Part shown: positions 1 to 64,000 of the stretch, piece by piece
Layout of the letters: every line of letters starts with the position of its first letter
How positions within the stretch are numbered: the first letter of the stretch is position 1
Assembly: GCF_010977555.1 (NCBI RefSeq)
Contig: NZ_CP048815.1
Span: forward strand, 1,666,501-1,730,500
DNA from: Caulobacter rhizosphaerae
GTDB lineage: Bacteria; Pseudomonadota; Alphaproteobacteria; Caulobacterales; Caulobacteraceae
Direction: 5' to 3'
DNA: 64,000 nt
The notes under the pieces: model-generated
What the model was told of the DNA's origin: nothing
What the model saw: only the letters and a program-made list of their open reading frames with translations
Database searches by the model: none
Position numbers and translations under genes: made by a program

Positions 1-790
1 ACATGAAGGCGGTCTGACGCAGGCGCGACTTCTGCATCGGCTCGCCCCACACGGCCATGTGGTCCTTCAGGTAGATGGCTTCGGAGACGTGGAAGACCAC
101 GCCGACGCTAGCCTCGTTGAGGATGGCCCAGAACGGGTCGTGGTCGGGATGGGCCGGGGCCTTGCCGTTGTAGGGGCCCATCGGCATCAGGACGAACTTT
201 GCGCCGTTGGCCACCGCCCACTTGGCCTGCTCGATCGCCTGGGGCAGATCGGCCAGGGTCAGGACCGGGCAGCTGAAGATCTTGTTCTTATAGTTGAACT
301 TCCACTGGTCGAGCATCCAGCGGTTATAGGCGTTGAGGATCGCGTAGGCGGGATCGGGCTCGTCCAGATAGCTGATCGCGCTGACGAAATTGCCGCAATA
401 CAGCATCGAGGAGCGAACGTCCCACTTGTCGAGCACCTTCACGCGCTCGGCCGGGTCGGTCATGGTCGGGGTGATCGGCACCCGCATGTCGACCTCGGCC
501 TTGCCTTCCTTCTGGGCCCGCAGCCACTCGTGCAGCTTGCCCGGCGGCGGGATCTTGAAGTCCTCGGTCATGTAGTCGGCGCTGATCTCGACCTTGCGCT
601 TGCCCACGTGCAGGGCGAACTGGCCGTCGTCGGCGACCTTGTAGTTCAGGCCCCAGTCTTCCTTGTACTTGGCCGGCACATAGACGTCGAAGGCCTCAGG
701 CGTCTCGTAAAGGTGGGTGTCGGCGTCGAAGATCGGACCCTTGTAGCGCCAGCCGGTCGCTTGATCCGGGGCGATGGCGGTGTCGGTCAT
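1..790 (-). CDS. Amidohydrolase family 2 (ACMSD-like), partial at window edge
   Basis: Only the first 263 codons are inside the window; the gene runs off the left edge. Start is ATG at 790, with GGCGAGGAG about 8 nt upstream. Residues 20-27 read IFDADTHL, the first metal-binding strand motif (DxxxH type) of PF04909 amidohydrolases such as ACMSD and gamma-resorcylate decarboxylase, which are cytosolic metal-dependent decarboxylases or C-C hydrolases. Motifs further on (WDVRSSMLYCGNF, VFHVSEAIY) fit the same barrel. A second member of the family lies at 30823, so the two bracket the catabolic island. The gene has its own promoter gap with two palindromes (827-849 and 895-908). The exact reaction is unknown. 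Confidence 0.85.
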   Translation of the reverse strand, partial: MTDTAIAPDQATGWRYKGPIFDADTHLYETPEAFDVYVPAKYKEDWGLNYKVADDGQFALHVGKRKVEISADYMTEDFKIPPPGKLHEWLRAQKEGKAEVDMRVPITPTMTDPAERVKVLDKWDVRSSMLYCGNFVSAISYLDEPDPAYAILNAYNRWMLDQWKFNYKNKIFSCPVLTLADLPQAIEQAKWAVANGAKFVLMPMGPYNGKAPAHPDHDPFWAILNEASVGVVFHVSEAIYLKDHMAVWGEPMQKSRLRQTAFM

Positions 791-826
791 GAGGGTCTCC
801 TCGCCGGTGTGCGGCGCAATTTGCAG

Positions 827-849
827 AAAACTGAATATCGTTCAATTTT
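827..849. promoter_or_regulatory. Candidate operator, TGAA-N5-TTCA type
   Basis: Inverted repeat with arms AAAACTGAA and TTCAATTTT around 5 nt, 8 of 9 positions paired, about 40 nt upstream of the amidohydrolase start. It closely resembles the palindrome at 9184-9198 ahead of the iclR-type gene, sharing AAAA-Y-TGAA and CGTTCAA. This suggests the IclR-family protein controls both. Confidence 0.5.
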
Positions 850-894
850 CTGTTCACCTGGGCGAGATGTCAAGGTTCTGGTCGGCCCAGGGGC

Positions 895-908
895 ATCGCG
901 CATGCGAT
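895..908. promoter_or_regulatory. ATCGC-N4-GCGAT palindrome (copy 1)
   Basis: Perfect 5-bp arms ATCGC/GCGAT around GCAT, in the gap between the thioesterase stop and the amidohydrolase start. It is one of three exact copies found in promoter gaps of this window; see also 12525 and 21836. Confidence 0.5.
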
Positions 909-918
909 CCGCGCCGGT

Positions 919-1365
919 TCAGCCGAGAACCAGGTCCGCGACCGAGGCCTTCTGCGTCTCGGTCAGCGGCAGGGGCCGCCGGCCGGCGCGGTCGACATAG
1001 ACGTGAACGAAATAGCCGGCGGCCACCGGCGTCTCGCGGCCCTCGACGAAAAGGCCGATCTCGAACCGGATGCTCTTGTCGCCCAGCTTGCCGATGCGCA
1101 CGCCCGCCTGGACGGTCTGCGGAAACTCCACCGGGGCGAGGAAGTTGCAGTGGCTCTCGACGCACAGGCCGATCGACGGCGAGTCCGGCAGCCAGATGAC
1201 GCCGCGTTCGAACAGCATCCGGGTCACGGCGGTGTCGAACCAGCTGTAGTAGATGATGTTGTTGGCGTGGCCGTAGGGGTCGCCGTCGGCCCAGCGCGTC
1301 GGGATGTCCACCCACCAACCGTAGTGTTCGCGGCGCTCGTCCTGGGGCTTGCGGGCATCGGTCAT
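919..1365 (-). CDS. Acyl-CoA thioesterase, 4HBT/YbgC hotdog family
   Basis: 148 aa, the usual length of a single-hotdog 4-hydroxybenzoyl-CoA thioesterase. Residues 24-41 ([18 protein letters not shown]) match the family signature RxxDxDxxGHxNNxxY; the aspartate of DPYGHANN is the catalytic acid/base in 4HBT enzymes. It should hydrolyse an acyl- or aroyl-CoA in the cytosol. The ATG overlaps the folE stop (ATGA), so it is translationally coupled as the last gene of the operon 4343 to 919. A role in rescuing CoA from dead-end thioesters is inferred from context. Confidence 0.88.
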
Positions 1366-1943
1366 GCGGCGGAACCCTGGCGGACAAGGCGCAGGAATTC
1401 GGCGCGGGTCCGCGGGTCGTCGCGGACCACGCCGCGCAGGCTGCTGGTCGTCAGCCGCGAGCCCGGCGTGTTGACGCCGCGCAGGGTCATGCAGCTGTGC
1501 ACGGCCTCGATCACCACCCCCACGCCCTGCGGCTGCAGGACGTCCTCAATGGCCTGGGCGATTTCGGCGGTCAGCTTCTCCTGGATCTGCAGGCGCCGCG
1601 CGAAGCCGTTGACCACCCGCGCCAGCTTGGAGATGCCGACCACCTTGTTGGTGGGCAGGTAGCCGACATGGGCCACGCCGGTGACCGGCAGCATGTGGTG
1701 TTCGCAAAAGCTGACCACGCGGATGTTGCTGAGAACCACCAGCTGGTCGTAGCCGGCCACTTCCTGAAAGGTCCGCTCCAGGTAGCCGCGCGGGTCGGTC
1801 TCGTAGCCGGAGAACAGCTCGCGATACGACTTGGCCACGCGCTCGGGCGTGTCGAGCAGGCCTTCGCGCGACGGGTCGTCGCCGGCCCACTCCAGCAGTG
1901 TCCGGACAGCGGCTTCGGCGTCGGCCTGGCTCGGTTTGCTCAT
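1362..1943 (-). CDS. folE: GTP cyclohydrolase I
   Basis: 193 aa. Converts GTP to 7,8-dihydroneopterin triphosphate, the first step to folate or tetrahydrobiopterin. All three zinc ligands of the family are visible: Cys80 and His83 in [12 protein letters not shown], and Cys151 in HSCMTLRGV. The substrate-binding stretch [15 protein letters not shown] is also intact. The position is odd: it sits 10 nt after an SCP2-type thiolase and overlaps a thioesterase in a catabolic operon, not with folate genes. It may be a second folE supplying a pterin cofactor to the pathway, or a housekeeping gene that happens to lie here; the window cannot decide. Confidence 0.95.
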
Positions 1944-1953
1944 GGTCGGATGC

Positions 1954-3093
1954 TCACGCCTTCTCGAACAGGTGAACGGCGGACGCGGTTCCTAGACCGA
2001 CCACGTGGGTCAGGCCGATCCTGGCGCCCTGGACCTGCCGCGCGCCGGCCTCGCCGCGCAGGTGCAGGGCGACCTCGTACATGTTGGCGATGCCTGTGGC
2101 GCCCAGGGGATGGCCCTTGGACAGCAGCCCGCCCGAGACATTGACCGGCACGCGGCCGCCCAGCGCGGTGACGCCCTCGTCGATCAGCCGTCCGGCCTCG
2201 CCCAGTCCACACAGCTGCAGATTTTCGTAGTGCAGCAGTTCGGCGGTGGCGAAGCAGTCGTGCAGCTCGACCAGGCTGACATCGCGCGGATCGATCCCGG
2301 CCTGTTCGTAAGCCGATTTCGCCGCCAGCTGGGTGCAGCCGTTGACGTCGGGCATGATCGGATTGCGCGGGTTCCAGGGATCGGAGGCCAGGGCCGAGGC
2401 CAGCACGCGGATCGCCCGCGTCAGGCCCAGCTCCCGGGCCTTCTTCTCGGAAACAACCACGGCCGCGGCCGAGCCGTCGACATTCACCGAGCACATCAGC
2501 TTGGTGTTGGGATAGGCGATCATCTCCGAGCCCATCACCTCTTCCAGCGGCGTCTCCTTCTGGTAGACGGCCTTGGGGTTCATGGTCGAATGGTGGTGGT
2601 TCTTCACCGACACCTTGGCGAACTGCTCGAAGGTGGTGCCGTACTTTCCCGCGTGCTCCATGCCGGACTCGGCGAAGACGGCCGGCATCGAGGCCGAGCC
2701 GAACAGGCCTTCCAGCGAGATGCCGGTCTCGTGGCCCGCGCCCAGCATGCCGCGCGGCATCTTCTCGACGCCGACCGCCAGCACCACGTCGTAGAGGCCC
2801 GACTTCACCGCAATCCACGCCTCGCGAAAGGCCGAGGCGCCGGTGGCGCAGGCGTTGGAGATGTTGGTGACCGGAATGCCCGTCTGGCCGATCTCGCGCA
2901 TGATCGCCTGGCCGGTCATGTCATAGGCGCCGAACACCGAGCCGCAGTACATGGCCTGGACGTCGTGGACGGAGAGGCCGGCGTCGTCGAGGGCCAGCAG
3001 CGCCGCTTCGCCGCCGAGCTGGGCGAAGGTCCGGTCGGGATATTTGCCGAACTTCAGCATGTCGATGCCGAGGATGTAGACGTTCTCGCTCAT
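1954..3093 (-). CDS. SCP2-type thiolase (Cys present)
   Basis: 379 aa. Thiolase fold of the SCPx/lipid-transfer class: [10 protein letters not shown] at 80-89 holds the nucleophile (Cys82), HDCFATAE and [14 protein letters not shown] carry the later active-site histidines. It should cleave a 3-ketoacyl-CoA or perform a related C-C bond reaction, probably with the DUF35 protein encoded just upstream at 3102-3527, 8 nt away. The ATG at 3093 was chosen because it gives the normal N-terminus ([11 protein letters not shown]); the open frame runs far upstream but overlaps the DUF35 and crotonase genes. Of the three SCP2-thiolase-like genes in this window, this is the only one with the active-site cysteine. 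Confidence 0.88.
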
Positions 3094-3101
3094 GGCGGAC
3101 C

Positions 3102-3527
3102 TCAGGCCGAAGGTTCGAAGAAGAAGGCGACATAGGACGCGCCGTCCTTGTCGGTGCGACCCAGGGCGTCGCCGAACACCATCCGGACCGGCATGCCGAC
3201 CGGCAGGGCCTCGGGCTCGGCCGCGACGTTGATCAGGTTGCCCTTCAGCGTCAGGCCGTCGTCGAGATCGACGATGGCCGAGATGAAGGGAACGGGCACG
3301 CCGGGATAGGAGCGCCGGACGATCGAATAGGCGTGCAGCTTGCCGGTCGTCGGGGCGCGATAGGTCTCGATCGAGTCGCGGGCGCCGCAGGCCGGACAGG
3401 CCAGGTGGGTCGCCGCCGTGCGGGCGCCGCAGGCCCGGCACAGCCGCCCCTCGACGAAGGGTTCGGGTCCGTCCAGGCGGATCCAGGGCAGGGCGGGACG
3501 AGGTCCGAGGGTGTCGGTCTGGGTCAT
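3102..3527 (-). CDS. DUF35 / Zn-ribbon OB-fold protein (thiolase partner)
   Basis: 141 aa. An N-terminal rubredoxin-like zinc ribbon (CRAC near residue 30 and CPAC near 45) is followed by an OB-fold (KLHAYSIVRRSYPGVPVPF and after). Proteins of this type bind SCP2-thiolase-like subunits; ChsH2 with Ltp2 in steroid side-chain degradation is the known precedent, where the pair is a retro-aldolase. It sits between the crotonase at 3537 and the thiolase at 1954 with 8-9 nt gaps, so the three are one operon. All four zinc ligands are present, unlike the protein at 11287. Confidence 0.85.
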   Translation of the reverse strand: MTQTDTLGPRPALPWIRLDGPEPFVEGRLCRACGARTAATHLACPACGARDSIETYRAPTTGKLHAYSIVRRSYPGVPVPFISAIVDLDDGLTLKGNLINVAAEPEALPVGMPVRMVFGDALGRTDKDGASYVAFFFEPSA

Positions 3528-3536
3528 GGCTTGGCC

Positions 3537-4343
3537 TCAGGCGCCCGTGAACACGGGCGGGCGTTTGTTGAGGAAGGCCTCGACGGCCTCCTTGTGGTCG
3601 GCGGTCTCGTGGGCCAGGGCCTGGAAGGCGGCCGACAGCTCCAGCACGTCGGTCAGCCGGGAATGCTGGCCCTCGCGCAGCAGGCGCTTGGCCAGCCGGA
3701 CGGCGCGCGGCGGGTTGGCGGCGACCCGGTCGGCCAGCTTCAGCGCCTCGTCCATCACCTGGTCGGCGGGGACCACCTTGTTGACCAGGCCCATCTCGCG
3801 GGCCTCGGCGGCGGTGTAGGTGTCGCCGGTCAGGATCATCTCGGCGGCGCGGGCGTAGCCGATGGTGCGCGGCAGGATCCAGGCGCCGCCGTCGCCGGGC
3901 ACGATGCCCATCTTGACGAAGCTGGCGGCGAACTTGGCCGCGTCGGAGGCCACGCGCATGTCGCACAGGCAGGCGATGTCGCAACCCAGGCCGATGGCGT
4001 GGCCGTTGACCGCGGCGATGCTGGCGATTTCCAGACCGGCGAAGGCCAGGGCGATCTTCTGTACGCCCTTCTTGTAGTTGTCCCGGGTGTCGGCGGGGGT
4101 GGCCAGGGGGCCGATGCCGTCGCGGTCGCGCATGCCCTTCAGGTTGCCGCCGGCCGAGAATGACGCACCCAGACCGGTCAGGACCAGCACCGAGATCGAG
4201 CGGTCCGCATTGGCGCGCTCGACCGCCTCGACCAGTTCGGCGCAGTCGGCGTGTTCACCGATCGCATTGCGCGTATCGGGCCGGTTCAGGGTCAGGATCG
4301 CGACCCGGCCACGGGTCTCGTAGAGGACAAAGGGCTCGCGCAT
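3537..4343 (-). CDS. Enoyl-CoA hydratase/isomerase family protein
   Basis: 268 aa crotonase. The oxyanion-hole segment FSAGGNLKGM and the GHAIGLGCDIACLCD helix are clear. Of the two catalytic glutamates of mitochondrial enoyl-CoA hydratase (Glu144/Glu164), the first is Asp here (GCD) and the second is Phe (KFAASFVKMG), so simple syn-hydration is not assured. The start ATG at 4343 gives MREPFVLYETRGRV, the usual crotonase N-terminus; TTG at 4388 and ATG at 4382 are in frame but add an atypical extension. First gene of the minus-strand operon down to 919, divergent from the CoA transferase at 4539. Confidence 0.85.
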   Translation of the reverse strand: MREPFVLYETRGRVAILTLNRPDTRNAIGEHADCAELVEAVERANADRSISVLVLTGLGASFSAGGNLKGMRDRDGIGPLATPADTRDNYKKGVQKIALAFAGLEIASIAAVNGHAIGLGCDIACLCDMRVASDAAKFAASFVKMGIVPGDGGAWILPRTIGYARAAEMILTGDTYTAAEAREMGLVNKVVPADQVMDEALKLADRVAANPPRAVRLAKRLLREGQHSRLTDVLELSAAFQALAHETADHKEAVEAFLNKRPPVFTGA

Positions 4344-4422
4344 GAACTGACGGTTTCCATCTGCGGATTTGAGGCAAACCATTCCCAAACGCAGGCCGGG
4401 ACAAGCATCATGGCGGCTTTAA

Positions 4423-4438
4423 GGGTGACATATCACCC
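4423..4438. promoter_or_regulatory. Divergent-promoter palindrome GGGTGA-N4-TCACCC
   Basis: Perfect 6-bp arms GGGTGA/TCACCC around CATA, midway in the 195-bp gap between the divergent crotonase (4343) and CoA transferase (4539). The position suits an operator controlling both operons. The regulator is unknown; the GntR/UTRA (8402) and IclR (9274) proteins are the nearest candidates. Confidence 0.5.
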
Positions 4439-4538
4439 ACACGATGACCCTGACCGTCACCTTGTCACGCGGTGGCGCATCGCGACGATGACACTCTAGA
4501 GACGTGCGCCGCCGGCGGCGTGGGGAGGGAGTTGTCCT

Positions 4539-5765
4539 ATGTCGTCCAAGACCCTGGAAGGTGTCAGGATCCTGGATTTGAGCCGCGTGCTGGCCGCGCC
4601 CCTGGCCAGCCAGATGCTCGCCGACCTGGGCGCCGACGTGATCAAGGTGGAACGTCCCGGCACGGGTGACGAGTCCCGCGAATACGGGCCGCCCTTCCTG
4701 AACGATCGGGACGGCAATCCGACCTCCGACGCCGCCTTCTATCTCAGCTGCAACCGCAACAAGCGGTCGGTGACGGTCGATCTGGCCTCGCCGCGCGGGC
4801 AGGAGATCGTCCGCCGGCTGGCGGCCGACAGCGACGTGGTCCTGGAGAACTTCAAGACCGGCGCGTTGAAGAAGTACGGCCTGGACTACGACAGCCTGAA
4901 GGCGGTCAATCCGCGGCTGGTCTATTGCTCGATCACCGGCTTTGGCCAGACCGGTCCTTTGGCTCACAAGCCCGGCTATGACGGCGTCTTCCAGGCCATG
5001 GGCGGGATGATGAGCGTGTCGGGACTGCCGGACGACGCCCCGGGGGGCGGTCCGATGAAGGTCGGCATCTCGATCGTCGACATCCTGACCAGCCTCTACG
5101 CCTCCAACGCCATCCTCGCCGCCCTGCATCATCGCGACGTGGGCGGTGGAACAGGCCAGCACATCGATCTGTCGCTGCTGGACTGCGGCGTCGCTTCGCT
5201 CAGCCACTTCGCCATGAACTATCTGGTGTCGGGCGAGATCCCCGCGCGCCGCGGCAATGGCGGATACGGCGGCGTGCCCTCCCAGACGTTCCGCTGCGCG
5301 GATCGCGACCTTTTCCTCACCGCCGGCAACAACGCCCAGTTCGGCCGGCTGTGCCTGGCGCTGGACCGGCCTGACATCGCCAAGGACCCGCGCTTCGACA
5401 ACACGGCCGGCCGCATCCGCAACCGCGACGCTCTGCTGGCGATGCTGGACGCGATCTTCGCCACCAAGCCGGCCAGCGTGTGGCTGGAGCGTCTCGACCT
5501 CGCCGACGTGCCGTCCAGCCCGGTCAACGACATCGCCGACGCCCTGGCCAATCCGCAGGTCGTCCATCGCCAGATGGTTCGAGAAATCGAGCATCCGGTC
5601 GCCGGCGTCCTGAAGACGCTGAGAAACCCGATCCGGCTTTCTGAAACCCCGATCAACGACTACGCCCCCCCGCCTTTGGTCGGACAGCACACGGACCAGA
5701 TCCTGGCCGCCGCGGGCTACGCGCCCGAGGACATCGAGACCTTGCGACAGGCCGGCGTCGTCTGA
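4539..5765 (+). CDS. CaiB/BaiF family III CoA transferase
   Basis: 408 aa, the standard length. N-terminal GVRILDLSRVLAAPLASQMLADLGADVIKVE is the family signature, and Asp181 in GISIVDILTSL matches the aspartate that carries the acyl-CoA anhydride in formyl-CoA transferase. It would activate a carboxylate by moving CoA from a donor thioester such as succinyl-CoA or an end product. A strong GGGAGGGAG ribosome site precedes the ATG. First gene of the plus-strand operon CoA transferase, crotonase, SDR, crotonase (4539-8286). Likely entry or recycling step of the catabolic route. Confidence 0.9.
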   Translation: MSSKTLEGVRILDLSRVLAAPLASQMLADLGADVIKVERPGTGDESREYGPPFLNDRDGNPTSDAAFYLSCNRNKRSVTVDLASPRGQEIVRRLAADSDVVLENFKTGALKKYGLDYDSLKAVNPRLVYCSITGFGQTGPLAHKPGYDGVFQAMGGMMSVSGLPDDAPGGGPMKVGISIVDILTSLYASNAILAALHHRDVGGGTGQHIDLSLLDCGVASLSHFAMNYLVSGEIPARRGNGGYGGVPSQTFRCADRDLFLTAGNNAQFGRLCLALDRPDIAKDPRFDNTAGRIRNRDALLAMLDAIFATKPASVWLERLDLADVPSSPVNDIADALANPQVVHRQMVREIEHPVAGVLKTLRNPIRLSETPINDYAPPPLVGQHTDQILAAAGYAPEDIETLRQAGVV

Positions 5766-5822
5766 TCACCCAATTCCCGAGGCGCCCGTCGGCGCCGCGA
5801 CATTTCAAAAGGAAGACCCGTC

Positions 5823-6611
5823 ATGACCGACAAGATTCTCAGCCGCAAGGACGGCGCGATCGGCCACATGATCTTCAACAACCCCGACAAGCTGAACGCC
5901 ATCTCGCTGGAGATGTGGGAAGGCATGTCGACGATCATGGCCGATTTCGACTCCGATCCGAATATCCGGGTGATCGTGGTCTCGGGCGCGGGCGGGGTGT
6001 CGTTCATCGCCGGGGCCGACGTCTCGAAGTACGAGGAAGAGCGCATGGGCGAGAACGCCCAGGAGCACTACGCCCAGACCGGCGAGCGCGGGCTGTCGGC
6101 GATCTACAACAGCGAGAAGGTGACGATCGCCGCGATCGACGGCTGGTGCATCGGCGGCGGCATCTCGGTCGCCGTGTCGTGCGACCTGCGCTACTGCTCG
6201 TCCAAGTCGAAGTTCGGCCAGCCGGCCATGCGCTACGGCATCGGCTACCGCTACAAGAGCCTGTCGCGGCTGGTCGACATCATCGGCGTTCCGGCGTCCA
6301 AGGACATGCTGCTGGGCGGCCTGCAGTTCACCGCCGAGGAGGCCTTCGCCAAGGGGCTGGTGGGCCGGGTGATGGCCGAGGGCGAGGCCTTCGACAGCTT
6401 CATCGCCAAGACCGCCGCCCAGATCGCCGGCGGGGCGCCGCTGACGGCCAAGCAGGTCAAGTACACCCTGGCCACGATCCTGAAGGATCCGGCCGATCGC
6501 GACCTGGCCAGGTGCGAGGAGATGTTCCAGACCTGCTATGCTTCGACGGACTACAAGGAAGGCATCCGCGCCTTCGCCGAGAAGCGCAAGCCGCAGTTCA
6601 CCGGCGCCTGA
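5823..6611 (+). CDS. Crotonase-fold protein lacking both hydratase glutamates
   Basis: 262 aa. The crotonase oxyanion hole (FIAGADVSKY, 61-70) and GGGISVAVSCD helix are present, and FGQPAMRYGIGYRYKS aligns with the FGQPEILLGTIPG segment of mitochondrial hydratase. At the two catalytic glutamate positions there are Ser115 and Ala135. It therefore probably performs isomerisation, decarboxylation, ring-opening or another oxyanion-stabilised reaction, as known for other members of the superfamily. It lies 57 nt after the CoA transferase and before an SDR, with AAAGGAAG as ribosome site. Confidence 0.85.
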   Translation: MTDKILSRKDGAIGHMIFNNPDKLNAISLEMWEGMSTIMADFDSDPNIRVIVVSGAGGVSFIAGADVSKYEEERMGENAQEHYAQTGERGLSAIYNSEKVTIAAIDGWCIGGGISVAVSCDLRYCSSKSKFGQPAMRYGIGYRYKSLSRLVDIIGVPASKDMLLGGLQFTAEEAFAKGLVGRVMAEGEAFDSFIAKTAAQIAGGAPLTAKQVKYTLATILKDPADRDLARCEEMFQTCYASTDYKEGIRAFAEKRKPQFTGA

Positions 6612-6644
6612 TCGGCGAAAGCGCGTGACCGGGAGGTTGGAGCG

Positions 6645-7340
6645 ATGAAGGACAAGGTCGTGGTCGTGACCGGCGCGTTCGGGGCCCTGGGGCGCGTGGT
6701 CGCCCTGGGCGCGGCGGCGCGCGGCGCGCGGGTCGTCGCCGTGGACTACGCCGCCACACCGCCGGGCGACCTTGTCTCGGCGCTGGGCGAGGGGGCGCTG
6801 TTCAAGGGCGGTGTGGACCTGTCGGACGCCGACGCGGCGAGCGCCGCGATCGACGCGATCGTCGAGGCCGCCGGGCGGATCGACGTGTTGGTCAACATCG
6901 CCGGCGGGTTCGCCTGGGAGACGGTAGGGGAGGGCCAAGCCGCCACCTGGGAGCGCCTGCATCGTCTCAACCTGATGACCACCCTGAACGCCTCGAAGGC
7001 GGCTCTGCCGCATCTGGTCGCCAGCGGGGCGGGGCGCATCGTCAATGTCGGCGCCAACGCCGCGGTCAAGGCGGCGACCGGCATGGGAGCCTATGCGGCC
7101 TCCAAGGCGGGCGTGCACCGGCTGACCGAAGCGTTGGCGGAAGAGTACAAGGGCCGGGTGACGGTCAACGCGGTCCTGCCGTCGATCATCGACACCCCCG
7201 CCAACCGCGCCGACATGCCGGACGCCGACTTCTCGAGCTGGGTGAGCCCCGAGGAACTGGCCGCGGTGATCCTGTTCCTGGCCTCCAGCGAGGCGAGCGC
7301 CGTGACCGGAAGCCTGCTGCCCGTCGTCGGCCGCGTATGA
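6645..7340 (+). CDS. Short-chain dehydrogenase/reductase, atypical active site
   Basis: 231 aa classical-length SDR. TGAFGALG (residues 9-16) is the TGxxxGxG nucleotide-binding motif, VNIAGG replaces the usual NNAG, and YAASK is the YxxxK catalytic pair. The serine normally found after the IVNV strand is missing (NVGANAAV), so the catalytic Ser-Tyr-Lys set is incomplete. Expected to be an NAD(P)-dependent oxidoreductase acting on a hydroxyacyl- or oxoacyl-CoA intermediate, but activity may be altered. It lies between two crotonases in one operon, 33 nt after the first. Confidence 0.82.
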   Translation: MKDKVVVVTGAFGALGRVVALGAAARGARVVAVDYAATPPGDLVSALGEGALFKGGVDLSDADAASAAIDAIVEAAGRIDVLVNIAGGFAWETVGEGQAATWERLHRLNLMTTLNASKAALPHLVASGAGRIVNVGANAAVKAATGMGAYAASKAGVHRLTEALAEEYKGRVTVNAVLPSIIDTPANRADMPDADFSSWVSPEELAAVILFLASSEASAVTGSLLPVVGRV

Positions 7341-7377
7341 CAAGGTCGCCAAGACCCTTTGGCCCGGGAGCCGACGC

Positions 7378-8286
7378 ATGACCTACAGCGGCAAGTGGCT
7401 GGACCAGCCCGAGGAAATCCTGTTCGAGGTGTCCGAGCGCGTCGCGCGCATCACCCTGAACAAGCCCGACAAGCGCAACGCCCTGTCGCCCCGGACACTG
7501 CAGGAACTGCACGACGCCCTGCTGGAGGCGGACGATCGCCTCGACGTCAACGTCGTGATCCTGCAGGGCGCGGGCAAGGACTTCTGCGCCGGCTACGACC
7601 TGGGCGGGGTCTATGCCGGGCGCAAGGCCGAAGGCGAAGCCGCGGCGGCCGACGCGCCCCTCTATCGCAGCTCGTCGGGAAGCTATGACGACGACGCCTG
7701 GTTCATGGAGCGCCAGCAGGCCCTGACCACGGTGATCTTCGATCTGCACAAGCCGGTCATCGCCCGGGTGCAGGGCAACTGTCTGGCCGGCGGCACCGAT
7801 CTGGCGCTGATGTGCGACTTCGTCATCTGCTCCGACGACGCCAAGATCGGCTTTCCGGCGGCCCGCGCCAACGGCTCGCCGCCCAACCACATGTGGATCT
7901 ATCACTGCGGGCCGCAGTGGGCCAAACGCATCCTGATGACCGGCGACAGCATCCGCGGCCGGGACGCGGTGACGATCGGCCTGGCGCTGGAATCGGCGCC
8001 GGCCGACCAGTTGGACGCGGTGGTCGACGAACTGGCCCGGCGTCTGTCGTTCGTGGACAACGAACTGCTCTCGGCCCACAAGCGCATCGTCAACCTGGCC
8101 CTGGAAGGCATGGGCGCGCGGACCCTCCAACGGCTGGCGGCCGAAAACGACGCCCGGGCTCACCTGTCCAAGGGCCCCCGCCGCACCCAGTTCAAGGCCG
8201 ACATGGCCGAGCACGGACTGAAGGCGGCGCTGACCAACCGCGACGCGCCGTTCGGCGACGGCGTCATCCGGTTGCGCGAGGACTGA
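7378..8286 (+). CDS. Enoyl-CoA hydratase/isomerase family protein (long form)
   Basis: 302 aa, longer than most crotonases because of an insert of about 30 residues (AGRKAEGEAAAADAPLYRSS and after) following the oxyanion segment FCAGYDLGG. The C-terminal half contains LAGGTDLALMCD, placing Asp where the first catalytic glutamate sits, and KIGFPAARANG, placing Ala at the second. Similar long crotonases with an early insert occur in steroid and aromatic-acid catabolic clusters, but the reaction cannot be named. Last gene of the operon starting at 4539; a regulator gene follows after a 115-nt gap. Confidence 0.82.
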   Translation: MTYSGKWLDQPEEILFEVSERVARITLNKPDKRNALSPRTLQELHDALLEADDRLDVNVVILQGAGKDFCAGYDLGGVYAGRKAEGEAAAADAPLYRSSSGSYDDDAWFMERQQALTTVIFDLHKPVIARVQGNCLAGGTDLALMCDFVICSDDAKIGFPAARANGSPPNHMWIYHCGPQWAKRILMTGDSIRGRDAVTIGLALESAPADQLDAVVDELARRLSFVDNELLSAHKRIVNLALEGMGARTLQRLAAENDARAHLSKGPRRTQFKADMAEHGLKAALTNRDAPFGDGVIRLRED

Positions 8287-8292
8287 CCGCTT

Positions 8293-8306
8293 ATCGACCA
8301 GGCGAT
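8293..8306. promoter_or_regulatory. ATCGC-N4-GCGAT-like palindrome, one mismatch (copy 2)
   Basis: ATCGA-CCAG-GCGAT, nine of ten motif positions, about 100 nt ahead of the GntR/UTRA gene. If genuine it suggests that this regulator, or the regulator of the whole set, also controls this gene. Confidence 0.4.
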
Positions 8307-8401
8307 GATCGCGGTAACGCGCCTTCTTCGTTTGGCCCGGGAACCCGAGCACGGCTAACCTGTTCGATGTCGTCGCGCCCGACGCGAAGCACGGAAACCC
8401 T

Positions 8402-9148
8402 ATGCAACTCCAGGCCGGCCCACTTCCGCTCTACCACCAGATGGAACAGGATCTGCGGTCGCGTCTGCATGGCGGCGAATTCGGCCCCGGCGATCCCTTG
8501 CCCACCGAAGAGCGCCTGTGCGAGCAGTACGGGGTCAGCCGCATCACCGTGCGACGCGCGCTGGACGCCCTGATCGCTCAGGGTCTGATCGTCAGGCGTC
8601 GCGGCGTGGGCTCCTTCGTGGCCGAACGCAAGGTCGGCTCGCGGTCCATTTCCCTCAAAGGGTCGCTGGACGAGTTCCTGGCCGGCGCCGGTCTGATGGA
8701 GCCGGACCGGCTGTCGCTCGAACACGAGGTGCGCAACGCCGAGGCGGCGGCGATCCTCAACCTGCCCGACGACGCCGGCATGACGCGCCTGGAACTGATC
8801 AGCCGCATCGACGGCGAGCCGGCGGCCTATCTGGAGATCTACTTTCCCCCCGAGGTCGGCAGGGAGCTCGAGCAGCACGACTTCGTGACGGCGGGCGTGC
8901 CGATCATTCGCGCCGTGGAGCGGCGCCTGAACGTTCGCGTCGCCCGCGCCCAGCAGAGGATCGAATCCGGCGTGGCCGGCAAGGTCGCCGCGGCGCACCT
9001 GGGCCTGCGGCCCGCCGATCCCGTTCTGCTGGTCACCCGCGCCTATCACCTGGCCAGCGGCCAGCCGATCGAGGTCGTGTTCGTGCGCTACCACCCCGCC
9101 CGCTACAGCTACGTCATCGAATTCAACGCCGACGGCCGCGCCGGTTGA
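8402..9148 (+). CDS. GntR family regulator, HutC/UTRA subfamily
   Basis: 248 aa. An N-terminal winged helix (LPLYHQMEQDLRSRLHGGEF, then LCEQYGVSRITVRRALDALIAQGLI) is followed by a UTRA ligand-binding domain (GSRSISLKGSLDEFLAGAG through VIEFNADGRAG). HutC/FarR-type proteins are usually repressors that sense small acids or their CoA esters. The ATG follows a weak ribosome site (GGAAACCCT). It stands between the operon at 4539-8286 and the IclR-type gene and is a prime candidate for control of the island. Confidence 0.9.
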   Translation: MQLQAGPLPLYHQMEQDLRSRLHGGEFGPGDPLPTEERLCEQYGVSRITVRRALDALIAQGLIVRRRGVGSFVAERKVGSRSISLKGSLDEFLAGAGLMEPDRLSLEHEVRNAEAAAILNLPDDAGMTRLELISRIDGEPAAYLEIYFPPEVGRELEQHDFVTAGVPIIRAVERRLNVRVARAQQRIESGVAGKVAAAHLGLRPADPVLLVTRAYHLASGQPIEVVFVRYHPARYSYVIEFNADGRAG

Positions 9149-9183
9149 GCGTTCCGCAGCGTGCAACGAGACGTTCATAAAAA

Positions 9184-9198
9184 TTGAACGGCGTTCAA
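9184..9198. promoter_or_regulatory. Candidate operator TTGAAC-N3-GTTCAA
   Basis: Perfect 6-bp arms TTGAAC/GTTCAA around GGC, flanked by A-tracts, about 75 nt before the iclR-type gene. It matches the inverted repeat at 827-849 ahead of the first amidohydrolase. Autoregulation by the IclR-family protein is inferred. Confidence 0.5.
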
Positions 9199-9231
9199 AA
9201 AATCGAAAAAGACCGTTGCGACTCCCCGGTT

Positions 9232-9254
9232 GTTATGACAACATAACGTCATAA
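9232..9254. promoter_or_regulatory. Overlapping inverted repeats TTATGAC/GTCATAA and GTTATG/CATAAC
   Basis: TTATGAC (9233-9239) and GTCATAA (9248-9254) form perfect 7-bp arms 8 nt apart, and GTTATG (9232-9237) pairs with CATAAC (9242-9247) in the same stretch. The cluster ends about 7 nt before the AGGGAGG ribosome site of the iclR-type gene, where a bound protein would block transcription. Confidence 0.45.
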
Positions 9255-9273
9255 GAAACGAAGGGAGGTTGCC

Positions 9274-10068
9274 GTGGTGAAGTCATTGGATCCGAAGAAG
9301 ATCAAGTCGGCCCAACGCGCGCTCGAAGTGCTGGAGTTCTTTTCCGACGCTCGGCCGACGGCCACCGTCATGGATATCGCCCGCTCCATGGGCTATCCGC
9401 AGTCGAGCACCTCTGAACTGCTCAACTGCCTGGTTTCGCTGGGTTATCTCAATCGGGATCGCGACCAGCGCACCTACAGGCCGACGGCGCGGGTGGCGGT
9501 GATCGGTTCATCGGTCCAGCCCGAGCTGTTCCGCAAGGGACGGCTGCTGGCCATTCTCGACCACCTCGCCGAGGAAGCCGGCGTCACCGTCACCCTGGCC
9601 CACAAGGTCGGCATGTCGGTCCAGCATATCCACGTGGTGCGCGGCGGCGACGCGCCCGCCGACATCGACGCCAGCGCCGGCTTGGCGGCCTCGTCGGCCG
9701 GCAAGGTGCTGTTGGCGACGTTCGACCCGGTTCTGGTGCGAAAGCTGGTCCATCGGATCAACGCCGAGGCGCCGGAGGGAATTGACCGCATCTGCGCCGT
9801 CGAGTTCGGGGAGGCGCTGCGTCAGGTCCGGATCCAGGGCTACGCCCAGCATGTCGACGGCGACCAGGCCAGCCTGTCGATGCTGGTCTCGCAACTGCGC
9901 GACGCTCACGCCCTCGCGCTCAACATCCACGGGGACAGGGCGTTCTTCGAAGCCAACAAAGATTGGCTGCTGCAGATGGTGCGCGGGGCCATCGCCCGCC
10001 TGAACAATCCGGCTCTGGGACGTTCCCTGGAAGCCGAAACCATCCAGCCGGAACGCCGTTCCGCCTGA
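9274..10068 (+). CDS. IclR family transcriptional regulator
   Basis: 264 aa. N-terminal winged helix (KSAQRALEVLEFFSDARPTATVMDIARSM, then PQSSTSELLNCLVSLGYL) and a C-terminal GAF-like effector domain typical of IclR proteins. Start GTG at 9274, 6 nt after AGGGAGG; GTG at 9277 is an alternative. IclR proteins commonly control catabolic operons for aromatic or other acids. Two kinds of palindrome lie upstream, one shared with the promoter of the amidohydrolase at 790. Ends before a strong terminator at 10105. Confidence 0.9.
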   Translation: MVKSLDPKKIKSAQRALEVLEFFSDARPTATVMDIARSMGYPQSSTSELLNCLVSLGYLNRDRDQRTYRPTARVAVIGSSVQPELFRKGRLLAILDHLAEEAGVTVTLAHKVGMSVQHIHVVRGGDAPADIDASAGLAASSAGKVLLATFDPVLVRKLVHRINAEAPEGIDRICAVEFGEALRQVRIQGYAQHVDGDQASLSMLVSQLRDAHALALNIHGDRAFFEANKDWLLQMVRGAIARLNNPALGRSLEAETIQPERRSA

Positions 10069-10095
10069 TCTCATCTCTCATCTCTCATCTCTCAT
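10069..10095. repeat. Tandem heptamer TCTCATC, 3.9 copies
   Basis: Three perfect TCTCATC units and a fourth TCTCAT directly follow the iclR-type stop codon and precede the terminator. A simple-sequence repeat of this kind can change copy number by slippage, but it is outside coding sequence. Confidence 0.85.
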
Positions 10096-10104
10096 GTCGG
10101 CGAC

Positions 10105-10134
10105 AGCGGCCGCGCCCTGGGCGCGGCCGCTTTT
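10105..10134. terminator. Bidirectional intrinsic terminator
   Basis: A 27-nt near-perfect GC palindrome (AGCGGCCGCGCCC with its complement, one central base) followed by TTTT. It sits between the convergent iclR-type gene and thiolase-like gene and can end both transcripts, though the T-run is only on the plus strand. Confidence 0.85.
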
Positions 10135-10141
10135 GCGTATG

Positions 10142-11290
10142 TCAGGTGGCGGCCGCGCCCAGGATGACCGTCGCCTGGCTGGACAGGACGCCGCCGTTGC
10201 CGTGGGCGATGGCGAAGCTTGCGTCCGCGACCTGGCGGTCCCCGGCCTCGCCCCGCAGCTGGCGCACAGCCTCGACGATCGGGAACAGGCCGTACATGCC
10301 CGGGTGGCAGCAGGAGAGGCCGCCGCCGTTGGTGTTGACCGGCAGGGCCCCGCCGGGCGCGATGCGCCCGTCCTCGACGAAGCGGGCGCCCTCGCCCTTG
10401 GGGCAGAAGCCGAGATCCTCCAGGAACAGGATCGTGTTGATGGTGAAGGCGTCGTAGACTTGGACGACGTCGATGTCGGCCGGCGTCAGGCCAGCTCGCT
10501 GATAGGCCCGCGCGCCCGATCTTGCGGCGGCGGTGACCGTCAGGTCGTCCAGCCAGCCGATCTCGCGGTGATGAGACTCGGCGGCGGCGCCCAGGACCTT
10601 GATCGGCGCCCGCTTCAGGTCGCGCGCCCGGTCAGCCCGGGTCATCACCACCGCGGCGGCGCCGTCGGTGACCAGGCAGCAATCGAGCACCGACAACGGG
10701 TCCGAGACCATCCGCGAGGCCAGGTAGTCGTCCATCGTCAGCGGATCGCGCTTGAAGGCCTCCGGATTGAGCATGGCCCATTTGCGCGCCGCCAGCGCCA
10801 CCGCGCCCAGCTGCTCCCGCGTCGCGCCGTACTGGTGCATGTAGCGGGCCGCGGCCAGGGCGTAGGAGCTGACCGGATTGAGCGGCCGATAGGGCGCCTC
10901 ATAGCGCATGGGCTGGACGGTCGAGACCAGCTTTCCGGTCGCCGTCGCCTGGTTCGAACCGTAGGCGATCAGGGCGCAGTCGATGGCGCCGGCGTCCAGC
11001 AGGTAGGCGGCGTGCTCGACATAGGTCTGGAAGGCCGACCCGCCGGTGCGGTTGTTGTCGGTGACCTTGGGCCGGATCCCCAGGTACTGGGCGAAGGAGA
11101 GCCCGCCCATGGTGTCGGTGGGGTGGCAGAAGAACAGCCCGTCGACGTCGGCCAGCGAGAGGCCGGCGTCTTCCAGCGCCATGGCGCTGGCGATCGCGGC
11201 GAGATCGGAGGCTTCGTAGCCGGGGGCCTTGCCCTGGCCGAAGGTGGCGGCGCCGACGATGGCCGTGCGGCCGCGGGGAAAGTCGTTCAT
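10142..11290 (-). CDS. SCP2-thiolase-like protein without active-site Cys (Ltp2-like)
   Basis: 382 aa. Thiolase fold, but the nucleophilic cysteine segment reads DNNRTGGSAFQTY (residues 78-90), with no Cys, and the GHP loop reads SCCHPGMYG. Such cysteine-less SCP2 thiolases act with DUF35 proteins; Ltp2/ChsH2 is a retro-aldolase releasing propionyl-CoA in steroid side-chain degradation. The start ATG overlaps the stop of the DUF35 gene upstream (ATGA), supporting a complex made in fixed ratio. C-C lyase activity is inferred from the family; a simple thiolase reaction is unlikely. Confidence 0.82.
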   Translation of the reverse strand: MNDFPRGRTAIVGAATFGQGKAPGYEASDLAAIASAMALEDAGLSLADVDGLFFCHPTDTMGGLSFAQYLGIRPKVTDNNRTGGSAFQTYVEHAAYLLDAGAIDCALIAYGSNQATATGKLVSTVQPMRYEAPYRPLNPVSSYALAAARYMHQYGATREQLGAVALAARKWAMLNPEAFKRDPLTMDDYLASRMVSDPLSVLDCCLVTDGAAAVVMTRADRARDLKRAPIKVLGAAAESHHREIGWLDDLTVTAAARSGARAYQRAGLTPADIDVVQVYDAFTINTILFLEDLGFCPKGEGARFVEDGRIAPGGALPVNTNGGGLSCCHPGMYGLFPIVEAVRQLRGEAGDRQVADASFAIAHGNGGVLSSQATVILGAAAT

Positions 11291-11664
11291 GCCGCCGGCT
11301 CCACCGCGTCGAAGACCACGACCGGCTCGCCGTGCTGGTCGACGATGCGGGCCTGGACGGCCATGCCGATGGCCACGGCGGCGGGCTCGACGCCCTCGAC
11401 CCGGCTCATCATCCGCGGCCCTTCGGCCAGGTCGATCAGGGCGACGTTGTAGCTGGGCTCGGGCGGCTTCTTGCGCACCACGGTGGTCGAATAGACCACG
11501 CCGCGCCCCGAAGCCTCGACCCATTCCAGGTCCCGAGCGCCGGTCCCGGGGGCCACGGCGCGCGGGTAGAAGACATGGACCCTGCTGCTCTTCGAGCGCT
11601 GGATCATGAACCGGCCCGCCACGAGGAAGGCGCGGAACTCGGCGTCGGGGTGAGTGACGTCCAT
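11287..11664 (-). CDS. DUF35 OB-fold protein with degenerate Zn ribbon
   Basis: 125 aa. It aligns with the acyl-CoA-associated DUF35 proteins at 3102 and 27051 (FYPRAVAPGTGARDLEWVEA, GRGVVYSTTVV), but the four zinc-ligand cysteines are gone: the ribbon reads RSKSSRVHVFYPR and the whole protein contains no cysteine. The OB-fold half looks intact. Overlaps the cysteine-less thiolase-like gene by 4 nt, 3 nt after the crotonase. Either the ribbon folds without metal or it serves only as a docking surface. Confidence 0.82.
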   Translation of the reverse strand: MDVTHPDAEFRAFLVAGRFMIQRSKSSRVHVFYPRAVAPGTGARDLEWVEASGRGVVYSTTVVRKKPPEPSYNVALIDLAEGPRMMSRVEGVEPAAVAIGMAVQARIVDQHGEPVVVFDAVEPAA

Positions 11665-11667
11665 CGG

Positions 11668-12438
11668 TCAGTTGCCGACGAACTGGGCTTTGCGCTTTTC
11701 CTTGAAGGAGTTGGTCCCCTCGCGGAAGTCCTCGGTCTGCACCATCAGCGGCTGGATGTTGGCCTCGAAGTCCAGGGCCTGGTCGTAGGTCTGGGCCGGG
11801 GCGGCGTCGAACTGGCGCTTGGCCATGGCCAGGGCGATCGTCGGGGCGTTGACGAAGCCGGCGGCGACCTCCCGGGCCTTGGCCAGGGCCTCGCCCGGCG
11901 GCGTGGCGTGCAGGGCCAGGCCCAGCTGATGGGCCTCGGCGCCGCTGACGAAGCGGCCGGAATACATGATCTCCTTGGCCCGCTGGATCGGCACGTAGCG
12001 GGTCAGCAGGAAGGCCGCGCCGCCGTCCGGCGCCAGGCCGATGTGGCGGAAGGCGAACTGGAACCGCGCGTTCTCGGCCGCGACGGTGATGTCGGCCGCC
12101 AGGGCCAGGGCCCAGGACATGCCGATGCACACGCCCTCGACGGCGGCGATCACCGGCTTGTTGGTGTTGGCCACCGCCCGCGCCATCCGGTGCAGGTGGC
12201 GCATGCGATACAGCGAGCCGCTGATCCCCCCGCCGCCCATCTCGCCGACATCGGCCCCGGCGCTGAAGTCCGAGCCCGCGCCGGTCAGGATGATGACGCG
12301 CACGGCGTCGTCGTCCTGGCACTTCAGGAACGCGTTCTCGATCTCGGTGCGCATGGCCAGGAGAATGGCGTTCTTGCGCTCGGGACGATTGATGGTCACG
12401 GTCGCGACGCCGTTTTCGATGCTCAGATCGATCGCCAT
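11668..12438 (-). CDS. Enoyl-CoA hydratase/isomerase family protein
   Basis: 256 aa crotonase with oxyanion hole FSAGADVGEM and the segment RFQFAFRHIGLAPDGG, which resembles the PaaG/1,2-epoxyphenylacetyl-CoA isomerase branch (AFxxIGLxPDxG). The first catalytic glutamate position is Ala (SWALALAAD) and the second is Phe, so an isomerase or related role is more likely than hydration. The start at 12438 gives MAIDLSIENGVATVTINRP. First gene of a three-gene minus-strand operon with the degenerate DUF35 and Cys-less thiolase, divergent from the dehydrogenase run at 12589. Confidence 0.85.
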   Translation of the reverse strand: MAIDLSIENGVATVTINRPERKNAILLAMRTEIENAFLKCQDDDAVRVIILTGAGSDFSAGADVGEMGGGGISGSLYRMRHLHRMARAVANTNKPVIAAVEGVCIGMSWALALAADITVAAENARFQFAFRHIGLAPDGGAAFLLTRYVPIQRAKEIMYSGRFVSGAEAHQLGLALHATPPGEALAKAREVAAGFVNAPTIALAMAKRQFDAAPAQTYDQALDFEANIQPLMVQTEDFREGTNSFKEKRKAQFVGN

Positions 12439-12523
12439 GTCGGTTGGTCTCCTGCTCTGGTTCCAAGGCATAGCACCGCGCTGGATGCGGTGACGACCCG
12501 CCCAGGCCCCTGGTTCTCCGCCA

Positions 12524-12539
12524 TATCGCGGCTGCGATA
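12524..12539. promoter_or_regulatory. TATCGC-N4-GCGATA palindrome (copy 3, exact)
   Basis: Perfect 6-bp arms around GGCT in the 150-bp divergent gap between the crotonase (12438) and acyl-CoA dehydrogenase (12589). It contains the exact ATCGC-N4-GCGAT core at 12525-12538, well placed to control both operons. Confidence 0.55.
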
Positions 12540-12588
12540 GGGACCGGGCCGTCCTTGCGAGGCCCGGCTCGGCGCGCAAATTGGCCCC

Positions 12589-13734
12589 GTGCAAACCTTC
12601 GACGCTCATCCCTTTGACCCGCCAGCCGGCGTTGAGACGCTTCGCCGTGAGGTGCGCGATTTCATCGCTCGTGAAGCGCCGAAATCCGACGCCGCCGGCC
12701 GCGCCAACTGCTGGGCCGTCTGCGACGCCGACTTCAGCAAGGCCATGGGCCGGGCCGGCTATGTCGGCATGACCTGGCCGGTCGAATACGGCGGCCACGC
12801 CCGTCATCCGTTGCACCGCTACGTGGTGCTGGAGGAACTGCTGGCCGCCGGCGCGCCGGTCGGCATGCACTGGATCGCCGACCGCCAGAGCGGGCCGCTG
12901 CTGCTGCGCTACGGGACCGAGGAACAGCGGCGCGTCCACCTGCCGGGCATCGCAGCCGGCGAGACCTATGTCTGCATCGGCATGAGCGAGCCGGGCGCGG
13001 GATCGGACCTGGCGTCGATCCGCACCCAGGGCGTTCGCGACGGCGACGGCTGGCGCATCAGCGGCCAGAAGGTCTGGACCACCAACGCCCACAACGCCCA
13101 GCTGATGATCGCCCTGGTCCGCACGGTCGAGGGTTCGCAGCGCAACGAGGGCCTGACCCAGTTCCTGATTCCGCTGGACACGCCCGGCGTAACGGTCCGC
13201 CCGATCATCGACCTGGTCGGCGGGCACGACTTCAACGAGGTCTTCCTCGACAATGTCCACGTGCCGGACACCGCCCGGGTCGGCCCCGAGGGAAACGGCT
13301 GGAAACAGGTGACGGCCGAGCTGTCGCTGGAGCGGTCGGGCCCTGAACGCTACCTGTCCAGCTACGCCGCCCTGGTCGAGCTGATCCGGTTCGCCGGTCC
13401 GGAGCCCGAGCCCGTGCTGGCCGCGCTGATCGGCCGCCTGACCGCCGAGCTGTGGACCCTGCGGCAGATGTCGCAATCCACCGCCGCCAAGCTGGCGGCC
13501 GGCGAGGATCCCGCCCTGGAGGCGGCGATCGTCAAGGACCTGGGCAACAGTTTCGAGCAGGAGCTGCCGCGCGCCATCCAGGCCGCGCTGGACGGCGCCG
13601 AGGACCTGTCGGCGGCCACGGACCTGATGCGGGTCCTGGCCCTGCTGCTGCAGGTCTCGCCGTCGTTTTCGCTACGGGGCGGCACGCGCGAGATCCTGCG
13701 CGGCATCATCGCCAGGGGGCTGGGTCTGAGATGA
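12589..13734 (+). CDS. Acyl-CoA dehydrogenase, alpha-type subunit (pair 1)
   Basis: 381 aa flavoprotein. N-terminal helical domain (VRDFIAREAPKSDA, MTWPVEYGG), middle sheet domain with IGMSEPGAGSDLASIRTQG and ISGQKVWTTNAH, and C-terminal FAD/substrate domain. At the C-terminus it has RGGTREILRGIIARGLGL, so the glutamate of the MCAD YEGT motif is Gly. GTG is the only reasonable start and has no clear ribosome site, so a short or leaderless mRNA is possible. The stop overlaps the next dehydrogenase, suggesting an alpha2beta2 heteromer like the steroid-degrading FadE pairs. Confidence 0.88.
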   Translation: MQTFDAHPFDPPAGVETLRREVRDFIAREAPKSDAAGRANCWAVCDADFSKAMGRAGYVGMTWPVEYGGHARHPLHRYVVLEELLAAGAPVGMHWIADRQSGPLLLRYGTEEQRRVHLPGIAAGETYVCIGMSEPGAGSDLASIRTQGVRDGDGWRISGQKVWTTNAHNAQLMIALVRTVEGSQRNEGLTQFLIPLDTPGVTVRPIIDLVGGHDFNEVFLDNVHVPDTARVGPEGNGWKQVTAELSLERSGPERYLSSYAALVELIRFAGPEPEPVLAALIGRLTAELWTLRQMSQSTAAKLAAGEDPALEAAIVKDLGNSFEQELPRAIQAALDGAEDLSAATDLMRVLALLLQVSPSFSLRGGTREILRGIIARGLGLR

Positions 13735-14729
13735 GCGAGTCACGGACCCTGCTGAGCGACACGGCCGATCGCCTGTTCGCCGACGTCGCGGCCAATCCGG
13801 ACGCCGCCTTCGCCGAGACCTGGCCCGCGATCGCGGAGGCGGGTTTCGAAAGCCTGCTGCTGAGCGAGGAGCGGGGCGGCTTCGGCGGCGATTGGGGCGA
13901 TCTGTTCGCCGTCGCCCGGCTGGCGGGAGCGCACGCCCTGGCCGCGCCGGTGGGCGAAGCGGCGGTGGCGGCCTGGGCGCTGGCCCAAGCCGGCCTGACG
14001 CCGTCCGAAGGCCTGGCCACGATCGCGCCGGTGGTCGACGGGCGTCTCGCGGACGGTCGCTTCACCGGCAGCCTCAGAGGGACGCCCTGGGGCGGCGCGG
14101 CCGAGACGGTCGTCGCCACCCATGCCGGGTCGTTGCTGAGGCTGCGGACGGCCGACGCCCATGTCCAGGCCGGCCACAGCCCGGTGGGCGAGCCGCGCGA
14201 CGGGTTGATCTTCGAGGCCGCGGCGGTCGAGGCCGCGCCTTGCGACATCGACCTCTTCGCCTGCGGCGCCTTCCTGCGGACGGCGCAGATCGCCGGCGCG
14301 CTGGACGCGGCGCTGGAAGCCTCGATCGTCTACGCTAACGAGCGGGTGCAGTTCGGCAAGCCGATCAGCAAGTTCCAGACGGTCCAGCAGAGCCTGGCGG
14401 TCTTCGCGATCGAGGCGGCGGCGGTGAATTCCGCCGGCCAGGCCGCCGCGCGGGCGGCCGACGCGGGCGACGCCGGTTTCGAGTTCGCGGCGGCCAAGCT
14501 GCGCGCCAACGCCGCCGCGGGGCAGGGCGCGGCCCTGGCCCACCAGGTGCACGGCGCCATCGGCTTCACTCACGAGTATCCGCTGCACCGCCTGACCCGC
14601 CGCCTGGCCGGCTGGCGGTCCGAATTCGGCGGCGACCGGTTCTGGGCGCAGCGCCTGGGCTGTCGCGTGGCGGGCCTGGGGCCTGAAGGCCTGTGGCCCG
14701 AACTGGCCCGGCGGTCCGACGCCGCATGA
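13731..14729 (+). CDS. Acyl-CoA dehydrogenase, short beta-type subunit (pair 1)
   Basis: 332 aa, shorter than a normal dehydrogenase because the N-terminal and middle domains are abridged. The C-terminal domain is clear: [21 protein letters not shown] and [24 protein letters not shown] overlaps the preceding stop by 4 nt. In actinobacterial and proteobacterial heteromeric dehydrogenases the two adjacent subunits make a mixed active site with only two FADs; this arrangement is inferred here from gene order and subunit sizes. Confidence 0.85.
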
Positions 14730-14752
14730 CTGGATTTGCAAGGGGAGGGCGC

Positions 14753-15934
14753 ATGCCCGAAGCCGTGATCGTCTCGACCGCCCGAACGCCGATCGGCCGG
14801 GCCTTCCGAGGCGCGTTCAACAACACCCATGGCGCGGACCTGGGCGGGCACGTGATCGCCGCCGCGCTGGAACGGGCCGGCGTTGCGCCGGGCGATGTCG
14901 AGGACGTCATCCTGGGCTGCGCCACCCCTGAAGGGCCGACCGGCAACAACATCGCCCGGCAGTCGGCGATCCGCGCCGGATGTCCGGTGACCGTGCCTGG
15001 CTTCACCCTGGATCGCAAATGCTCGTCCGGCCTGCAGGCGATCGCTCTCGGCGCGCAAAGGATCATGGCCGGCGAGGGCGAAGTCTTCGTCGCGGGCGGG
15101 CTCGAGAGCATTTCGCTGACCCACCACCACGTCAATCGCCACCGGAACCGCAGCGATTGGCTGGTCGAGCACAAGTCCGACATCTACCTGCCGATGATCT
15201 CGACCGCCGACATCGTCGCCCGCCGCTACGGGATCAGCCGCGAGACCCAGGACGCCTATGCGCTGGAAAGCCAGCGGCGGACCGCCGCCGCCCAGGCCGC
15301 CGGTCGCTTCGACGCCGAGATCGCGCCGCTGAAGAGCCTCAAGCAACTGACTGACAAGCAGGGCCAGGCGATCGGCGAGGAAGAGGTCCTGCTGACCAAG
15401 GACGAGGGCAACCGGCCCGAAACGACGCTGGAAGGCCTGAGCGCGCTGAAGCCGATCAACGGCGAGGACGCCTTCATCACGGCCGGCAACTCGTCCCAGC
15501 TGTCGGACGGCGCCAGCGTCTGCGTGGTGATGTCGGCGGACGAGGCGTCGCGCCGGGGCCTGCGGCCCCTAGGCCGATTCAAGGGCTTCGCGGTCGCCGG
15601 CTGCGAGCCGGACGAGATGGGCGTCGGCCCCGTCCACGCCGTGCCCAAGCTGCTGGCGCGGCATGGCTTAAGCGTCGGCGACATCGACCTTTGGGAACTG
15701 AACGAAGCCTTCGCCGTGCAGGTCGTCCATTGCCGCGACGTGCTCGGGATCGACCCGGATCGCATCAATGTCGACGGCGGCGCGATCGCCATCGGCCACC
15801 CCTATGGCATGAGCGGCTCGCGCCTGACCGGCCATGCCCTAATCGAGGGGAGGCGGCGCGGCGCCAGGCGTGTCATCGTCACGATGTGCATCGGCGGAGG
15901 CATGGGCGCCGCTGGTCTGTTCGAGATCGACTGA
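14753..15934 (+). CDS. Acetyl-CoA acyltransferase (3-ketoacyl-CoA thiolase)
   Basis: 393 aa classical thiolase with a full active site: Cys90 in [11 protein letters not shown], His349 in IGHPYGMSG, Cys379 in TMCIGGGMG, and NEAF near 320. It would release acetyl-CoA (or propionyl-CoA) from a 3-ketoacyl-CoA at the end of a beta-oxidation turn. A strong AGGGGAGGG ribosome site precedes the ATG. It stops one base before the next start (TGATG). It is the only conventional thiolase in the window and so the likely terminal thiolase for the whole island. Confidence 0.93.
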
Positions 15935-16749
15935 TGACCGACCGTTACGCCGCCTTCGACCGCCTGAAGTTCGACCGGCCCGCGCCGCGCGTGCTGCGCC
16001 TGACCCTGAGCAATCCGGGCAAGGCCAATGCGGTGACGCCGACCATGCATCGCCAACTGGAGGAGGTCTGGGCCGCGATCGACGCCGATCCCGAAACCCG
16101 GGTGACGATCGTCACGGGCGAGGGGCGCGCGTTCTGCGCCGGCGGCGCATTGGACGACATGCCGGTGGCTGGGGCCCTGGATCCCAACCAGCAGTTCTCG
16201 CAGGACTTCAACAACGCCACCCGGCTGGTGCGCAACATCATCGCCTCGCGCAAGCCGATCGTCTCGGCCATCAACGGCGCGGCCGTCGGGGCCGGCCTGG
16301 CCCTGGCCCTGCTGGCGGACGTGCCGATCGCGGCCAAGACGGCCAAGCTGCTGGACGGCCATGTCCGTATCGGGGTGGCCGCCGGCGACCATGCGGCGAT
16401 CGTCTGGCCGCTGCTGTGCGGCATGGCCAAGGCCAAGTACTACCTGCTGACCAACCGCCCGATGACGGGCGAGGAGGCCGAGCGCAACAACCTGGTCGCC
16501 CTGGCGGTGGACGCCGAGGCGCTGGAGGCCACCTCGATCGAGGTCGCGCTCGAGCTGGCGGCCGCGGCTCCCACGGCGGTGCGCATGACCAAGTACGTGC
16601 TGAACCACTGGCTGCGCCAGAACGAGGCGATCTTCGACCTGTCGGCGGCGTTCGAGATGGTCAACTTCTCCGGCGCCGAAGCCAAGGAGGCGCTGAAGGC
16701 CATGGAAGAAAAGCGCCCGCCCGACTTCACCACCGACGTGCTGTTCTGA
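15934..16749 (+). CDS. Enoyl-CoA hydratase/isomerase family protein
   Basis: 271 aa crotonase. Oxyanion-hole motif [10 protein letters not shown] and [11 protein letters not shown] helix are present. The positions of the catalytic glutamates are Ala and His ([17 protein letters not shown]), so it is not a canonical hydratase. It overlaps the thiolase stop by one base and is followed by a dehydrogenase pair after 9 nt, all in one operon. Possible roles are double-bond isomerase or hydratase with a changed base; the sequence alone does not choose. Confidence 0.83.
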
Positions 16750-16758
16750 GAGGCCGCG

Positions 16759-17874
16759 ATGAGCGACGGACATTCTGACGGCATGGACCTGGAAGCGCTG
16801 CGTGATGGCGTCCGCGCTGTGCTGACCGAGCAGGCGTCGCACGAGAAGGTGGCGGCCTTCACCAACGCCGAGGGCGTGCGGGACGAGCCGCTGTGGTCGC
16901 AGGCGGCCGAGCTGGGCTGGCTGGCGCTCTCCGCCGACGAGGCGCACGGCGGCCTGGGCTTGGGATCGTCCGAGCTGGCCATCGTCTACGAGGAGCTTGG
17001 CCGGGCGCTCGCGCCCTTGCCGGTGCTGGGCACGATGTTGGTTGTCGAGGCCCTGGCGCGCGGCGGCGACGCGGCCCAGCAGGCGGCCTGGACGCCGCGG
17101 CTGGCGGCGGGCGAGCTGGCCGGCGCGGTGTCGATGCTGACGCCCGGCGACCGGACCACGCGCCTGACACTGTCGGCCGGCGCCGACGGCGGCGTGACGC
17201 TCGACGGCGTGGCCGCCGATCTGCTGGACGGCGCGGCGGCCGATATCCTGCTGCTGCTGGCCCGCGAGGGCGAAGGCCTCAGCTGGGTGCTGGTCGAGCC
17301 CGCCTTGGACGGCGTCGTGGTCGAGAAGGTCGCCACGGTCGATCGCACGCGGCGCCTGGGCGAAGTCCGCTTCGACCGCCTGGCTCTGCCGGCTGGGCGG
17401 GTGCTGATGGGCGACGCCGGCCAGATCGCCGACGCCCTGCTGGCCCACGCGGCCCTGGCCTTGGCCAGCGACGCCCGGGGCGGGGCCAACGCCGTGTTCG
17501 AGATCACCCTCGACTATCTGAAGACCCGCGAGCAGTTCGGTAAGCCGATCGGCTCGTTCCAGGCCCTGAAGCACCGCTGCGCCGACCACAAGATCGCCCT
17601 GGTCGCCTCGGGGGCCCTGGTCGCCGAGGCCGTGGCCAGGATGGCGAGCGGCGATCCGGCGGCGGGGCGCTACGCCCTGGCGGCCAAGGCGCTGGCGACC
17701 GAGGTCTACGCTCGCGTGGCCCAGGACGCGGTGCAGCTGCACGGCGGCATCGGCTACACCTGGGAGCATCCCTGCCATCTCTATCTGAAGCGCGCCAAGC
17801 TGAACGAGCAGCTGTTCGGCGGGCCGGCGGCCTATCTCGACCGGGTGACCGACCTGCTGCTGGCGGCGGCCTGA
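16759..17874 (+). CDS. Acyl-CoA dehydrogenase, beta-type subunit (pair 2)
   Basis: 371 aa. N-terminal helices with LWSQAAELGWLALSADEAHGG, an abridged and divergent middle domain (ADGGVTLDGVAADLLDG), then KTREQFGKPIGSFQALKHR and LHGGIGYTWEHPCHLYLKR in the FAD-binding C-terminal domain. It is followed 6 nt later by a full-length dehydrogenase, so the two probably form a heterotetramer, in reversed gene order to pair 1. It should introduce a 2,3-double bond into an acyl-CoA and pass electrons to ETF. Confidence 0.86.
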   Translation: MSDGHSDGMDLEALRDGVRAVLTEQASHEKVAAFTNAEGVRDEPLWSQAAELGWLALSADEAHGGLGLGSSELAIVYEELGRALAPLPVLGTMLVVEALARGGDAAQQAAWTPRLAAGELAGAVSMLTPGDRTTRLTLSAGADGGVTLDGVAADLLDGAAADILLLLAREGEGLSWVLVEPALDGVVVEKVATVDRTRRLGEVRFDRLALPAGRVLMGDAGQIADALLAHAALALASDARGGANAVFEITLDYLKTREQFGKPIGSFQALKHRCADHKIALVASGALVAEAVARMASGDPAAGRYALAAKALATEVYARVAQDAVQLHGGIGYTWEHPCHLYLKRAKLNEQLFGGPAAYLDRVTDLLLAAA

Positions 17875-17880
17875 GGAAGC

Positions 17881-19122
17881 ATGACCATGTCCGTCCAGAC
17901 CGCGACCAGCCCGACGACCCGCCGCTTCGATCCCCTGGCCTGCAAGGACGATCTCGACGCCTTCCGCGCCGAGGTGCGGGCCTGGCTGGAGGCGGTGGTG
18001 CCGGCCGACTGGCACGCGCGGATGACCGGCGCGAGCGAGGCCGACTATGTCGCCTTCCAGCGCTGGTGGTTCGCCGAAATGGGCAAGGTGGGCCTGGCCA
18101 CCCCTCACTGGCCGCGCGACTGGGGCGGGGCCGACATTGGCATCCGCCACCAGGTCATCATCTTCGAGGAGATCGCCCGCGCCCAGGCGCCCAATCCGGA
18201 CATGTTCGTCATCTCGCTCTACCACCTGCCGGCCACCCTGTTCGGGAACGGGTCGAAGGCGCAGCGGGATCGCTATCTGACCGGCGTCAAGGAGCGCGGC
18301 GAGGTCTGGTGCCAGGGCTTTTCCGAGCCGGGCTCGGGCTCGGACCTGGCGTCGCTGCGCACCCGCGCCGAGCGCAAGGGCGACGTCTATGTGATCAACG
18401 GCCAGAAGGTCTGGTCGTCCTACGGCGCCTTCGCCGACTACTGCCTGCTGCTGGCCCGCACGGATCCGACCGCGCCGAAGAAGCAGGCCGGCATCTCGTA
18501 TTTCATCCTGAACATGAAGGCGCCCGGCGTCACCGTGCGGCCGATCCGCCAGGCCACCGGCCAGGCCGAGTTCTGCGAGATCTTCCTCGACAACGTCGAG
18601 ATCCCGGTCGCCGACCTGATCGGCGAGGAGAACGCCGGCTGGGCCATCGCCCAGTCCACCCTGTCGGCCGAGCGCGGCCTGATCATCTTCGAGCTGTCCG
18701 AGCGGATGGCGCGGACGCTGGACGCCGACCTGGCCGAGGCGAAACGGACGGACGCGGCCTGGCTGAAGGACGACGAAGCGCGCCGCGCCTTCACCCGCGC
18801 CTACAACGACATGGTCGCCCTGCGGCTGATGATCCGAGCCTTGATGCAGGAGATCGAGACTGATCCCCACATGGGTTCAACCACCATGCCGACCTACATC
18901 AAGGTGCACTTCTCCGAGCTGCTGCGGCGCTACACCGAGTTCCGTCTCAAGCTCGGCGGACTGGCGGGCCAGCTTCGCCAGCCGATCGTGCTGGGCGGCG
19001 GGCACCAGACCGGCAATGTCATGCACGACTTCCTGCTCAGCTACGCCTGGACGATCTCGGGCGGGGCCAACGAGATCCTGAAGACCATGATCGCCGAGCG
19101 CGCGCTCGGCCTGCCGCGCTGA
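17881..19122 (+). CDS. Acyl-CoA dehydrogenase, alpha-type subunit (pair 2)
   Basis: 413 aa, full domain set: WLEAVVPADWHARM and LATPHWPRDWGGADIG near the N-terminus, GFSEPGSGSDLASLRTRAE and VINGQKVWSSYG in the middle domain, SGGANEILKTMIAERALGL at the end. The MCAD YEGT glutamate is replaced within SGGANEI. The start at 17881 was kept; ATG at 17887 is also possible. Partner of the subunit encoded just upstream. The domain order is that of FadE-type enzymes used on bulky acyl-CoAs in steroid catabolism; the substrate is not known. Confidence 0.88.
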   Translation: MTMSVQTATSPTTRRFDPLACKDDLDAFRAEVRAWLEAVVPADWHARMTGASEADYVAFQRWWFAEMGKVGLATPHWPRDWGGADIGIRHQVIIFEEIARAQAPNPDMFVISLYHLPATLFGNGSKAQRDRYLTGVKERGEVWCQGFSEPGSGSDLASLRTRAERKGDVYVINGQKVWSSYGAFADYCLLLARTDPTAPKKQAGISYFILNMKAPGVTVRPIRQATGQAEFCEIFLDNVEIPVADLIGEENAGWAIAQSTLSAERGLIIFELSERMARTLDADLAEAKRTDAAWLKDDEARRAFTRAYNDMVALRLMIRALMQEIETDPHMGSTTMPTYIKVHFSELLRRYTEFRLKLGGLAGQLRQPIVLGGGHQTGNVMHDFLLSYAWTISGGANEILKTMIAERALGLPR

Positions 19123-19132
19123 GGGACCGCCG

Positions 19133-19954
19133 ATGACCGACACCCAAACCCCTGAGGCGGTTCTGGTCGACACGCCCGCCGAGGGCGTCGCCCGCATCAC
19201 CCTGAACCGGCCCGACTCGCTGAACGCCTTCACCTTCGACATGTACGAGGCGCTGATCGCCGCCTTCGAGGGGCTGCGCGACGATCCCGACGTGCGGGTG
19301 ATCGTCCTGACCGGGGCGGGACGGGCGTTCTGCGCCGGGCACGACGTGCGGGTCGGCGGCAAGCCGGCCTGGGTCCGGCCGGGCCTGGGGCGCATCCAGG
19401 CGGGCAAATACACCATGCGGGTGCTGGGCCAGATCCCGGTGCTGATGCGGGCCATGCCCCAGCCGATCATCTGCGCGGTCAACGGCACGGCGGCGGGCAT
19501 CGGCTACGCCCTGGCCCTGGCCTCGGACATGACCATCGCCGCCCGGTCGGCCAAGTTCGTCAACGTGATCCACAACGCCGCGACCGGCGCCGAGCTGGGC
19601 ATGAGCTACCTGCTGCCGCGGGCCATCGGCGCTCAGCGGGCGGCCGAGCTGCTGCTGACCGCCCGGGCCGTGCAATCCGACGAGGCCGAGCGCATCGGCC
19701 TGGTGCTGCGCGCCGTCGACGACGCCGCCCTGATGGACGAGGCCCTAGCCCTGGCCGACGCGGTCGCGGTCAACAGCCCGGTGGGCATCTGGCTGACCAA
19801 GCAGTCGCTGTGGTTCAACCAGGGCGCGGGCAGCCTGGAGGCGGCGATCGAGCTGGAGAACCGCGCGGTCCTGGCCAGCCAGGCCACCGAGGACGCCGCC
19901 GAGAAGCGCGCCTCCGCCGTCGAGAAGCGCCGTCCCAAGTTCAAGCACACCTGA
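19133..19954 (+). CDS. Enoyl-CoA hydratase/isomerase family protein
   Basis: 273 aa crotonase with FCAGHDVRVGG in the oxyanion loop and GIGYALALASD helix. Neither catalytic glutamate of mitochondrial hydratase is kept: the first position is Ala, and the second lies in FVNVIHNAATGAELG, where Ile replaces Glu. GAELGMSYLLPR suggests the isomerase-like branch. It lies 10 nt after the dehydrogenase and 49 nt before an SDR, within the same plus-strand operon. Confidence 0.83.
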   Translation: MTDTQTPEAVLVDTPAEGVARITLNRPDSLNAFTFDMYEALIAAFEGLRDDPDVRVIVLTGAGRAFCAGHDVRVGGKPAWVRPGLGRIQAGKYTMRVLGQIPVLMRAMPQPIICAVNGTAAGIGYALALASDMTIAARSAKFVNVIHNAATGAELGMSYLLPRAIGAQRAAELLLTARAVQSDEAERIGLVLRAVDDAALMDEALALADAVAVNSPVGIWLTKQSLWFNQGAGSLEAAIELENRAVLASQATEDAAEKRASAVEKRRPKFKHT

Positions 19955-20003
19955 CGCGCCGACAACGGCCGCGCCAAGCACCTGATCTGAGCGAGGAAAT
20001 CCC

Positions 20004-20936
20004 ATGGCAGACACGATCCGCTTCGACGACAAGGTCGTCGTCGTCACGGGCGCGGGCAACGGCCTGGGCCGCACCTATGCGCTGCAACTGGCCCAGCGCG
20101 GCGCGAAGGTCGTGGTCAACGACCTGGGCGGCTCGACCGACGGCAAGGGCGACGACCGGTCGGCCGCCTCGCGAGTGGTGGAGGAGATCCGCGCCGCGGG
20201 CGGCGAGGCGACGGCCAATTTCGACAGCGTCGCCACCCAGGCCGGCGGCGCCAACATCATCAAGACGGCCCTGGACGCCTATGGCCGGGTCGATGCGGTG
20301 ATCGCCAACGCCGGCATCCTGCGCGACCGCAGCTTCTCCAAGCTGAGCCAGGAGGAGCTGGACATCATCCTGGACGTCCACCTGCGCGGCACGATGTTCA
20401 CCGTGCAGCCGGCCTTCAACTGGATGCGCGAGAACGGCGGCGGCAACATCGTCATGACCGCCTCGCCGTCTGGGCTCTTCGGCGCCTTCGGCCAGGCCAA
20501 CTATTGCGCGGCCAAGCTGGGCATCGTCGGCATGATGCGGGTCATGGCCATCGAGGGGGCCAAGGCCGGGATCAAGGTCAACGCCCTGGCCCCCACCGCC
20601 GCCACGCGCCTGACCGCCACGGCGGGCATGTCCGGCGAGGCGACCGAGCCGAAGACGCCGGAGGAGGACCCGATGTCGACGGGGCGGGTCTCGCCGCTGG
20701 TGCTGGCCCTGGCCCATGCCAGCTGTCCGGCCTCGGGCGAGATCTTCAACGCCGGCTGCGGCTGGATCAGCCGCGCCGTCGTCGCCGTCAACGAAGGCGT
20801 GCTGCTGGATGACTTCTCGCCGGAGGGCGTCGCTGCCCAATGGGACGCCATCCGCGACCCCTCCCGCTTGACCGTGCCGGTCGACGCCACCGACTACTGG
20901 CGCATGATCCAGGCCAAGACCGGCGCGACCGGCTGA
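20004..20936 (+). CDS. SDR, multifunctional-enzyme-2-type 3-hydroxyacyl-CoA dehydrogenase
   Basis: 310 aa. VVVTGAGNGLGRTYA (residues 13-27) binds NAD, VVVNDLGGSTDG is the loop typical of peroxisomal MFE-2/HSD17B4-like dehydrogenases, NAGILRD follows, and the catalytic set is Ser in TASPSGLFGAFGQ with YCAAK. It should oxidise a 3-hydroxyacyl-CoA to the 3-keto form. The extra C-terminal 60 residues match the family. It overlaps the TesB start by one base (TGATG). Probable dehydrogenation step before the thiolase at 14753. Confidence 0.9.
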   Translation: MADTIRFDDKVVVVTGAGNGLGRTYALQLAQRGAKVVVNDLGGSTDGKGDDRSAASRVVEEIRAAGGEATANFDSVATQAGGANIIKTALDAYGRVDAVIANAGILRDRSFSKLSQEELDIILDVHLRGTMFTVQPAFNWMRENGGGNIVMTASPSGLFGAFGQANYCAAKLGIVGMMRVMAIEGAKAGIKVNALAPTAATRLTATAGMSGEATEPKTPEEDPMSTGRVSPLVLALAHASCPASGEIFNAGCGWISRAVVAVNEGVLLDDFSPEGVAAQWDAIRDPSRLTVPVDATDYWRMIQAKTGATG

Positions 20937-21814
20937 TGGCCAAGGCCCAACTGCCCGACCTGACCCTGCACGACCTCCTGGACCTGGAGGACATCGGCTC
21001 GGACTATTTCCGTTCGCGGCGGACCGAACCAAACTTCAGCGGGGCGCTCTACGGCGGGCAGGTCCTGGCCCAGGCGCTGCGGTCCAGCCAGCTGACGGTG
21101 CAGGGGCGACCGGTGCATTCCCTGCACGGCTATTTCATCCGTCCCGGGGCCGAGGCCGAGCCGGTGGTCTACCAGGTCGAGCGCACGCGCGACGGCCGCA
21201 ACTTCACGACCCGGCGGGTGATCGCCCGGCAGAAGGGCGTGCCGATCTTCCACATGGAGGCGTCGTTTCACGACGGCGCCGAGGGCGTCGCCCATGCTCG
21301 CCCGGCCCCCGCGGTTCCGGGCCCCGGCGAGGTCTCGGCCGAGGATCCGTTCGAGCGGGCGCTGGCGGCGTCGCGCGCCCCCGATGATCCGCCGCCGCGG
21401 ACCCTGTTGCCCCTGGTGGAACGGCGCATGGCGCCCGCCGAACAGGGCGCGCGGGAGGCCGAACGCCAGCTGTGGATGCGTGCACGCGGCCAACCCCTGG
21501 CCGACGCCGAGCTGCGCGCCTGCGGCCTGGCCTATCTGTCAGACTTCTGGCTCGGCGGCGTCGCCAAGGCCCCGCATCCCGAGGCGGTACGGCAGCGGAT
21601 CGCCAGCCTCGACCACGCCCTGTGGTTTCACGCGCCGGCCCACCCGACCGACTGGCTGCTCTACGAGATGTCCAGCGCCTGGGCGGGATCGGCGCGCGGC
21701 CTGGCCCAGGGCCGTATCTATGACGAGGCCGGCGGGCTGGTCGCCTCGGTGGCCCAGGAAATCTATCTCTTCCCGGGCGAGATGCACGCCGCGCCGCGCG
21801 TCGGCGAGCTTTGA
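20936..21814 (+). CDS. Acyl-CoA thioesterase II (TesB-type)
   Basis: 292 aa double-hotdog protein. The N-terminal half has ALYGGQVLAQALRSS and VHSLHGYFIRPGAEAEP; the C-terminal half has AYLSDFWLGG (catalytic Asp) and ASVAQEIYLF (Gln), as in E. coli TesB. Hydrolyses acyl-CoA of medium or long chain or branched acids. Translationally coupled to the SDR. Last gene before an 86-nt gap that holds an exact ATCGC-N4-GCGAT palindrome. tesB is a possible symbol, but paralogues are common. Confidence 0.9.
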   Translation: MAKAQLPDLTLHDLLDLEDIGSDYFRSRRTEPNFSGALYGGQVLAQALRSSQLTVQGRPVHSLHGYFIRPGAEAEPVVYQVERTRDGRNFTTRRVIARQKGVPIFHMEASFHDGAEGVAHARPAPAVPGPGEVSAEDPFERALAASRAPDDPPPRTLLPLVERRMAPAEQGAREAERQLWMRARGQPLADAELRACGLAYLSDFWLGGVAKAPHPEAVRQRIASLDHALWFHAPAHPTDWLLYEMSSAWAGSARGLAQGRIYDEAGGLVASVAQEIYLFPGEMHAAPRVGEL

Positions 21815-21835
21815 GACCTGTCCGAAGGTCATCGG

Positions 21836-21849
21836 ATCGCCCATGCGAT
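21836..21849. promoter_or_regulatory. ATCGC-N4-GCGAT palindrome (copy 4, exact)
   Basis: ATCGC-CCAT-GCGAT in the 86-nt gap between tesB-like and the next dehydrogenase gene, implying an internal promoter for the third dehydrogenase pair and the acyl-CoA ligase. Confidence 0.5.
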
Positions 21850-21900
21850 TGGCGAGGCGGGGACGACTTGCATCGCGCGCGAGTGGGGTAAGGTCGGGTC

Positions 21901-23109
21901 ATGAACTTCGATCTCGATCCGGCCGACGCGGCGTTCCAGGCGGAGATGCGCGCCTTCATCCGCCAGGCGCTGCCGGCGGACATCGCGCGCCGCGGCCGCC
22001 AGGGCTTCCACGCGACCCATGACGACGTCCAGGCCTGGATGCGGATCCTGAACGCGCGCGGCCTGGCCGCCGTGCATTGGCCCCGGCAGCATGGCGGCAC
22101 GGACTGGTCGCCGCTGCGGCGGCACCTGTTCCAGGTCGAGCTGCGGGCGGCCGGCACCCCGGTGCCGGACCAGGCCGCGCTCGAGCTGGTCGGGCCGGTG
22201 ATCTACACCTTCGGCGACGAGGTCCAGAAGGCCCGCTACCTGCCGGCCATCCTCAACGCCGACACCTTCTGGTGCCAGGGCTTCTCCGAGCCGAACTCGG
22301 GCTCGGACCTGGCGTCGCTGAAGACCCGCGCCGTGCGCGACGGCGACCACTATGTCGTCAACGGCCAGAAGACCTGGACGTCCGAGGCCCACAAGGCCGA
22401 CATGATGTTCGCCCTGGTCCGCACCGACGGCGAGGCCAGGCCGCAGGCCGGAATCTCGTTCCTGCTGATCGACATGAAGAGCCCCGGCGTCTCGGTGCGG
22501 CCGATCTACACGATTAACGAGGGCCTGAGCGTCAACGAGGTGTTCCTCGACAATGTGCGGGTCCCGGCCGAGAACCTGGTCGGAGAGGAGAACCGCGGCT
22601 GGGGCTACGCCAAGTTCCTGCTGACCAACGAGCGCACCATGAGCGCCGAAACCCCGCACACGGCCTTCGACCTGGAGCAGGTCAAGCAGATCGCCGCCGT
22701 CGAAAGACGGGGCGGGCGGCCGCTGATCGAGGATCCGCTGTTCGCCGCCCGGCTGGCGCGTTTTGAGATCGAGCTTCGAGCCCTCGAAGCGGCCGTCCTG
22801 CGCGTGCTGCACATGGGTGAGAACGACCCGGCGCTGAACGCCACCGCCTCGGTGCTGAAGTTGCGCGGCTCAGAACTGCGCCAGAGGATCGCCGACCTGG
22901 CCGTCGAGGCCCTGGGCGACCATGGGCTGGCGGTGTTCCCGGACGTCGAGGGGCAGGACAACATGGACGTCCTGGCGCCGGTCCCGCCGGCCCCAGACTA
23001 CGCCGCCGGCTGGTTGTCGCGCGCCATGTTCCGCCGCGCGACCACGATCTATGGCGGCGCCAACGAGATTCAGCGCACCATCATCGCCAAGTCGGTGCTG
23101 GGTCTGTGA
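21901..23109 (+). CDS. Acyl-CoA dehydrogenase, alpha-type subunit (pair 3)
   Basis: 402 aa. HWPRQHGGTDWSPL in the N-terminal domain, CQGFSEPNSGSDLASLKTRA and VNGQKTWTSEAHKAD in the middle domain, TIYGGANEIQRTIIAKSVLG at the end. The residue matching MCAD's catalytic Glu is Gly (YGGANEI), as in the other two long subunits here. A GTAAGGTCGGGTC stretch precedes the ATG, a weak ribosome site. It sits 12 nt before its short partner. Probably FAD-binding half of a heteromeric dehydrogenase for a bulky acyl-CoA. Confidence 0.88.
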   Translation: MNFDLDPADAAFQAEMRAFIRQALPADIARRGRQGFHATHDDVQAWMRILNARGLAAVHWPRQHGGTDWSPLRRHLFQVELRAAGTPVPDQAALELVGPVIYTFGDEVQKARYLPAILNADTFWCQGFSEPNSGSDLASLKTRAVRDGDHYVVNGQKTWTSEAHKADMMFALVRTDGEARPQAGISFLLIDMKSPGVSVRPIYTINEGLSVNEVFLDNVRVPAENLVGEENRGWGYAKFLLTNERTMSAETPHTAFDLEQVKQIAAVERRGGRPLIEDPLFAARLARFEIELRALEAAVLRVLHMGENDPALNATASVLKLRGSELRQRIADLAVEALGDHGLAVFPDVEGQDNMDVLAPVPPAPDYAAGWLSRAMFRRATTIYGGANEIQRTIIAKSVLGL

Positions 23110-23121
23110 GGGCATAGGACG

Positions 23122-24252
23122 ATGGATTTCTCCCCGACCCAGGAACAGGCGGCCCTGAAGGAAAGCGCGCGGCGGCTGTGCGAGCGCGACTACGGCTTCG
23201 AGCAGCGCCGCCATCGGATACGCGGCGCCGAGGGCTTCTCGCGCGACCTGTGGAAGACCTTCGCCGACCTGGGCTGGCTGGGCGCCGGCCTGTCGGAGGA
23301 CGATTTCGGCTATGGCGGCGGACCGGTCGAAACGGCCCTGCTGCAGGAGGAGTTCGGCCGCGTGCTGCTGGTCGAGCCCTACCTGTCGTGCGCGATCATC
23401 GCCGCCCGCGCCGTCGTCGCCCTGGGCGACCCGGCCCAGAAAGAGGCTTTGCTGGCGCCGCTGGTGGCCGGCGAGAAGCTGATCGCCCTGGCCCATAACG
23501 AGGCGGCCATGCGCGGCGACGACGCGGCTGTCAGGACCGAGGCCAGACTGACGGCGGACGGCTGGCGGCTGGAGGGGCGCAAGGCCTTCGTGCTGGGCGG
23601 TTCCAGCGCTGACATCCTGCTGGTCTCGGCCAGGACCCCCGGCGGCGTCAGCCTGTTCGAGGTCCCGGCCGACGCGGCGGGGCTGGAGGTCGTCGCCTAT
23701 CACGCGGTCGACGGGCGGCGGGTCGCCGACCTCATGCTGACGGACGTGGCCGTGGACGACGCGGCGCGGATCGGGCCGGAGGGCGGGGCGCTGCCGGGGA
23801 TCGAGCTGGCCGTCGACCATGGGGTCATCGCCCTGATGGCCGAATGCGTCGGCGCCATGGACGCGGCCCTGTGGCTGACCCGCGACTATCTTACGACCCG
23901 CAAGCAGTTCGGCGTGACCCTTAACACCTTCCAGGCCCTGCAGCACCGGATGGCCGACATGCTGGTCGAGACCGAGCTGGCGCGGTCGATGCTGCTGCGC
24001 GGGATCGCGGCCCTGTCGGACCCCGATCCGCGGGCGCGGCGGGCCGGGGTGTCCGCCGCCAAGGTCCAGATCGCCGAGGCGGCCGTCAAGGTCACGGGCG
24101 AGGCCATCCAGATGCACGGCGGCATCGGCGTGACGGAGGAATATGTGGTCGGCCACTTCTACAAGCGCGCCGTCCTGGCCCGGGGCCTGTTCGGATCGAT
24201 CGACCTGCACCTGGAACGCTTCGCCGCCTGGTCGCGAAAGGCGGTCGCATGA
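23122..24252 (+). CDS. Acyl-CoA dehydrogenase, beta-type subunit (pair 3)
   Basis: 376 aa. MDFSPTQEQAALKESARRL is the usual N-terminal helix of this subclass; LGWLGAGLSEDDFGYGG follows. The middle domain is divergent, and the C-terminal domain has TTRKQFGVTLNTFQALQHRMAD and MHGGIGVTEEYVVGHFYKR. The stop overlaps the next ATG by 4 nt. Together with 21901 it forms the third adjacent dehydrogenase pair of the island. Confidence 0.87.
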   Translation: MDFSPTQEQAALKESARRLCERDYGFEQRRHRIRGAEGFSRDLWKTFADLGWLGAGLSEDDFGYGGGPVETALLQEEFGRVLLVEPYLSCAIIAARAVVALGDPAQKEALLAPLVAGEKLIALAHNEAAMRGDDAAVRTEARLTADGWRLEGRKAFVLGGSSADILLVSARTPGGVSLFEVPADAAGLEVVAYHAVDGRRVADLMLTDVAVDDAARIGPEGGALPGIELAVDHGVIALMAECVGAMDAALWLTRDYLTTRKQFGVTLNTFQALQHRMADMLVETELARSMLLRGIAALSDPDPRARRAGVSAAKVQIAEAAVKVTGEAIQMHGGIGVTEEYVVGHFYKRAVLARGLFGSIDLHLERFAAWSRKAVA

Positions 24253-25784
24253 GGACCCTGGGCGACCTGATCACCCGCGCGGCGCGCTTCTCGCCCGACG
24301 ACGTCGCCCTGGTCCAGGGCGACCGGCGCTTCACCCACGCCCAGCACCTGGAACGGGCCCGGCGACTGGCCTCGGCGCTGCATCGCGCCGGCTGCGCGCG
24401 CCAGGATCGCGTCGCCGTCCTGGCGATGAACTGCACCGAATATGCCGAGGCCTTCAGCGCGGCCTGGCTGTCGGGCTATATCCTCAGCACTGTCAACTTC
24501 CGCCTGGCGCCGCCGGAGATCGCCTGGGTGCTGGGCGACACCGCGCCGCGCGCCCTGATGTTCGAGGCCCAGTACGCCGAGGTGGTCGCGGGCCTGAAGG
24601 CCGCCCTGCCGTCGATCGAGATTTTCGTCTGTATCGGCGAGGCGCCCGCCTGGGCCGTCGCCTACGAGGACTTTCTCCAGACGGGGGATCCCGAGGGCGC
24701 ACCGCTGGAGGCCCGGGCCGACGACATCGCCCATATCATCTACACCTCCGGCACGACGGGCCGGCCCAAAGGCGTGATGCGCTCGCACCGCGCCGAGCTG
24801 GCGATGGGCGAATGCGTCTGCCTGGCCATGGACGTGCGTCCGCGCGGCCGGATGCTGGAGGTGATGCCGATGTTCCACGCCGGCGCCCAATCCAGCATGC
24901 TGGCCCAGATGTGGCGGGGCGGTGAGATCCACATCCACCGGGCCTTCGATCCCGAGGCGGTGCTGAAGGCCATCGCGACCGAGAAGATCACCCACCTGCA
25001 CCTGGTGCCGCTGATGGTGCAGGCGCTGGTCGATCATCCCGGCTTCGAGAGCCATGACGTGTCCAGCGTGGAGACCATCCTCTACGCCGCCGCCCCGATG
25101 CCGGTGCCGGTGTTGCGACGGGCGCTGGCCCGTTTTGGCCCGGTGTTCGTCAACGCCTGGGGCCAGACCGAGGGCACGGGCACGGCCCTGCCCAAGCACC
25201 TGCACGCCGTCGACGGACCCATGGTCGAGCTGCTGGGCTCGATCGGCAACGCCTATCCGCTGACCCAGGTGCGGATCGTCGGCGACGACGGCCGCGACTG
25301 CGCGGTGGGCGAGGTCGGCGAGCTGTGGATCCGCGGCGAAGCGGTGATGAGCGGCTACTGGAACAATACGACCGCGACGCTGGAAGCTTTCCATGACGAT
25401 TGGTTGAAGACCGGCGACATGGGCCGGTTCGACGCCTGCGAGCGGGTGTTCCTGGTCGATCGCAAGAAGGACATGATCATCTCGGGCGGCGAGAACATCT
25501 ATTCCCAGGAGGTGGAGCGGGCGATCGCCGAGCATCCGGCCGTGGCCCAGGTGGCGGTGATCGGCGCGCCCGACGAGAAGTGGGGCGAGGCGGTGGTGGC
25601 TGCCGTCATCCTGCATCCCGGCGCCCAGGCCAGCGCCGCCGACTTGATCACCCACACCGCCAGCCTGATCGCCAGCTACAAGAAGCCCAAGCAGGTGCTG
25701 TTCCTGGACGCCTTCCCGACCCTGCCCAGCGGCAAGGTCAACAAGGTGGCGCTGCGGGCGATCCACGCCTCATCGCATGCTTGA
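24249..25784 (+). CDS. Acyl-CoA synthetase (AMP-forming ligase)
   Basis: 511 aa ANL-family enzyme with every key motif: P-loop YTSGTTGRPKG at about 165-175, NAWGQTEGTGT (A5), GDMGRFD and the hinge region VDRKKDMIISGGENIYSQEVE (A7-A8), and the adenylation lysine Lys496 in LPSGKVNKVAL. It would activate a carboxylic acid with ATP and CoA, giving the substrate for dehydrogenase pair 3, with which it is translationally coupled. The acid is unknown; medium-chain, branched or polycyclic acids are possible. Confidence 0.92.
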   Translation: MRTLGDLITRAARFSPDDVALVQGDRRFTHAQHLERARRLASALHRAGCARQDRVAVLAMNCTEYAEAFSAAWLSGYILSTVNFRLAPPEIAWVLGDTAPRALMFEAQYAEVVAGLKAALPSIEIFVCIGEAPAWAVAYEDFLQTGDPEGAPLEARADDIAHIIYTSGTTGRPKGVMRSHRAELAMGECVCLAMDVRPRGRMLEVMPMFHAGAQSSMLAQMWRGGEIHIHRAFDPEAVLKAIATEKITHLHLVPLMVQALVDHPGFESHDVSSVETILYAAAPMPVPVLRRALARFGPVFVNAWGQTEGTGTALPKHLHAVDGPMVELLGSIGNAYPLTQVRIVGDDGRDCAVGEVGELWIRGEAVMSGYWNNTTATLEAFHDDWLKTGDMGRFDACERVFLVDRKKDMIISGGENIYSQEVERAIAEHPAVAQVAVIGAPDEKWGEAVVAAVILHPGAQASAADLITHTASLIASYKKPKQVLFLDAFPTLPSGKVNKVALRAIHASSHA

Positions 25785-25886
25785 TCCTGTGGGTTCGAGG
25801 CGCGGCGGCGCATTGACCCGGGGCGGCGGCGAACGGACAAACCTTATGATGGCGCCCGTCCGGCGCCCGTTCGATCGGGACTGACG

Positions 25887-27047
25887 ATGGCTTTGGCGCG
25901 TGATCCGGTGGTGGTGGGAGTCTACCTGACCCAGCAGGCGCGGACCTTGCCTGGCCGGACGTCGCACGAGCTGCTGATCGAAGCGGTCAAGGGAGCGATC
26001 GCCGACGCCGGGATCGATCGCCGCGACATCGACGGCGTGGCGCTGGACTGGCCGGGCCCGGGCGGCGCGCCCGGCGATTCCGCCAGCTGGGCGCCCTATT
26101 TCGGCGCGCCGCTGAAATGGGTCGACAGCCACTTCATGGACACCACCGGCGTGCGCGGCGTGCTCAAGGCCGGGGCGGCGATCTCGGCGGGCCTGTGCGA
26201 CACCGTGGTGATCGGCAGCGCCCGGGCCGGACCGTTCAACACCACCGGCGCGGCCGTCGGCTCGGGCATGGGCCTGGAGTGGATCGACGCCTACGGCGCC
26301 TCGACCATGGCCTATTTCGCCCTGGTCGCCCGCCGCCACATGCACCAGTTCGGCACCACGCCCGAGCAGATGGCCCACGTCGCGGCAGTGATCCGCAACC
26401 ATGGCCGGACCAATCCCGAGGCGGCGCTGTTCGGCGGCGATCCGGTGACGGTCGACGACATCCTGGCCTCGCCGATGATCGCCGACCCGCTGCACCGGTT
26501 GGACTGCTGCCTGATGAACGAGGGCGGCGCGGCCCTGATCATGACCACGGCCGAGCGCGCCCGCGACCTCAACGTCAAGGGCGTGCGGGTGGCCGGCGGG
26601 GCCATGGAGTTCGCCCAGGGCAACTACATCAATCCGCCGCTCTATCGCGACGTCCGCACCTTGGGCGAGGCGGCGGTCCGGCGCTCCTTCGGCCAGGCGG
26701 GGCTGAGCGTGGCCGATGTCGACGTGTTCTGCATGTACGATCCCTGTTCATTCGAGGTGCTGCGCCAGTTCGAGATGCTGGGCCTGTGCGCCGAAGGGGA
26801 GGGCGGCGCCTTCGTCGCCGGGGACCGTCTGACCCTGGCGGGCGACTGCCCGACCAACCTGGACGGCGGCATGCTGGCGGGCAGCTGGACCGGCACCAGC
26901 CAACTGACCGGCAAGGTGATCGAAGGCGTGCGCCAGATCCGCGGCGGGCTGGGCGCGCGCCAGGTGGCGGACGCGCAGGTGGCGCTGGTCACCAACGCCG
27001 GCTCCGGCGCCCAGCATCTCGAAACCTTGATCCTGACCGGGAGCTGA
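25887..27047 (+). CDS. SCP2-thiolase-like protein without active-site Cys (Ltp2-like)
   Basis: 386 aa. Thiolase fold recognisable by ADPLHRLDCCLMNEGGAALIM and NAGSGAQHLETLIL, but the nucleophile segment reads FMDTTGVRGVLKAG with no cysteine, and the GHP loop reads TNLDGGMLAGSWTG. As with Ltp2 in steroid degradation, it is followed at once (3 nt) by a DUF35 gene and probably forms a retro-aldolase or other C-C lyase with it. It starts a four-gene block (thiolase-like, DUF35, ligase-like, VOC) after a 102-nt gap. Confidence 0.82.
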   Translation: MALARDPVVVGVYLTQQARTLPGRTSHELLIEAVKGAIADAGIDRRDIDGVALDWPGPGGAPGDSASWAPYFGAPLKWVDSHFMDTTGVRGVLKAGAAISAGLCDTVVIGSARAGPFNTTGAAVGSGMGLEWIDAYGASTMAYFALVARRHMHQFGTTPEQMAHVAAVIRNHGRTNPEAALFGGDPVTVDDILASPMIADPLHRLDCCLMNEGGAALIMTTAERARDLNVKGVRVAGGAMEFAQGNYINPPLYRDVRTLGEAAVRRSFGQAGLSVADVDVFCMYDPCSFEVLRQFEMLGLCAEGEGGAFVAGDRLTLAGDCPTNLDGGMLAGSWTGTSQLTGKVIEGVRQIRGGLGARQVADAQVALVTNAGSGAQHLETLILTGS

Positions 27048-27050
27048 GCC

Positions 27051-27461
27051 ATGGCCGACGCCGCGTTCGACTTTCCCGTCACCACCCTGTCGAGGCCCTA
27101 TTGGGAGGCTGCGGCGCAGGGGCGCTTGATCGCGCCACGCTGCAACGCCTGCCAGCGGTTCTTCTTCGCCCCCGAGATCGCCTGCACCCACTGCTTCTCA
27201 ACCGACTGGAGCTGGGTCGAGACCTCGGGACGGGGCGAGGTCTACAGCTACACGACCGTCCATCGGGCCCCTGTTCCGGGCATGGCCACGCCGTATGTCC
27301 TGGCCGCCGTCGAACTGCCGGAAGGCTTCACCATGTTCGCCCATCTGGTCGACTGCCCGCCCGAAGCCCTGACCTGCGGCCTGCCGGTCGAGGTCGATTT
27401 CCGACCGCTTCACGACGGACGGATCGCGCCCGTGTTCAAGCCCCGCCCATCCAGCGTCTGA
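27051..27461 (+). CDS. DUF35 / Zn-ribbon OB-fold protein
   Basis: 136 aa. Intact zinc ribbon (CNAC near residue 31 and CTHC near 45, with RFFFAPEIACTHC) followed by the OB-fold (SGRGEVYSYTTVHRAP, VLAAVELPEG). Expected partner and acyl-CoA-binding subunit for the thiolase-like protein encoded immediately upstream. Compared with 11287-11664, this copy keeps all its cysteines. Confidence 0.87.
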   Translation: MADAAFDFPVTTLSRPYWEAAAQGRLIAPRCNACQRFFFAPEIACTHCFSTDWSWVETSGRGEVYSYTTVHRAPVPGMATPYVLAAVELPEGFTMFAHLVDCPPEALTCGLPVEVDFRPLHDGRIAPVFKPRPSSV

Positions 27462-27474
27462 TCCAGAGATCCCC

Positions 27475-28989
27475 ATGTCCGACACGCTGCATACCCTGAC
27501 CCTGCTGGACGTGCTGCAGGAGCACCGCCGGTCGCACCCCAACCGCACCGCCCTGGTGCAGGAAGGTCGCCGCTACACCTACGCCGACCTGGAAGACCGC
27601 GTGAACCGGCTGGCCAACCTGTGGGAGTCGCTGGGCGTCGGGCCGGGCGAGCGCGTGCTGTGGCTGGGACAGAACTCCCTGGCCGTGCTCGAGGGGATCC
27701 TGGCGTGCTCGGTCCTGGGGGCCATGTTCTGCCCGCTCAACTGGCGCCAGTCGCCGGAAGAGATCGCCTTCGTGATTGACGACCTCCAGCCGCGCGTACT
27801 GCTGTGGCACGAGGGCGAGATCGGCGAGGCGGTGAAAGCCGCGCGGGCGCTGGCCCAGTGGAAGCAGGGGACCTGGATCCACTTCGACGAGGCCGGACCC
27901 GACGGCTACGAAGGACGACTGCAGACGGCCGATCCGGCGCGGCGTGAGCGGGCGATCGACGTCCATGCCGGCTGCGTGATCATCTACACCGCCGCCTTCG
28001 GGGGACGTCCCAACGGGGCGATCCTCAGCCAGGCCGGGGTGATGGCCCAGAACGTCAACATCATGCTGGTCCAGGCCCTGACCTCGGGCACCATCTTCCT
28101 GAACTCCGGGCCGCATTTCCACATCGGCACCCTCATGGTGACGCTGGGCGTGTTCCACGCCGGCGGGGCCAACGTGATGATCCGGCGGACCGAGGTGGCC
28201 GTCATCGCCGAGGCCCTGCACGCCGAAAAATGCAGCCTGGCCTTCCTGGTGCCCAAGACCATCGACGAGTTGCACGCCTTCAACGCCGACGGTCGCTACG
28301 ACCTGGCCCACTTCCGCTCGGCCGCCCTGCCGACCGAGGACTATTCGATGATGGGCTACGGCCAGACCGAGGTCGGCGGCCTGGTGACCTGGGCCCACTA
28401 CGACCGTAAGGCCGCCAGCATCTTCGGCCGCACCAGCCCGATCGCCGCCGTCCGCATCTTCGACGAGGAGGGCCAGGAGGTCCCCGACGGTGAGGTCGGC
28501 GAACTGGGTGTGCGCGGTCCCACGGTCGGCCTGGGCTATTGGAACCGGCCGGAGACCAACGCCCGCCGCACCCGCTTCGGCTGGTGGCTGACCAACGACC
28601 TGGGCCGGCGCGAGCCTGACGGGTCGATCAACTTCGTCGGCCCCAAGGTCCAGATGATCAAGTCCGGGGTGGAGAACATCTATCCCGCCGAGGTCGAGGG
28701 CTGCCTGAGGAGCCATCCGGCCGTCGCCGACGCCGCCGTGATCGGCGTTCCCGACCCGCGCTGGATCCAGAGCGTCAAGGCCATCATCGTCCGCAAGCCG
28801 GACGCTGAGGTCACCGATGCGGAGCTGATCGAGCACTGCCGCGCCCGGATCGCCTCGTACAAGAAACCACGCTGGGTGGAGTTCGCAAGCGCCATCCCCC
28901 GCACGCCGGCCGGGCCGACCGACTATGCCGCCCTCGACGCGGCCTATGGCGGCGGCGGCTATCCCGGCGGCAAGGACTACAAGTACTGA
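27475..28989 (+). CDS. Acyl-CoA ligase-like protein with degenerate catalytic motifs
   Basis: 504 aa ANL-fold protein. N-terminal fatty-acyl-CoA-synthetase features (YTYADLEDRVNRLANLW, YGQTEVGGLVTW, KSGVENIYPAEVEG) are preserved, but the P-loop that is normally YTSGTTGxPKG reads YTAAFGGRPNG (about 171-181), and the catalytic lysine near the C-terminus is replaced: AIPRTPAGPTDYAAL has Pro at about 481. The segment before YGQTE is also about 20 residues short. The frame is open and codon use is normal, so this is not simple decay. It may have lost ligase activity and act as a binding or regulatory subunit, or catalyse something else. Confidence 0.8.
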   Translation: MSDTLHTLTLLDVLQEHRRSHPNRTALVQEGRRYTYADLEDRVNRLANLWESLGVGPGERVLWLGQNSLAVLEGILACSVLGAMFCPLNWRQSPEEIAFVIDDLQPRVLLWHEGEIGEAVKAARALAQWKQGTWIHFDEAGPDGYEGRLQTADPARRERAIDVHAGCVIIYTAAFGGRPNGAILSQAGVMAQNVNIMLVQALTSGTIFLNSGPHFHIGTLMVTLGVFHAGGANVMIRRTEVAVIAEALHAEKCSLAFLVPKTIDELHAFNADGRYDLAHFRSAALPTEDYSMMGYGQTEVGGLVTWAHYDRKAASIFGRTSPIAAVRIFDEEGQEVPDGEVGELGVRGPTVGLGYWNRPETNARRTRFGWWLTNDLGRREPDGSINFVGPKVQMIKSGVENIYPAEVEGCLRSHPAVADAAVIGVPDPRWIQSVKAIIVRKPDAEVTDAELIEHCRARIASYKKPRWVEFASAIPRTPAGPTDYAALDAAYGGGGYPGGKDYKY

Positions 28990-28993
28990 GGCC

Positions 28994-29416
28994 ATGGCGA
29001 TGGACCTGCTGCATCTCGGCTTCGCCGTGCGGGACATCGAGACGACCACCAAGGCCTATCGCGATCTGTTCGGCGTCGATTGGGCGCCGATCGCTCGCTA
29101 CGTCCTGCCCGATCTCGACGGCGGCCCCGACCAGGTCAGCCTCGTCACTCATGGCCAGACCGGCGACGGGGTCGAGATCGAGATGGTCCAGACCGTGTCG
29201 GGCCAGACGGTCGACGCCCGCTGGTTCGGCGACCGCGAGGGCCTTTCGCACATCGCCTTCAAGGTCGAGGACCTCGCGGCCGAGCGGGCCCGGCTGGCGG
29301 TCCTGGGCGTCGAGATCGTCGGTGAAGGCTCGGCGCCGCGCGCGGACTGGTTCTTCGTCCGCGACGAACGGCTGGGCGGGGCCCTGGTGCAACTGGTCCA
29401 ACTGCGAGGAAGCTAA
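28994..29416 (+). CDS. VOC superfamily (glyoxalase/methylmalonyl-CoA epimerase-like) protein
   Basis: 140 aa, two beta-alpha-beta-beta-beta units: LLHLGFAVRDIETTTKAYRD and GLSHIAFKVEDLAAERARL, each carrying the metal-ligand histidine typical of the fold. The closest known pattern is methylmalonyl-CoA epimerase or glyoxalase-like isomerase, which would fit downstream of propionyl-CoA carboxylase, but the last ligand glutamate is not obvious, so the function stays open. Start at 28994, 4 nt after the ligase-like stop. Its stop overlaps the convergent thioesterase stop by 3 nt. Confidence 0.78.
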   Translation: MAMDLLHLGFAVRDIETTTKAYRDLFGVDWAPIARYVLPDLDGGPDQVSLVTHGQTGDGVEIEMVQTVSGQTVDARWFGDREGLSHIAFKVEDLAAERARLAVLGVEIVGEGSAPRADWFFVRDERLGGALVQLVQLRGS

Positions 29417-29907
29417 TCGGCCGCCTTGCCGATCTGGGTCGCCAGCCAGTCCTTGTGGCGCTGGAAGTGGTCGGGGTCGCGTTCGGAGAACACGCCGGTG
29501 GCGCGACCCAGCAGGGCGCCCGTGGCGGCCAGGGTGACCTCGCCGACATTATGCCAGTGACGGCCCTCGATCCGGTCGTTCCAGGATCGGCCCAACAGAG
29601 GCTGATCGATCGGCACGGGCCGCAGGAACTCCACGGTCAGGCTCTTGGTCACCGTCAGTCGCTTGTGCAGCAGGGCGACGCTGCCCAGCATCTCGTCCAG
29701 CACCGAGGCGGTCCAGCCGCCGTGGGCCACGCCCGGACCGCCTTCGTGCCCGGCGTCGCAGACCAGCCGGAAGCGGGCCACGCCTTCGGCGTCCAGGCCC
29801 AGGCCGCTGATGCCCAGGCGGCAGCGGCCGCGCGGGATACAGCTGGCGCACAGCCTGACGCCGTCGCCGACTGGGGTGCGTTCGACATGTTCCCGCGGGG
29901 TGATCAT
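29413..29907 (-). CDS. PaaI-type acyl-CoA thioesterase (hotdog)
   Basis: 164 aa. VAHGGWTASVLDEMLGSVAL is the PaaI/YigI-type motif (HGGxxxxxxDxxxG), and KSLTVEFLRPVPIDQPL the following strand pair. It starts with an unusual cysteine-bearing leader (LCASCIPRGRC). The start codon overlaps the stop of the GntR-type gene (ATGA), so the two are coexpressed. It is the third thioesterase of the island. Removing stalled acyl-CoA esters is the likely role. Confidence 0.85.
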   Translation of the reverse strand: MITPREHVERTPVGDGVRLCASCIPRGRCRLGISGLGLDAEGVARFRLVCDAGHEGGPGVAHGGWTASVLDEMLGSVALLHKRLTVTKSLTVEFLRPVPIDQPLLGRSWNDRIEGRHWHNVGEVTLAATGALLGRATGVFSERDPDHFQRHKDWLATQIGKAAD

Positions 29908-30704
29908 AGGGCTTCGATCGGATCGTCGCCCACGCCGATGGCGGCGGTCAGGCGCTGCTGGGCCTCCAGCATCCGGGTCCACAACGCCTCGGCCTCGGCC
30001 ACTCGGCCAGCCTCCAGGTGATCGACCACCTCGCGCTTGACCTCGACGTGCCGGACCATGCCCGCCCGGGAGCGGGGCGCGTGCTGGACCCAGGCGTCGC
30101 CGACCAGCTCGGTCTGGGCCTGGATCAGGTCGCGCAGGGTCAGCAGCTCCAGGGCGATCAGCCGGTTGGGGCAGACCTCCGACAGGGTGGCGTAGAAGTC
30201 CTCGTGCGCCCTGCCGAACTCGCGCACGTCGTCGATGGCCTCGCCCTGCCGCTGGACCTCGGCCCGCAGCCGGGCGATCGCGTCCGGCGACAGCTTGCCG
30301 GCCAGGAAGCCGATCAGTCGCGGCTCCAGCGTGATGCGCGCCTCGTTCAGCTCGGCCTGGGTCGTGCCGTGCGCCTGCAGGTAGACGCCGGTGGCCTCCG
30401 AGACCATGCGGGCCTCGGGCAGGGTGAACCGCGCCCCGCCGAAGGCGCCGCGGGCCACCTTGACCAGGTGCTGCGTCTCCAGGATCCGGACGGCCTCGCG
30501 GATCGTCGGGCGCGACACGCCGAACCGTTCGCGCAGCTCGGTTTCCGAGGGCAGGGCGTCGCCCGGGCTCGGACGCGTGCGCAACAGCTCCCGCCGCAGC
30601 CAGCGGGCGATCAGTTCCGAGGTCTTGGGAACGCGCAGCGCGCTGCCTTCGGCGCGGGCGTCGGGCGACCATCGCTGGGCGGATTTGGGGTCTTGCCGGC
30701 TCAA
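29904..30704 (-). CDS. GntR family regulator, FadR/FCD subfamily
   Basis: 266 aa from the TTG at 30704, which has GAGGA 8 nt upstream; the open frame continues further but would overlap the operator and the divergent gene. Winged helix TSELIARWLRRELLRTRPSPGDALPSETELRERFGVSRPTIREAVRILE, then an all-helical FCD effector domain (DVREFGRAHEDFYATLSEV with the metal-binding Asp/His pattern). Cotranscribed with the PaaI-like thioesterase. A 26-bp palindrome at 30751 lies between it and the amidohydrolase and is its probable binding site. Confidence 0.87.
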   Translation of the reverse strand: MSRQDPKSAQRWSPDARAEGSALRVPKTSELIARWLRRELLRTRPSPGDALPSETELRERFGVSRPTIREAVRILETQHLVKVARGAFGGARFTLPEARMVSEATGVYLQAHGTTQAELNEARITLEPRLIGFLAGKLSPDAIARLRAEVQRQGEAIDDVREFGRAHEDFYATLSEVCPNRLIALELLTLRDLIQAQTELVGDAWVQHAPRSRAGMVRHVEVKREVVDHLEAGRVAEAEALWTRMLEAQQRLTAAIGVGDDPIEAL

Positions 30705-30750
30705 TCGCGGGTCCTCGAAGCGTGCGCCAGGGTGGCCCGCGTCGCCGCCC

Positions 30751-30776
30751 AGGTCAATTATATATATTATTGACCT
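30751..30776. promoter_or_regulatory. 26-bp palindromic operator, AGGTCAAT...ATTGACCT
   Basis: Arms AGGTCAAT and ATTGACCT flank an AT-only centre; the two 13-nt half sites differ at one position only. It lies between the divergent GntR/FCD gene (start 30704) and the amidohydrolase (30823), in the most AT-rich short stretch of the region. Probable dual operator for the FCD regulator. Confidence 0.65.
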
Positions 30777-30822
30777 ATTGAGGCCGTGGACGGATACTCG
30801 CGGCAGGTAGGAGACGAACAAA

Positions 30823-31923
30823 ATGACCACGGGCACGCCGACCGCAGGCGGAAAAATCTGGGTGAATTCGGGCGACAGCCACGTCTGGGAGCCCAAGGGG
30901 CTCTGGACCGAGAACCTGCCGCCGTCGCTGAAGACGCGCGGCCCGCACATGGTCCGCGACGGCAAGCACGACATCTATGTGGTGGACGACGAGAAGGTGT
31001 TCTTCGCCGCCGCCTCGATGATCGACGCCATCACGCCGCCGGGGTCCGAGAACCTCGACCTGCGCCTGGCCGACCTGGACGAGCAGGGCATCTGCGCCGA
31101 GGTGGTGTTCCCGTCGGTCGGCATCTGGCTGTCGGTGATGAAGGACCGCCAGCTGATGCACGAGTCGGTGAAGGTCTATAACGACTGGGCCCACAGCGAC
31201 ATGATCAAGCGCTCCGAGCGCCTGCTGGCCACGGCGCTGATCTCGGTGCTGAACTTCGACGACGCGGTCGAGGAGACCAAGCGGGTCGCGGCCCTGGGCT
31301 TCAAGTCGATCTGCCTGCCGGCGACCCTGCCCGATCACCTCGAATACAACATGCCCGAGTTCGACCGGATCTGGCAGGTCTGCGAGGAGGCCGGGATGGT
31401 GGTCTGTTTTCACGTCGGCACCGGCACCTCCAAACTGATCGTCACCCGCGGTCCCGGCGCCGCCCTGATCAATTACTGGGAGACCACCGTGCCGGTGCAG
31501 CGCTGCGTCGTGCACATGATCTCGGGCGGGGCCCTGGACCGGTTCCCCAAGTTGAAGATCATGACCGCCGAGGCCGGCGTGGCCTGGGTGCCGGCCATGG
31601 GTGACCGCCTCGACGAGGCCTATCGCCAGCACAACCAGTACGCCCACCCCAAACTGTCGCGCCTGCCCAGCGAGATCATCAAGCAGCAGGTCTATTCGTC
31701 GTTCCAGCACGACGTGACGGCGCTGCCGGCGGTGATCGCCCACGACTACCGCAACGCGCTGTGGGGCTCGGACTATCCGCACCTGGAGGGCACCTATCCC
31801 CACACCCAGGAGGTGCTGCACCAGCTGTTCGACCACGTCTCGCCGGACGTGCGCCGGCGCGTCACCCTGGGGGCGTTCGAAGAGCTGTTCGGCATCGGCA
31901 TGCCGGTGGCGCTGGCCGCCTGA
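30823..31923 (+). CDS. Amidohydrolase family 2 (ACMSD-like)
   Basis: 366 aa complete. VNSGDSHVWEP (14-24) gives the DxH metal motif, VVCFHVGTGTS the barrel histidine, and LWGSDYPHLEGTYPHT the conserved Asp of the PF04909 C-terminus. These enzymes decarboxylate or cleave C-C bonds in cytosolic acids, sometimes as CoA esters. Similar in kind to the partial gene at 1-790, and single under the divergent operator at 30751. Ends before a strong terminator. The substrate is unknown. Confidence 0.87.
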   Translation: MTTGTPTAGGKIWVNSGDSHVWEPKGLWTENLPPSLKTRGPHMVRDGKHDIYVVDDEKVFFAAASMIDAITPPGSENLDLRLADLDEQGICAEVVFPSVGIWLSVMKDRQLMHESVKVYNDWAHSDMIKRSERLLATALISVLNFDDAVEETKRVAALGFKSICLPATLPDHLEYNMPEFDRIWQVCEEAGMVVCFHVGTGTSKLIVTRGPGAALINYWETTVPVQRCVVHMISGGALDRFPKLKIMTAEAGVAWVPAMGDRLDEAYRQHNQYAHPKLSRLPSEIIKQQVYSSFQHDVTALPAVIAHDYRNALWGSDYPHLEGTYPHTQEVLHQLFDHVSPDVRRRVTLGAFEELFGIGMPVALAA

Positions 31924-31941
31924 TCCTGGCCGGACGCAGAC

Positions 31942-31975
31942 AAAAGCCGTCAGGATCCAATCCTGGCGGCTTTTT
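31942..31975 (+). terminator. Intrinsic terminator after the amidohydrolase
   Basis: Stem AAAAGCCG-T-CAGGAT paired with ATCCTG-G-CGGCTTTTT around a 3-nt loop, one internal mismatch, ending in five T. It begins 18 nt after the stop codon. Confidence 0.9.
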
Positions 31976-31991
31976 CTCGTCTACCTATTCT

Positions 31992-32040
31992 TCCTCATCC
32001 TGAGGCCCGCCGCTACGCGACGGGCGCCTCAGGATGAGGA
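31992..32040. repeat. REP-like palindrome (CCTCATCCTGAGG type)
   Basis: Perfect 15-bp arms TCCTCATCCTGAGGC / GCCTCAGGATGAGGA around a 19-nt centre. The form is that of the short repetitive palindromes widely scattered in Caulobacterales and related genomes. It lies in the convergent gap after the terminator. Confidence 0.8.
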
Positions 32041-32080
32041 GCGCTTGTAGGCGTCCGTCCTGAATAGGCGGCTGGCCGTA

Positions 32081-32908
32081 TCAGACCGTCCGCGCCTCGA
32101 ACCCCTCCAGATAGGCGGCCAGGGCGGGCGGTACAGGCTTCTTTCCGGGATTGTAGAAGGGCGAGAGCACCATCAGCAGTTTGGGGATCATCAGCCGGGC
32201 GTAGGTCTTCTTGAAGTGGGCTTCACGAGCTTTGGAGGCCTCTACCTCTTCCGGTGTCATCGTCGCCCGATCCACCGACAGCAGGTAGTCGGCGGCTCGC
32301 CGCGAATAGCCGCCCAGATGCCTGAGGGCGAAAAAGAAGCCGTACAGACGGTAGAAATAGCCGGCCACCGGGTTCTTCCTGGCGAACAGGGTCTGGTAGA
32401 CGTCGAAGGCGACGCTGCGGTGCTCGAACTCCTCGGCCAAGTGCCAGCGCCACAGCTCCGAACCGGGATTGGGCTCGCTGGCCTCGAATTCCGCCAGCTT
32501 GCCGTGGAACACCACCTGGGCCATGCCCGAGCCCAGGGCCTCGAAGCCCTCGGCGTAGGCGCAGTTGAACTTCAGGGACTTGTTGGCCAGGAAGTCCTCG
32601 TAGGTCGCCTCCAGCTCGGCCTCGAACGCCTTGATGCCGTCATAGCCGGCGGCGTGCAGCTGCCTGTTGAAGGCGTCGTGCTGCTTGCAGTGCTGGGCCT
32701 CCTGCTTGATGAACACCACCAGGTCGCGATCCAGCGGCGTGTCCTTCTGGTCCAGGGCTTGGCGGGCCTGGAGCATGATCTTGACCAGGAACGGCTCGAC
32801 ATAGGACGGGATGGTCGAGGCGGCGTTCCGCGCCTGGACGTACTCGATATAGGGCGACCAGTGGGGCGGGGTCTGGGCGTAGTCCCAACGCGGATAGCGA
32901 ACCTTCAT
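32081..32908 (-). CDS. PF10118 'metal-dependent hydrolase' (ferritin-like diiron) protein
   Basis: 275 aa. Two ExxH motifs with accompanying glutamates, KQEAQHCKQHDAF (about 68-80) and HLAEEFEHRSVAFDVY (about 156-171), give the pattern of a four-helix di-metal site, and aromatic helices (FYRLYGFFFALRHLGG) suggest membrane or lipid contact. The family is annotated as predicted metal-dependent hydrolase, but the motif looks oxygenase-like; no reaction is established. Next to the epoxide hydrolase, 25 nt downstream of it on the same strand, so an oxidise-then-hydrolyse pair is possible. Confidence 0.8.
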   Translation of the reverse strand: MKVRYPRWDYAQTPPHWSPYIEYVQARNAASTIPSYVEPFLVKIMLQARQALDQKDTPLDRDLVVFIKQEAQHCKQHDAFNRQLHAAGYDGIKAFEAELEATYEDFLANKSLKFNCAYAEGFEALGSGMAQVVFHGKLAEFEASEPNPGSELWRWHLAEEFEHRSVAFDVYQTLFARKNPVAGYFYRLYGFFFALRHLGGYSRRAADYLLSVDRATMTPEEVEASKAREAHFKKTYARLMIPKLLMVLSPFYNPGKKPVPPALAAYLEGFEARTV

Positions 32909-32933
32909 GGCGTGGCTCCTGCCGGTTTCCGGC

Positions 32934-34073
32934 TCATAGGCTCAGGAAGAATTGTCGAACGTCGTCGGCGAAGGCCGCGGGCTCCTCGAAGGCCGCGAAG
33001 TGGCCGCCGGCCGGCATCTGGGTCAGCCGGACCAGGTTCCAGTTGCGGGCCATCGCTCCGCGCGGCGCGGCGGGTAGGAACTCGCCCGGATAGAGGCCGA
33101 CGCCGGTCGGGACCGTCACCTTCAGGCCGGACAACCGCCCGGCGGCGGCCTCGGCGGCGGTTCCGGCGTACATCCAGATGGAGGACGAGACCGCGTCATT
33201 GACCAGATAGGTCATCAGGTTGGTGATCAGCTGTTCCTTGCTAAAGCGGCTCTCGATGTCGCCGCCGGTGTCGGCCCAGCCGTGGAACTTCTCGATCACC
33301 CAGGCGGCGAACGCCACCGGGCTGGCCGAGAGGGCCGCGCCGATGGTCTGGGGCTTGGTCATGTGTTCGAACATGTAGGCGGACTCCCGCCGCTGAACCG
33401 TCTCATAGGCCGCCCGCCATTCGACCTCGCCCTCGACAGCCTCGCTGGCGGGGACAGGCTGCGGGATGCACAGGTTCAGGTGCAGGCCGGCCACGTGCTT
33501 CGGGGCGTCATGGGCAAGCCAGCTGGAAACCGCGCTGCCGAAGTCGCCGCCCTGCAGGAGGAAGCGGTCGTAGCCCAGGTGGTCGACCATCAGGCTGCGC
33601 CACATCTCCGACACCCGGCGTGGCCCGATCGGGCTGTTCGGTCGCGAGGAGAAGCCGAAGCCGGGCAGGGAGGGGATCACGAGGTCGAAGCCGTCTTCGG
33701 CCCGCCCGCCGAACCGCTCGGGAAAGGCCAGTCGTTCCGCGGCCTGGTCGAATTCCAGAATCGAGCCGGGCCAGCCGTGGGTCATCAGGATCGGGCCGCG
33801 TCCGCCCGAGCCCCTGATGTGCTGGAAGCGCACGTCGACGTCGTCGATGCGGACGCTGAACTGCGGAAACCGATTGAGGTGCGTCTCCCAGCGCCGCCAG
33901 TCATAGGTGTCGAGCCAGTAGTCGATGAGCTCGCGCAGATAGGCGGCGTCGACGCCGTAGGCCCAGCCCGAGCCCGGCGGCGCATAGGTGATGTCGGCCG
34001 CGCGCAACCCGGCGCGAATGTGCTGCAGGCGGGCCTCGGGCACGGCGATTTCGAAGGGCGTCGGGGCATCCAT
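32934..34073 (-). CDS. Epoxide hydrolase (EHN/alpha-beta hydrolase)
   Basis: 379 aa. The EHN N-terminal domain (PFEIAVPEARLQHIRAGL...YLRELIDYWLDTYDWR) precedes an alpha/beta-hydrolase core: HGWPGS oxyanion motif (99-104), nucleophile Asp177 in QGGDFGS, and His358 in AGGHFAAFEEP. This is the layout of microsomal-type and juvenile-hormone-type epoxide hydrolases, which open epoxides to diols. Divergent from the sulfotransferase gene across a 167-bp gap with two palindromes. Confidence 0.92.
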   Translation of the reverse strand: MDAPTPFEIAVPEARLQHIRAGLRAADITYAPPGSGWAYGVDAAYLRELIDYWLDTYDWRRWETHLNRFPQFSVRIDDVDVRFQHIRGSGGRGPILMTHGWPGSILEFDQAAERLAFPERFGGRAEDGFDLVIPSLPGFGFSSRPNSPIGPRRVSEMWRSLMVDHLGYDRFLLQGGDFGSAVSSWLAHDAPKHVAGLHLNLCIPQPVPASEAVEGEVEWRAAYETVQRRESAYMFEHMTKPQTIGAALSASPVAFAAWVIEKFHGWADTGGDIESRFSKEQLITNLMTYLVNDAVSSSIWMYAGTAAEAAAGRLSGLKVTVPTGVGLYPGEFLPAAPRGAMARNWNLVRLTQMPAGGHFAAFEEPAAFADDVRQFFLSL

Positions 34074-34102
34074 GGTCGCAGCATGACTCCCGGCGCATCA
34101 TC

Positions 34103-34117
34103 CCGGAAACGTTCCGG
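34103..34117. promoter_or_regulatory. Palindrome CCGGAA-N3-TTCCGG
   Basis: Perfect 6-bp arms around ACG, 30 nt upstream of the epoxide hydrolase start and flanked by direct repeats GGCGCATC. A candidate operator in the divergent promoter; the regulator is unknown. Confidence 0.4.
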
Positions 34118-34135
34118 CGCATCCGGGGCGGGCTT

Positions 34136-34149
34136 ATCGCGGAGACGAT
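34136..34149. promoter_or_regulatory. ATCGC-N4-GCGAT-like palindrome, one mismatch (copy 5)
   Basis: ATCGC-GGAG-ACGAT, nine of ten motif bases, in the epoxide hydrolase / sulfotransferase divergent gap. It could connect region 2 to the catabolic island regulon. Confidence 0.4.
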
Positions 34150-34240
34150 GCCTTGGGGCGGTTTGGGTGACGGCGACCTCCGGCCGGGCCTAGGCTGGAC
34201 GCAAGCCGTGGAACAGACGGCGGACAGAGAGGAACGGCCG

Positions 34241-35401
34241 ATGACGCATCCTTTGGACGCTGAGGATCTGATGCGCGCCGCCGAGGACGCGACGGGCCTG
34301 GCCGACTGGGGCGGCGAGCTTTTCCGCGAACCGCTCGAAGTCCTGTCCCACGACCTGATCGTGCATGCCGACCTTAACGCCCGCGGGATCGAGCGGGCGC
34401 GGCGGCGGCTGGTCGACAACCTGAAGGGCCGTCTCTGTCTGGCCGAGGACCGCAAGCGGTTCCCGGGCGTCGCCGAGGAAACCGTCGTCAAGCCGATCTT
34501 CGTCGCCGGCCTGCCGCGCGCCGGCTCGACCTTTTTCCACAACCTCCTGGCCGCGGACCCGGCCAACCGCTCGCCCCGCCTGTGGGAGATCATGTTTCCC
34601 TCGCCGCCGCCGCAGGAGGCGACCTACGGGAGCGACGCCCGCATCGAGGCGTGCCGAGCGGCATTGGATTTCGAGGGGTTCCTGTCGCCCGCCATGCAGG
34701 GCATCCATCCCTACGGCGCCGAGCGTCCGGAGGAGTGCAACTTCCTCTGGGAGATGTCGCTGCTGACCGTGAACTACCCGGCCTGGTGGAACGTCCCCAA
34801 CTACGCCAAGCTGCTGTATTCCATAGACATGAAGCCGGTCTACGAGGAGCAGAAGCGGGCGCTGCAGCACCTTCAGCACCGGTTCAAGCGCGACCGCTGG
34901 GTGCTCAAGACCCCGGCCCACGACTGGTGGATGCGCGACCTGGTTGAGGTTTTTCCCGACGCGGGCGTGGTGCTGTGCCACCGCGACCCGGCCAAGGTCC
35001 TGGCGTCGCTGTCGAGCAATCTGGCGGTCAATTACAGCCTGTTCTCGGACGCCACGCCCGCCGGCTCGTTCGGCATGCTGGAGCGCCAGTCGCAGTCGAT
35101 GCGACGCGCCGCCCAGGTGCGGGACGAGCATCCCGACCGGTTCTTCGACGCGCACTATCTGGACGTCCAGGCCGATCCGCTCCGCGAGATGGGTCGCTGC
35201 TATGCGCGCTTCGGCGTGGCCTTCACGCCCGAGCGCGCGGCGGCGGTCCTGGACTGGATGGCCGCCGATCGCGAGGCCCACGCCAAGGGGCCGCGCCATT
35301 CCTATTCGATGGAGGCGTTCGACCTGGACTACGCCAGCATCGACAGCGTCATGGGCGGCTACATCCGCGACTTCAACGTCAGGCTCGAACGCGCCGCCTG
35401 A
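34241..35401 (+). CDS. Sulfotransferase family protein
   Basis: 386 aa from ATG 34241, which has AGAGAGGA 7 nt upstream; an upstream in-frame ATG (34148) lacks a ribosome site. PIFVAGLPRAGSTFFHNLL is the PAPS 5'-phosphosulfate loop, VLCHRDPAKVLASLSSN the 3'-phosphate-binding strand and helix of PF13469 sulfotransferases. Enzymes of this kind sulfate alcohols or phenols of steroids, lipids or glycolipids using PAPS. No PAPS synthesis genes are nearby. Divergent from epoxide hydrolase and upstream of an MFS transporter. Confidence 0.88.
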   Translation: MTHPLDAEDLMRAAEDATGLADWGGELFREPLEVLSHDLIVHADLNARGIERARRRLVDNLKGRLCLAEDRKRFPGVAEETVVKPIFVAGLPRAGSTFFHNLLAADPANRSPRLWEIMFPSPPPQEATYGSDARIEACRAALDFEGFLSPAMQGIHPYGAERPEECNFLWEMSLLTVNYPAWWNVPNYAKLLYSIDMKPVYEEQKRALQHLQHRFKRDRWVLKTPAHDWWMRDLVEVFPDAGVVLCHRDPAKVLASLSSNLAVNYSLFSDATPAGSFGMLERQSQSMRRAAQVRDEHPDRFFDAHYLDVQADPLREMGRCYARFGVAFTPERAAAVLDWMAADREAHAKGPRHSYSMEAFDLDYASIDSVMGGYIRDFNVRLERAA

Positions 35402-35450
35402 ACCGCCCCGACAGGCGGCGCCGGCGGCGACGATTTTGAATGGAACATCG

Positions 35451-36695
35451 ATGATCGACCAGACAGCCCGAGAAGAATGGCGCGCCCACTGGAAGGTGGT
35501 GCTCGGCACCTTCATCGCCATGGGCCTGGGCTATGGCGGCTGGTCGTTCACTTCCAGCCAGTTCGTCCAACCCCTGCAAGCGGCCTTTGGTTGGAGCCGG
35601 GGGCAGATCGCCCTGGCCTTCCAGGTCGCGTTGTTCGCCGGCCTGGTCGCGCCGCTGTTCGGCCGGCTGATCGACCGTGTCGGAGTGCGGCCTGTGCTGT
35701 GCAGCTGCCTGGTCCTGGTTGGCGCCAGCTATCTGCTGATCGCCCATAGCGGCGGCAACTACACCCTGTTCGTCGCGGCCTATGCGTTGCTGGTCTTCGC
35801 GGGGATGGGCACGACGGGGGTGGCCTTCACCCGCGCCGTGGCCGGCTGGTTCACCACCTCGCGGGGGACGGCGCTGGCGGTGTCGCGGATCGGCTATTCG
35901 CTGGCCGGCGCCTTCATGCCGGTGCTGGCCTATCACGTGATCAAGGCCCACGGCTGGCAAGCCGGCTACTACCTGCTGGCGGCCGTCGCCCTGCTGGTGG
36001 CCTTGCCCATCAGCTGGCTGCTGGTGCACGACCGGCGCGAGGCGGTCGAGCTGAACGACAAGGGCAAGCCGATCTCCGTGCTCAATCCGGCCCTGTGGCT
36101 GGCCCTGATTTCGGACCGCCGGATCCTGCTGGTCTGCGCCGCCGCGGCGCTGACCTACGGCCCCTGCGTGGGGATCCTCAGCCAACTCCAGCCCATGCTC
36201 ACCGACAAGGGCCTGCCGGCCGGCGTCGCGGCCCAGTACAGCGCCCTGCTGGCCATATCCGTGGTCGTGGGCACCCTGACGACGGGCTTGCTGGTGGATC
36301 GGATCTGGGCGCCGGCGGTCGGTTGCGCCTTCACCCTGCTGCCCGTGGTCGGCATCGCGCTGCTGCTGCCGGGAACCCCGACGCCGGTCATGGCCGGGAT
36401 CGGCCTGATCCTGATCGGCCTGGCCCAGGGGGCGGAGATCGATGTGATCGCCTTCATCATCGCCCGCTATTTCGGCATGAAGTCCTTCGCCGCGATCTAT
36501 GGCCTCAGCACCCTGTTCATCGCCGCCTTCGCCGGCCTGGGCGGCATCGCGTTCGGTTTCGCCTTCGACCACTTCAAGTCCTACAACCAGGCCCTGGTCG
36601 GCGCCGCGGTCCTGTTCCTGCTGGCCGCCGCCGCCTACCTGTTCCTCGGGCGGTATCCGGCCGAGCCCGGCGTCAGGACCCGCAAGCCCCTCTAG
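35451..36695 (+). CDS. MFS transporter (OFA/monocarboxylate-like)
   Basis: 414 aa, twelve predicted membrane segments. The loop between TM2 and TM3 reads GRLIDRVGVRPVL, the MFS signature, and FGMKSFAAIYGLSTLFIAAFAGLGG is typical of the oxalate/formate and monocarboxylate branch. N-terminal SQFVQPLQAAFGWSRGQIALAF supports the same branch. Likely an inner-membrane importer for an organic acid used by this locus. It lies 49 nt after the sulfotransferase and overlaps the convergent AraC-type stop by 3 nt. Confidence 0.88.
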   Translation: MIDQTAREEWRAHWKVVLGTFIAMGLGYGGWSFTSSQFVQPLQAAFGWSRGQIALAFQVALFAGLVAPLFGRLIDRVGVRPVLCSCLVLVGASYLLIAHSGGNYTLFVAAYALLVFAGMGTTGVAFTRAVAGWFTTSRGTALAVSRIGYSLAGAFMPVLAYHVIKAHGWQAGYYLLAAVALLVALPISWLLVHDRREAVELNDKGKPISVLNPALWLALISDRRILLVCAAAALTYGPCVGILSQLQPMLTDKGLPAGVAAQYSALLAISVVVGTLTTGLLVDRIWAPAVGCAFTLLPVVGIALLLPGTPTPVMAGIGLILIGLAQGAEIDVIAFIIARYFGMKSFAAIYGLSTLFIAAFAGLGGIAFGFAFDHFKSYNQALVGAAVLFLLAAAAYLFLGRYPAEPGVRTRKPL

Positions 36696-37693
36696 GCCTG
36701 GTCGCCGGCCCGCGTCCGGCGGCGGTATTCGCCCGGCGTCAACCCGGTGTGCTTGCGAAACAGGCTCTTGAAGAACCGCGGATCGGAATAGCCGACCAGA
36801 TAGCCGACCCGGTCCACCTTGCGGGCGGACCGGGCCAGCATGCGCTTGGCCGCCTCCACCCGCAGTCGCTGCAGGTAGTCGATCGGCGTCATGCCCAGAC
36901 TGGCCATGAACCGGCGCGAGAGCGTCCGCGGATGGATCGCCATCGCCGCCGACAGGTCCGCGATCTGCGGCTTCTGGGCGAAGCGCAGCTGCAGCCAGTG
37001 GGCGGCGCGTTTCACCAGTTCGTCCTCGCGCAGCACGGCGGGTGAGAAGGCCAAGGCCGGATCGGGGCCGTCGGGATAGCGATCCACGCCGGTGATCCGC
37101 TCGATCCAGGTCGCCACGTCCGGCGACATGATCGCCTCGATGATCCGCACGGCCAGGGCCGGCTCGCCGACATGGGCGCCGGCCAGGAACAGGCCGTCAT
37201 GGACCTGGACCTTGCGGTCGACGTCGAAGGTGAGGTGCGGATGGAGGCGGGCCATCGGCCGCTCCAGCCACCAGGGCAGGGGAACGACGACTCCCGTCAG
37301 CACCCCCGCCCGGGCCAGCACCGCGACGCCGCTGCCGCTCGCCGCCAAGCGGGCGCCCTCGCCATGCGCGGCGGCCAGCCAGTCCGCAATGGCGTGCAGT
37401 GGTTCCAGCCGGACGGCCAGCGCCGCGGGCTTGCCGATCGCGAAGGGCGCGACATAGATCAGGTCGTAGGGACCCGAGTGCAGGCCCTCGTCCACCGGCA
37501 GCAGCCGCCCGTTTTCGGCCCGCACCGCCTCGCCGGAGGCCGAGACCAGCCGCACGTCGAGGGTCGGCGGCAGGGCCTCGCGCTCGCCGTACTGCTGCTC
37601 GGTGTAGCGGTTGGCCAGGCTCAGGCCGTCGACCAGCTCGAACACCGCATTGGCCAGGACCCCGTCGGTGACGACGATGGCGACGCGCGGCAC
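36692..37693 (-). CDS. GlxA-type AraC regulator (DJ-1/PfpI + HTH_18)
   Basis: 333 aa from GTG 37693, 6 nt after GGAGGA. N-terminal DJ-1/PfpI glutaminase-like domain (RVAIVVTDGVLANAVFELVDGL to about residue 190), C-terminal double HTH of AraC/XylS (LSAAMAIHPRTLSRRFMASLGMTPIDYLQRLRVEAAKRML, then VGYSDPRFFKSLFRKHTGLTPGEYR). Divergent from the luxE/luxC-like operon across 107 nt that carry two TTGTCCG direct repeats 21 nt apart, a spacing suited to AraC proteins, so it probably controls that operon. Confidence 0.9.
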   Translation of the reverse strand: MPRVAIVVTDGVLANAVFELVDGLSLANRYTEQQYGEREALPPTLDVRLVSASGEAVRAENGRLLPVDEGLHSGPYDLIYVAPFAIGKPAALAVRLEPLHAIADWLAAAHGEGARLAASGSGVAVLARAGVLTGVVVPLPWWLERPMARLHPHLTFDVDRKVQVHDGLFLAGAHVGEPALAVRIIEAIMSPDVATWIERITGVDRYPDGPDPALAFSPAVLREDELVKRAAHWLQLRFAQKPQIADLSAAMAIHPRTLSRRFMASLGMTPIDYLQRLRVEAAKRMLARSARKVDRVGYLVGYSDPRFFKSLFRKHTGLTPGEYRRRTRAGDQA

Positions 37694-37708
37694 TGGGCTT
37701 CCTCCGGC

Positions 37709-37736
37709 TTGTCCGTTCCAGCGACACGATTGTCCG
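37709..37736 (+). promoter_or_regulatory. Direct repeat TTGTCCG x2 (AraC-type site)
   Basis: TTGTCCG at 37709-37715 and 37730-37736, start-to-start 21 nt (two helical turns), in the gap between the AraC-type gene and the LuxE-like gene. Confidence 0.4.
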
Positions 37737-37800
37737 GATCGCCCCTCTACCGTCGGCGCTGGGAGGATCATCGTCAAAGAAAAATTGGGAGCCCAGGGAC

Positions 37801-39147
37801 ATGTCGGTTCGATCGGAACTGGTGGACGCCGCCGTCCACGAAGACGTCTTCGACAGGTCGTATCCCGACCTTGAGGCGCGACAGCTGGAGGCGGCCCGCG
37901 AGCTGTTCGCCGAGCGCCGCGAGCAGATCCCCGTCCTGCGCCGCCGCGCCGCCGAGAGCGGCGTCGACGAGATCCGCAGCCTGGACGACCTCGTGCCGCT
38001 GCTGTTCGCCCACACGTCCTACAAGTCCTATCCCGCCAGCTTCGTGGAGCAGGGGCGGTGGGACCGGCTGCTGCAGTGGATGCAGACCCTGTCGACCCAG
38101 ACGGTGACCGATGTCGACGTCGAGGGCGTCACCGACGTCGACGACTGGATGGACCGCCTGCGCGCGGCCGGCCACATGGTGCTGGCCACCAGCGGCTCCA
38201 GCGGCAAGGTCTCGTTCCTCAACCACACGCGCGGCGATTCCGCGAACAAGCAGCGCCACTACCGCCGGATGAGCGGCTGGCCCTACGTCAAGGCCGACAA
38301 CAGCCGGGTGGTGTTCCTGACCAGCCCGTCTAAGGGCCCCAACAGCGCCATCGAGGCGGCGGTGAACTCGGCCGCCGTCTGGGCCCGGCCCGGCGAGGCC
38401 CATTTCCTGACCGACGAGCCCCTGCGCCTGGCCGACATCAGCGCCTCGGCCGCCTTGAACAAGCGCATGGCCGAGGGGCTGGCGACCCCCGGCGAGATCG
38501 CGGTGGCCAGGGTCCAAGCCCAGGTGCGGGCCGAACGCATGAGCGCGGCGCTGGACGACTTCGTCGAGAAGCTGCTGGCCCACCGCCACGAGCCGATCGT
38601 GGTCTCGGCCCTGTGGGCCCAGCACATGGCGATCATCGACCGCGCCAAGGCCCTGGGCGTCGAGGACGGGGGCTTCCACCCCGACAGCCTGGTCAGCGCC
38701 GGCGGCGGGCTGAAAGGGGTCTCCCTGCCCGACGACTACAAGGAGCGGGTCGACCGCTTCTACGGCAAGGTCATCCGCAACAACGCCTACGGCATGACCG
38801 AAATGGCCCAGACCTGTCCCAAGTGCCAGTGCGGCCGCTATCACCGGCCCCCGGGCCTGATCTGGCTGCTGCTGGACCGTGACGGCGAGCGCCTGCTGAC
38901 CGCCGACGATGGCGAGGACGGCGTCGTCGAGGGGCGGTTCGCCTTCCTGGACCTGCTCTACGAAGGTCGCTGGGGCGGCCTGATCAGCGGCGACAAGGTG
39001 ACGATTGATTTCAAGGACTGCCCCTGCGGCCGCGCCGGACCGACCATACTGGACACCATCAGCCGCTACGCCCAGGCCGGAGAGAGCGACCACATCGGCT
39101 GCGCCGGCACCATCGACGCCTATATCCGCGGAGCCGTGGCGCCATGA
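37801..39147 (+). CDS. LuxE/PaaK-like acyl-protein synthetase / adenylating enzyme
   Basis: 448 aa. ATSGSSGKVSFLNHTRG (129-145) is the adenylation P-loop in the form used by LuxE and PaaK relatives; NNAYGMTEMAQ is the later A5 motif. Cysteine clusters CPKCQCGRYH and DCPCGRAG near the C-terminus recall the structural cysteines of PaaK-like ligases. It should activate a carboxylate as acyl-AMP and hand it on as thioester. The stop overlaps the start of a LuxC-type reductase gene (4 nt), as luxE and luxC products work together. No luciferase genes are present. Confidence 0.8.
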   Translation: MSVRSELVDAAVHEDVFDRSYPDLEARQLEAARELFAERREQIPVLRRRAAESGVDEIRSLDDLVPLLFAHTSYKSYPASFVEQGRWDRLLQWMQTLSTQTVTDVDVEGVTDVDDWMDRLRAAGHMVLATSGSSGKVSFLNHTRGDSANKQRHYRRMSGWPYVKADNSRVVFLTSPSKGPNSAIEAAVNSAAVWARPGEAHFLTDEPLRLADISASAALNKRMAEGLATPGEIAVARVQAQVRAERMSAALDDFVEKLLAHRHEPIVVSALWAQHMAIIDRAKALGVEDGGFHPDSLVSAGGGLKGVSLPDDYKERVDRFYGKVIRNNAYGMTEMAQTCPKCQCGRYHRPPGLIWLLLDRDGERLLTADDGEDGVVEGRFAFLDLLYEGRWGGLISGDKVTIDFKDCPCGRAGPTILDTISRYAQAGESDHIGCAGTIDAYIRGAVAP

Positions 39148-40538
39148 ACGCGATCCTTCCGCCGCTCGCCGGGCCTGCCCGGGTCCGCCACGTCATCAAG
39201 GGACAGGTCATCGAGGGCGACAGCCTGGAGTATGGCCGCGAGCCCAACCGCTTCACCACGCCGGTTCTGGATGTCGGCGCCCTGGTCTGGCCGCGCCCCA
39301 CGCCCACCCCCGCCGCCGACGTGCCGGTGGACGAGATCATCGACGTGCTGGTCGCCACCGGCGACGTCCTCAAGCGCGACGCCTCCGGGGTCCTGGCCCA
39401 GGCGATGGAGCGCAGCGTCGCCGCCGGCTTCTATCCACGCGACCTGGTCGAGACCTCGTTCGCCCATCTGGGCCACATGTTCAGCCGCGCCTCCATGGAG
39501 TTCATGATCGCCCAGGAGATCGGCGGCAAGGACCTGCTGGACGGCTGGCGCGAGGTGACGGCGCCGTCCGGGCGATCGGCGCGGGTGCGGGCCTTTCCCT
39601 GCCGGCTGCTGCACGTCATCGCCGGAAATTCGCCGGGCGTCGCGGCCAACACGGTGATCCGCGGGGCGCTGACCAAAGGGGCCCATCTGCTGAAACTGCC
39701 GTCGAACGAGCTGTTCAGCGCGCCAGCCATCCTGGCGGCCCTGTCCGAGGCGGCCCCCGGCCATCCCGTCGCCCGATCGTTCTCGGCCGCCTACTGGCGC
39801 GGTGGCGACGAGGCGGTCGAAGGGCTGCTGTTCCGTCCGCAATATTTCGACAAGATCGTCGCCTGGGGCGGCGAGAGCACCATCAAGGGCGCCCTGAAAT
39901 ATGTCGGGCCTGGCCTGGAGCTGGTGGCCTTCGACCCCAAGACCTCGATCTCGCTGATCGGCCGCGAGGCCTTTGCTTCGGAGGCGGCGCTGGAGGCGGC
40001 GGCCGAGGCCGGGGCCCACGACGCCACGATCATGAACCAGGAGGCCTGCACGGCCAGCCGCTTCCAGTTCATCGAAGGGTCGATCGAGCAGATCGACCGT
40101 TATTGCGAGCGCCTGCAGGCCAAGCTGGGTCAGGCCCGGCGTTCCGCCTCGGCCGAACCGCGCCCGATCGCGCGGTCCCTGCGCGACGAGATCGACGGCC
40201 TGCGCGACCTGGAAGACTACTACCGCGTCTGGGGCGGCTACGAGGGGCGGGGGCTGGTGATCCGTTCCGACGAGGCGGTCGACTTCTATCCCGAGGGCAA
40301 GGTCGTCAACGTCGTCGCCGTGGAGCGATTGGAGGACGCGCTCCGCCACGTCAATGTCGCCACCCAGACGGTCGGGGTCTATCCGCCCCAGCGCAAGGCG
40401 GCCCTGCGCGACCTGCTGGCCTCGGCCGGCGCCCAGCGCATCGTCTCGCTCGGCGCGGCCACGCCCGAGGTCGGCCTGCCGCACGACGGCTTCTATCCCC
40501 TCCACCGGTTCGTCCGGTGGGTCAACGACGAGGGCTGA
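39144..40538 (+). CDS. LuxC-type acyl-CoA/acyl-protein reductase
   Basis: 464 aa. Aldehyde-dehydrogenase-like fold of the LuxC family: VIAGNSPGVAANTVIRGAL and KLPSNELFSAPAI form the NADPH-binding part, and Cys302 in MNQEACTASRFQF is the nucleophile. It reduces an activated acyl group to an aldehyde with NADPH. It is coupled with the LuxE-like gene just upstream; together they would form a fatty-acid reductase. In luminous bacteria this supplies aldehyde to luciferase; here the downstream TauD-like oxygenase is the neighbour instead. Product and purpose unknown. Confidence 0.88.
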   Translation: MNAILPPLAGPARVRHVIKGQVIEGDSLEYGREPNRFTTPVLDVGALVWPRPTPTPAADVPVDEIIDVLVATGDVLKRDASGVLAQAMERSVAAGFYPRDLVETSFAHLGHMFSRASMEFMIAQEIGGKDLLDGWREVTAPSGRSARVRAFPCRLLHVIAGNSPGVAANTVIRGALTKGAHLLKLPSNELFSAPAILAALSEAAPGHPVARSFSAAYWRGGDEAVEGLLFRPQYFDKIVAWGGESTIKGALKYVGPGLELVAFDPKTSISLIGREAFASEAALEAAAEAGAHDATIMNQEACTASRFQFIEGSIEQIDRYCERLQAKLGQARRSASAEPRPIARSLRDEIDGLRDLEDYYRVWGGYEGRGLVIRSDEAVDFYPEGKVVNVVAVERLEDALRHVNVATQTVGVYPPQRKAALRDLLASAGAQRIVSLGAATPEVGLPHDGFYPLHRFVRWVNDEG

Positions 40539-40582
40539 CGCGGTTCCGCACGCGATCTTCCCCGCAAACGCAGGAAACGACC

Positions 40583-41509
40583 ATGAAACTCTCTCCCCAT
40601 CTCCCGTTCGGCGCCGATATCTCCGGCGTCGATCTGCGCGATCTCTCCGCGCAGGACGGCAAGGCCCTCGTCGACGCCCTGGCCGAGCACCACGTGCTGC
40701 GCGTCCGCGGCCAGGACCTGACCAAGGCGCAATACGACCGCTTCGGCCGCCTGTTCGGCGCGCCGATCGACTTCTTCTTCACCAAGGACCTGGACCCGGA
40801 CTATCCGGCCCTGATCACCATCTCCAACTCGCCGCAGCACGACATGGGCCGGCGCGACGGCGCCTCGTTCTGGCATACGGACGGCTCGTACGAATACGTG
40901 CCCGCCTCCACGACCATGCTCTATGCGATCGAGGCGCCGGACGAGGGCGGGGAAACGCGCTTCACCGACCTGACCGCCGCCTACGAGGCCCTGCCGGACG
41001 CGCTGCGCAAGCGGGTCGATGCGCTGGACGCCCTGCACATGCTGGTCGGCGGCAAGCGCGGCCCCGACGAGACGCCGATCAAGCTGGATCCCGACGCGAC
41101 CGATCGCGACGGCGGGGTGCGGGCCAGGAAACGCGCCGCCGAGCGTCCCCGCCATCCCCTGGTCATCACCCATCCGATCAGCGGAAAGCGCAGCCTCTAC
41201 GCCGTCGCCGGCACGCCCTACGGCGTGGAGGGACTGGAGCCGGAGGAGGGCGAGGCCCTGCTGGACGCGCTGAAGAGCCACGCGGTGTCGCCGCGCTTCA
41301 ACATCGCCTTCAAGGCCGAGGTCGGCGACGTGCTGATCTGGGACAATCTGGCGACTCTGCATCGCGCCACGCCGATCGAATATTCCGCGGTCGAGGGCAA
41401 GCGCCGTCGCCTGCTGCGGATCAGCACCCAAGGACTGCCGCCGGTCTATGGCCACAAGCCGCCGCTGTTCACCGCGCCGGAAGGGCACGCCTCGATCAAG
41501 CTCGCCTGA
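40583..41509 (+). CDS. TauD/TfdA-type Fe(II)/2-oxoglutarate dioxygenase
   Basis: 308 aa, family length. The iron triad is visible: His98 and Asp100 in FWHTDGSY, His260 in LATLHRATP; the arginine that binds 2-oxoglutarate lies in KRRRLLRIST. It begins 44 nt after the LuxC-type gene with AGGAAAC as ribosome site. TauD relatives hydroxylate at carbons next to sulfonate, sulfate ester or ether groups; with a sulfotransferase nearby, an alkyl-sulfate substrate is possible but unproven. Cytosolic. Confidence 0.9.
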   Translation: MKLSPHLPFGADISGVDLRDLSAQDGKALVDALAEHHVLRVRGQDLTKAQYDRFGRLFGAPIDFFFTKDLDPDYPALITISNSPQHDMGRRDGASFWHTDGSYEYVPASTTMLYAIEAPDEGGETRFTDLTAAYEALPDALRKRVDALDALHMLVGGKRGPDETPIKLDPDATDRDGGVRARKRAAERPRHPLVITHPISGKRSLYAVAGTPYGVEGLEPEEGEALLDALKSHAVSPRFNIAFKAEVGDVLIWDNLATLHRATPIEYSAVEGKRRRLLRISTQGLPPVYGHKPPLFTAPEGHASIKLA

Positions 41510-41586
41510 CCGCGAGCGATGGCCTGTGATATCGCCGGGCTGATCGTTTCCGCGCGGCCGTGGTCGTCCGGGGCGGCGGAGGCAGG

Positions 41587-43086
41587 ATGGCGCGTCCCAG
41601 CGGAGATCTGACGGTGAGCTTGGTGTTCGACGCCTCGGCGTTCCTGACCCGCGACGGCGCCCCCCGCGAGGGCGCGCCGCTCGGCGCCCTGCTGTCGGCC
41701 CAGGCGCGTCTCCAGCCCGACCGGCCCGCCGTGACCCTTGGGGCGCAGACCCTGACCTTCGCCCAGCTCGACGCGGCGGCCAACCGGCGGGCGCGGCGGC
41801 TCATCGCCCTGGGGGTCAGGCCCGACGACACGGTGATGATCGCCCTGCCCAACGGCCTGGCCTATTACGAGACGGCGTTCGCGATCTGGAAGGCCGGGGC
41901 GTCTCCGGCCCACGTGTCCCACCGGCTGACCGACAGCGAGTTCGCGGCCTTGGTCGAGCTGATGCGACCCCGGCTGGTGATCGGCCGCGGCGAGGACGCG
42001 CCTTTCGACGGCTTCGAGGCGCTCGACCCTTCGCCCCTGCCGCCCATGGCCGCGCAGGTGTGGCGGGTGGCGACCAGCGGCGGGTCGACCGGCCGGCCCA
42101 AGCTGATCCAGGATCGTCGACCGGCGCGCTGGACCGCCGCCATGGGGCCGATGCGCATGCGGCCGGGCGCGGTGATCCTCAATCCGGCGCCCCTGCATCA
42201 CAGCGCGCCGTTCGCCCAGATCCTGATGACCATCGCCCAGGGCGGCCATGCCATCGAGATGGCCCGGTTCGACGCCGAGGCCTGGCTGCGTCTCGCCCAG
42301 GCCCATGCGGTCACCTACGCCTACCTCGTCCCCACCATGATGCACCGGATCCTGCGCCTGCCCGAAGCGCTGCGGGCGGCGGCGGACCTGAGCGCGCTGG
42401 AGACCGTGCTCCACATGGCCGCGCCCTGTCCCGCTTGGCTGAAGCAGGCCTGGATCGACTGGCTGGGGCCGGACGCGATCTGGGAGGTCTATGGCGGCGC
42501 CGAGCGGATGGGATCCTGCGTGATCGGCGGCCGTGAGTGGCTCGATCATCCGGGCTCGGTCGGCCGGCCCCGGCCGGACATCGGCATGAGGATCACCGAC
42601 GACGCGGGCCGTGAGCTTCCCGTCGGCGAGGTCGGCGAGATCTGGTTCCGCACGCCGCCCGAGGAGGGACCGACCTACGCCTATGTCGGGGCGGATCGGC
42701 GCGAGCGCGACGGCTGGAACTCGTTCGGCGACCTGGGGCGGGTCGACCAGGACGGCTACCTCTATCTCGCCGATCGGCGGACCGACATGATCCTGTGCGG
42801 CGGCGTCAACCTGTACCCCGCCGAGATCGAGGCGGAGATCGAGCGCCATCCGGCCGTGATCTGCGCGGTGGTCGTCGGCCTGCCCGACGAGGACCTGGGG
42901 GCTCGGCCCCACGCGATCGTGCAGTCGGACTGGCCGTCGGAACCGTTGGCGAGCGAACTGCGCGCGGCCCTCGCCCTGACCCTTTCGACCAACAAGATTC
43001 CGCGCGCCTTCGAGATCACCATCGAGCCGCTGCGCGACGCCGCGGGAAAGGTCCGCCGATCGGCCCTGGCCGAGGCGCGACGCTAG
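41587..43086 (+). CDS. Acyl-CoA ligase (AMP-forming)
   Basis: 499 aa from ATG 41587, which has GGCGGAGG 7 nt upstream; an ATG-less start further upstream (41560) gives an atypical glycine-rich leader. Adenylation motifs ATSGGSTGRPKLI, EVYGGAERMG, GDLGRVDQDGYLYLADRRTDMI and the catalytic lysine in DAAGKVRRSAL are all intact, in contrast to the ligase-like protein at 27475. It ends the operon AraC-controlled LuxE-like, LuxC-like, TauD-like, ligase. It probably returns an acid product to the CoA pathways of region 1. Confidence 0.88.
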   Translation: MARPSGDLTVSLVFDASAFLTRDGAPREGAPLGALLSAQARLQPDRPAVTLGAQTLTFAQLDAAANRRARRLIALGVRPDDTVMIALPNGLAYYETAFAIWKAGASPAHVSHRLTDSEFAALVELMRPRLVIGRGEDAPFDGFEALDPSPLPPMAAQVWRVATSGGSTGRPKLIQDRRPARWTAAMGPMRMRPGAVILNPAPLHHSAPFAQILMTIAQGGHAIEMARFDAEAWLRLAQAHAVTYAYLVPTMMHRILRLPEALRAAADLSALETVLHMAAPCPAWLKQAWIDWLGPDAIWEVYGGAERMGSCVIGGREWLDHPGSVGRPRPDIGMRITDDAGRELPVGEVGEIWFRTPPEEGPTYAYVGADRRERDGWNSFGDLGRVDQDGYLYLADRRTDMILCGGVNLYPAEIEAEIERHPAVICAVVVGLPDEDLGARPHAIVQSDWPSEPLASELRAALALTLSTNKIPRAFEITIEPLRDAAGKVRRSALAEARR

Positions 43087-43113
43087 CGCCCGCGCCTGCA
43101 TAGCGGGCGACAC

Positions 43114-43127
43114 ATCGCCATTGCGGT
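43114..43127. promoter_or_regulatory. ATCGC-N4-GCGAT-like palindrome, one mismatch (copy 6)
   Basis: ATCGC-CATT-GCGGT, nine of ten motif bases, in the 168-nt gap ahead of the universal stress protein gene. Weakest of the set because the gap has no other link to the island. Confidence 0.3.
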
Positions 43128-43254
43128 GGATGGCGCTGATGGATTGACACCGCCGGCGTTGCTGATCGCCTTATCCGGCTGGGGGAGGACCGGCCGGCTC
43201 CATGGGGTCTGCGGCCTTGTCGAGCACGGCCGCGAAACGGGTCGAGGAGAAGCT

Positions 43255-43725
43255 ATGTACAAGCGGATTGTCCTGGCGTTCGACAGCACAGTCGAAGGAC
43301 GGGCGGCGCTCCGGGAAGGTGCGCTGCTGGCCAAGGCGTGCGACGCGGAAGTCTTCCTTCTGTCCGTCCTGGTCGAGTCGTCCAGCGTGCTCGTCGCCGA
43401 GGGCGTGCTCGTGGGCGCCGCCGAGACCCACCTGGAAAGCTATCAGGCCGTGCTGGACGAGGGGCTGGTGCGCTTGCGGCGGCTGGGCTTTTCGCCGACC
43501 GGCAAGCTGGTCCGCGGCGAGCCCGCCACCGAGATCGGAGCCTTCGCGCGGCAGGTCGGCGCCGACCTCGTGGTGGTCGGTCATCGCAAGCGGAACCTGC
43601 TGGAACGCTGGTGGTCGGGCGCGACCGGCGCCTACATCGTCGACAACCTGGACTGCAGCCTGCTCGTCGCGCGCCAGGCCATGAGCGACCAGGACTTCGA
43701 GGCGAAGCTGGAAAGCCTGGCGTAG
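43255..43725 (+). CDS. Universal stress protein (UspA family)
   Basis: 156 aa single USP domain. KRIVLAFDSTVEGRAALREG is the first strand and helix with the conserved Asp, and VVVGHRKRNLLERWWSGATGAYIVDNLDCSLLVAR contains the ATP-binding G-2x-G-like and final SLLV strand. Such proteins bind ATP or adenylated ligands and support survival under stress. Monocistronic, with GAGGAGAAGCT as ribosome site. Convergent with the MerR-type gene. Confidence 0.9.
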   Translation: MYKRIVLAFDSTVEGRAALREGALLAKACDAEVFLLSVLVESSSVLVAEGVLVGAAETHLESYQAVLDEGLVRLRRLGFSPTGKLVRGEPATEIGAFARQVGADLVVVGHRKRNLLERWWSGATGAYIVDNLDCSLLVARQAMSDQDFEAKLESLA

Positions 43726-43755
43726 CGGTCGGCGAGCGGGGCCGTTGTTCCTGCT

Positions 43756-44247
43756 CTAGTCGGCGGGAAGACGCGCAAGATAGGCGATGATCGCGCTGCG
43801 CTGGTCGTCGAGGGCCGCCAAGGCCTGGACCAGGCGCTCGCGCAAAGCGGATGGCACGGGCTGGTCCTGGGGTAGGAAGTTGGCGATCTCGGAGATGGTC
43901 AGGCCCAACTTCTTGAGCTCGACGATGGCGTCCAGCCTGGCCTTGGCGGTCTCGTCGAGCATCCGCATGTTCTTGATCCCGCGTTGACACGCGATCAGGC
44001 CCATTTCCTCGTAGAGGCGGATGGCGCGGGGAGACAGGCCCAGATGCTGGCTGACGTCGCCGATGGTCGACATCGTCGAGGGGAGTTGGCGAAGGGACCG
44101 GTAGGGATGGGCGCGCGTCGCACCCGCCGGCGGCGACCGGGGGGCGACTTGGCCGCGACCCTGTTGAAGTTCGCGACGACGATGCCGCTCGATCAAGGCC
44201 AGGGCGGCCTTGGTTTGCGGTCCGATGATCGTGGGATGATTGTCCAT
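43756..44247 (-). CDS. MerR family transcriptional regulator
   Basis: 163 aa if translated from ATG 44247, which overlaps the pccA stop (TGATG) and has GGAG 9 nt upstream. The MerR winged helix begins late (STIGDVSQHLGLSPRAIRLYEEMGLI, 60-85) and is followed by a dimerisation coiled coil. The first 58 residues are basic and Pro-rich and not part of the family fold, so a start at ATG 44073 (105 aa) is possible, though it lacks a ribosome site. Cotranscription with pccA points to control of propionyl-CoA or branched-chain acyl-CoA metabolism. Confidence 0.82.
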   Translation of the reverse strand: MDNHPTIIGPQTKAALALIERHRRRELQQGRGQVAPRSPPAGATRAHPYRSLRQLPSTMSTIGDVSQHLGLSPRAIRLYEEMGLIACQRGIKNMRMLDETAKARLDAIVELKKLGLTISEIANFLPQDQPVPSALRERLVQALAALDDQRSAIIAYLARLPAD

Positions 44248-46268
44248 CAGCCGAACTCCACCAGGATCTCATCGGCGGCGACGGGGTCGCCGGGCTTGGC
44301 GTTGACGGTCTTGACCAGGCCGTCGCGCTCGGCGCGGATGATGTTCTGCATCTTCATGGCTTCGAGCACGCAGACGACCTCGCCCTCGCGGACCTGCTGG
44401 CCGGGGGCGACGTCCATGCTGACCACCAGGCCGGGCATGGGCGAGAGCACCAGCTTGGAGGTGTCGGCGGCCTGCTTTTCGGGCAGCTTGTCGTGCAGTT
44501 CGGCGCTGCGGGGCGTCAGGACCAGCACCCGGGCCTTGGCGGCGCGGTGGCGGATCACAAACCCCTCGGCGGCCGGGGCGACCTGGACGGTGAAGGCCTG
44601 GCCGTCCAGCTTGCCCCCAAGCACGCCCTTGAACACCGGCTGGCCCGGCCGCCAGTCGACGGTCTCCAGGACCAGGGTCCGGCCTTCGTCGAGCAGCTCG
44701 ACGCTCAGGCCGGGGGCCTGGTCCGACAGCCGGACCCGGCGCTTGGCGGGTCCGACGGCGACGACCCACTCGTCGCGCACCGGTCCGCTCAGCCCCGCCC
44801 GGGTCGAGCGGGCCCGGGCGGCGTAGACCCGCTGCATGGCCGCCCCCACCGCGGTCAGGATGTCGACCTGCTCGGGGGTGGGGTCGACGCCTTTGAAGCC
44901 GTCAGCGAACGCGTCCTTGATGTAGTTGGTCGAGATCGTCCCCGAGCGGAACCGCTCCTGGTCCATCACCGCGGCCAGGAACGGGATGTTGTGGGCCGGG
45001 CCCTCGATGTGGAAGTCCTCCAGCGCCCGGCCCATGGCGTCGATCGCCGCCAGCCGGGTCGGAGCCCAGGCGCACAGCTTGGAGATCATCGGGTCGTAGT
45101 ACATCGAGATCTCGTCGCCCTCGCGCACGCCGGCGTCGTTGCGCACGACGGCGCCGGCCGTCCCGGCCTGCGGCCCTTCGGGCGGCGGGGCGTAGCGCAC
45201 CAGCCGGCCGATGCTGGGCAGGAACTTGCGATAGGGGTCCTCGGCGTAGATCCGGCTCTCGATCGCCCAGCCGTTGATCTTCAGGTCCGGCTGGGCGAAG
45301 GCCAGCGGCTCGCCCCAGGCGCTGCGGATCATCTGCTCGACCAGGTCCAGACCCGTGATCAGCTCGGTGACCGGGTGCTCGACCTGCAGGCGGGTGTTCA
45401 TCTCCAGGAAGTAGAAGCTCTTGTCCTGGCCGGCCACGAACTCCACCGTGCCGGCGCTGTCATAGTTCACCGCCCTGGCCAGGGCCACGGCCTGGGCCCC
45501 CATGGCCGCGCGGGTGGCTTCGTCCAGCAGCGGGCTGGGCGCTTCCTCGATGACCTTCTGGTTCCTGCGCTGGATCGAGCATTCGCGCTCGAACAGGTGG
45601 ACGACATGGCCGTGCTTGTCGCCCAGCACCTGGATCTCGATGTGGCGCGGGCTTTGGATGAACTTCTCGATGAAGATGCGGTCGTCGCCGAACGCCCCGG
45701 CCGCTTCAGCCCGCACGGCCGGAAAGCCCTCCTCGACGTCCTGGCGGCTCCAGGCCACGCGGATGCCCTTGCCGCCGCCGCCGGCCGACGCCTTGATCAT
45801 CACCGGATAGCCGATCTCCTCGGCGATCTTCACCGCGTGGGCGGCGTCGGCGATCTCGCCGATATGGCCGGGCACGCAACTGACCCCGGCGGCCTGGGCG
45901 AACTTCTTGCTTTCGATCTTGTCGCCCATGGCCGAGATCGCCCCGGGATTGGGCCCGATGAACACGATCCCCTCGTCGGCGCATCTTTGCGCGAACTCGG
46001 CCTTCTCCGACAGGAAGCCGAAGCCCGGATGCACCGCCTGGGCGCCCGTCGCCTTGCAGGCGGCGATGATCTTGTCGGCGACCAGGTAGCTCTGGCCCGC
46101 CGGCGAGGGGCCGATATGCACCGCCTCGTCGGCCATCTCCACCGCCAGGCTGTCGGCGTCGGCGTCCGAATAGACCACCACGGTCTTGATCCCCAGCCGC
46201 CGGCACGTCTTGATCACCCGCACCGCGATCTCGCCCCGGTTGGCGATCAGGAGTTTGTCGAACATCAT
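44247..46268 (-). CDS. pccA: Propionyl/acyl-CoA carboxylase alpha subunit (biotin carboxylase + BCCP)
   Basis: 673 aa. Biotin carboxylase domain (FDKLLIANRGEIAVRVIKTC at the start, ASAGGGGKGIRVAW ATP loop, EMNTRLQVEHPVTE), a linking BT domain (about 450-600), and a C-terminal biotinyl domain with biotin Lys639 in VLEAMKMQNI. It transfers CO2 to biotin for the beta subunit encoded at 47304. Starts at the first of two adjacent ATGs, 2 nt after bioB. Substrate specificity (propionyl versus 3-methylcrotonyl) is judged mainly from the PccB-type beta partner. Confidence 0.93.
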   Translation of the reverse strand: MMFDKLLIANRGEIAVRVIKTCRRLGIKTVVVYSDADADSLAVEMADEAVHIGPSPAGQSYLVADKIIAACKATGAQAVHPGFGFLSEKAEFAQRCADEGIVFIGPNPGAISAMGDKIESKKFAQAAGVSCVPGHIGEIADAAHAVKIAEEIGYPVMIKASAGGGGKGIRVAWSRQDVEEGFPAVRAEAAGAFGDDRIFIEKFIQSPRHIEIQVLGDKHGHVVHLFERECSIQRRNQKVIEEAPSPLLDEATRAAMGAQAVALARAVNYDSAGTVEFVAGQDKSFYFLEMNTRLQVEHPVTELITGLDLVEQMIRSAWGEPLAFAQPDLKINGWAIESRIYAEDPYRKFLPSIGRLVRYAPPPEGPQAGTAGAVVRNDAGVREGDEISMYYDPMISKLCAWAPTRLAAIDAMGRALEDFHIEGPAHNIPFLAAVMDQERFRSGTISTNYIKDAFADGFKGVDPTPEQVDILTAVGAAMQRVYAARARSTRAGLSGPVRDEWVVAVGPAKRRVRLSDQAPGLSVELLDEGRTLVLETVDWRPGQPVFKGVLGGKLDGQAFTVQVAPAAEGFVIRHRAAKARVLVLTPRSAELHDKLPEKQAADTSKLVLSPMPGLVVSMDVAPGQQVREGEVVCVLEAMKMQNIIRAERDGLVKTVNAKPGDPVAADEILVEFG

Positions 46269-46270
46269 CT

Positions 46271-47296
46271 TTATCCCGCTACGCCGGTGATTTCTGGTTC
46301 CAACGCGAAACGCCGCGCCGTGGTCTTGGCCGAAGCCATCGGCCGTAGGTCCAGGTCGTGGAACAGCTTGCTGTCCTCGTCCTGGCCGGGCAGGGGGGTG
46401 GTCAGCAGCTTGCCGCCGACGAAGATCGAATTGGCGCCGGCCAGGAAGCACAGGGCCTGCAGCTCGCGGCTCATCTCGTCGCGACCGGCCGACAGGCGGA
46501 CCATCGACCGCGGGCAGACGATGCGGGCCACGGCGATGGTGCGCACGAACTCGATGGCGTCGATGGCCGTGGTCCCGTCGGCCAGCACCTTGTCGCCCAG
46601 GGGCGTGCCGCTGACCGGGACCAGGCCGTTGATCGGCAGGCTGTCGGGATGGCTGGGCAGGGTGGCCAGCTGGTGCAGCAGGCCGGCGCGGTCGCGGCGC
46701 GTCTCCCCCATGCCGACGATGCCGCCGCAGCAGGTGCTCATGCCGGCGTCGCGGACATGGGCCAGGGTGTCCAGCCGCTCCTGATAGGTGCGGGTGGTGA
46801 CCACCTGGCCATAGTATTCGGGGCCGGTGTCGAGGTTGTGGTTGTAGTAGTCCAGGCCCGCGTCCTTCAGCTGGCGGGCCTGGTCGGCGGTCAGCATGCC
46901 AAGCGTGGCGCAGGTCTCAAGGCCCAGGGCTTTCACCCCGCCGATCATCGCCGCCAGTTTCGGCAGGTCGCGGTCCTTCAGCTCGCGCCAGGCCGCGCCC
47001 ATGCAGAAGCGCTGGGCGCCGCCGTCGCGGGCCTGGCGAGCCTTGGCGATCACCGCCTCGGCGTCCATCAGCTTCTCGGCCTTCAGCCCGGTCTTGAAGT
47101 GGGCGCTCTGGCTGCAATAGCCGCAGTTCTCCGCGCAGCCGCCGGTCTTGACCGACAGCAGCTGCGACAGCTGCACCTCGGACGGGTCGAACCCGGCCCG
47201 GTGCACGCTGGCGGCCTGGAACACCAGCTCCATGAACGGCAGGTCGAACAGGGCCTCGACCTGGTCCAGGGTCCAGTCGTGGCGAGGGGCGGCCAT
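46271..47296 (-). CDS. bioB: Biotin synthase
   Basis: 341 aa radical-SAM enzyme inserting sulfur into dethiobiotin. The 4Fe-4S cysteines are Cys54, Cys58 and Cys61 in [20 protein letters not shown], the second-cluster cysteines and the arginine in [14 protein letters not shown] are present. ATG 47296 gives [14 protein letters not shown], which aligns with known BioB N-termini; ATG 47323 is in frame but overlaps pccB by 20 nt. Its place between pccB and pccA links biotin supply to the enzyme that needs it. No other bio genes are in the window. Confidence 0.95.
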
Positions 47297-47303
47297 CGAT
47301 CGG

Positions 47304-48836
<1,533 letters not shown>

Positions 48837-48953
48837 GCGGATTGGCTCTTGCAAAAGGAGTGAGAACTTCAAAATCAGCCTATTGTGCTTGTCAGCAAGC
48901 AAAACATGGGGAAAATCGAGCTGTCGCGCGACGCTGCGATGGCGAAACTTGTG

Positions 48954-48968
48954 AAACTGCAAAGTTGT
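48954..48968 (-). promoter_or_regulatory. RamB/ScfR-like box AACTTTGCA
   Basis: On the minus strand the gap between pccB and the scfR-type gene reads ACAACTTTGCAGTTT, containing nine contiguous bases of the RamB box core AACTTTGCAAA. A second partial match (TTTTGCAA) lies at 48848-48855. Probably the binding site by which the regulator controls itself and pccB. Confidence 0.5.
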
Positions 48969-48974
48969 AAAACC

Positions 48975-50405
48975 ATGCGCGACAAGCTGTTCATCGGCCC
49001 GAAGGTCCGCCTCCTGCGCCTGGCCAAGGGCTGGAAGCTGGAGCCCTGCGCCGCGCGGCTGGGGGTTTCCGCCAGCTATCTGTCGCAGATCGAGGCCAAC
49101 CAGCGGCCGGTGACGGCCCGGGTGCTGATCGACGTGATGCGGGTGTTCGAGGTGGACGCCGCGTCGCTGGACGCCGCCGACGACCAGCGGATGATCGCCG
49201 ACTTGCGCGAGGCCACGGCCGACCCGATCCAGGACGGCGAGACTCCCAGCCTGCACGAGCTGAAGGCGGCCGTGGCCAACACCCCCAACCTCGCCAAGGC
49301 CTATCTGGCCCTGCACCACGCCTATCGTCGCCTCGACGAACGGCTGAAGACCACCGAGGAAGCCGTTTCGCTGGACGAGCGCGGGGCGGCCAGCGCCCTG
49401 CTGCCCTATGAGGAGGTGCGCGACTTCTTCCATTACAAGAACAACTACATCCACAGCCTGGACATGGCGTCCGAAACCCTGGCGGTCGAGCTGGGCCTGG
49501 ACGGGCGGGAGGCGGCCGAGACCGTGCTGGAGCGCTGGCTGGGCGACCGGCTGGGCGTCCGCGTGGCGCGTTCGCCCGAGCCGGACCTGCTGCGGCGCTT
49601 CGACCCCGCCGCCGGCCTGCTGACCCTGGGCGCGGCCCAGCCCGCGGCCACCCGCTGCTTCCAGATGGCCTATCAGGTCGTCGCCGCCGCGCTGTCCGAC
49701 ACGGTCGAGGCCGAACTGGCCGCGGCCGGATTCCGCAGCGAGGGGGCGGCCAAGGTCTGCCGCACCGCGCTGCTGAACTATGCGGCCGGCGCGCTGCTGC
49801 TGCCCTATGAGCGGTTCCGCGACGCCGCCCGGGCGGTCCGGCACGACACCGAACAGCTGAGCTTGCTGTTCCAGGCCAGTCTCGAGCAGGTGTTCCATCG
49901 CCTCAGCACCCTGCAACGGCCGGGCGCGAGGGGGGTGCCGTTCTATTTCGTGCGGGTCGACCAGGCGGGCAACATCACCAAGCGCCACAGCGCCACCCGC
50001 CTGCAGTTCGCGCGGTTCGGCGGGACCTGCCCGTTATGGAACGTGCATGACGCCTTCGCCCGGCCCGACCATTGGCTGGTGCAACTGGCCCAAATGCCGG
50101 ACGGCGTGCGCTATGTCAGCATCGCCCGGGGCGTGGTGAAGTCGTCCGGAGACTATCTGCGGCCGGACCGCCGCTACGCGCTGGGCCTGGGCTGCGAGGC
50201 GCAATACGCCGACAGCCTGATCTACGCCCAGGGTCTGGACCTGGGCGGGCCTTCCGTGCCGATCGGCGTCAGCTGCCGGATCTGCGAGCGCGACGACTGC
50301 GTGCAGCGGGCCTTCCCGCCGGTCGACCGGGTCTTCGACGTGTTCGAGAACGAACGGCGCCTGGCGCCGTTCGAACTGGGGTCGGGGCGCGGCCGGCCGG
50401 AATAG
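48975..50405 (+). CDS. Short-chain fatty-acid regulator (ScfR/RamB/PrpR family)
   Basis: 476 aa. N-terminal XRE-type HTH ([38 protein letters not shown], about 8-46), a central IrrE-like ImmA region that has lost the metal motif, and a C-terminal DUF2083 with cysteines in [17 protein letters not shown]. Family members (RamB, PrpR, MccR) regulate acetate, propionate and methylcitrate use, and PrpR binds acyl-CoA and an Fe-S cluster. The start at 48975 gives [12 protein letters not shown]; there is in-frame sequence upstream without a better start. Divergent placement from pccB supports propionyl-CoA sensing. Confidence 0.9.
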
Positions 50406-50421
50406 CCGGCCTCCGCGCCCC
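50384..50421. terminator. GC-rich hairpin between convergent genes
   Basis: Imperfect inverted repeat with outer arms GGGGCGCGG / CCGCGCCCC and inner arms CCGGC / GCCGG, overlapping the last codons of the scfR-type gene and lying before the PI-PLC stop. There is no T-run, so function as a terminator is uncertain. Confidence 0.4.
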
Positions 50422-50426
50422 GGATC

Positions 50427-51461
50427 CTACCGCGATCCCGGCTCGAACCAGGGCGGCGACACCACGAAGTGCAGGCCCAGCGGGTCCGGGGCGCCGGGAT
50501 AGTAGTCGCTGCTGATGATCTGCGCGCCCGACCGCACCGCGGCCTGCAGGCGACCGAGGTCGTGCTGGCGCGCCTCGCGGGTGTCGGCGTCGCTCCGGGT
50601 GCGCACTAGGAAGCCCTGGCCGACCAGGGCCTTGATCCGCGCTTCCTCCGCCCTGGGATCCTGGATGTTGAACACCGCCGCCTCGGGTTCGGCGGCGTCG
50701 TAGAGCCCGAACATCATCCGCCCCTCCAGGGACGGATGGCCGTGGCGGTAGAGCTCGGCGATGCGCGGGTTGGAATCCAGCACCAGCAGCACCTTGCCGC
50801 GCGAGGCCTCCAGGCTGGGCCAACGCCCCGCGAGCGCCGCCGCTCGAAGGCTGGTGGCGTCGCCGCGCAGGTCGTCGGGCGCGATGACGCCGGCCCGGCC
50901 GAACGCCTTGACGGCGTCGGCGTCGATCCCCGCCAGGTCCGCCTCGGTGTAGAGCGGCGGGTCGGGGATGGCCGGGGTGTTGAACGGTTCTTCCTTGGTG
51001 TTGACGAAGATCACGATCGGCGCGTGGCCGGGGTGGGCGCGCGACCAGGCGGCGACCTGCGCGAAGCAGTCGGACAGGGCCAGGCAGTGGGTGCGGGCGT
51101 CGACGACGGGGGCGTGCAGCACCTTGGCGCCGGGCCGGTCCATGATCGCCCGCTTGGCGGGGTCACCGGCGTAGGGCGCGGCGTAGAGGCCGCCGGCGCT
51201 GTCGGCATAGGGGTCGAACTCCAGCTGGCGCAGCCCCAGGTCCAGTTGGGCCGCGATCGGCGGATGGCCGTATTCGACGCCCGCGGAGCGCTCGCCCATC
51301 ACCTGCCGCTGATGCGCCAGGGCGGCGGGGTCCAGGTCCGGGCGATAGCTGTTGTGCGAGCCCAGCACGTGCATGGCGTTCAGCCGGGGCGCCTCGGCGG
51401 CGTGGGCGGCGAGCGGCCCCAGCAGGGCGATCGAGGACAGCAGGGCGGCGGACAGGCGCAT
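50427..51461 (-). CDS. Secreted Ca2+-dependent phosphoinositide phospholipase C-like protein
   Basis: 344 aa with a clear signal peptide (MRLSAALLSSIALLGPLAAHA). The PI-PLC X-domain pattern is visible: LGSHNSYRPD (catalytic His), QLEFDPYADSAGG, and VDARTHCLAL, as in the Ca-dependent PF16670 group. Predicted periplasmic or secreted, cleaving phosphoinositide or related phosphodiesters. Last gene of the minus-strand run receptor, sigma, FecR, receptor, PLC; a 30-bp inverted repeat lies ahead of it. It suggests the receptors import inositol- or phosphate-containing products, which is inference. Confidence 0.85.
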   Translation of the reverse strand: MRLSAALLSSIALLGPLAAHAAEAPRLNAMHVLGSHNSYRPDLDPAALAHQRQVMGERSAGVEYGHPPIAAQLDLGLRQLEFDPYADSAGGLYAAPYAGDPAKRAIMDRPGAKVLHAPVVDARTHCLALSDCFAQVAAWSRAHPGHAPIVIFVNTKEEPFNTPAIPDPPLYTEADLAGIDADAVKAFGRAGVIAPDDLRGDATSLRAAALAGRWPSLEASRGKVLLVLDSNPRIAELYRHGHPSLEGRMMFGLYDAAEPEAAVFNIQDPRAEEARIKALVGQGFLVRTRSDADTREARQHDLGRLQAAVRSGAQIISSDYYPGAPDPLGLHFVVSPPWFEPGSR

Positions 51462-51485
51462 GGCGGATCTCGTGAAGGGAAAGGG

Positions 51486-51515
51486 CCGGCTGGGCGCGCG
51501 GGCGCGCCCAGCCGG
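51486..51515. repeat. 30-bp perfect inverted repeat between receptor and PI-PLC genes
   Basis: 14-bp arms CCGGCTGGGCGCGC / GCGCGCCCAGCCGG with a 2-nt centre, and a weaker GCGGCC/GGCCGC repeat at 51524-51543. It lies in the intergenic gap between the TonB receptor stop and the PLC start. Without a T-run it may act as an mRNA stabiliser or partial attenuator separating expression of the two genes. Confidence 0.6.
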
Positions 51516-51557
51516 AAGTTGAAGCGGCCAAGGGGGCGGCCGCCTTCGGGGGAGGGG

Positions 51558-54215
51558 TTAGAACTTGCCGCGCAGGGTCAGCGAGACCGTGCGGCCCCAG
51601 TGATAGATCTCCATCGGCTGGTCCTTGGTCTTGCCGTAGACGTAGCGGATCTCGTCGGTCAGGTTCGAGCCCTCCAGCGTCAGGGCGTAGTTCTGGGTCA
51701 GGTCGTACGAGATCGAGCCGTCCAGCGAGCCGTAGGCGTCGATATAGGACTCGGCGGTGGTGGTGCTGCCCGTGCCCGACAGGTAGCGCGAGCGCCAGAA
51801 CCAGCCCAGGCGGGCGGCCAGCGGGCCCTTCTCGTAGTAGCCGACCAGGTTGTAGCTGGTCTTGGACAGGCCGATCAGGTCGTCCTTGATCTGGCGGTTG
51901 CCGGCAAAGTAGCTGGCCTTGCTGTCCACCACGGTCAGCGAGGCCTGGACGCCCAGGCCGTCGAACGGGCCAGGCAGGAAGGCCAGGCTCTGGTTGTAGG
52001 CCAGCTCGACCCCGGTCAGCTTGGCGTCGCCGCCGTTGACGCTGGTCGACAGCAGGATGTCGCCGCGGCCGGGAACCTGGATCGTGGTGTTCTGCTGGGT
52101 GATGTAGTCGTCCATCTTCTTCCAGAACACCGCGCCGGTCAGGGCGGTGGTCGGGGCCGGATACCATTCCAGCGAGGCGTCCAGCTGGTCGGCCAGGAAC
52201 GGCTTCAGGGCCGGGTTGCCGCCCGAGGCGTTGGGGGAGTCGCGCGAGACGCTGATCCGCGGGGCGCTGTCGGTGATGTTGGGCCGGTTGATCACCCGCG
52301 AGGCGGCGAAGCGGGCGACCAGGGTGTCGGTGAGCTCGGCCTTCAGGTTGAAGCTGGGCAGCCAGTCGCCGTAGTCCTGCGGATAGGACACCGGCGTCAG
52401 CACGGGGTTGTTGCTGGCGTCGGTGCTGGTCAGCGTGCCGCTGGCCGCCTGTTCGGTGCGGGCGTAGCGGACGCCGACATTGCCGCTGATCGGCACGACG
52501 GCGTCGAACCGGAAGTCGCCGCGCACATAGGCGCTGGTGATCTTCTGGTCGACGACGAACGAGTTGCGGGCGTCCGCGGCCGAGACCGGCTGGGCGGCGA
52601 CGGCCGGGGTGAACAGGCTGTTGTAGAAGGCCGTGGTGGTCGGGGTGAGCCAGTTGCGCGGCGTATTGCCGTCGAAGCCCGACAGGAAGTTCTTGTAGGG
52701 CAGGGGTTCGTAGAAGGCCGGGCCCAGCGTGCTGACCGGCACGTTCAGGTCGTTGTTGAGCACCCAGTCGCGCCGGCGATAATCGCGCTTCATCTCGTGG
52801 CGCTCGGCCCCGAAGGCGATCTTGCTGAACCAGCCGTCGAAGGTGCGTCCGCCGTCCAGGCGGATGGTCTCGTCGGTGTCGCGCGAGTCCTTCCAGGTGT
52901 AGTCGAAGGCCTGGCCGACGAAGTTGGCCGGGTTGGTGTAGTCGACCGTGGTGGTCAGCTGCGGGATCGACTTGTAGCCGCGCGAGAAGTCGTAGGTCAG
53001 CGGTCCGAAGAACGCCAGGCGGTTGCGCTTGGTGGCCTGGCCGTCCGGATGGTAGCTGCGGGCCCGCGAGAAGGCGTACTCGGCGTTGAAGCTCCAGGCG
53101 CCGGGCGTCCAGGCCTGCTTGAGGCCGACGGCGGTCAGGTCGTGGCGGTTGAGGCTGGTCTCGCGCGAGGCCATCCAGCGCACGTTGTCGATCGTGCCGC
53201 CCACCACGGTGTCGCCGACCACCTTTTGGCTGCCGACCACGAAGGCGGGCGTGCGGAAGGTGGTGTCGTCCGGATAGATGTCGAGGCCGAACTCGTCGTA
53301 ATCGACGTCCAGGCGGGTCACCAGCACGTCGACGTCGGTCTGGAAGTCGCCGTTCGGCCGCCACTGGCCGGTCACCGCGCCGGAATAGAGCTTGCGATGC
53401 TCGGTCTCGATGGTCGGACGGGTGCGTGACGGCGTGTAGAGGCCGCCGCCCAGCGCCGATTTGAACTTATCGAGGTTCCAGCCCACCTGGTACAGGCGGT
53501 CGTTGCGCACGTGGCGCTCGTCGTACAGGCCCGAGGCCAGCAGGCCCAGGGTGTTGTCGGCGCTGGTCCAGGAGAACAGGCCCGAGGCCGAGGGATCGGC
53601 CTTCTTGCGCACGTCGCCATAGGTCTCGCGGATCGAGAAGGCGGCCTTCTGGCCCACGTCCAGCGGCTTGAAGGTCTTGATGTTGATGTTGCCGCCCAGG
53701 GCGCCTTCGTCCATGTCGGCGGTCGGAGTCTTCACGACCTCGATCTGCGAGATCAGCTCGGACGGCAGCACCTCGAAGCGGAACTGGCGTCCCTTGGCGC
53801 CGCCGTTCTCGATCAGTTCGTTGACCGCGATCGAGCGGCCGTTCAACTCGACATACTGGAACTGCGGGCCCAGGCCCCGGACGCTGACATAGAGCCCGGC
53901 GCCGCGCTGGCGGTCGATGGTCACGCCGGTGACCAGTTGCAGGGCCTCGGCGGCGTTGCGGGTGGGGAATTTGCCGATGTCCTCGGCGTTGACGGCGTCC
54001 ACGCCATAGGCGGCCGAGCGCTTCAGGGCGGCGGCGGCTTGCAGGCTCTTGCCGTAGGAGGTGACCACGATCTCGTCGACGGCGTCGGCCGGCGCGGCGG
54101 GCGTGGGCGAGGCGGCGGGCTCGGCGGCCTGGGCCTGGCCGGAAGCCAGGGCGGCCGAGGCCAGGAGGGCGGCGGCGCCGGCGCGGCGCGCCGACGGGTT
54201 CTTGGAACGGATCAT
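51558..54215 (-). CDS. TonB-dependent receptor (no signalling domain)
   Basis: 885 aa outer-membrane barrel with signal peptide (residues 1-30, ending GQAQA), plug domain (ALKRSAAYGVDAVNAEDIGKFP, VSVRGLGPQFQYVELNGRSI) and beta-barrel ending in TLRGKF, whose terminal Phe is needed for BAM insertion. DEIVVTSYGKSLQ serves as the TonB box region. No STN domain. It is clearly paralogous to the receptor at 55909, with many identical blocks. It starts 136 nt after the FecR gene, so it may have its own sigma-dependent promoter. The ligand is unknown. Confidence 0.92.
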   Translation of the reverse strand: MIRSKNPSARRAGAAALLASAALASGQAQAAEPAASPTPAAPADAVDEIVVTSYGKSLQAAAALKRSAAYGVDAVNAEDIGKFPTRNAAEALQLVTGVTIDRQRGAGLYVSVRGLGPQFQYVELNGRSIAVNELIENGGAKGRQFRFEVLPSELISQIEVVKTPTADMDEGALGGNINIKTFKPLDVGQKAAFSIRETYGDVRKKADPSASGLFSWTSADNTLGLLASGLYDERHVRNDRLYQVGWNLDKFKSALGGGLYTPSRTRPTIETEHRKLYSGAVTGQWRPNGDFQTDVDVLVTRLDVDYDEFGLDIYPDDTTFRTPAFVVGSQKVVGDTVVGGTIDNVRWMASRETSLNRHDLTAVGLKQAWTPGAWSFNAEYAFSRARSYHPDGQATKRNRLAFFGPLTYDFSRGYKSIPQLTTTVDYTNPANFVGQAFDYTWKDSRDTDETIRLDGGRTFDGWFSKIAFGAERHEMKRDYRRRDWVLNNDLNVPVSTLGPAFYEPLPYKNFLSGFDGNTPRNWLTPTTTAFYNSLFTPAVAAQPVSAADARNSFVVDQKITSAYVRGDFRFDAVVPISGNVGVRYARTEQAASGTLTSTDASNNPVLTPVSYPQDYGDWLPSFNLKAELTDTLVARFAASRVINRPNITDSAPRISVSRDSPNASGGNPALKPFLADQLDASLEWYPAPTTALTGAVFWKKMDDYITQQNTTIQVPGRGDILLSTSVNGGDAKLTGVELAYNQSLAFLPGPFDGLGVQASLTVVDSKASYFAGNRQIKDDLIGLSKTSYNLVGYYEKGPLAARLGWFWRSRYLSGTGSTTTAESYIDAYGSLDGSISYDLTQNYALTLEGSNLTDEIRYVYGKTKDQPMEIYHWGRTVSLTLRGKF

Positions 54216-54351
54216 CTTTTCCCCCGATGGGCTGAGACCCGCGGGGAGGCGCGGATCGAGGGAGAAGAACGAAAGCGCGGGCGTTCGCCCTCAGTCGCTG
54301 GTCGGTGAAATATTTGCGACAGCCTGTTGAAAAGACCTGACTTTTATCCGC

Positions 54352-55347
54352 TCAAGGACGAGTTCCGTTCACGGCGGTGAGGGTCAGGTCGCCGTTGGCC
54401 GCCAGATGGGTGGTCACCGGCAGGCTGGCCTCCAGAACCGACCGCACCTCGTCGATCCGGCCGACCTTCATCGATCCGGAAAGCCGCAGAGAGCCCAGCG
54501 CGGGATCGCCGATGATGAAGCGCCGGCCCGCCGCGCGCGACAGGCGCTCGGCCGCCTCGACCAGGCTGGTGTCGGCGAACACCAGCCGGCCGTCCTTCCA
54601 CGCGACGTCGTTGGCGACATCGGCCCGTTCCACGCGACCTCCGCCCTGGGTCGCCACATAGCGTTCGCCGGGCGCGAGCAACACGCCGGGCGCGCCGGGC
54701 GCGCTGACACGCAGCGATCCCTGCACCAGCGATACGATCAATCGCCGTCCCCCCGCGACGTTGAAGCGCGTGCCCAGCACCGTCAGCGTCCGGCCGGACG
54801 CGGCCACCGTGAACGGACGGCGAGCGTCGTGACTGACCTCGAAGAAGGCGTCGCCATCGACCAGGGTCAGCGCCCGCTCGCGGCGCGAAAGCCTGGCCGT
54901 CAGCACGCCGCCCGGGCTCAACGTGACATGGCTGCCGTCGGCCAGGGCCAGATGGACCGTCGCATGGTCGGGTGCGACAAAGGTTTCGGTTCGGGCGGCG
55001 TCCAGCAGCAAGACCCCGGCGACAAGACCAGCCGCGGCCACGCCAAGTCCGCCGACCAGCCACCGGCGGGAGCCCATCGCGTCGGACCGCCGCTCGGGTC
55101 GGTCGAGGCGAGCGGCCAGGCGCGCCGAGCGTCGCAACTGGCGGACCACCGGATCGTCGGCGGCCAGTCCGGCGGCCAGCCAGATCTCACGGGTCTGGGC
55201 GACTTCCTCGCGCGCGGCGACCGAGCTGGCCGCCCAGGCGTCGAGACTGAACTGCTCAGCCTCCGTCAGGGCGCGCGACAGGCTGGCGGCGAGCAGTTGG
55301 CGCGGATCGGGGCCGGGCGCCGGATTGGCCTTGTCGTCAGGCGTCAT
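54352..55347 (-). CDS. FecR-type anti-sigma factor
   Basis: 331 aa. N-terminal cytoplasmic region with the DUF4880/FecR_N tryptophans (FSLDAWAASSVAAREE), a single membrane segment (SRRWLVGGLGVAAAGLVAGVLLL, about 92-115), and the periplasmic FecR domain (ERALTLVDGDAFFEVSHDARRPFTVAA...LGTRFNV) ending in an STN-like segment (ERLSRAAGRRFIIGDPALG). It transmits the signal from an STN-bearing receptor to the ECF sigma factor, whose gene overlaps by 11 nt. Full family length. Confidence 0.93.
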   Translation of the reverse strand: MTPDDKANPAPGPDPRQLLAASLSRALTEAEQFSLDAWAASSVAAREEVAQTREIWLAAGLAADDPVVRQLRRSARLAARLDRPERRSDAMGSRRWLVGGLGVAAAGLVAGVLLLDAARTETFVAPDHATVHLALADGSHVTLSPGGVLTARLSRRERALTLVDGDAFFEVSHDARRPFTVAASGRTLTVLGTRFNVAGGRRLIVSLVQGSLRVSAPGAPGVLLAPGERYVATQGGGRVERADVANDVAWKDGRLVFADTSLVEAAERLSRAAGRRFIIGDPALGSLRLSGSMKVGRIDEVRSVLEASLPVTTHLAANGDLTLTAVNGTRP

Positions 55348-55921
55348 GCTGGGATCCGAGCGCTTGGCGCAGCCGCGCCATGGCCGTCATCATGTGCTTT
55401 TCCACCGCGCTCACCGACAGCCCCAGTCGGGCGGCGGCCTCGGCCTGGCTGAGGTTCTCGAAACGGCAGAGGACGAACACGGCCTTGACGTTGGGGTGGA
55501 GCGTATCGAGGGCCGCGACCAGGGTCCGCAGGCGTTCGCGCCCGCTGACCGCCGCCTCGGCCGAGGGTTCCTCGGCGGGAAGGGCAGGATCGACCTCGAC
55601 GTGATGACCCCGACGCCGCGACCGCTCGTGGCGCTCGTGGTCGACCAGGGCGTTGGCGGCGACCGTGAAGATCAGGCCGTCCGGATTGCCCCAGTGCAGG
55701 CGGGAGAACCGCCGCGACAAGCGCATGAAAACCTCCTGGGTCAGGTCCTCGGCGTCCTCGACGCCGACGGCGCGGCGTTGGAAGAAGCTCAGCAGCGGGC
55801 GGCGATAGCGCGAGACAAGTGCGTCGAAGCCGGGCGCGCCCAGCGGCGAGGGAACTGGGTCCGGCGAGGCGCCCTTCAAGGCGCCTTCGGCTGTTGGCGT
55901 GGGGAAGGTCAGAACGCCCAT
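55337..55921 (-). CDS. ECF RNA polymerase sigma factor (FecI-like)
   Basis: 194 aa. Sigma2 (LVSRYRRPLLSFFQRRAVGVEDAEDLTQEVFMRLSRRF) and sigma4 (HPNVKAVFVLCRFENLSQAEAAARLGLSVSAVEKHMMTAMARLR) domains. The ATG lies inside the end of the upstream receptor gene (13-nt overlap), so translation is coupled. Controlled by the FecR protein encoded next. Expected to activate its own cluster when the STN receptor binds ligand. Confidence 0.93.
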   Translation of the reverse strand: MGVLTFPTPTAEGALKGASPDPVPSPLGAPGFDALVSRYRRPLLSFFQRRAVGVEDAEDLTQEVFMRLSRRFSRLHWGNPDGLIFTVAANALVDHERHERSRRRGHHVEVDPALPAEEPSAEAAVSGRERLRTLVAALDTLHPNVKAVFVLCRFENLSQAEAAARLGLSVSAVEKHMMTAMARLRQALGSQHDA

Positions 55922-58767
55922 CTGAGCCTCGCGGACAGGTATCGGCCCCAGTGGTGGGTCTCCATCGGCTGGTCTCGAGTCTCGCCGTAGATGTACTTGC
56001 GCGCGTCCGTCAGGTTGACCCCCTCCAGGCTCAGCGTCATCCGGCGATCGATCCGCCATGACGCCGCGCCGTCCAGCGACCCGAAGGCTTCGGTATGGGA
56101 GGGCGCGGTGATCGAGCTGCCGATCGTCGTCAGGTAGGGGCCGCGCCAAACGTAGCCCAGTCGCACGGATGCGCGGCCGCGCTCATAGAAAACCAGCAGG
56201 CTGTAGTTGGTGCGCGACAGGCCCAGCAAGGCGTTGCGGATGACCCGGTCGCCGGCGAAATAGCTGGCCTGGCTGCGCACCAGAGTCAGCGAACCCTGCA
56301 CGCCCAGGCCGTCGAGCGGGGCGGGCAGGGACCTGAACGTCTGGCTGTAGGCGGCCTCGACCCCCTGAATCCGCGCGTCGCCGCCATTGACGTTGGTCGA
56401 CAGCAGCACCTCGCCGCGCCCGGGAACCTGGATGAAGGTGTTCTGGGCGGTGATGTAGTTGTCCAGCCGACGGTCGAAGACCGCGCCGGTCAGGGCCCCG
56501 CCGGACGTCAGATACCACTCCAGCGAAACGTCCAGCTGGGTGGCCAGGAACGGGTCCAGGTCGGGATTGCCGCCGTTGGCCGTGGGCGTGTCGCGGGCCA
56601 GGGTGATGCGCGGGGCGTTGTCGACGACATTGGGCCGGTTGACCACCCGCGACGCACCCAGGCGCAGCAGCAGGTCGGGGCGGAGCGTCACGCGCAGGTT
56701 GGCGCTGGGCAGCCAGTCACCATAGGTCTTGCGCCATTGGGCGGGGATCGGGTCGGCCCCGCTGGACAGTACGCCCTGGGACACCTGGTCGGTCCGGGCG
56801 TAGCGCACGCCCAGGTCGCCATCGACGGCGCGCCCGAACCACAGGCCCGAGAAATCGGCGCGCACGTAGGCCGAGCGGATCTTCTCCTCGACCACGAAGG
56901 AGTTGCGCAGGTCCGATATCGAGGGCGGCCGCGCGGCGATCTCGGCCGTGAAGAGCCGCTCGTAGAAGGCGCGCGCGTCGGGCGCCACCCAATGGCGCGG
57001 GAGATCGCCGGTGGTCCCGGCCAGGAAGTCCGAGACCGGGGTCAGGGCATGGAACCGGTCTCCCAGGGCGGTCAGGGGCGCGCCGACCACGGTGTCCAGG
57101 ATCCAGTCGCGGCGGCGATAGTCGCGCACCCGGCGGCGTTGCTCGACCCCCGCGCTGAGCTTGACCAAGGGGGCGTCGAAGACCCGCGAGGCGTCGAGTT
57201 TCAGCGCCTCGTCGGTGTCGCGCGAGTCCTTCCAGGTGTAGTCGAAGGCCTGACCGACAAAGCGATTGGGATCGGCGTAGTCCACCGGCGTGGTCAAGGT
57301 CGGACCCGCCTCTCGGCCGCGACCGAAGTCGAAGCTCAGCGGCGCGAAAAACGCCGCCCGGGCGCGCACCGTGCCTCGACCGTCGGGATGATAGCTGCGC
57401 GCCCGGGAATAGGCGTAGTCGGCCTCCAGGGACCAGGAGCCCTGGCTCCAGTGCTGGTGGGCGCCCAGGGCGACCAGGTCGTGCCGGTTCAGGCTGGTCT
57501 CGCGCGAGGCCATCCATCGGACATTGTCGATGGTCCCGGCCTGCACCATGTGGCCGACCACCACCTGGGTTCCCGGGACGAACCGGGGCGCCGAAAGGGT
57601 GGAATCGTCGGGGTAGATGTCGAGGCCGAACTCGTCATAACGCGCGTCCAGCCGGGTCAGCAGCAGGTCCAGGTCGGTCCGCCAGGCGGCGGACGGTCGC
57701 CATTGCAGCGCGAAATCACCCGACGCCAGGCGGCGGTCCTCCAGCTCGATGGTCGGCCGGGTGCGCGTGGGCGTATAGAGTCCCGGCCCCAGCACCGCCG
57801 GGAAGCGGTCGAGGTTCCAGCCTGTCTGGTAGAGGCGGTCATTGCGGATATGACGGCGGTCGGCCACGCCCGTGGCCAGCAGGCCGAGACTGCCGCTTTC
57901 GTTGGTCCAGCTCCAGACGCCCGAGGCGGCGGGGTCGACCTTGCCGCTCTGGCCCACCGAGCCGCGGACCGAAACCGCCGCGCGGCGCGACTGCTCGAGC
58001 GGCTTGAACGTGCGCACGTCGATATTGCCGCCCAGCGGGCCCTCGTCCATGTCCGCGGTGGTGGTCTTGGCCACCTCGATGGTCTCGATGGCGTCGGCCG
58101 GCAGCATCTCGAAGCGAAACTGTCGGCCGCGAAATCCACCATTTTCGACCAGATCGTTCATCGCCACGGACCGGCCGTTCAGCAGCACGTTCTGAAACTG
58201 CGGGCCCAGGCCCCGGACGCTGACATAGAGCCCGATCCCACGATGACGCTCCAGGCTGACCCCGGGCGCCAGTTGCAAGGCCTCGGCCGCGTTGACGGCG
58301 GGGAGGCGGGCGATGTCCTCGGCGCTGACGGCGTCCAGCCCGTAGGCCGCGCGACGCTTGAGCGCGAGGGCGCGGCCAAGACTGGCGGCGTAAGAAGCGG
58401 TGACGACGACCGCCTCCAGCGGCGCGACTTCGTCGTCTCCCGGGCCGGATGAGGGAAGGGCGGTTCGCGCCGGGACCGTCTCCAGCGAATAGAGGGCGGG
58501 TCCCAGCTTGCGCACGACCAGGCCTTGGCCGCCGACCAGCGCCGCAAGGGTTTCGTCGAGGCCAGCTCCGCGCCGGACCCGGCCGGCCATACGGCCTTCG
58601 ACCAGGCGAGTCTGGAAGATGATCTGCACGTCCCGTTCGATCGCAAGTTGGGTCAGGGCTGGACCGAGATCACGTCGAGTCTGCGCATGGGCCGGCGACG
58701 CCAGCGTCGCCGCAGCGGTCGCCGTGATCGTGAACAGCACGGTCCGACAATCGATTTTGCGTGGCAT
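55909..58767 (-). CDS. TonB-dependent transducer with STN signalling domain
   Basis: 952 aa. Signal peptide 1-28 (ending SPAHA), an STN domain of about 70 residues (LGPALTQLAIERDVQIIFQT... LVGGQGLVVRKLGPALYSLE), TonB box region (EAVVVTASYAAS), plug (VSVRGLGPQFQNVLLNGRSV) and barrel ending in SARLRWAF. Because of the STN domain it can signal through FecR to the ECF sigma factor whose gene overlaps its end. Paralogue of the receptor at 51558; the order receptor, sigma, FecR, receptor is not the classical fecIRA order. Confidence 0.93.
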   Translation of the reverse strand: MPRKIDCRTVLFTITATAAATLASPAHAQTRRDLGPALTQLAIERDVQIIFQTRLVEGRMAGRVRRGAGLDETLAALVGGQGLVVRKLGPALYSLETVPARTALPSSGPGDDEVAPLEAVVVTASYAASLGRALALKRRAAYGLDAVSAEDIARLPAVNAAEALQLAPGVSLERHRGIGLYVSVRGLGPQFQNVLLNGRSVAMNDLVENGGFRGRQFRFEMLPADAIETIEVAKTTTADMDEGPLGGNIDVRTFKPLEQSRRAAVSVRGSVGQSGKVDPAASGVWSWTNESGSLGLLATGVADRRHIRNDRLYQTGWNLDRFPAVLGPGLYTPTRTRPTIELEDRRLASGDFALQWRPSAAWRTDLDLLLTRLDARYDEFGLDIYPDDSTLSAPRFVPGTQVVVGHMVQAGTIDNVRWMASRETSLNRHDLVALGAHQHWSQGSWSLEADYAYSRARSYHPDGRGTVRARAAFFAPLSFDFGRGREAGPTLTTPVDYADPNRFVGQAFDYTWKDSRDTDEALKLDASRVFDAPLVKLSAGVEQRRRVRDYRRRDWILDTVVGAPLTALGDRFHALTPVSDFLAGTTGDLPRHWVAPDARAFYERLFTAEIAARPPSISDLRNSFVVEEKIRSAYVRADFSGLWFGRAVDGDLGVRYARTDQVSQGVLSSGADPIPAQWRKTYGDWLPSANLRVTLRPDLLLRLGASRVVNRPNVVDNAPRITLARDTPTANGGNPDLDPFLATQLDVSLEWYLTSGGALTGAVFDRRLDNYITAQNTFIQVPGRGEVLLSTNVNGGDARIQGVEAAYSQTFRSLPAPLDGLGVQGSLTLVRSQASYFAGDRVIRNALLGLSRTNYSLLVFYERGRASVRLGYVWRGPYLTTIGSSITAPSHTEAFGSLDGAASWRIDRRMTLSLEGVNLTDARKYIYGETRDQPMETHHWGRYLSARLRWAF

Positions 58768-59463
58768 GCTGCGCGCGAGGATTTCCAGTTTCGCCGACGC
58801 GAACCGATCCTGGCGTGAGTAGTTGGCTTAAGTGACGACTTGACGACAGCGCGCCCTCTGCGGAGAGGACCAAGCGCCGTCGTTTCCCCGTCCTGGATCG
58901 ATCTGCGCCCGGCAGGCCCGGCGAGACGCCTGGCAAACCGACGCTCCGTCGCAGTTTTCCACAGGAATTGGTCCAGGCGTCCCAAGCCGGGGATTCTCCC
59001 TTGGGGCGATTGTCCGTCGCGCGAGACGCGCATGCTCTGGTTTGAAGTTCTTCCGGCTCGCTGAGGTCGGCCTCGGCTTGAGAGGCCAAGGCCGCGTCTG
59101 TCATGATCCGCCGCCTCTCAAAACCGCCGAACGCTCTCAAGTCTTTGTGTTTTCAAGCACAAGGCGCAGCTTCGACAAGCTTCGGCTTCAAAAAGCCGCT
59201 GATCTTCGCCTCATCTGCTGCGGGTCGAATCATTGCGACGCTGAAACTTTTGTCGCAGCAACGTCGGCCTGACAGCGCTTGTTCGGGATGGAAAAACCAG
59301 CCTTCGGTCGCGCTTCATGGTTTAGAAACGCGGCGGATTGCTCGTTTCTGTTCTCAAGATTCGTTGCCTTAAGGGCTCGGCAAGCACGATTATCCACATG
59401 GAGTACTTGTATTTCGACAGGGCGGGTGTATTTCCAAGTCAAAGAACCACCGGAGAGACACTC
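58768..59463 (+). promoter_or_regulatory. 0.7-kb gene-free leader between the STN receptor and mucR-like gene
   Basis: No supportable gene in this 696-nt gap; short open frames have no family features or ribosome sites. The right half is AT-richer than its surroundings. It contains a hairpin CGGCTT-CAAA-AAGCCG (59183-59198), a TTGTG/CACAA hairpin just before it, and GANTC methylation sites at 59227-59231 and 59358-59362. It must hold the promoters of both divergent genes and could encode a small RNA. Confidence 0.5.
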
Positions 59464-59892
59464 GTGGAAGACAAAGCTACCCTGATCGAGCTCACCGCCG
59501 AGATCGTCGCCAATTACGTGGCCAATAACAGCACGTCGGTCTCCGATCTGCCGGCCCTGATCCGGGCGACTCACGACGCTCTGGCCGGTATTGGCTCTCC
59601 GGAAGCGGCTCCGGTCGAGACCGTTACGAAGGCTACGCCGGCTCAAATCCGTCGCAGCATTACGCCGGACGCCCTGATCAGCTTCGAAGACGGCAAGCCG
59701 TACAAGACTCTGAAGCGTCACCTTACGACGCATGGCATGACCGTCGCCGAATACAAGGCCAAGTGGGGCCTGCCGAACGACTATCCCACCACCGCCCCGG
59801 CCTATAGCGAAGCCCGCTCGGCCATGGCCAAGGCCCTGGGTCTCGGCCAAGGCGGCCGCAAGGCCAAGGCCCCGCGCGGCCGCAAGGGCTGA
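59464..59892 (+). CDS. Ros/MucR family DNA-binding protein lacking the zinc Cys
   Basis: 142 aa from GTG 59464, 8 nt after GGAGAG. N-terminal oligomerisation region (ELTAEIVANYVANNSTSVSDLPALIRATHDAL) as in MucR, then the prokaryotic zinc-finger-like domain. Where MucR has CLEDGK, this protein reads SFEDGKPYKTLKRHLTTHGM: the first zinc-ligand cysteine is Ser, while both histidines (KRHLTTH) stay. GMTVAEYKAKWGLPNDYP closes the domain, and the tail GGRKAKAPRGRKG is strongly basic. It probably binds AT-rich DNA as a nucleoid-like global regulator without structural zinc. Confidence 0.88.
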   Translation: MEDKATLIELTAEIVANYVANNSTSVSDLPALIRATHDALAGIGSPEAAPVETVTKATPAQIRRSITPDALISFEDGKPYKTLKRHLTTHGMTVAEYKAKWGLPNDYPTTAPAYSEARSAMAKALGLGQGGRKAKAPRGRKG

Positions 59893-59923
59893 TCGGTCCT
59901 CCACAAGGCCGATATCGAGCAAG

Positions 59924-59951
59924 ACCCCCGCCGGCGACGGCGGGGGTTTTT
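59924..59951 (+). terminator. Intrinsic terminator after mucR-like gene
   Basis: Stem ACCCCCGCCG / CGGCGGGGGT with a GCGA tetraloop followed by TTTT, 31 nt after the stop codon. Confidence 0.92.
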
Positions 59952-59975
59952 GCTTGTCGCGCCAGGAGCCGCGGC

Positions 59976-60740
59976 TTAACGGGCGCCCGGTCCCCAGGCC
60001 GCCAGCACGACGTCGCCGCCGCCCACCACCGAGATGGCGTCGACCCGAGCCGTGGCGAAACACTGGCGCGCCTTGACCAGCGTGTAGACGGTATCGTCGA
60101 TGTGGGTGTCGGGCGCGGCCAGGCGTCCATCATATTCGCCGCAGAACACCTCGGGCCGCTGGCCCAGGGTGGTCAGCTGGCCGTTCAGAACCAGCTTCAT
60201 GCCGCGCACGAGCCGGTGATAGGCCTGCTGGTTCATCCTGACCTTGTACGCCATGAAAGGTTGGAAGCGCGGCGGCAGCGCCGTTTCGCCGTCGGCATAG
60301 GGAATGGCCAGGCCGTAGTTGGTGATGGTGCTCTGAACGCCCACCTCCTGGCGCTTGACCGTGCCTTTCGAGGTTTCGACGGTCGTCGGGCTGCGCAGCT
60401 CGCTTCCGTCGAAGAAAGCCGTCTGGAGACGGGGCAGGTTCGGCAGCCCCTGTTGCTCGAAGCCGCTGTAGTTCTCGGCGCTGATCTGCCCCAGGCCGAT
60501 CATCACGGTCAGTTCGCCGCGCGAATAATCGTAGCGCCAGCGAGCGGGGCTCTGCAGCACCTTCATGGTGCGCTTGCGCTCGTCGACGAAGGGGATAGCG
60601 ATCTGGAAGCGGCGGCCGGCCAGCGATTCCGCCGTGGGCGTTTCCCGCGCAGTCTCCATGGCGTCGCGCAGAGCGGCCGCGTCCAGAACCTGGCCGGAAC
60701 TCGTCGCCAACAGGCTCGCCGCCAAAAGACCGCCGATCAT
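59976..60740 (-). CDS. Secreted protein of unknown function
   Basis: 254 aa; not recognised. The N-terminus (MIGGLLAASLLATSSGQ) looks like a short signal peptide, although it has no basic residue before the hydrophobic stretch. Mostly beta-type composition with two cysteines near the C-terminus (VFCGEYDGR and ARQCFATAR) that could form a disulfide in the periplasm. Repeated basic and aromatic patches (RWRYDYSRGELTVMIGLGQ) show no known motif. Single gene on its strand, next to GNAT; an IR GTTCTCC/GGAGAAC (60747-60775) sits just upstream. Confidence 0.75.
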   Translation of the reverse strand: MIGGLLAASLLATSSGQVLDAAALRDAMETARETPTAESLAGRRFQIAIPFVDERKRTMKVLQSPARWRYDYSRGELTVMIGLGQISAENYSGFEQQGLPNLPRLQTAFFDGSELRSPTTVETSKGTVKRQEVGVQSTITNYGLAIPYADGETALPPRFQPFMAYKVRMNQQAYHRLVRGMKLVLNGQLTTLGQRPEVFCGEYDGRLAAPDTHIDDTVYTLVKARQCFATARVDAISVVGGGDVVLAAWGPGAR

Positions 60741-60840
60741 CGCCGAGTTCTCCGGTACGTCGCCCCTAGGAGAACCCTGAGTTGATTCACGGTCAAGGCC
60801 CCAGCCAATCCGTTGGGGCGCCGACGGACCCGCGGCCGGC

Positions 60841-61395
60841 TCAGACGCCGCTGAGCTCCAGGCCCGGCGCGTCGGGATCGCGCGAACCGCCGCCGTTCAG
60901 CGGGCGCTGCATCCAGACCAGGTCGACCCAACGGCCGAACTTGTAACCCATGGCGGGGAACACGCCCTTGCGTTCGAAGCCGAGGGCGGCGTGCAGGCCG
61001 ATCGAGGCGGCGTTGCCGCTGTCGCCGATCACCGCGCAGATCTGGCGCAGGCCCAGGGCCTCGCAGGCGTCGATCAGGGCCGACAGCAGCGCCTTGCCGA
61101 CGCCCTTGCCCACGGCGTCCGGGCCGACATAGACGCTGTCCTCGACCGTGTAGCGATAGGCGGCGCGCAGGCGGAACGGCCCGGCATAGGCGTAGCCGAC
61201 GACCACGCCGTCCCGTTCAGCGACCAGATAGGGCAGGCCCTTGGCCAGGAAGGCCGCGCGGCGTCGCCCCATCTCGGCCGCGTCCGGCGGAACCTCTTCG
61301 AAGGTGCCCAGGCCGTTGAGCACGTTCCAGCCGTAGATGGCGGTGATGGCGGAGACGTCGGCGTCGGTGGAGGGGCGGATGGTGATCGCGGCCAT
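60841..61395 (-). CDS. GNAT acetyltransferase (phosphinothricin acetyltransferase-like)
   Basis: 184 aa. ITIRPSTDADVSAITAIYGWNVLNGLGTFEEVPP is the PAT/Bar-type N-terminus (Y-x-x-x-V in place of the usual H), and YVGPDAVGKGVGKALLSALIDACEALG is the acetyl-CoA-binding motif A. IGDSGNAASIGLHAALGFERKGVFPAMGYKFGRWVDLVWMQR matches the family's end. It likely N-acetylates an amino acid or amino-acid analogue such as methionine sulfone or phosphinothricin; the natural substrate is not known. Start at 61395, directly beside a palindromic repeat. Confidence 0.9.
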   Translation of the reverse strand: MAAITIRPSTDADVSAITAIYGWNVLNGLGTFEEVPPDAAEMGRRRAAFLAKGLPYLVAERDGVVVGYAYAGPFRLRAAYRYTVEDSVYVGPDAVGKGVGKALLSALIDACEALGLRQICAVIGDSGNAASIGLHAALGFERKGVFPAMGYKFGRWVDLVWMQRPLNGGGSRDPDAPGLELSGV

Positions 61396-61398
61396 CTA

Positions 61399-61510
61399 GA
61401 TCCTCCCCCTTTGGGGGAGGTGTCGCGGAGCGACGGAGGAGGGAGTGATCGAACGCCCGACGTATTCCCCCACCGGCGCTTCGCGCCGCCTCCCCCACAG
61501 GGGGAGGATC
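61399..61510. repeat. Compound REP-like palindromic element
   Basis: 112 nt bounded by GATCCTCCCCCT and its complement AGGGGGAGGATC. Inside are four small hairpins: CTCCCCC-TTT-GGGGGAG, GTCGC-GGA-GCGAC, a CGGCGC/GCGCCG hairpin near 61475, and CTCCCCCACAGGGGGAG. It looks like a doublet of short repetitive palindromes of the kind dispersed in Caulobacterales genomes, here between the GNAT and peptidase genes on the same strand. Confidence 0.8.
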
Positions 61511-61532
61511 TTGTTCTTCGAAGCCTCGCTCG

Positions 61533-63725
61533 TCACGCCTTGGTCCATCCCTTGTCGACCGCCCACACGGCGAAGGCGTAGTCCAGGGCGATCTCCTTGA
61601 GGAAGTCGAACCGGCCCGAAGCGCCGCCGTGGCCGGCCTCCATGTTGATCTTGAGCAGGATCGGGGCGCCGCTGGTCGTATGTTCGCGCAACCGGGCCGT
61701 CCACTTCTCCGGCTCCCAATAGGTCACCCGCGGGTCCGACAGGCCGCCGGTGGCCAGCACGGCCGGATAGGCCCTGGCCGTCACGTTGTCGTACGGGGAA
61801 TAGCTGGCGATGTAGTCGTAGGCTTCCGGGTCCTCCAGCGGATTGCCCCATTCGGGCCATTCCGGCGGGGTCAGGGGCAGGGAGGTGTCGCTCATGGTGT
61901 TGAGCACGTCGACGAACGGCACCGCCCCGATGATCCCGGCCCACAGGTCGGGGCGCAGGTTGGTGATCGCCCCCATCAGCATGCCGCCGGCCGAGCCGCC
62001 ATAGGCCACCGTCCGGCCCTTGGCCCCGTAGCCGGCCGCGTGCAGGTGCTCGGCGCAGGCGATGAAGTCGGTGAAGGTGTTCGTCTTCTTGAACTTCCGG
62101 CCCTCCAGGAACCAGCCGTAGCCCTTTTCCGAACCGCCGCGGACGTGGGCCGTGGCCCAGATCCAGCCGCGGTCGACCAGGCTGAGGTTGCGGATCGAGA
62201 ACGACGGGTCCATCGACATGCCGTAGCTGCCATAGCCGTACAGCAGCAGCGGCGCAGCGCCGTCCAGGGCCACGCCCTTCTTCATCAGCACGGTGATCGG
62301 GACCTCGGCGCCGTCGGGGGCCTTGGCGTAGAGCCGCCGCGTGACATAGGCGGCCGGATCATGGCCGGAGGGAATCTCCTGGGTCTTGCGCAGGGTCTTC
62401 TGGCCCGTGGCCATGTCGTAGTCGAACCACTGCCGAGGCGTGGTCGGCGACTGATAGACATAGCGCATCACCGGGGTGTCGAACTCGTAGCCGCCCTCCA
62501 GACTCAGGACATAGGCCTCTTCGTCGATCGTGATCGGCTTTTCGGCCCGGCTGGTCCGGTCAGTGACGACGATCCGGGTGTTGGCGTTGACCCGCTCGAT
62601 CCGGACCAGGTGGTCCTTGTAGGCGGCCAGGCCCGTGATGAAATGGCCGGGCTTGTGCGGGACGAAGTCCTTCCAGTGCGCCCGGCCCGGCGTGGCGACC
62701 GGGGCCTCGACCAGCTTGAAGTCGATGGCGTCGTCGGCGTTGGTCAGGATGACGAACCGGCCGTCCCAGTGCTCGACGGAGTAGCGCAGGCCCACGGTGC
62801 GCGGCTCGACCACCTTCGGTTCGGCGGTGGGGTCCGAGGCCGGGATCAGCAAGGTCTCGGAGGTTTCGTGGTCGCCGGCGCTGATGACGATGAAGGCGTC
62901 CGACCCCGTCGCGCCCACGCTGACGAAGAAGCCGTCGTCGGGCTCGTCATAGACCAGAAGGTCGTCCTTCAGCCCGCCGCGCGCGGGGCGGCGGTAGATC
63001 TTGTCGGACCGACCGTTGTCGTCTCGGTGGGTCCAGAAAAGCCACTGTGAGTCGGGCGACCAGGCGAAGTCGCCGGTGCTGCTCTCGACGGGCTCCTTCA
63101 GGACCTCGCCGGTCGCCAGGTCCTTCACATAGATGTGGTGGACCTCCGAGCCCTGCGCGTCCTCGGCATAGGCGAACAGCTGGTGGTCGGGGCTGTGGTC
63201 GGCGGCGCTGACCTGGCTGTAAGCCTTGCCCTTGGCCAGGGCGTCGCAGTCCAGCAGGATCTCCTCGCCGTCGGTCTTGCCGCGAGGCCGGCGGCAGAAG
63301 ATCGGGTGCTGGCCGCCGATGTTGAAGCGCGAATAGTATTCCCACGGACCATCGGGGGCGGGGACGCTGGCGTCGTCCTCCTTGATGCGACCCTTCATCT
63401 CCTCGAACATCGCCGCCTGCAGCGCCTCGGTCGAAGCCAGCATGGCCTTCACATAGGCGTTCTCGGCGCTCAGGTGTTCCTTGACCTCCGGCTTGATAAG
63501 GCTCGGATCGCGCAGGACCTTCTGCCAGTTGTCGTCCTTCATCCAGGCGTAGTCGTCGACGCGGACCCGACCCAGCTGTTCGGTGCGCTTGGGGATCTTG
63601 CGGGCGACGGGCGGGACGGGGGGCGACTGGGTCATGCGGGTCTCGGAAACGGCGGCCTTGGGCTTGAAGGCCGACACCGACGTAATGACCGCGGCCGCGC
63701 TCGTCATCATTTTGCGCCGGTTCAT
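61533..63725 (-). CDS. S9 family peptidase, oligopeptidase B-like
   Basis: 730 aa. N-terminal seven-bladed propeller (about 80-450), C-terminal alpha/beta-hydrolase with catalytic Ser578 in AYGGSAGGMLMG, Asp664 in GGLSDPRVTYWEP and His699 in MEAGHGGASGR. YGYGSYGMSMDPSF and GWIWATAHVRGG are standard for S9A. It cuts short peptides, commonly after basic residues. The N-terminus MNRRKMMTSAAAVITSVSAF has two arginines before a hydrophobic run, so Tat or Sec export to the periplasm is likely. ptrB is a possible symbol. Confidence 0.93.
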   Translation of the reverse strand: MNRRKMMTSAAAVITSVSAFKPKAAVSETRMTQSPPVPPVARKIPKRTEQLGRVRVDDYAWMKDDNWQKVLRDPSLIKPEVKEHLSAENAYVKAMLASTEALQAAMFEEMKGRIKEDDASVPAPDGPWEYYSRFNIGGQHPIFCRRPRGKTDGEEILLDCDALAKGKAYSQVSAADHSPDHQLFAYAEDAQGSEVHHIYVKDLATGEVLKEPVESSTGDFAWSPDSQWLFWTHRDDNGRSDKIYRRPARGGLKDDLLVYDEPDDGFFVSVGATGSDAFIVISAGDHETSETLLIPASDPTAEPKVVEPRTVGLRYSVEHWDGRFVILTNADDAIDFKLVEAPVATPGRAHWKDFVPHKPGHFITGLAAYKDHLVRIERVNANTRIVVTDRTSRAEKPITIDEEAYVLSLEGGYEFDTPVMRYVYQSPTTPRQWFDYDMATGQKTLRKTQEIPSGHDPAAYVTRRLYAKAPDGAEVPITVLMKKGVALDGAAPLLLYGYGSYGMSMDPSFSIRNLSLVDRGWIWATAHVRGGSEKGYGWFLEGRKFKKTNTFTDFIACAEHLHAAGYGAKGRTVAYGGSAGGMLMGAITNLRPDLWAGIIGAVPFVDVLNTMSDTSLPLTPPEWPEWGNPLEDPEAYDYIASYSPYDNVTARAYPAVLATGGLSDPRVTYWEPEKWTARLREHTTSGAPILLKINMEAGHGGASGRFDFLKEIALDYAFAVWAVDKGWTKA

Positions 63726-63830
63726 GGTCAGATTTTCCCCCGTGATGCGTCAGAACGCCAACTTGTGCGCCCTGACGACGCTGGTCAAACTGGCCCTCGC
63801 GTAGGGTGAATCGGGGGCTTGAGGGCTTAG

Positions 63831-64000
63831 ATGGCTTGGGACCTGTCGGTCGATCTGATCCAGGCTACCGTGCAGCTCGAGCAGCCGCTCGGCGACGGAT
63901 CGCGAACCGTCGGCACCGGCTTCCTGATCGAAAATCCCACGCCCGACGGCCGGCCGCGCACCATCCTGGTCACCGCCGCCCACGTCTTCGACAAGATGCC
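63831..64000 (+). CDS. Trypsin-like serine protease, partial at window edge
   Basis: The first 56 codons are visible from ATG 63831 (MAWDLSVDLIQATVQLEQP). TVGTGFLIENPTP is the GTGFxI strand and TILVTAAHVF contains the catalytic His of chymotrypsin-fold proteases (TAAH). No signal peptide at the start, so it may be a cytosolic or regulatory peptidase domain, or the start may be further downstream. Divergent from the oligopeptidase gene over 105 nt. The rest is outside the window. Confidence 0.75.
   Translation, partial: MAWDLSVDLIQATVQLEQPLGDGSRTVGTGFLIENPTPDGRPRTILVTAAHVFDKM

Follow-up and report, generated by a model that had tools for sequence, protein, structure and literature searches.

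A repeated palindrome precedes operons of a catabolic island

The window, by which we mean the whole 64,000-nucleotide stretch of Caulobacter rhizosphaerae DNA analyzed here, overlaps a motif-rich region that constitutes an approximately 80-kb CoA-dependent catabolic island. The island encodes acyl-CoA dehydrogenases, three thiolase/OB-fold pairs, hydratases, ligases, a P450, PAPS-making genes, and sulfotransferases. Gene calls come from a home-made caller, which sometimes placed start codons too early. The frame of the sulfotransferase gene g094 is open from 34148. A Pfam scan of the island proteins, which left out at least g039, showed no steroid-ring genes and no TetR gene, so the earlier idea that a nearby TetR protein might read the palindrome gained no candidate.

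The palindrome in question, ATCGC-N4-GCGAT, had been noticed in six gaps ahead of genes. All six copies were confirmed, three exact and three with one mismatch, and they are listed in Table 1 with the regulators and predicted target operons. The gene at 919-1365 has its end, not its start, beside the first of these sites.

Table 1. Regulators, palindromic sites, and predicted target operons at the locus
Feature	Position	Strand	Details
GntR/UTRA (HutC-type) regulator, g068	8402..9148	+	Pfam GntR and UTRA
IclR-type regulator, g069 (IclR2)	9274..10068	+	HTH_IclR match
IclR1, other IclR protein	C1:1665227-1666012		just left of the window
Predicted operator, exact, ATCGCGCATGCGAT	895..908	.	104 nt upstream of amidohydrolase gene (start codon 790, minus strand)
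Predicted operator, one mismatch, ATCGACCAGGCGAT	8293..8306	.	upstream of GntR-IclR2 pair (GntR start 8402)
Palindrome GTTGT-N4-ACAAC	9229..9242	.	31 nt upstream of IclR2; HutC-type GT-N4-AC geometry
Predicted operator, exact, ATCGCGGCTGCGAT	12525..12538	.	divergent promoter of g072 (enoyl-CoA hydratase, minus) and g073 (acyl-CoA dehydrogenase, start 12589, plus)
Predicted operator, exact, ATCGCCCATGCGAT	21836..21849	.	51 nt upstream of acyl-CoA dehydrogenase g082
Predicted operator, one mismatch, ATCGCGGAGACGAT	34136..34149	.	divergent promoter of epoxide hydrolase g093 and sulfotransferase g094
One-mismatch copy	43114..43127	.	ahead of universal-stress-protein gene; excluded from regulon count
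Predicted target operon g072-g071-g070	10142..12438	-	enoyl-CoA hydratase, OB-fold protein, thiolase
Predicted target operon g073-g081	12589..21814	+	acyl-CoA dehydrogenases, thiolase, hydratases, SDR, thioesterase
Predicted target operon g082-g084	21901..25784	+	two acyl-CoA dehydrogenases, AMP-binding CoA ligase
Predicted target operon g093-g092	32081..34073	-	epoxide hydrolase, predicted metal-dependent hydrolase
Predicted target operon g094-g095	34271..36695	+	sulfotransferase, MFS transporter

The motif is concentrated in the intergenic DNA of the island

Within the window the excess of the motif is moderate. Dinucleotide shuffles give 0.27 exact matches, in line with the original prediction of well under one per 64 kb, and 3 are present, a number reached by 1 of 100 shuffles. 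When one mismatch is allowed, 16 copies are found against 6.0 expected (none of 100 shuffles reached 16), 6 of them intergenic and 10 inside called genes.

Genome-wide, the excess is strong. Eight of the 44 exact sites in the genome are clustered within 56 kb that begin 34 kb to the left of the window and extend 22 kb into it; most regulon members are located left of the window. The comparison of intergenic with coding hits bore out the original proposal, with seven of these eight sites being intergenic as opposed to 2 of the 36 elsewhere (Fisher p 7e-6). The other 34 of those 36 fall in frames with coding scores, which for three of them are weak (36 to 52). Two exact sites in non-coding DNA beyond the island were considered and set aside, as neither was linked to the regulon: C1:1870790 lies in a long gap, and C1:2833860 overlaps the final stop-codon base between two open frames. 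Across the 75-kb core, copies with at most one mismatch number 14 in 3.9 kb of intergenic DNA versus 13 in 71 kb of coding DNA.

We also ranked 9,216 palindromes across the islands of six genomes. ATCGC-N4-GCGAT comes first, with 28 intergenic and 6 coding exact copies; removing the close relative BK020 leaves 22 of the 28. The "coding" copies are MAG 54530, G783 2190172, G498 2964078, 2968821, and 2901298, and G000 -25493. Going by orthologue starts, we judged MAG 54530, G783 2190172, G498 2964078, and G498 2968821 to be promoter sites, and treated them as such when analyzing site-to-start distances. In the source genome alone (G000) the motif leads the next palindrome by 7 to 6, the runner-up being a repeat element.

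Because ATCGC and GCGAT are frequent codon strings in a GC-rich genome, these copies could in principle have arisen by chance, and the 34 of 36 outlying exact sites in coding frames are what this would predict. A one-mismatch copy likewise occurs in 12 of 29 control loci (non-own loci, some truncated, drawn from the 45 genomes in which a g070 homologue occurs). Exact copies, however, occur in none of the 29, and the intergenic density, the palindrome ranking, and the conservation described below all speak against chance, which we consider extremely unlikely to explain the motif as a whole. It is refuted for the conserved island sites and is the likely account of most copies elsewhere, as well as of the copy at 43114, which is probably fortuitous since no counterpart of it was found in the related islands.

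The sites are conserved at orthologous promoters

Six genomes carry both motif and island: the source genome, BK020, MAG, G498, G783, and G702. BK020, a second Caulobacter, is closely related to the source genome, and three of the remaining four show the island with a different gene order. If the palindrome is an operator, its presence in the orthologous promoters of relatives would be expected, as had originally been anticipated. At 11 intergenic sites aligned between BK020 and the source genome, the motif is unchanged at 110 of 110 bases, compared with 505 of 642 in the flanks (p 4e-11); identity over all aligned intergenic bases is 2181/2558. In MAG, G498, G783, and G702, many of the corresponding orthologous promoters carry the motif as well.

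The individual sites follow this pattern. The g072/g073 operator TATCGCGGCTGCGATA is identical in all six genomes, and the site at 21836 in BK020 and G783. The site at 895 is identical in BK020; the G498 orthologue is preceded by a one-mismatch site, and its counterpart in G783 has two-mismatch copies only. The site at 8293 has all ten motif bases conserved in BK020, and the GntR orthologue is preceded by an exact site in MAG and G498 and by a one-mismatch site in G783. The site at 34136 lies outside the contig coverage of BK020, and orthologues of g092 and g094 are found downstream of a site that has one mismatch in MAG and is exact in G498. Exceptions are sites missing in single genomes: G702 has none before GntR, even with two mismatches allowed, and the g058 site is lost in G783.

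Since the motif precedes many operons of the island and is nearly letter-perfect in relatives, ATCGC-N4-GCGAT very probably serves as the switch site for a single shared regulator that has yet to be described. Genome-wide placement, conservation, reuse at orthologous promoters, and first rank among palindromes support the view that it marks one catabolic regulon. The original prediction had suggested that one factor could unite the dehydrogenase operons and the epoxide hydrolase/sulfotransferase pair with the amidohydrolase and GntR genes; placement, conservation, and orthologous promoters uphold this grouping, from which only the site at 43114 drops out.

Candidate readers of the palindrome

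We next consider which protein would read the site. A regulator encoded beyond the island is improbable, as the intergenic exact sites concentrate in the island and accompany it in other lineages, which is usual for a local regulator.

Among local candidates, the IclR1 gene is separated from the divergent g056 operon by an exact site in both Caulobacters and by a one-mismatch site in G783; in MAG and G498, exact sites lie upstream of a probable transporter-IclR1 operon. Its recognition helix, however, varies between lineages while the operator does not. A plasmid search with IclR1 gave 43 records, with identity below 60% throughout. Furthermore, IclR1 was not found in G702, which has the motif, exact sites, GntR, and IclR2; because this assembly is 91% complete, an assembly gap could account for the absence. 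We therefore dropped IclR1 as the favored reader and think it very improbable, which leaves the conserved GntR-IclR2 pair.

Both members of this pair occur in all six genomes, and therefore genome comparison does not separate them. The reading that we prefer is that ATCGC-N4-GCGAT acts as operator for an island-wide catabolic regulon (about 50 genes) and is read by the GntR-IclR pair at 8402-10068, most likely by IclR2, a proposal that we regard as having roughly even prospects of being correct. In support of IclR2, its recognition-helix block is nearly invariant (102 to 114 sequences, query included) whereas its effector domain has diverged; g069 itself has no IclR_C match, and PF01614 is found in many of the homologues listed. 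In addition, GTTGT-N4-ACAAC, a GntR-type palindrome, lies between the two genes and so favors IclR2 as the reader of the other motif, though not decisively. This second palindrome is exact in four of six genomes, with TTGTTATGACA in all six, and it may overlap a -10 element.

Several observations favor GntR instead. The motif sits in the immediate promoter of GntR, not of IclR2, and does so in five of six genomes; its 4-nt spacing is that of HutC sites; and the GntR HTH is also strongly conserved (121 sequences, query included). GntR/UTRA, which the original prediction had named, could thus read the palindrome and autoregulate its own operon, with IclR2 acting elsewhere, for example at the palindrome before its own start. 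HutC sites, however, are mostly GT-N4-AC while the motif is GC-N4-GC, a true GT-N4-AC palindrome adjoins, and the GntR gene of G702 has no upstream site at two mismatches or fewer. We consider GntR a possible but rather doubtful reader, and the adjacent IclR protein fits somewhat better. Distant homologues (30-39%) of the three regulators, sought class-wide, had no exact motif in their loci, where one-mismatch copies are scattered; one such copy, a candidate about 190 nt upstream of the single distant (37%) GntR homologue that the class yielded (L070:1313), slightly favors GntR.

If IclR2 is the reader, a dimer would bind one palindrome per promoter, a single bound palindrome often serving two divergent operons, and the site would typically precede the start codon by about 75-95 nt. 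With starts from the home-made caller, many motif centers lie 57-111 nt from the start codon (range 18 to 210). Second sites within 60 nt of the source-genome sites are scattered weak copies only, and MAG has one exact tandem pair, 22 nt apart. At loose cut-offs, an E. coli-type promoter pair was found at 4 of 18 targets and a Caulobacter-type pair at 5 of 18. Judging solely by site position and these weak promoter matches, we infer activation instead of repression. A pathway compound, such as a CoA thioester, might bind the IclR2 effector domain, whereupon the operons would be activated or released.

A more elaborate, and tentative, version that we think unlikely to hold in every part is a two-operator circuit, in which the HutC-type GntR would control the IclR gene through GTTGT-N4-ACAAC, the IclR protein would activate about 50 genes, GntR included, through ATCGC-N4-GCGAT, and PAPS-dependent sulfation would be a catabolic step.

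Comparison with known regulatory systems

Control that spans a whole island and covers acyl-CoA dehydrogenases and thiolase/ChsH2-type pairs, as we propose here, is also a feature of the KstR and KstR2 cholesterol regulons of actinobacteria, which have TetR readers and other operators. The EdcR regulon of Caenibius tardaugens likewise involves a palindrome shared by several promoters in a catabolic cluster, but its operator, TnnCnnTACnAnTnGTAnnGnnA, and its TetR reader differ (PMC8700777).

For the IclR family, PMC8222616 gives GKTYCRYW3-4RYGRAMC as the group 1 consensus and reports tandem sites 18-22 nt apart for many IclR proteins. The core TCGC-N4-GCGA fits the inner YCRY-N3-4-RYGR, a point in favor of IclR2. 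Both are inverted repeats with catabolic targets and divergent promoters, and the spacing of the MAG tandem pair falls in the published range. Counting against IclR2, group 1 has T beside the core where our motif has A (and the mirror image on the other side, T for A), and the outer GKT/AMC bases are absent from the motif, whose flanks carry about 0.2 bit or less. Subgroup iv, which has a 4-nt center (NGTYCRAW4TYGRACN), has A/T beside the center where the motif has C/G, and the motif spacer has no A/T preference.

The GntR/HutC-type operator is given as NyGTMTAKACNy in PMC4494728. It shares with the motif two half-sites 4 nt apart, and a HutC-type regulator lies inside the regulon; its GT-N4-AC differs from GC-N4-GC and is matched by the palindrome at 9229-9242.

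In one open-access collection, none of six spellings of the motif turned up in any paper, and the matches listed for IclR regulation and for islands of this sort include no description of the regulon; a report elsewhere may exist.

Implications

Should one of the predicted readers prove correct, the palindrome would extend the IclR (or HutC) repertoire by an operator type. For a large uncharacterized breakdown pathway in several bacterial lineages, the finding supplies a testable operator, a few candidate regulators, and a list of targets. With these in hand, the inducer, and hence the substrate, of the pathway can be sought with a reporter.

Placement of the palindrome

The original prediction held that three exact and three one-mismatch copies of the palindrome ATCGC-N4-GCGAT, situated in promoter gaps, may define a shared regulon, and that exact copies should be rare by chance. 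We confirmed all six positions, and found 3 exact copies in the window vs 0.27 expected, with 3 or more appearing in 1 of 100 shuffles. Judged within the window alone, this excess is moderate. Across the whole Caulobacter genome (5.96 Mb, 2 contigs; the window is C1:1666501-1730500) there are 44 exact sites, eight of which fall within C1:1632128-1688336, a cluster reaching 34 kb beyond the window's left edge and 22 kb into it. Seven of these eight are intergenic vs 2 of the 36 elsewhere (p = 7e-6). When one mismatch is allowed, a 75-kb core has 14 copies in its intergenic DNA (3,943 bases) and 13 in its coding DNA (71,058 bases); for the remaining 69 kb analysed the counts are 4 (11,171 bases) and 10 (57,828 bases), respectively. 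An exact copy distant from the island, ATCGCTATCGCGAT, is flanked by open frames of at least 120 aa that stand about 800 bases apart.

We ranked 9,216 palindromes (5-nt half-sites, spacer 0-8) across six islands. ATCGC-N4-GCGAT has 28 intergenic and 6 coding exact copies, and the runners-up, a shifted version of the same motif and CGCCG-N1 (47 coding copies), have 9 intergenic copies each. With this genome taken singly, the motif leads the next palindrome, a repeat element, by just 7 vs 6. As a control, 29 loci of relatives of the thiolase g070 (57-67%) in other genomes of the class held no exact copy, and 12 held a one-mismatch copy. The palindrome CCTCA-N3-TGAGG, which looks like a REP-type repeat, has eight intergenic copies here as four pairs and none in the other five sequences.

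Features in and outside the island (window coordinates, negative values left of the window start, unless C1 or L015 is given)
Feature	Position	Strand
ATCGC-N4-GCGAT, exact	895-908; 12525-12538; 21836-21849	
ATCGC-N4-GCGAT, one mismatch	8293-8306; 34136-34149; 43114-43127	
Distant exact copy	C1:1870790-1870803 (L015:1501-1514)	
GTTGT-N4-ACAAC, between GntR and IclR2 genes	9229-9242	
CCTCA-N3-TGAGG	31993-32005; 32027-32039; -11406; -11315; -5677; -5646; -57313; -57284	
GTP cyclohydrolase I gene	1362-1943	-
GntR/FCD gene (g090)	29904-30704	-
Thiolase/OB-fold (ChsH2-type) pairs	1954-3527; 10142-11664; 25908-27461	
Probable sulfation operon	-34273 to -25360 (C1:1632227-1641140)	

Conservation of the sites

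A second Caulobacter, BK020, carries the island portion from -30.7 to +29 kb on a single contig. At 11 aligned intergenic sites, 110 of 110 motif positions and 42 of 44 spacer positions are identical; the 30-nt flanks keep 505 of 642 positions (motif vs flanks, p = 4e-11), and aligned intergenic DNA overall keeps 2,181 of 2,558. Eleven coding copies kept 104 of 110 positions, and the sole exact coding copy of the cluster (-25493) has lost one base in BK020. All ten positions were unchanged in 596 of 1,815 random intergenic windows.

The island is also found in the MAG G075, its relative G498, and G783 and G702 (another genus, same family). Gene order is largely collinear in G783 and different in the other related islands, G702 being compared through just 24 reciprocal best hits. 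The motif recurs with at most one mismatch ahead of the same orthologues: in six genomes at the divergent enoyl-CoA hydratase/acyl-CoA dehydrogenase promoter (g072|g073), in five at g037, the GntR gene and g044 (the last, for BK020, via alignment), in four at g047, in three each at g058, g040 and g082, and in two each at g091 and g092. It is absent at up to two mismatches from the G702 GntR promoter, and the G783 g058 promoter has copies with two mismatches only. The g072|g073 operator reads TATCGCGGCTGCGATA in all six genomes, spacer included, and the surrounding DNA has diverged. On placement, conservation and orthologous promoters, the motif is a real operator, and the proposed island-wide regulon almost certainly exists. 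No description of it was found in the one open-access library searched. In the MAG and G498 the divergent promoter of the GntR/FCD gene has a site with one mismatch; in this genome it has none at up to two mismatches.

Candidate regulators

Regulators in or beside the island are MarR (g028), IclR1 (g057), GntR/UTRA (g068), IclR2 (g069), GntR/FCD (g090), AraC (g096) and MerR (g102). The IclR1 recognition helix varies among lineages; the MAG IclR1 is 63% identical, and no IclR1 was found in G702 at E 1e-8, a genome that retains exact sites at g037 and g072|g073. GntR and IclR2 are present in all six genomes, and in deep protein searches their homologues often lay on contigs of equal length, presumably the same contig. 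The IclR2 block PQSSTSELL is nearly invariant in more than 100 sequences, with a diverged effector domain (columns >95% conserved: HTH 58%, effector part 5%), and the GntR helix YGVSRITVRRAL is likewise conserved. For GntR the two shares are 44% and 13%. The IclR1 values, from closer sequences, are 44% and 39%.

The motif matches the inner core of the IclR group 1 consensus GKTYCRYW3-4RYGRAMC, but departs from its outer bases and from the subgroup with a 4-nt centre, NGTYCRAW4TYGRACN (both PMC8222616). Nor does it match the GT-N4-AC of HutC (NyGTMTAKACNy, GT-AC separation 4 nt; PMC4494728). A second palindrome, GTTGT-N4-ACAAC, does have the HutC geometry, and we therefore assign it to GntR and ATCGC-N4-GCGAT to IclR2. 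GTTGT-N4-ACAAC lies 31 nt 5' of IclR2 here and in BK020, is exact in the MAG and G498 too, and its TTGTTATGACA is retained in all six genomes. Given a possible overlap with the -10 element of the IclR2 promoter, this conservation may partly reflect the promoter. Judged from sequence, the GntR-IclR2 pair is probably the reader of ATCGC-N4-GCGAT; within the pair we rank IclR2 first, giving it an even chance of being the reader itself.

Measured from the called start codons, many site centres are 57-111 nt upstream, often 75-95 (range 18 to 210), and some lie near the midpoint of divergent promoters (g056|g057, 76/75 nt; g047|g048, 82/79 nt). At loose cut-offs, E. coli-type promoter pairs were found at 4 of 18 targets and Caulobacter-type at 5 of 18. 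Motif position and promoter matches hint, weakly, at activation.

Gene content of the island

By gene calls and Pfam, the island is catabolic and covers about 80 kb, and by our count, with operons read from gene direction, about 50 genes lie downstream of a supported site. It encodes numerous acyl-CoA dehydrogenases, several adjacent to each other, enoyl-CoA hydratases, thiolases (three next to an OB-fold protein), CoA ligases, a CoA transferase, SDRs, a P450, a GMC oxidoreductase, an aldehyde dehydrogenase, an epoxide hydrolase, amidohydrolases and a TonB-dependent receptor. No steroid-ring genes were found among the scanned island proteins. A GTP cyclohydrolase I gene within the island is retained in G783. 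The three thiolase/OB-fold pairs suggest a branched substrate that undergoes several side-chain cleavages of aldol type. One operon encodes an inositol-phosphatase-family protein, CysD, an APS-kinase/GTPase fusion, a P450, a sulfotransferase and a DUF1254/DUF1214 protein. With this gene set, PAPS is probably produced locally for sulfation within the pathway, and sulfation is perhaps a catabolic step.
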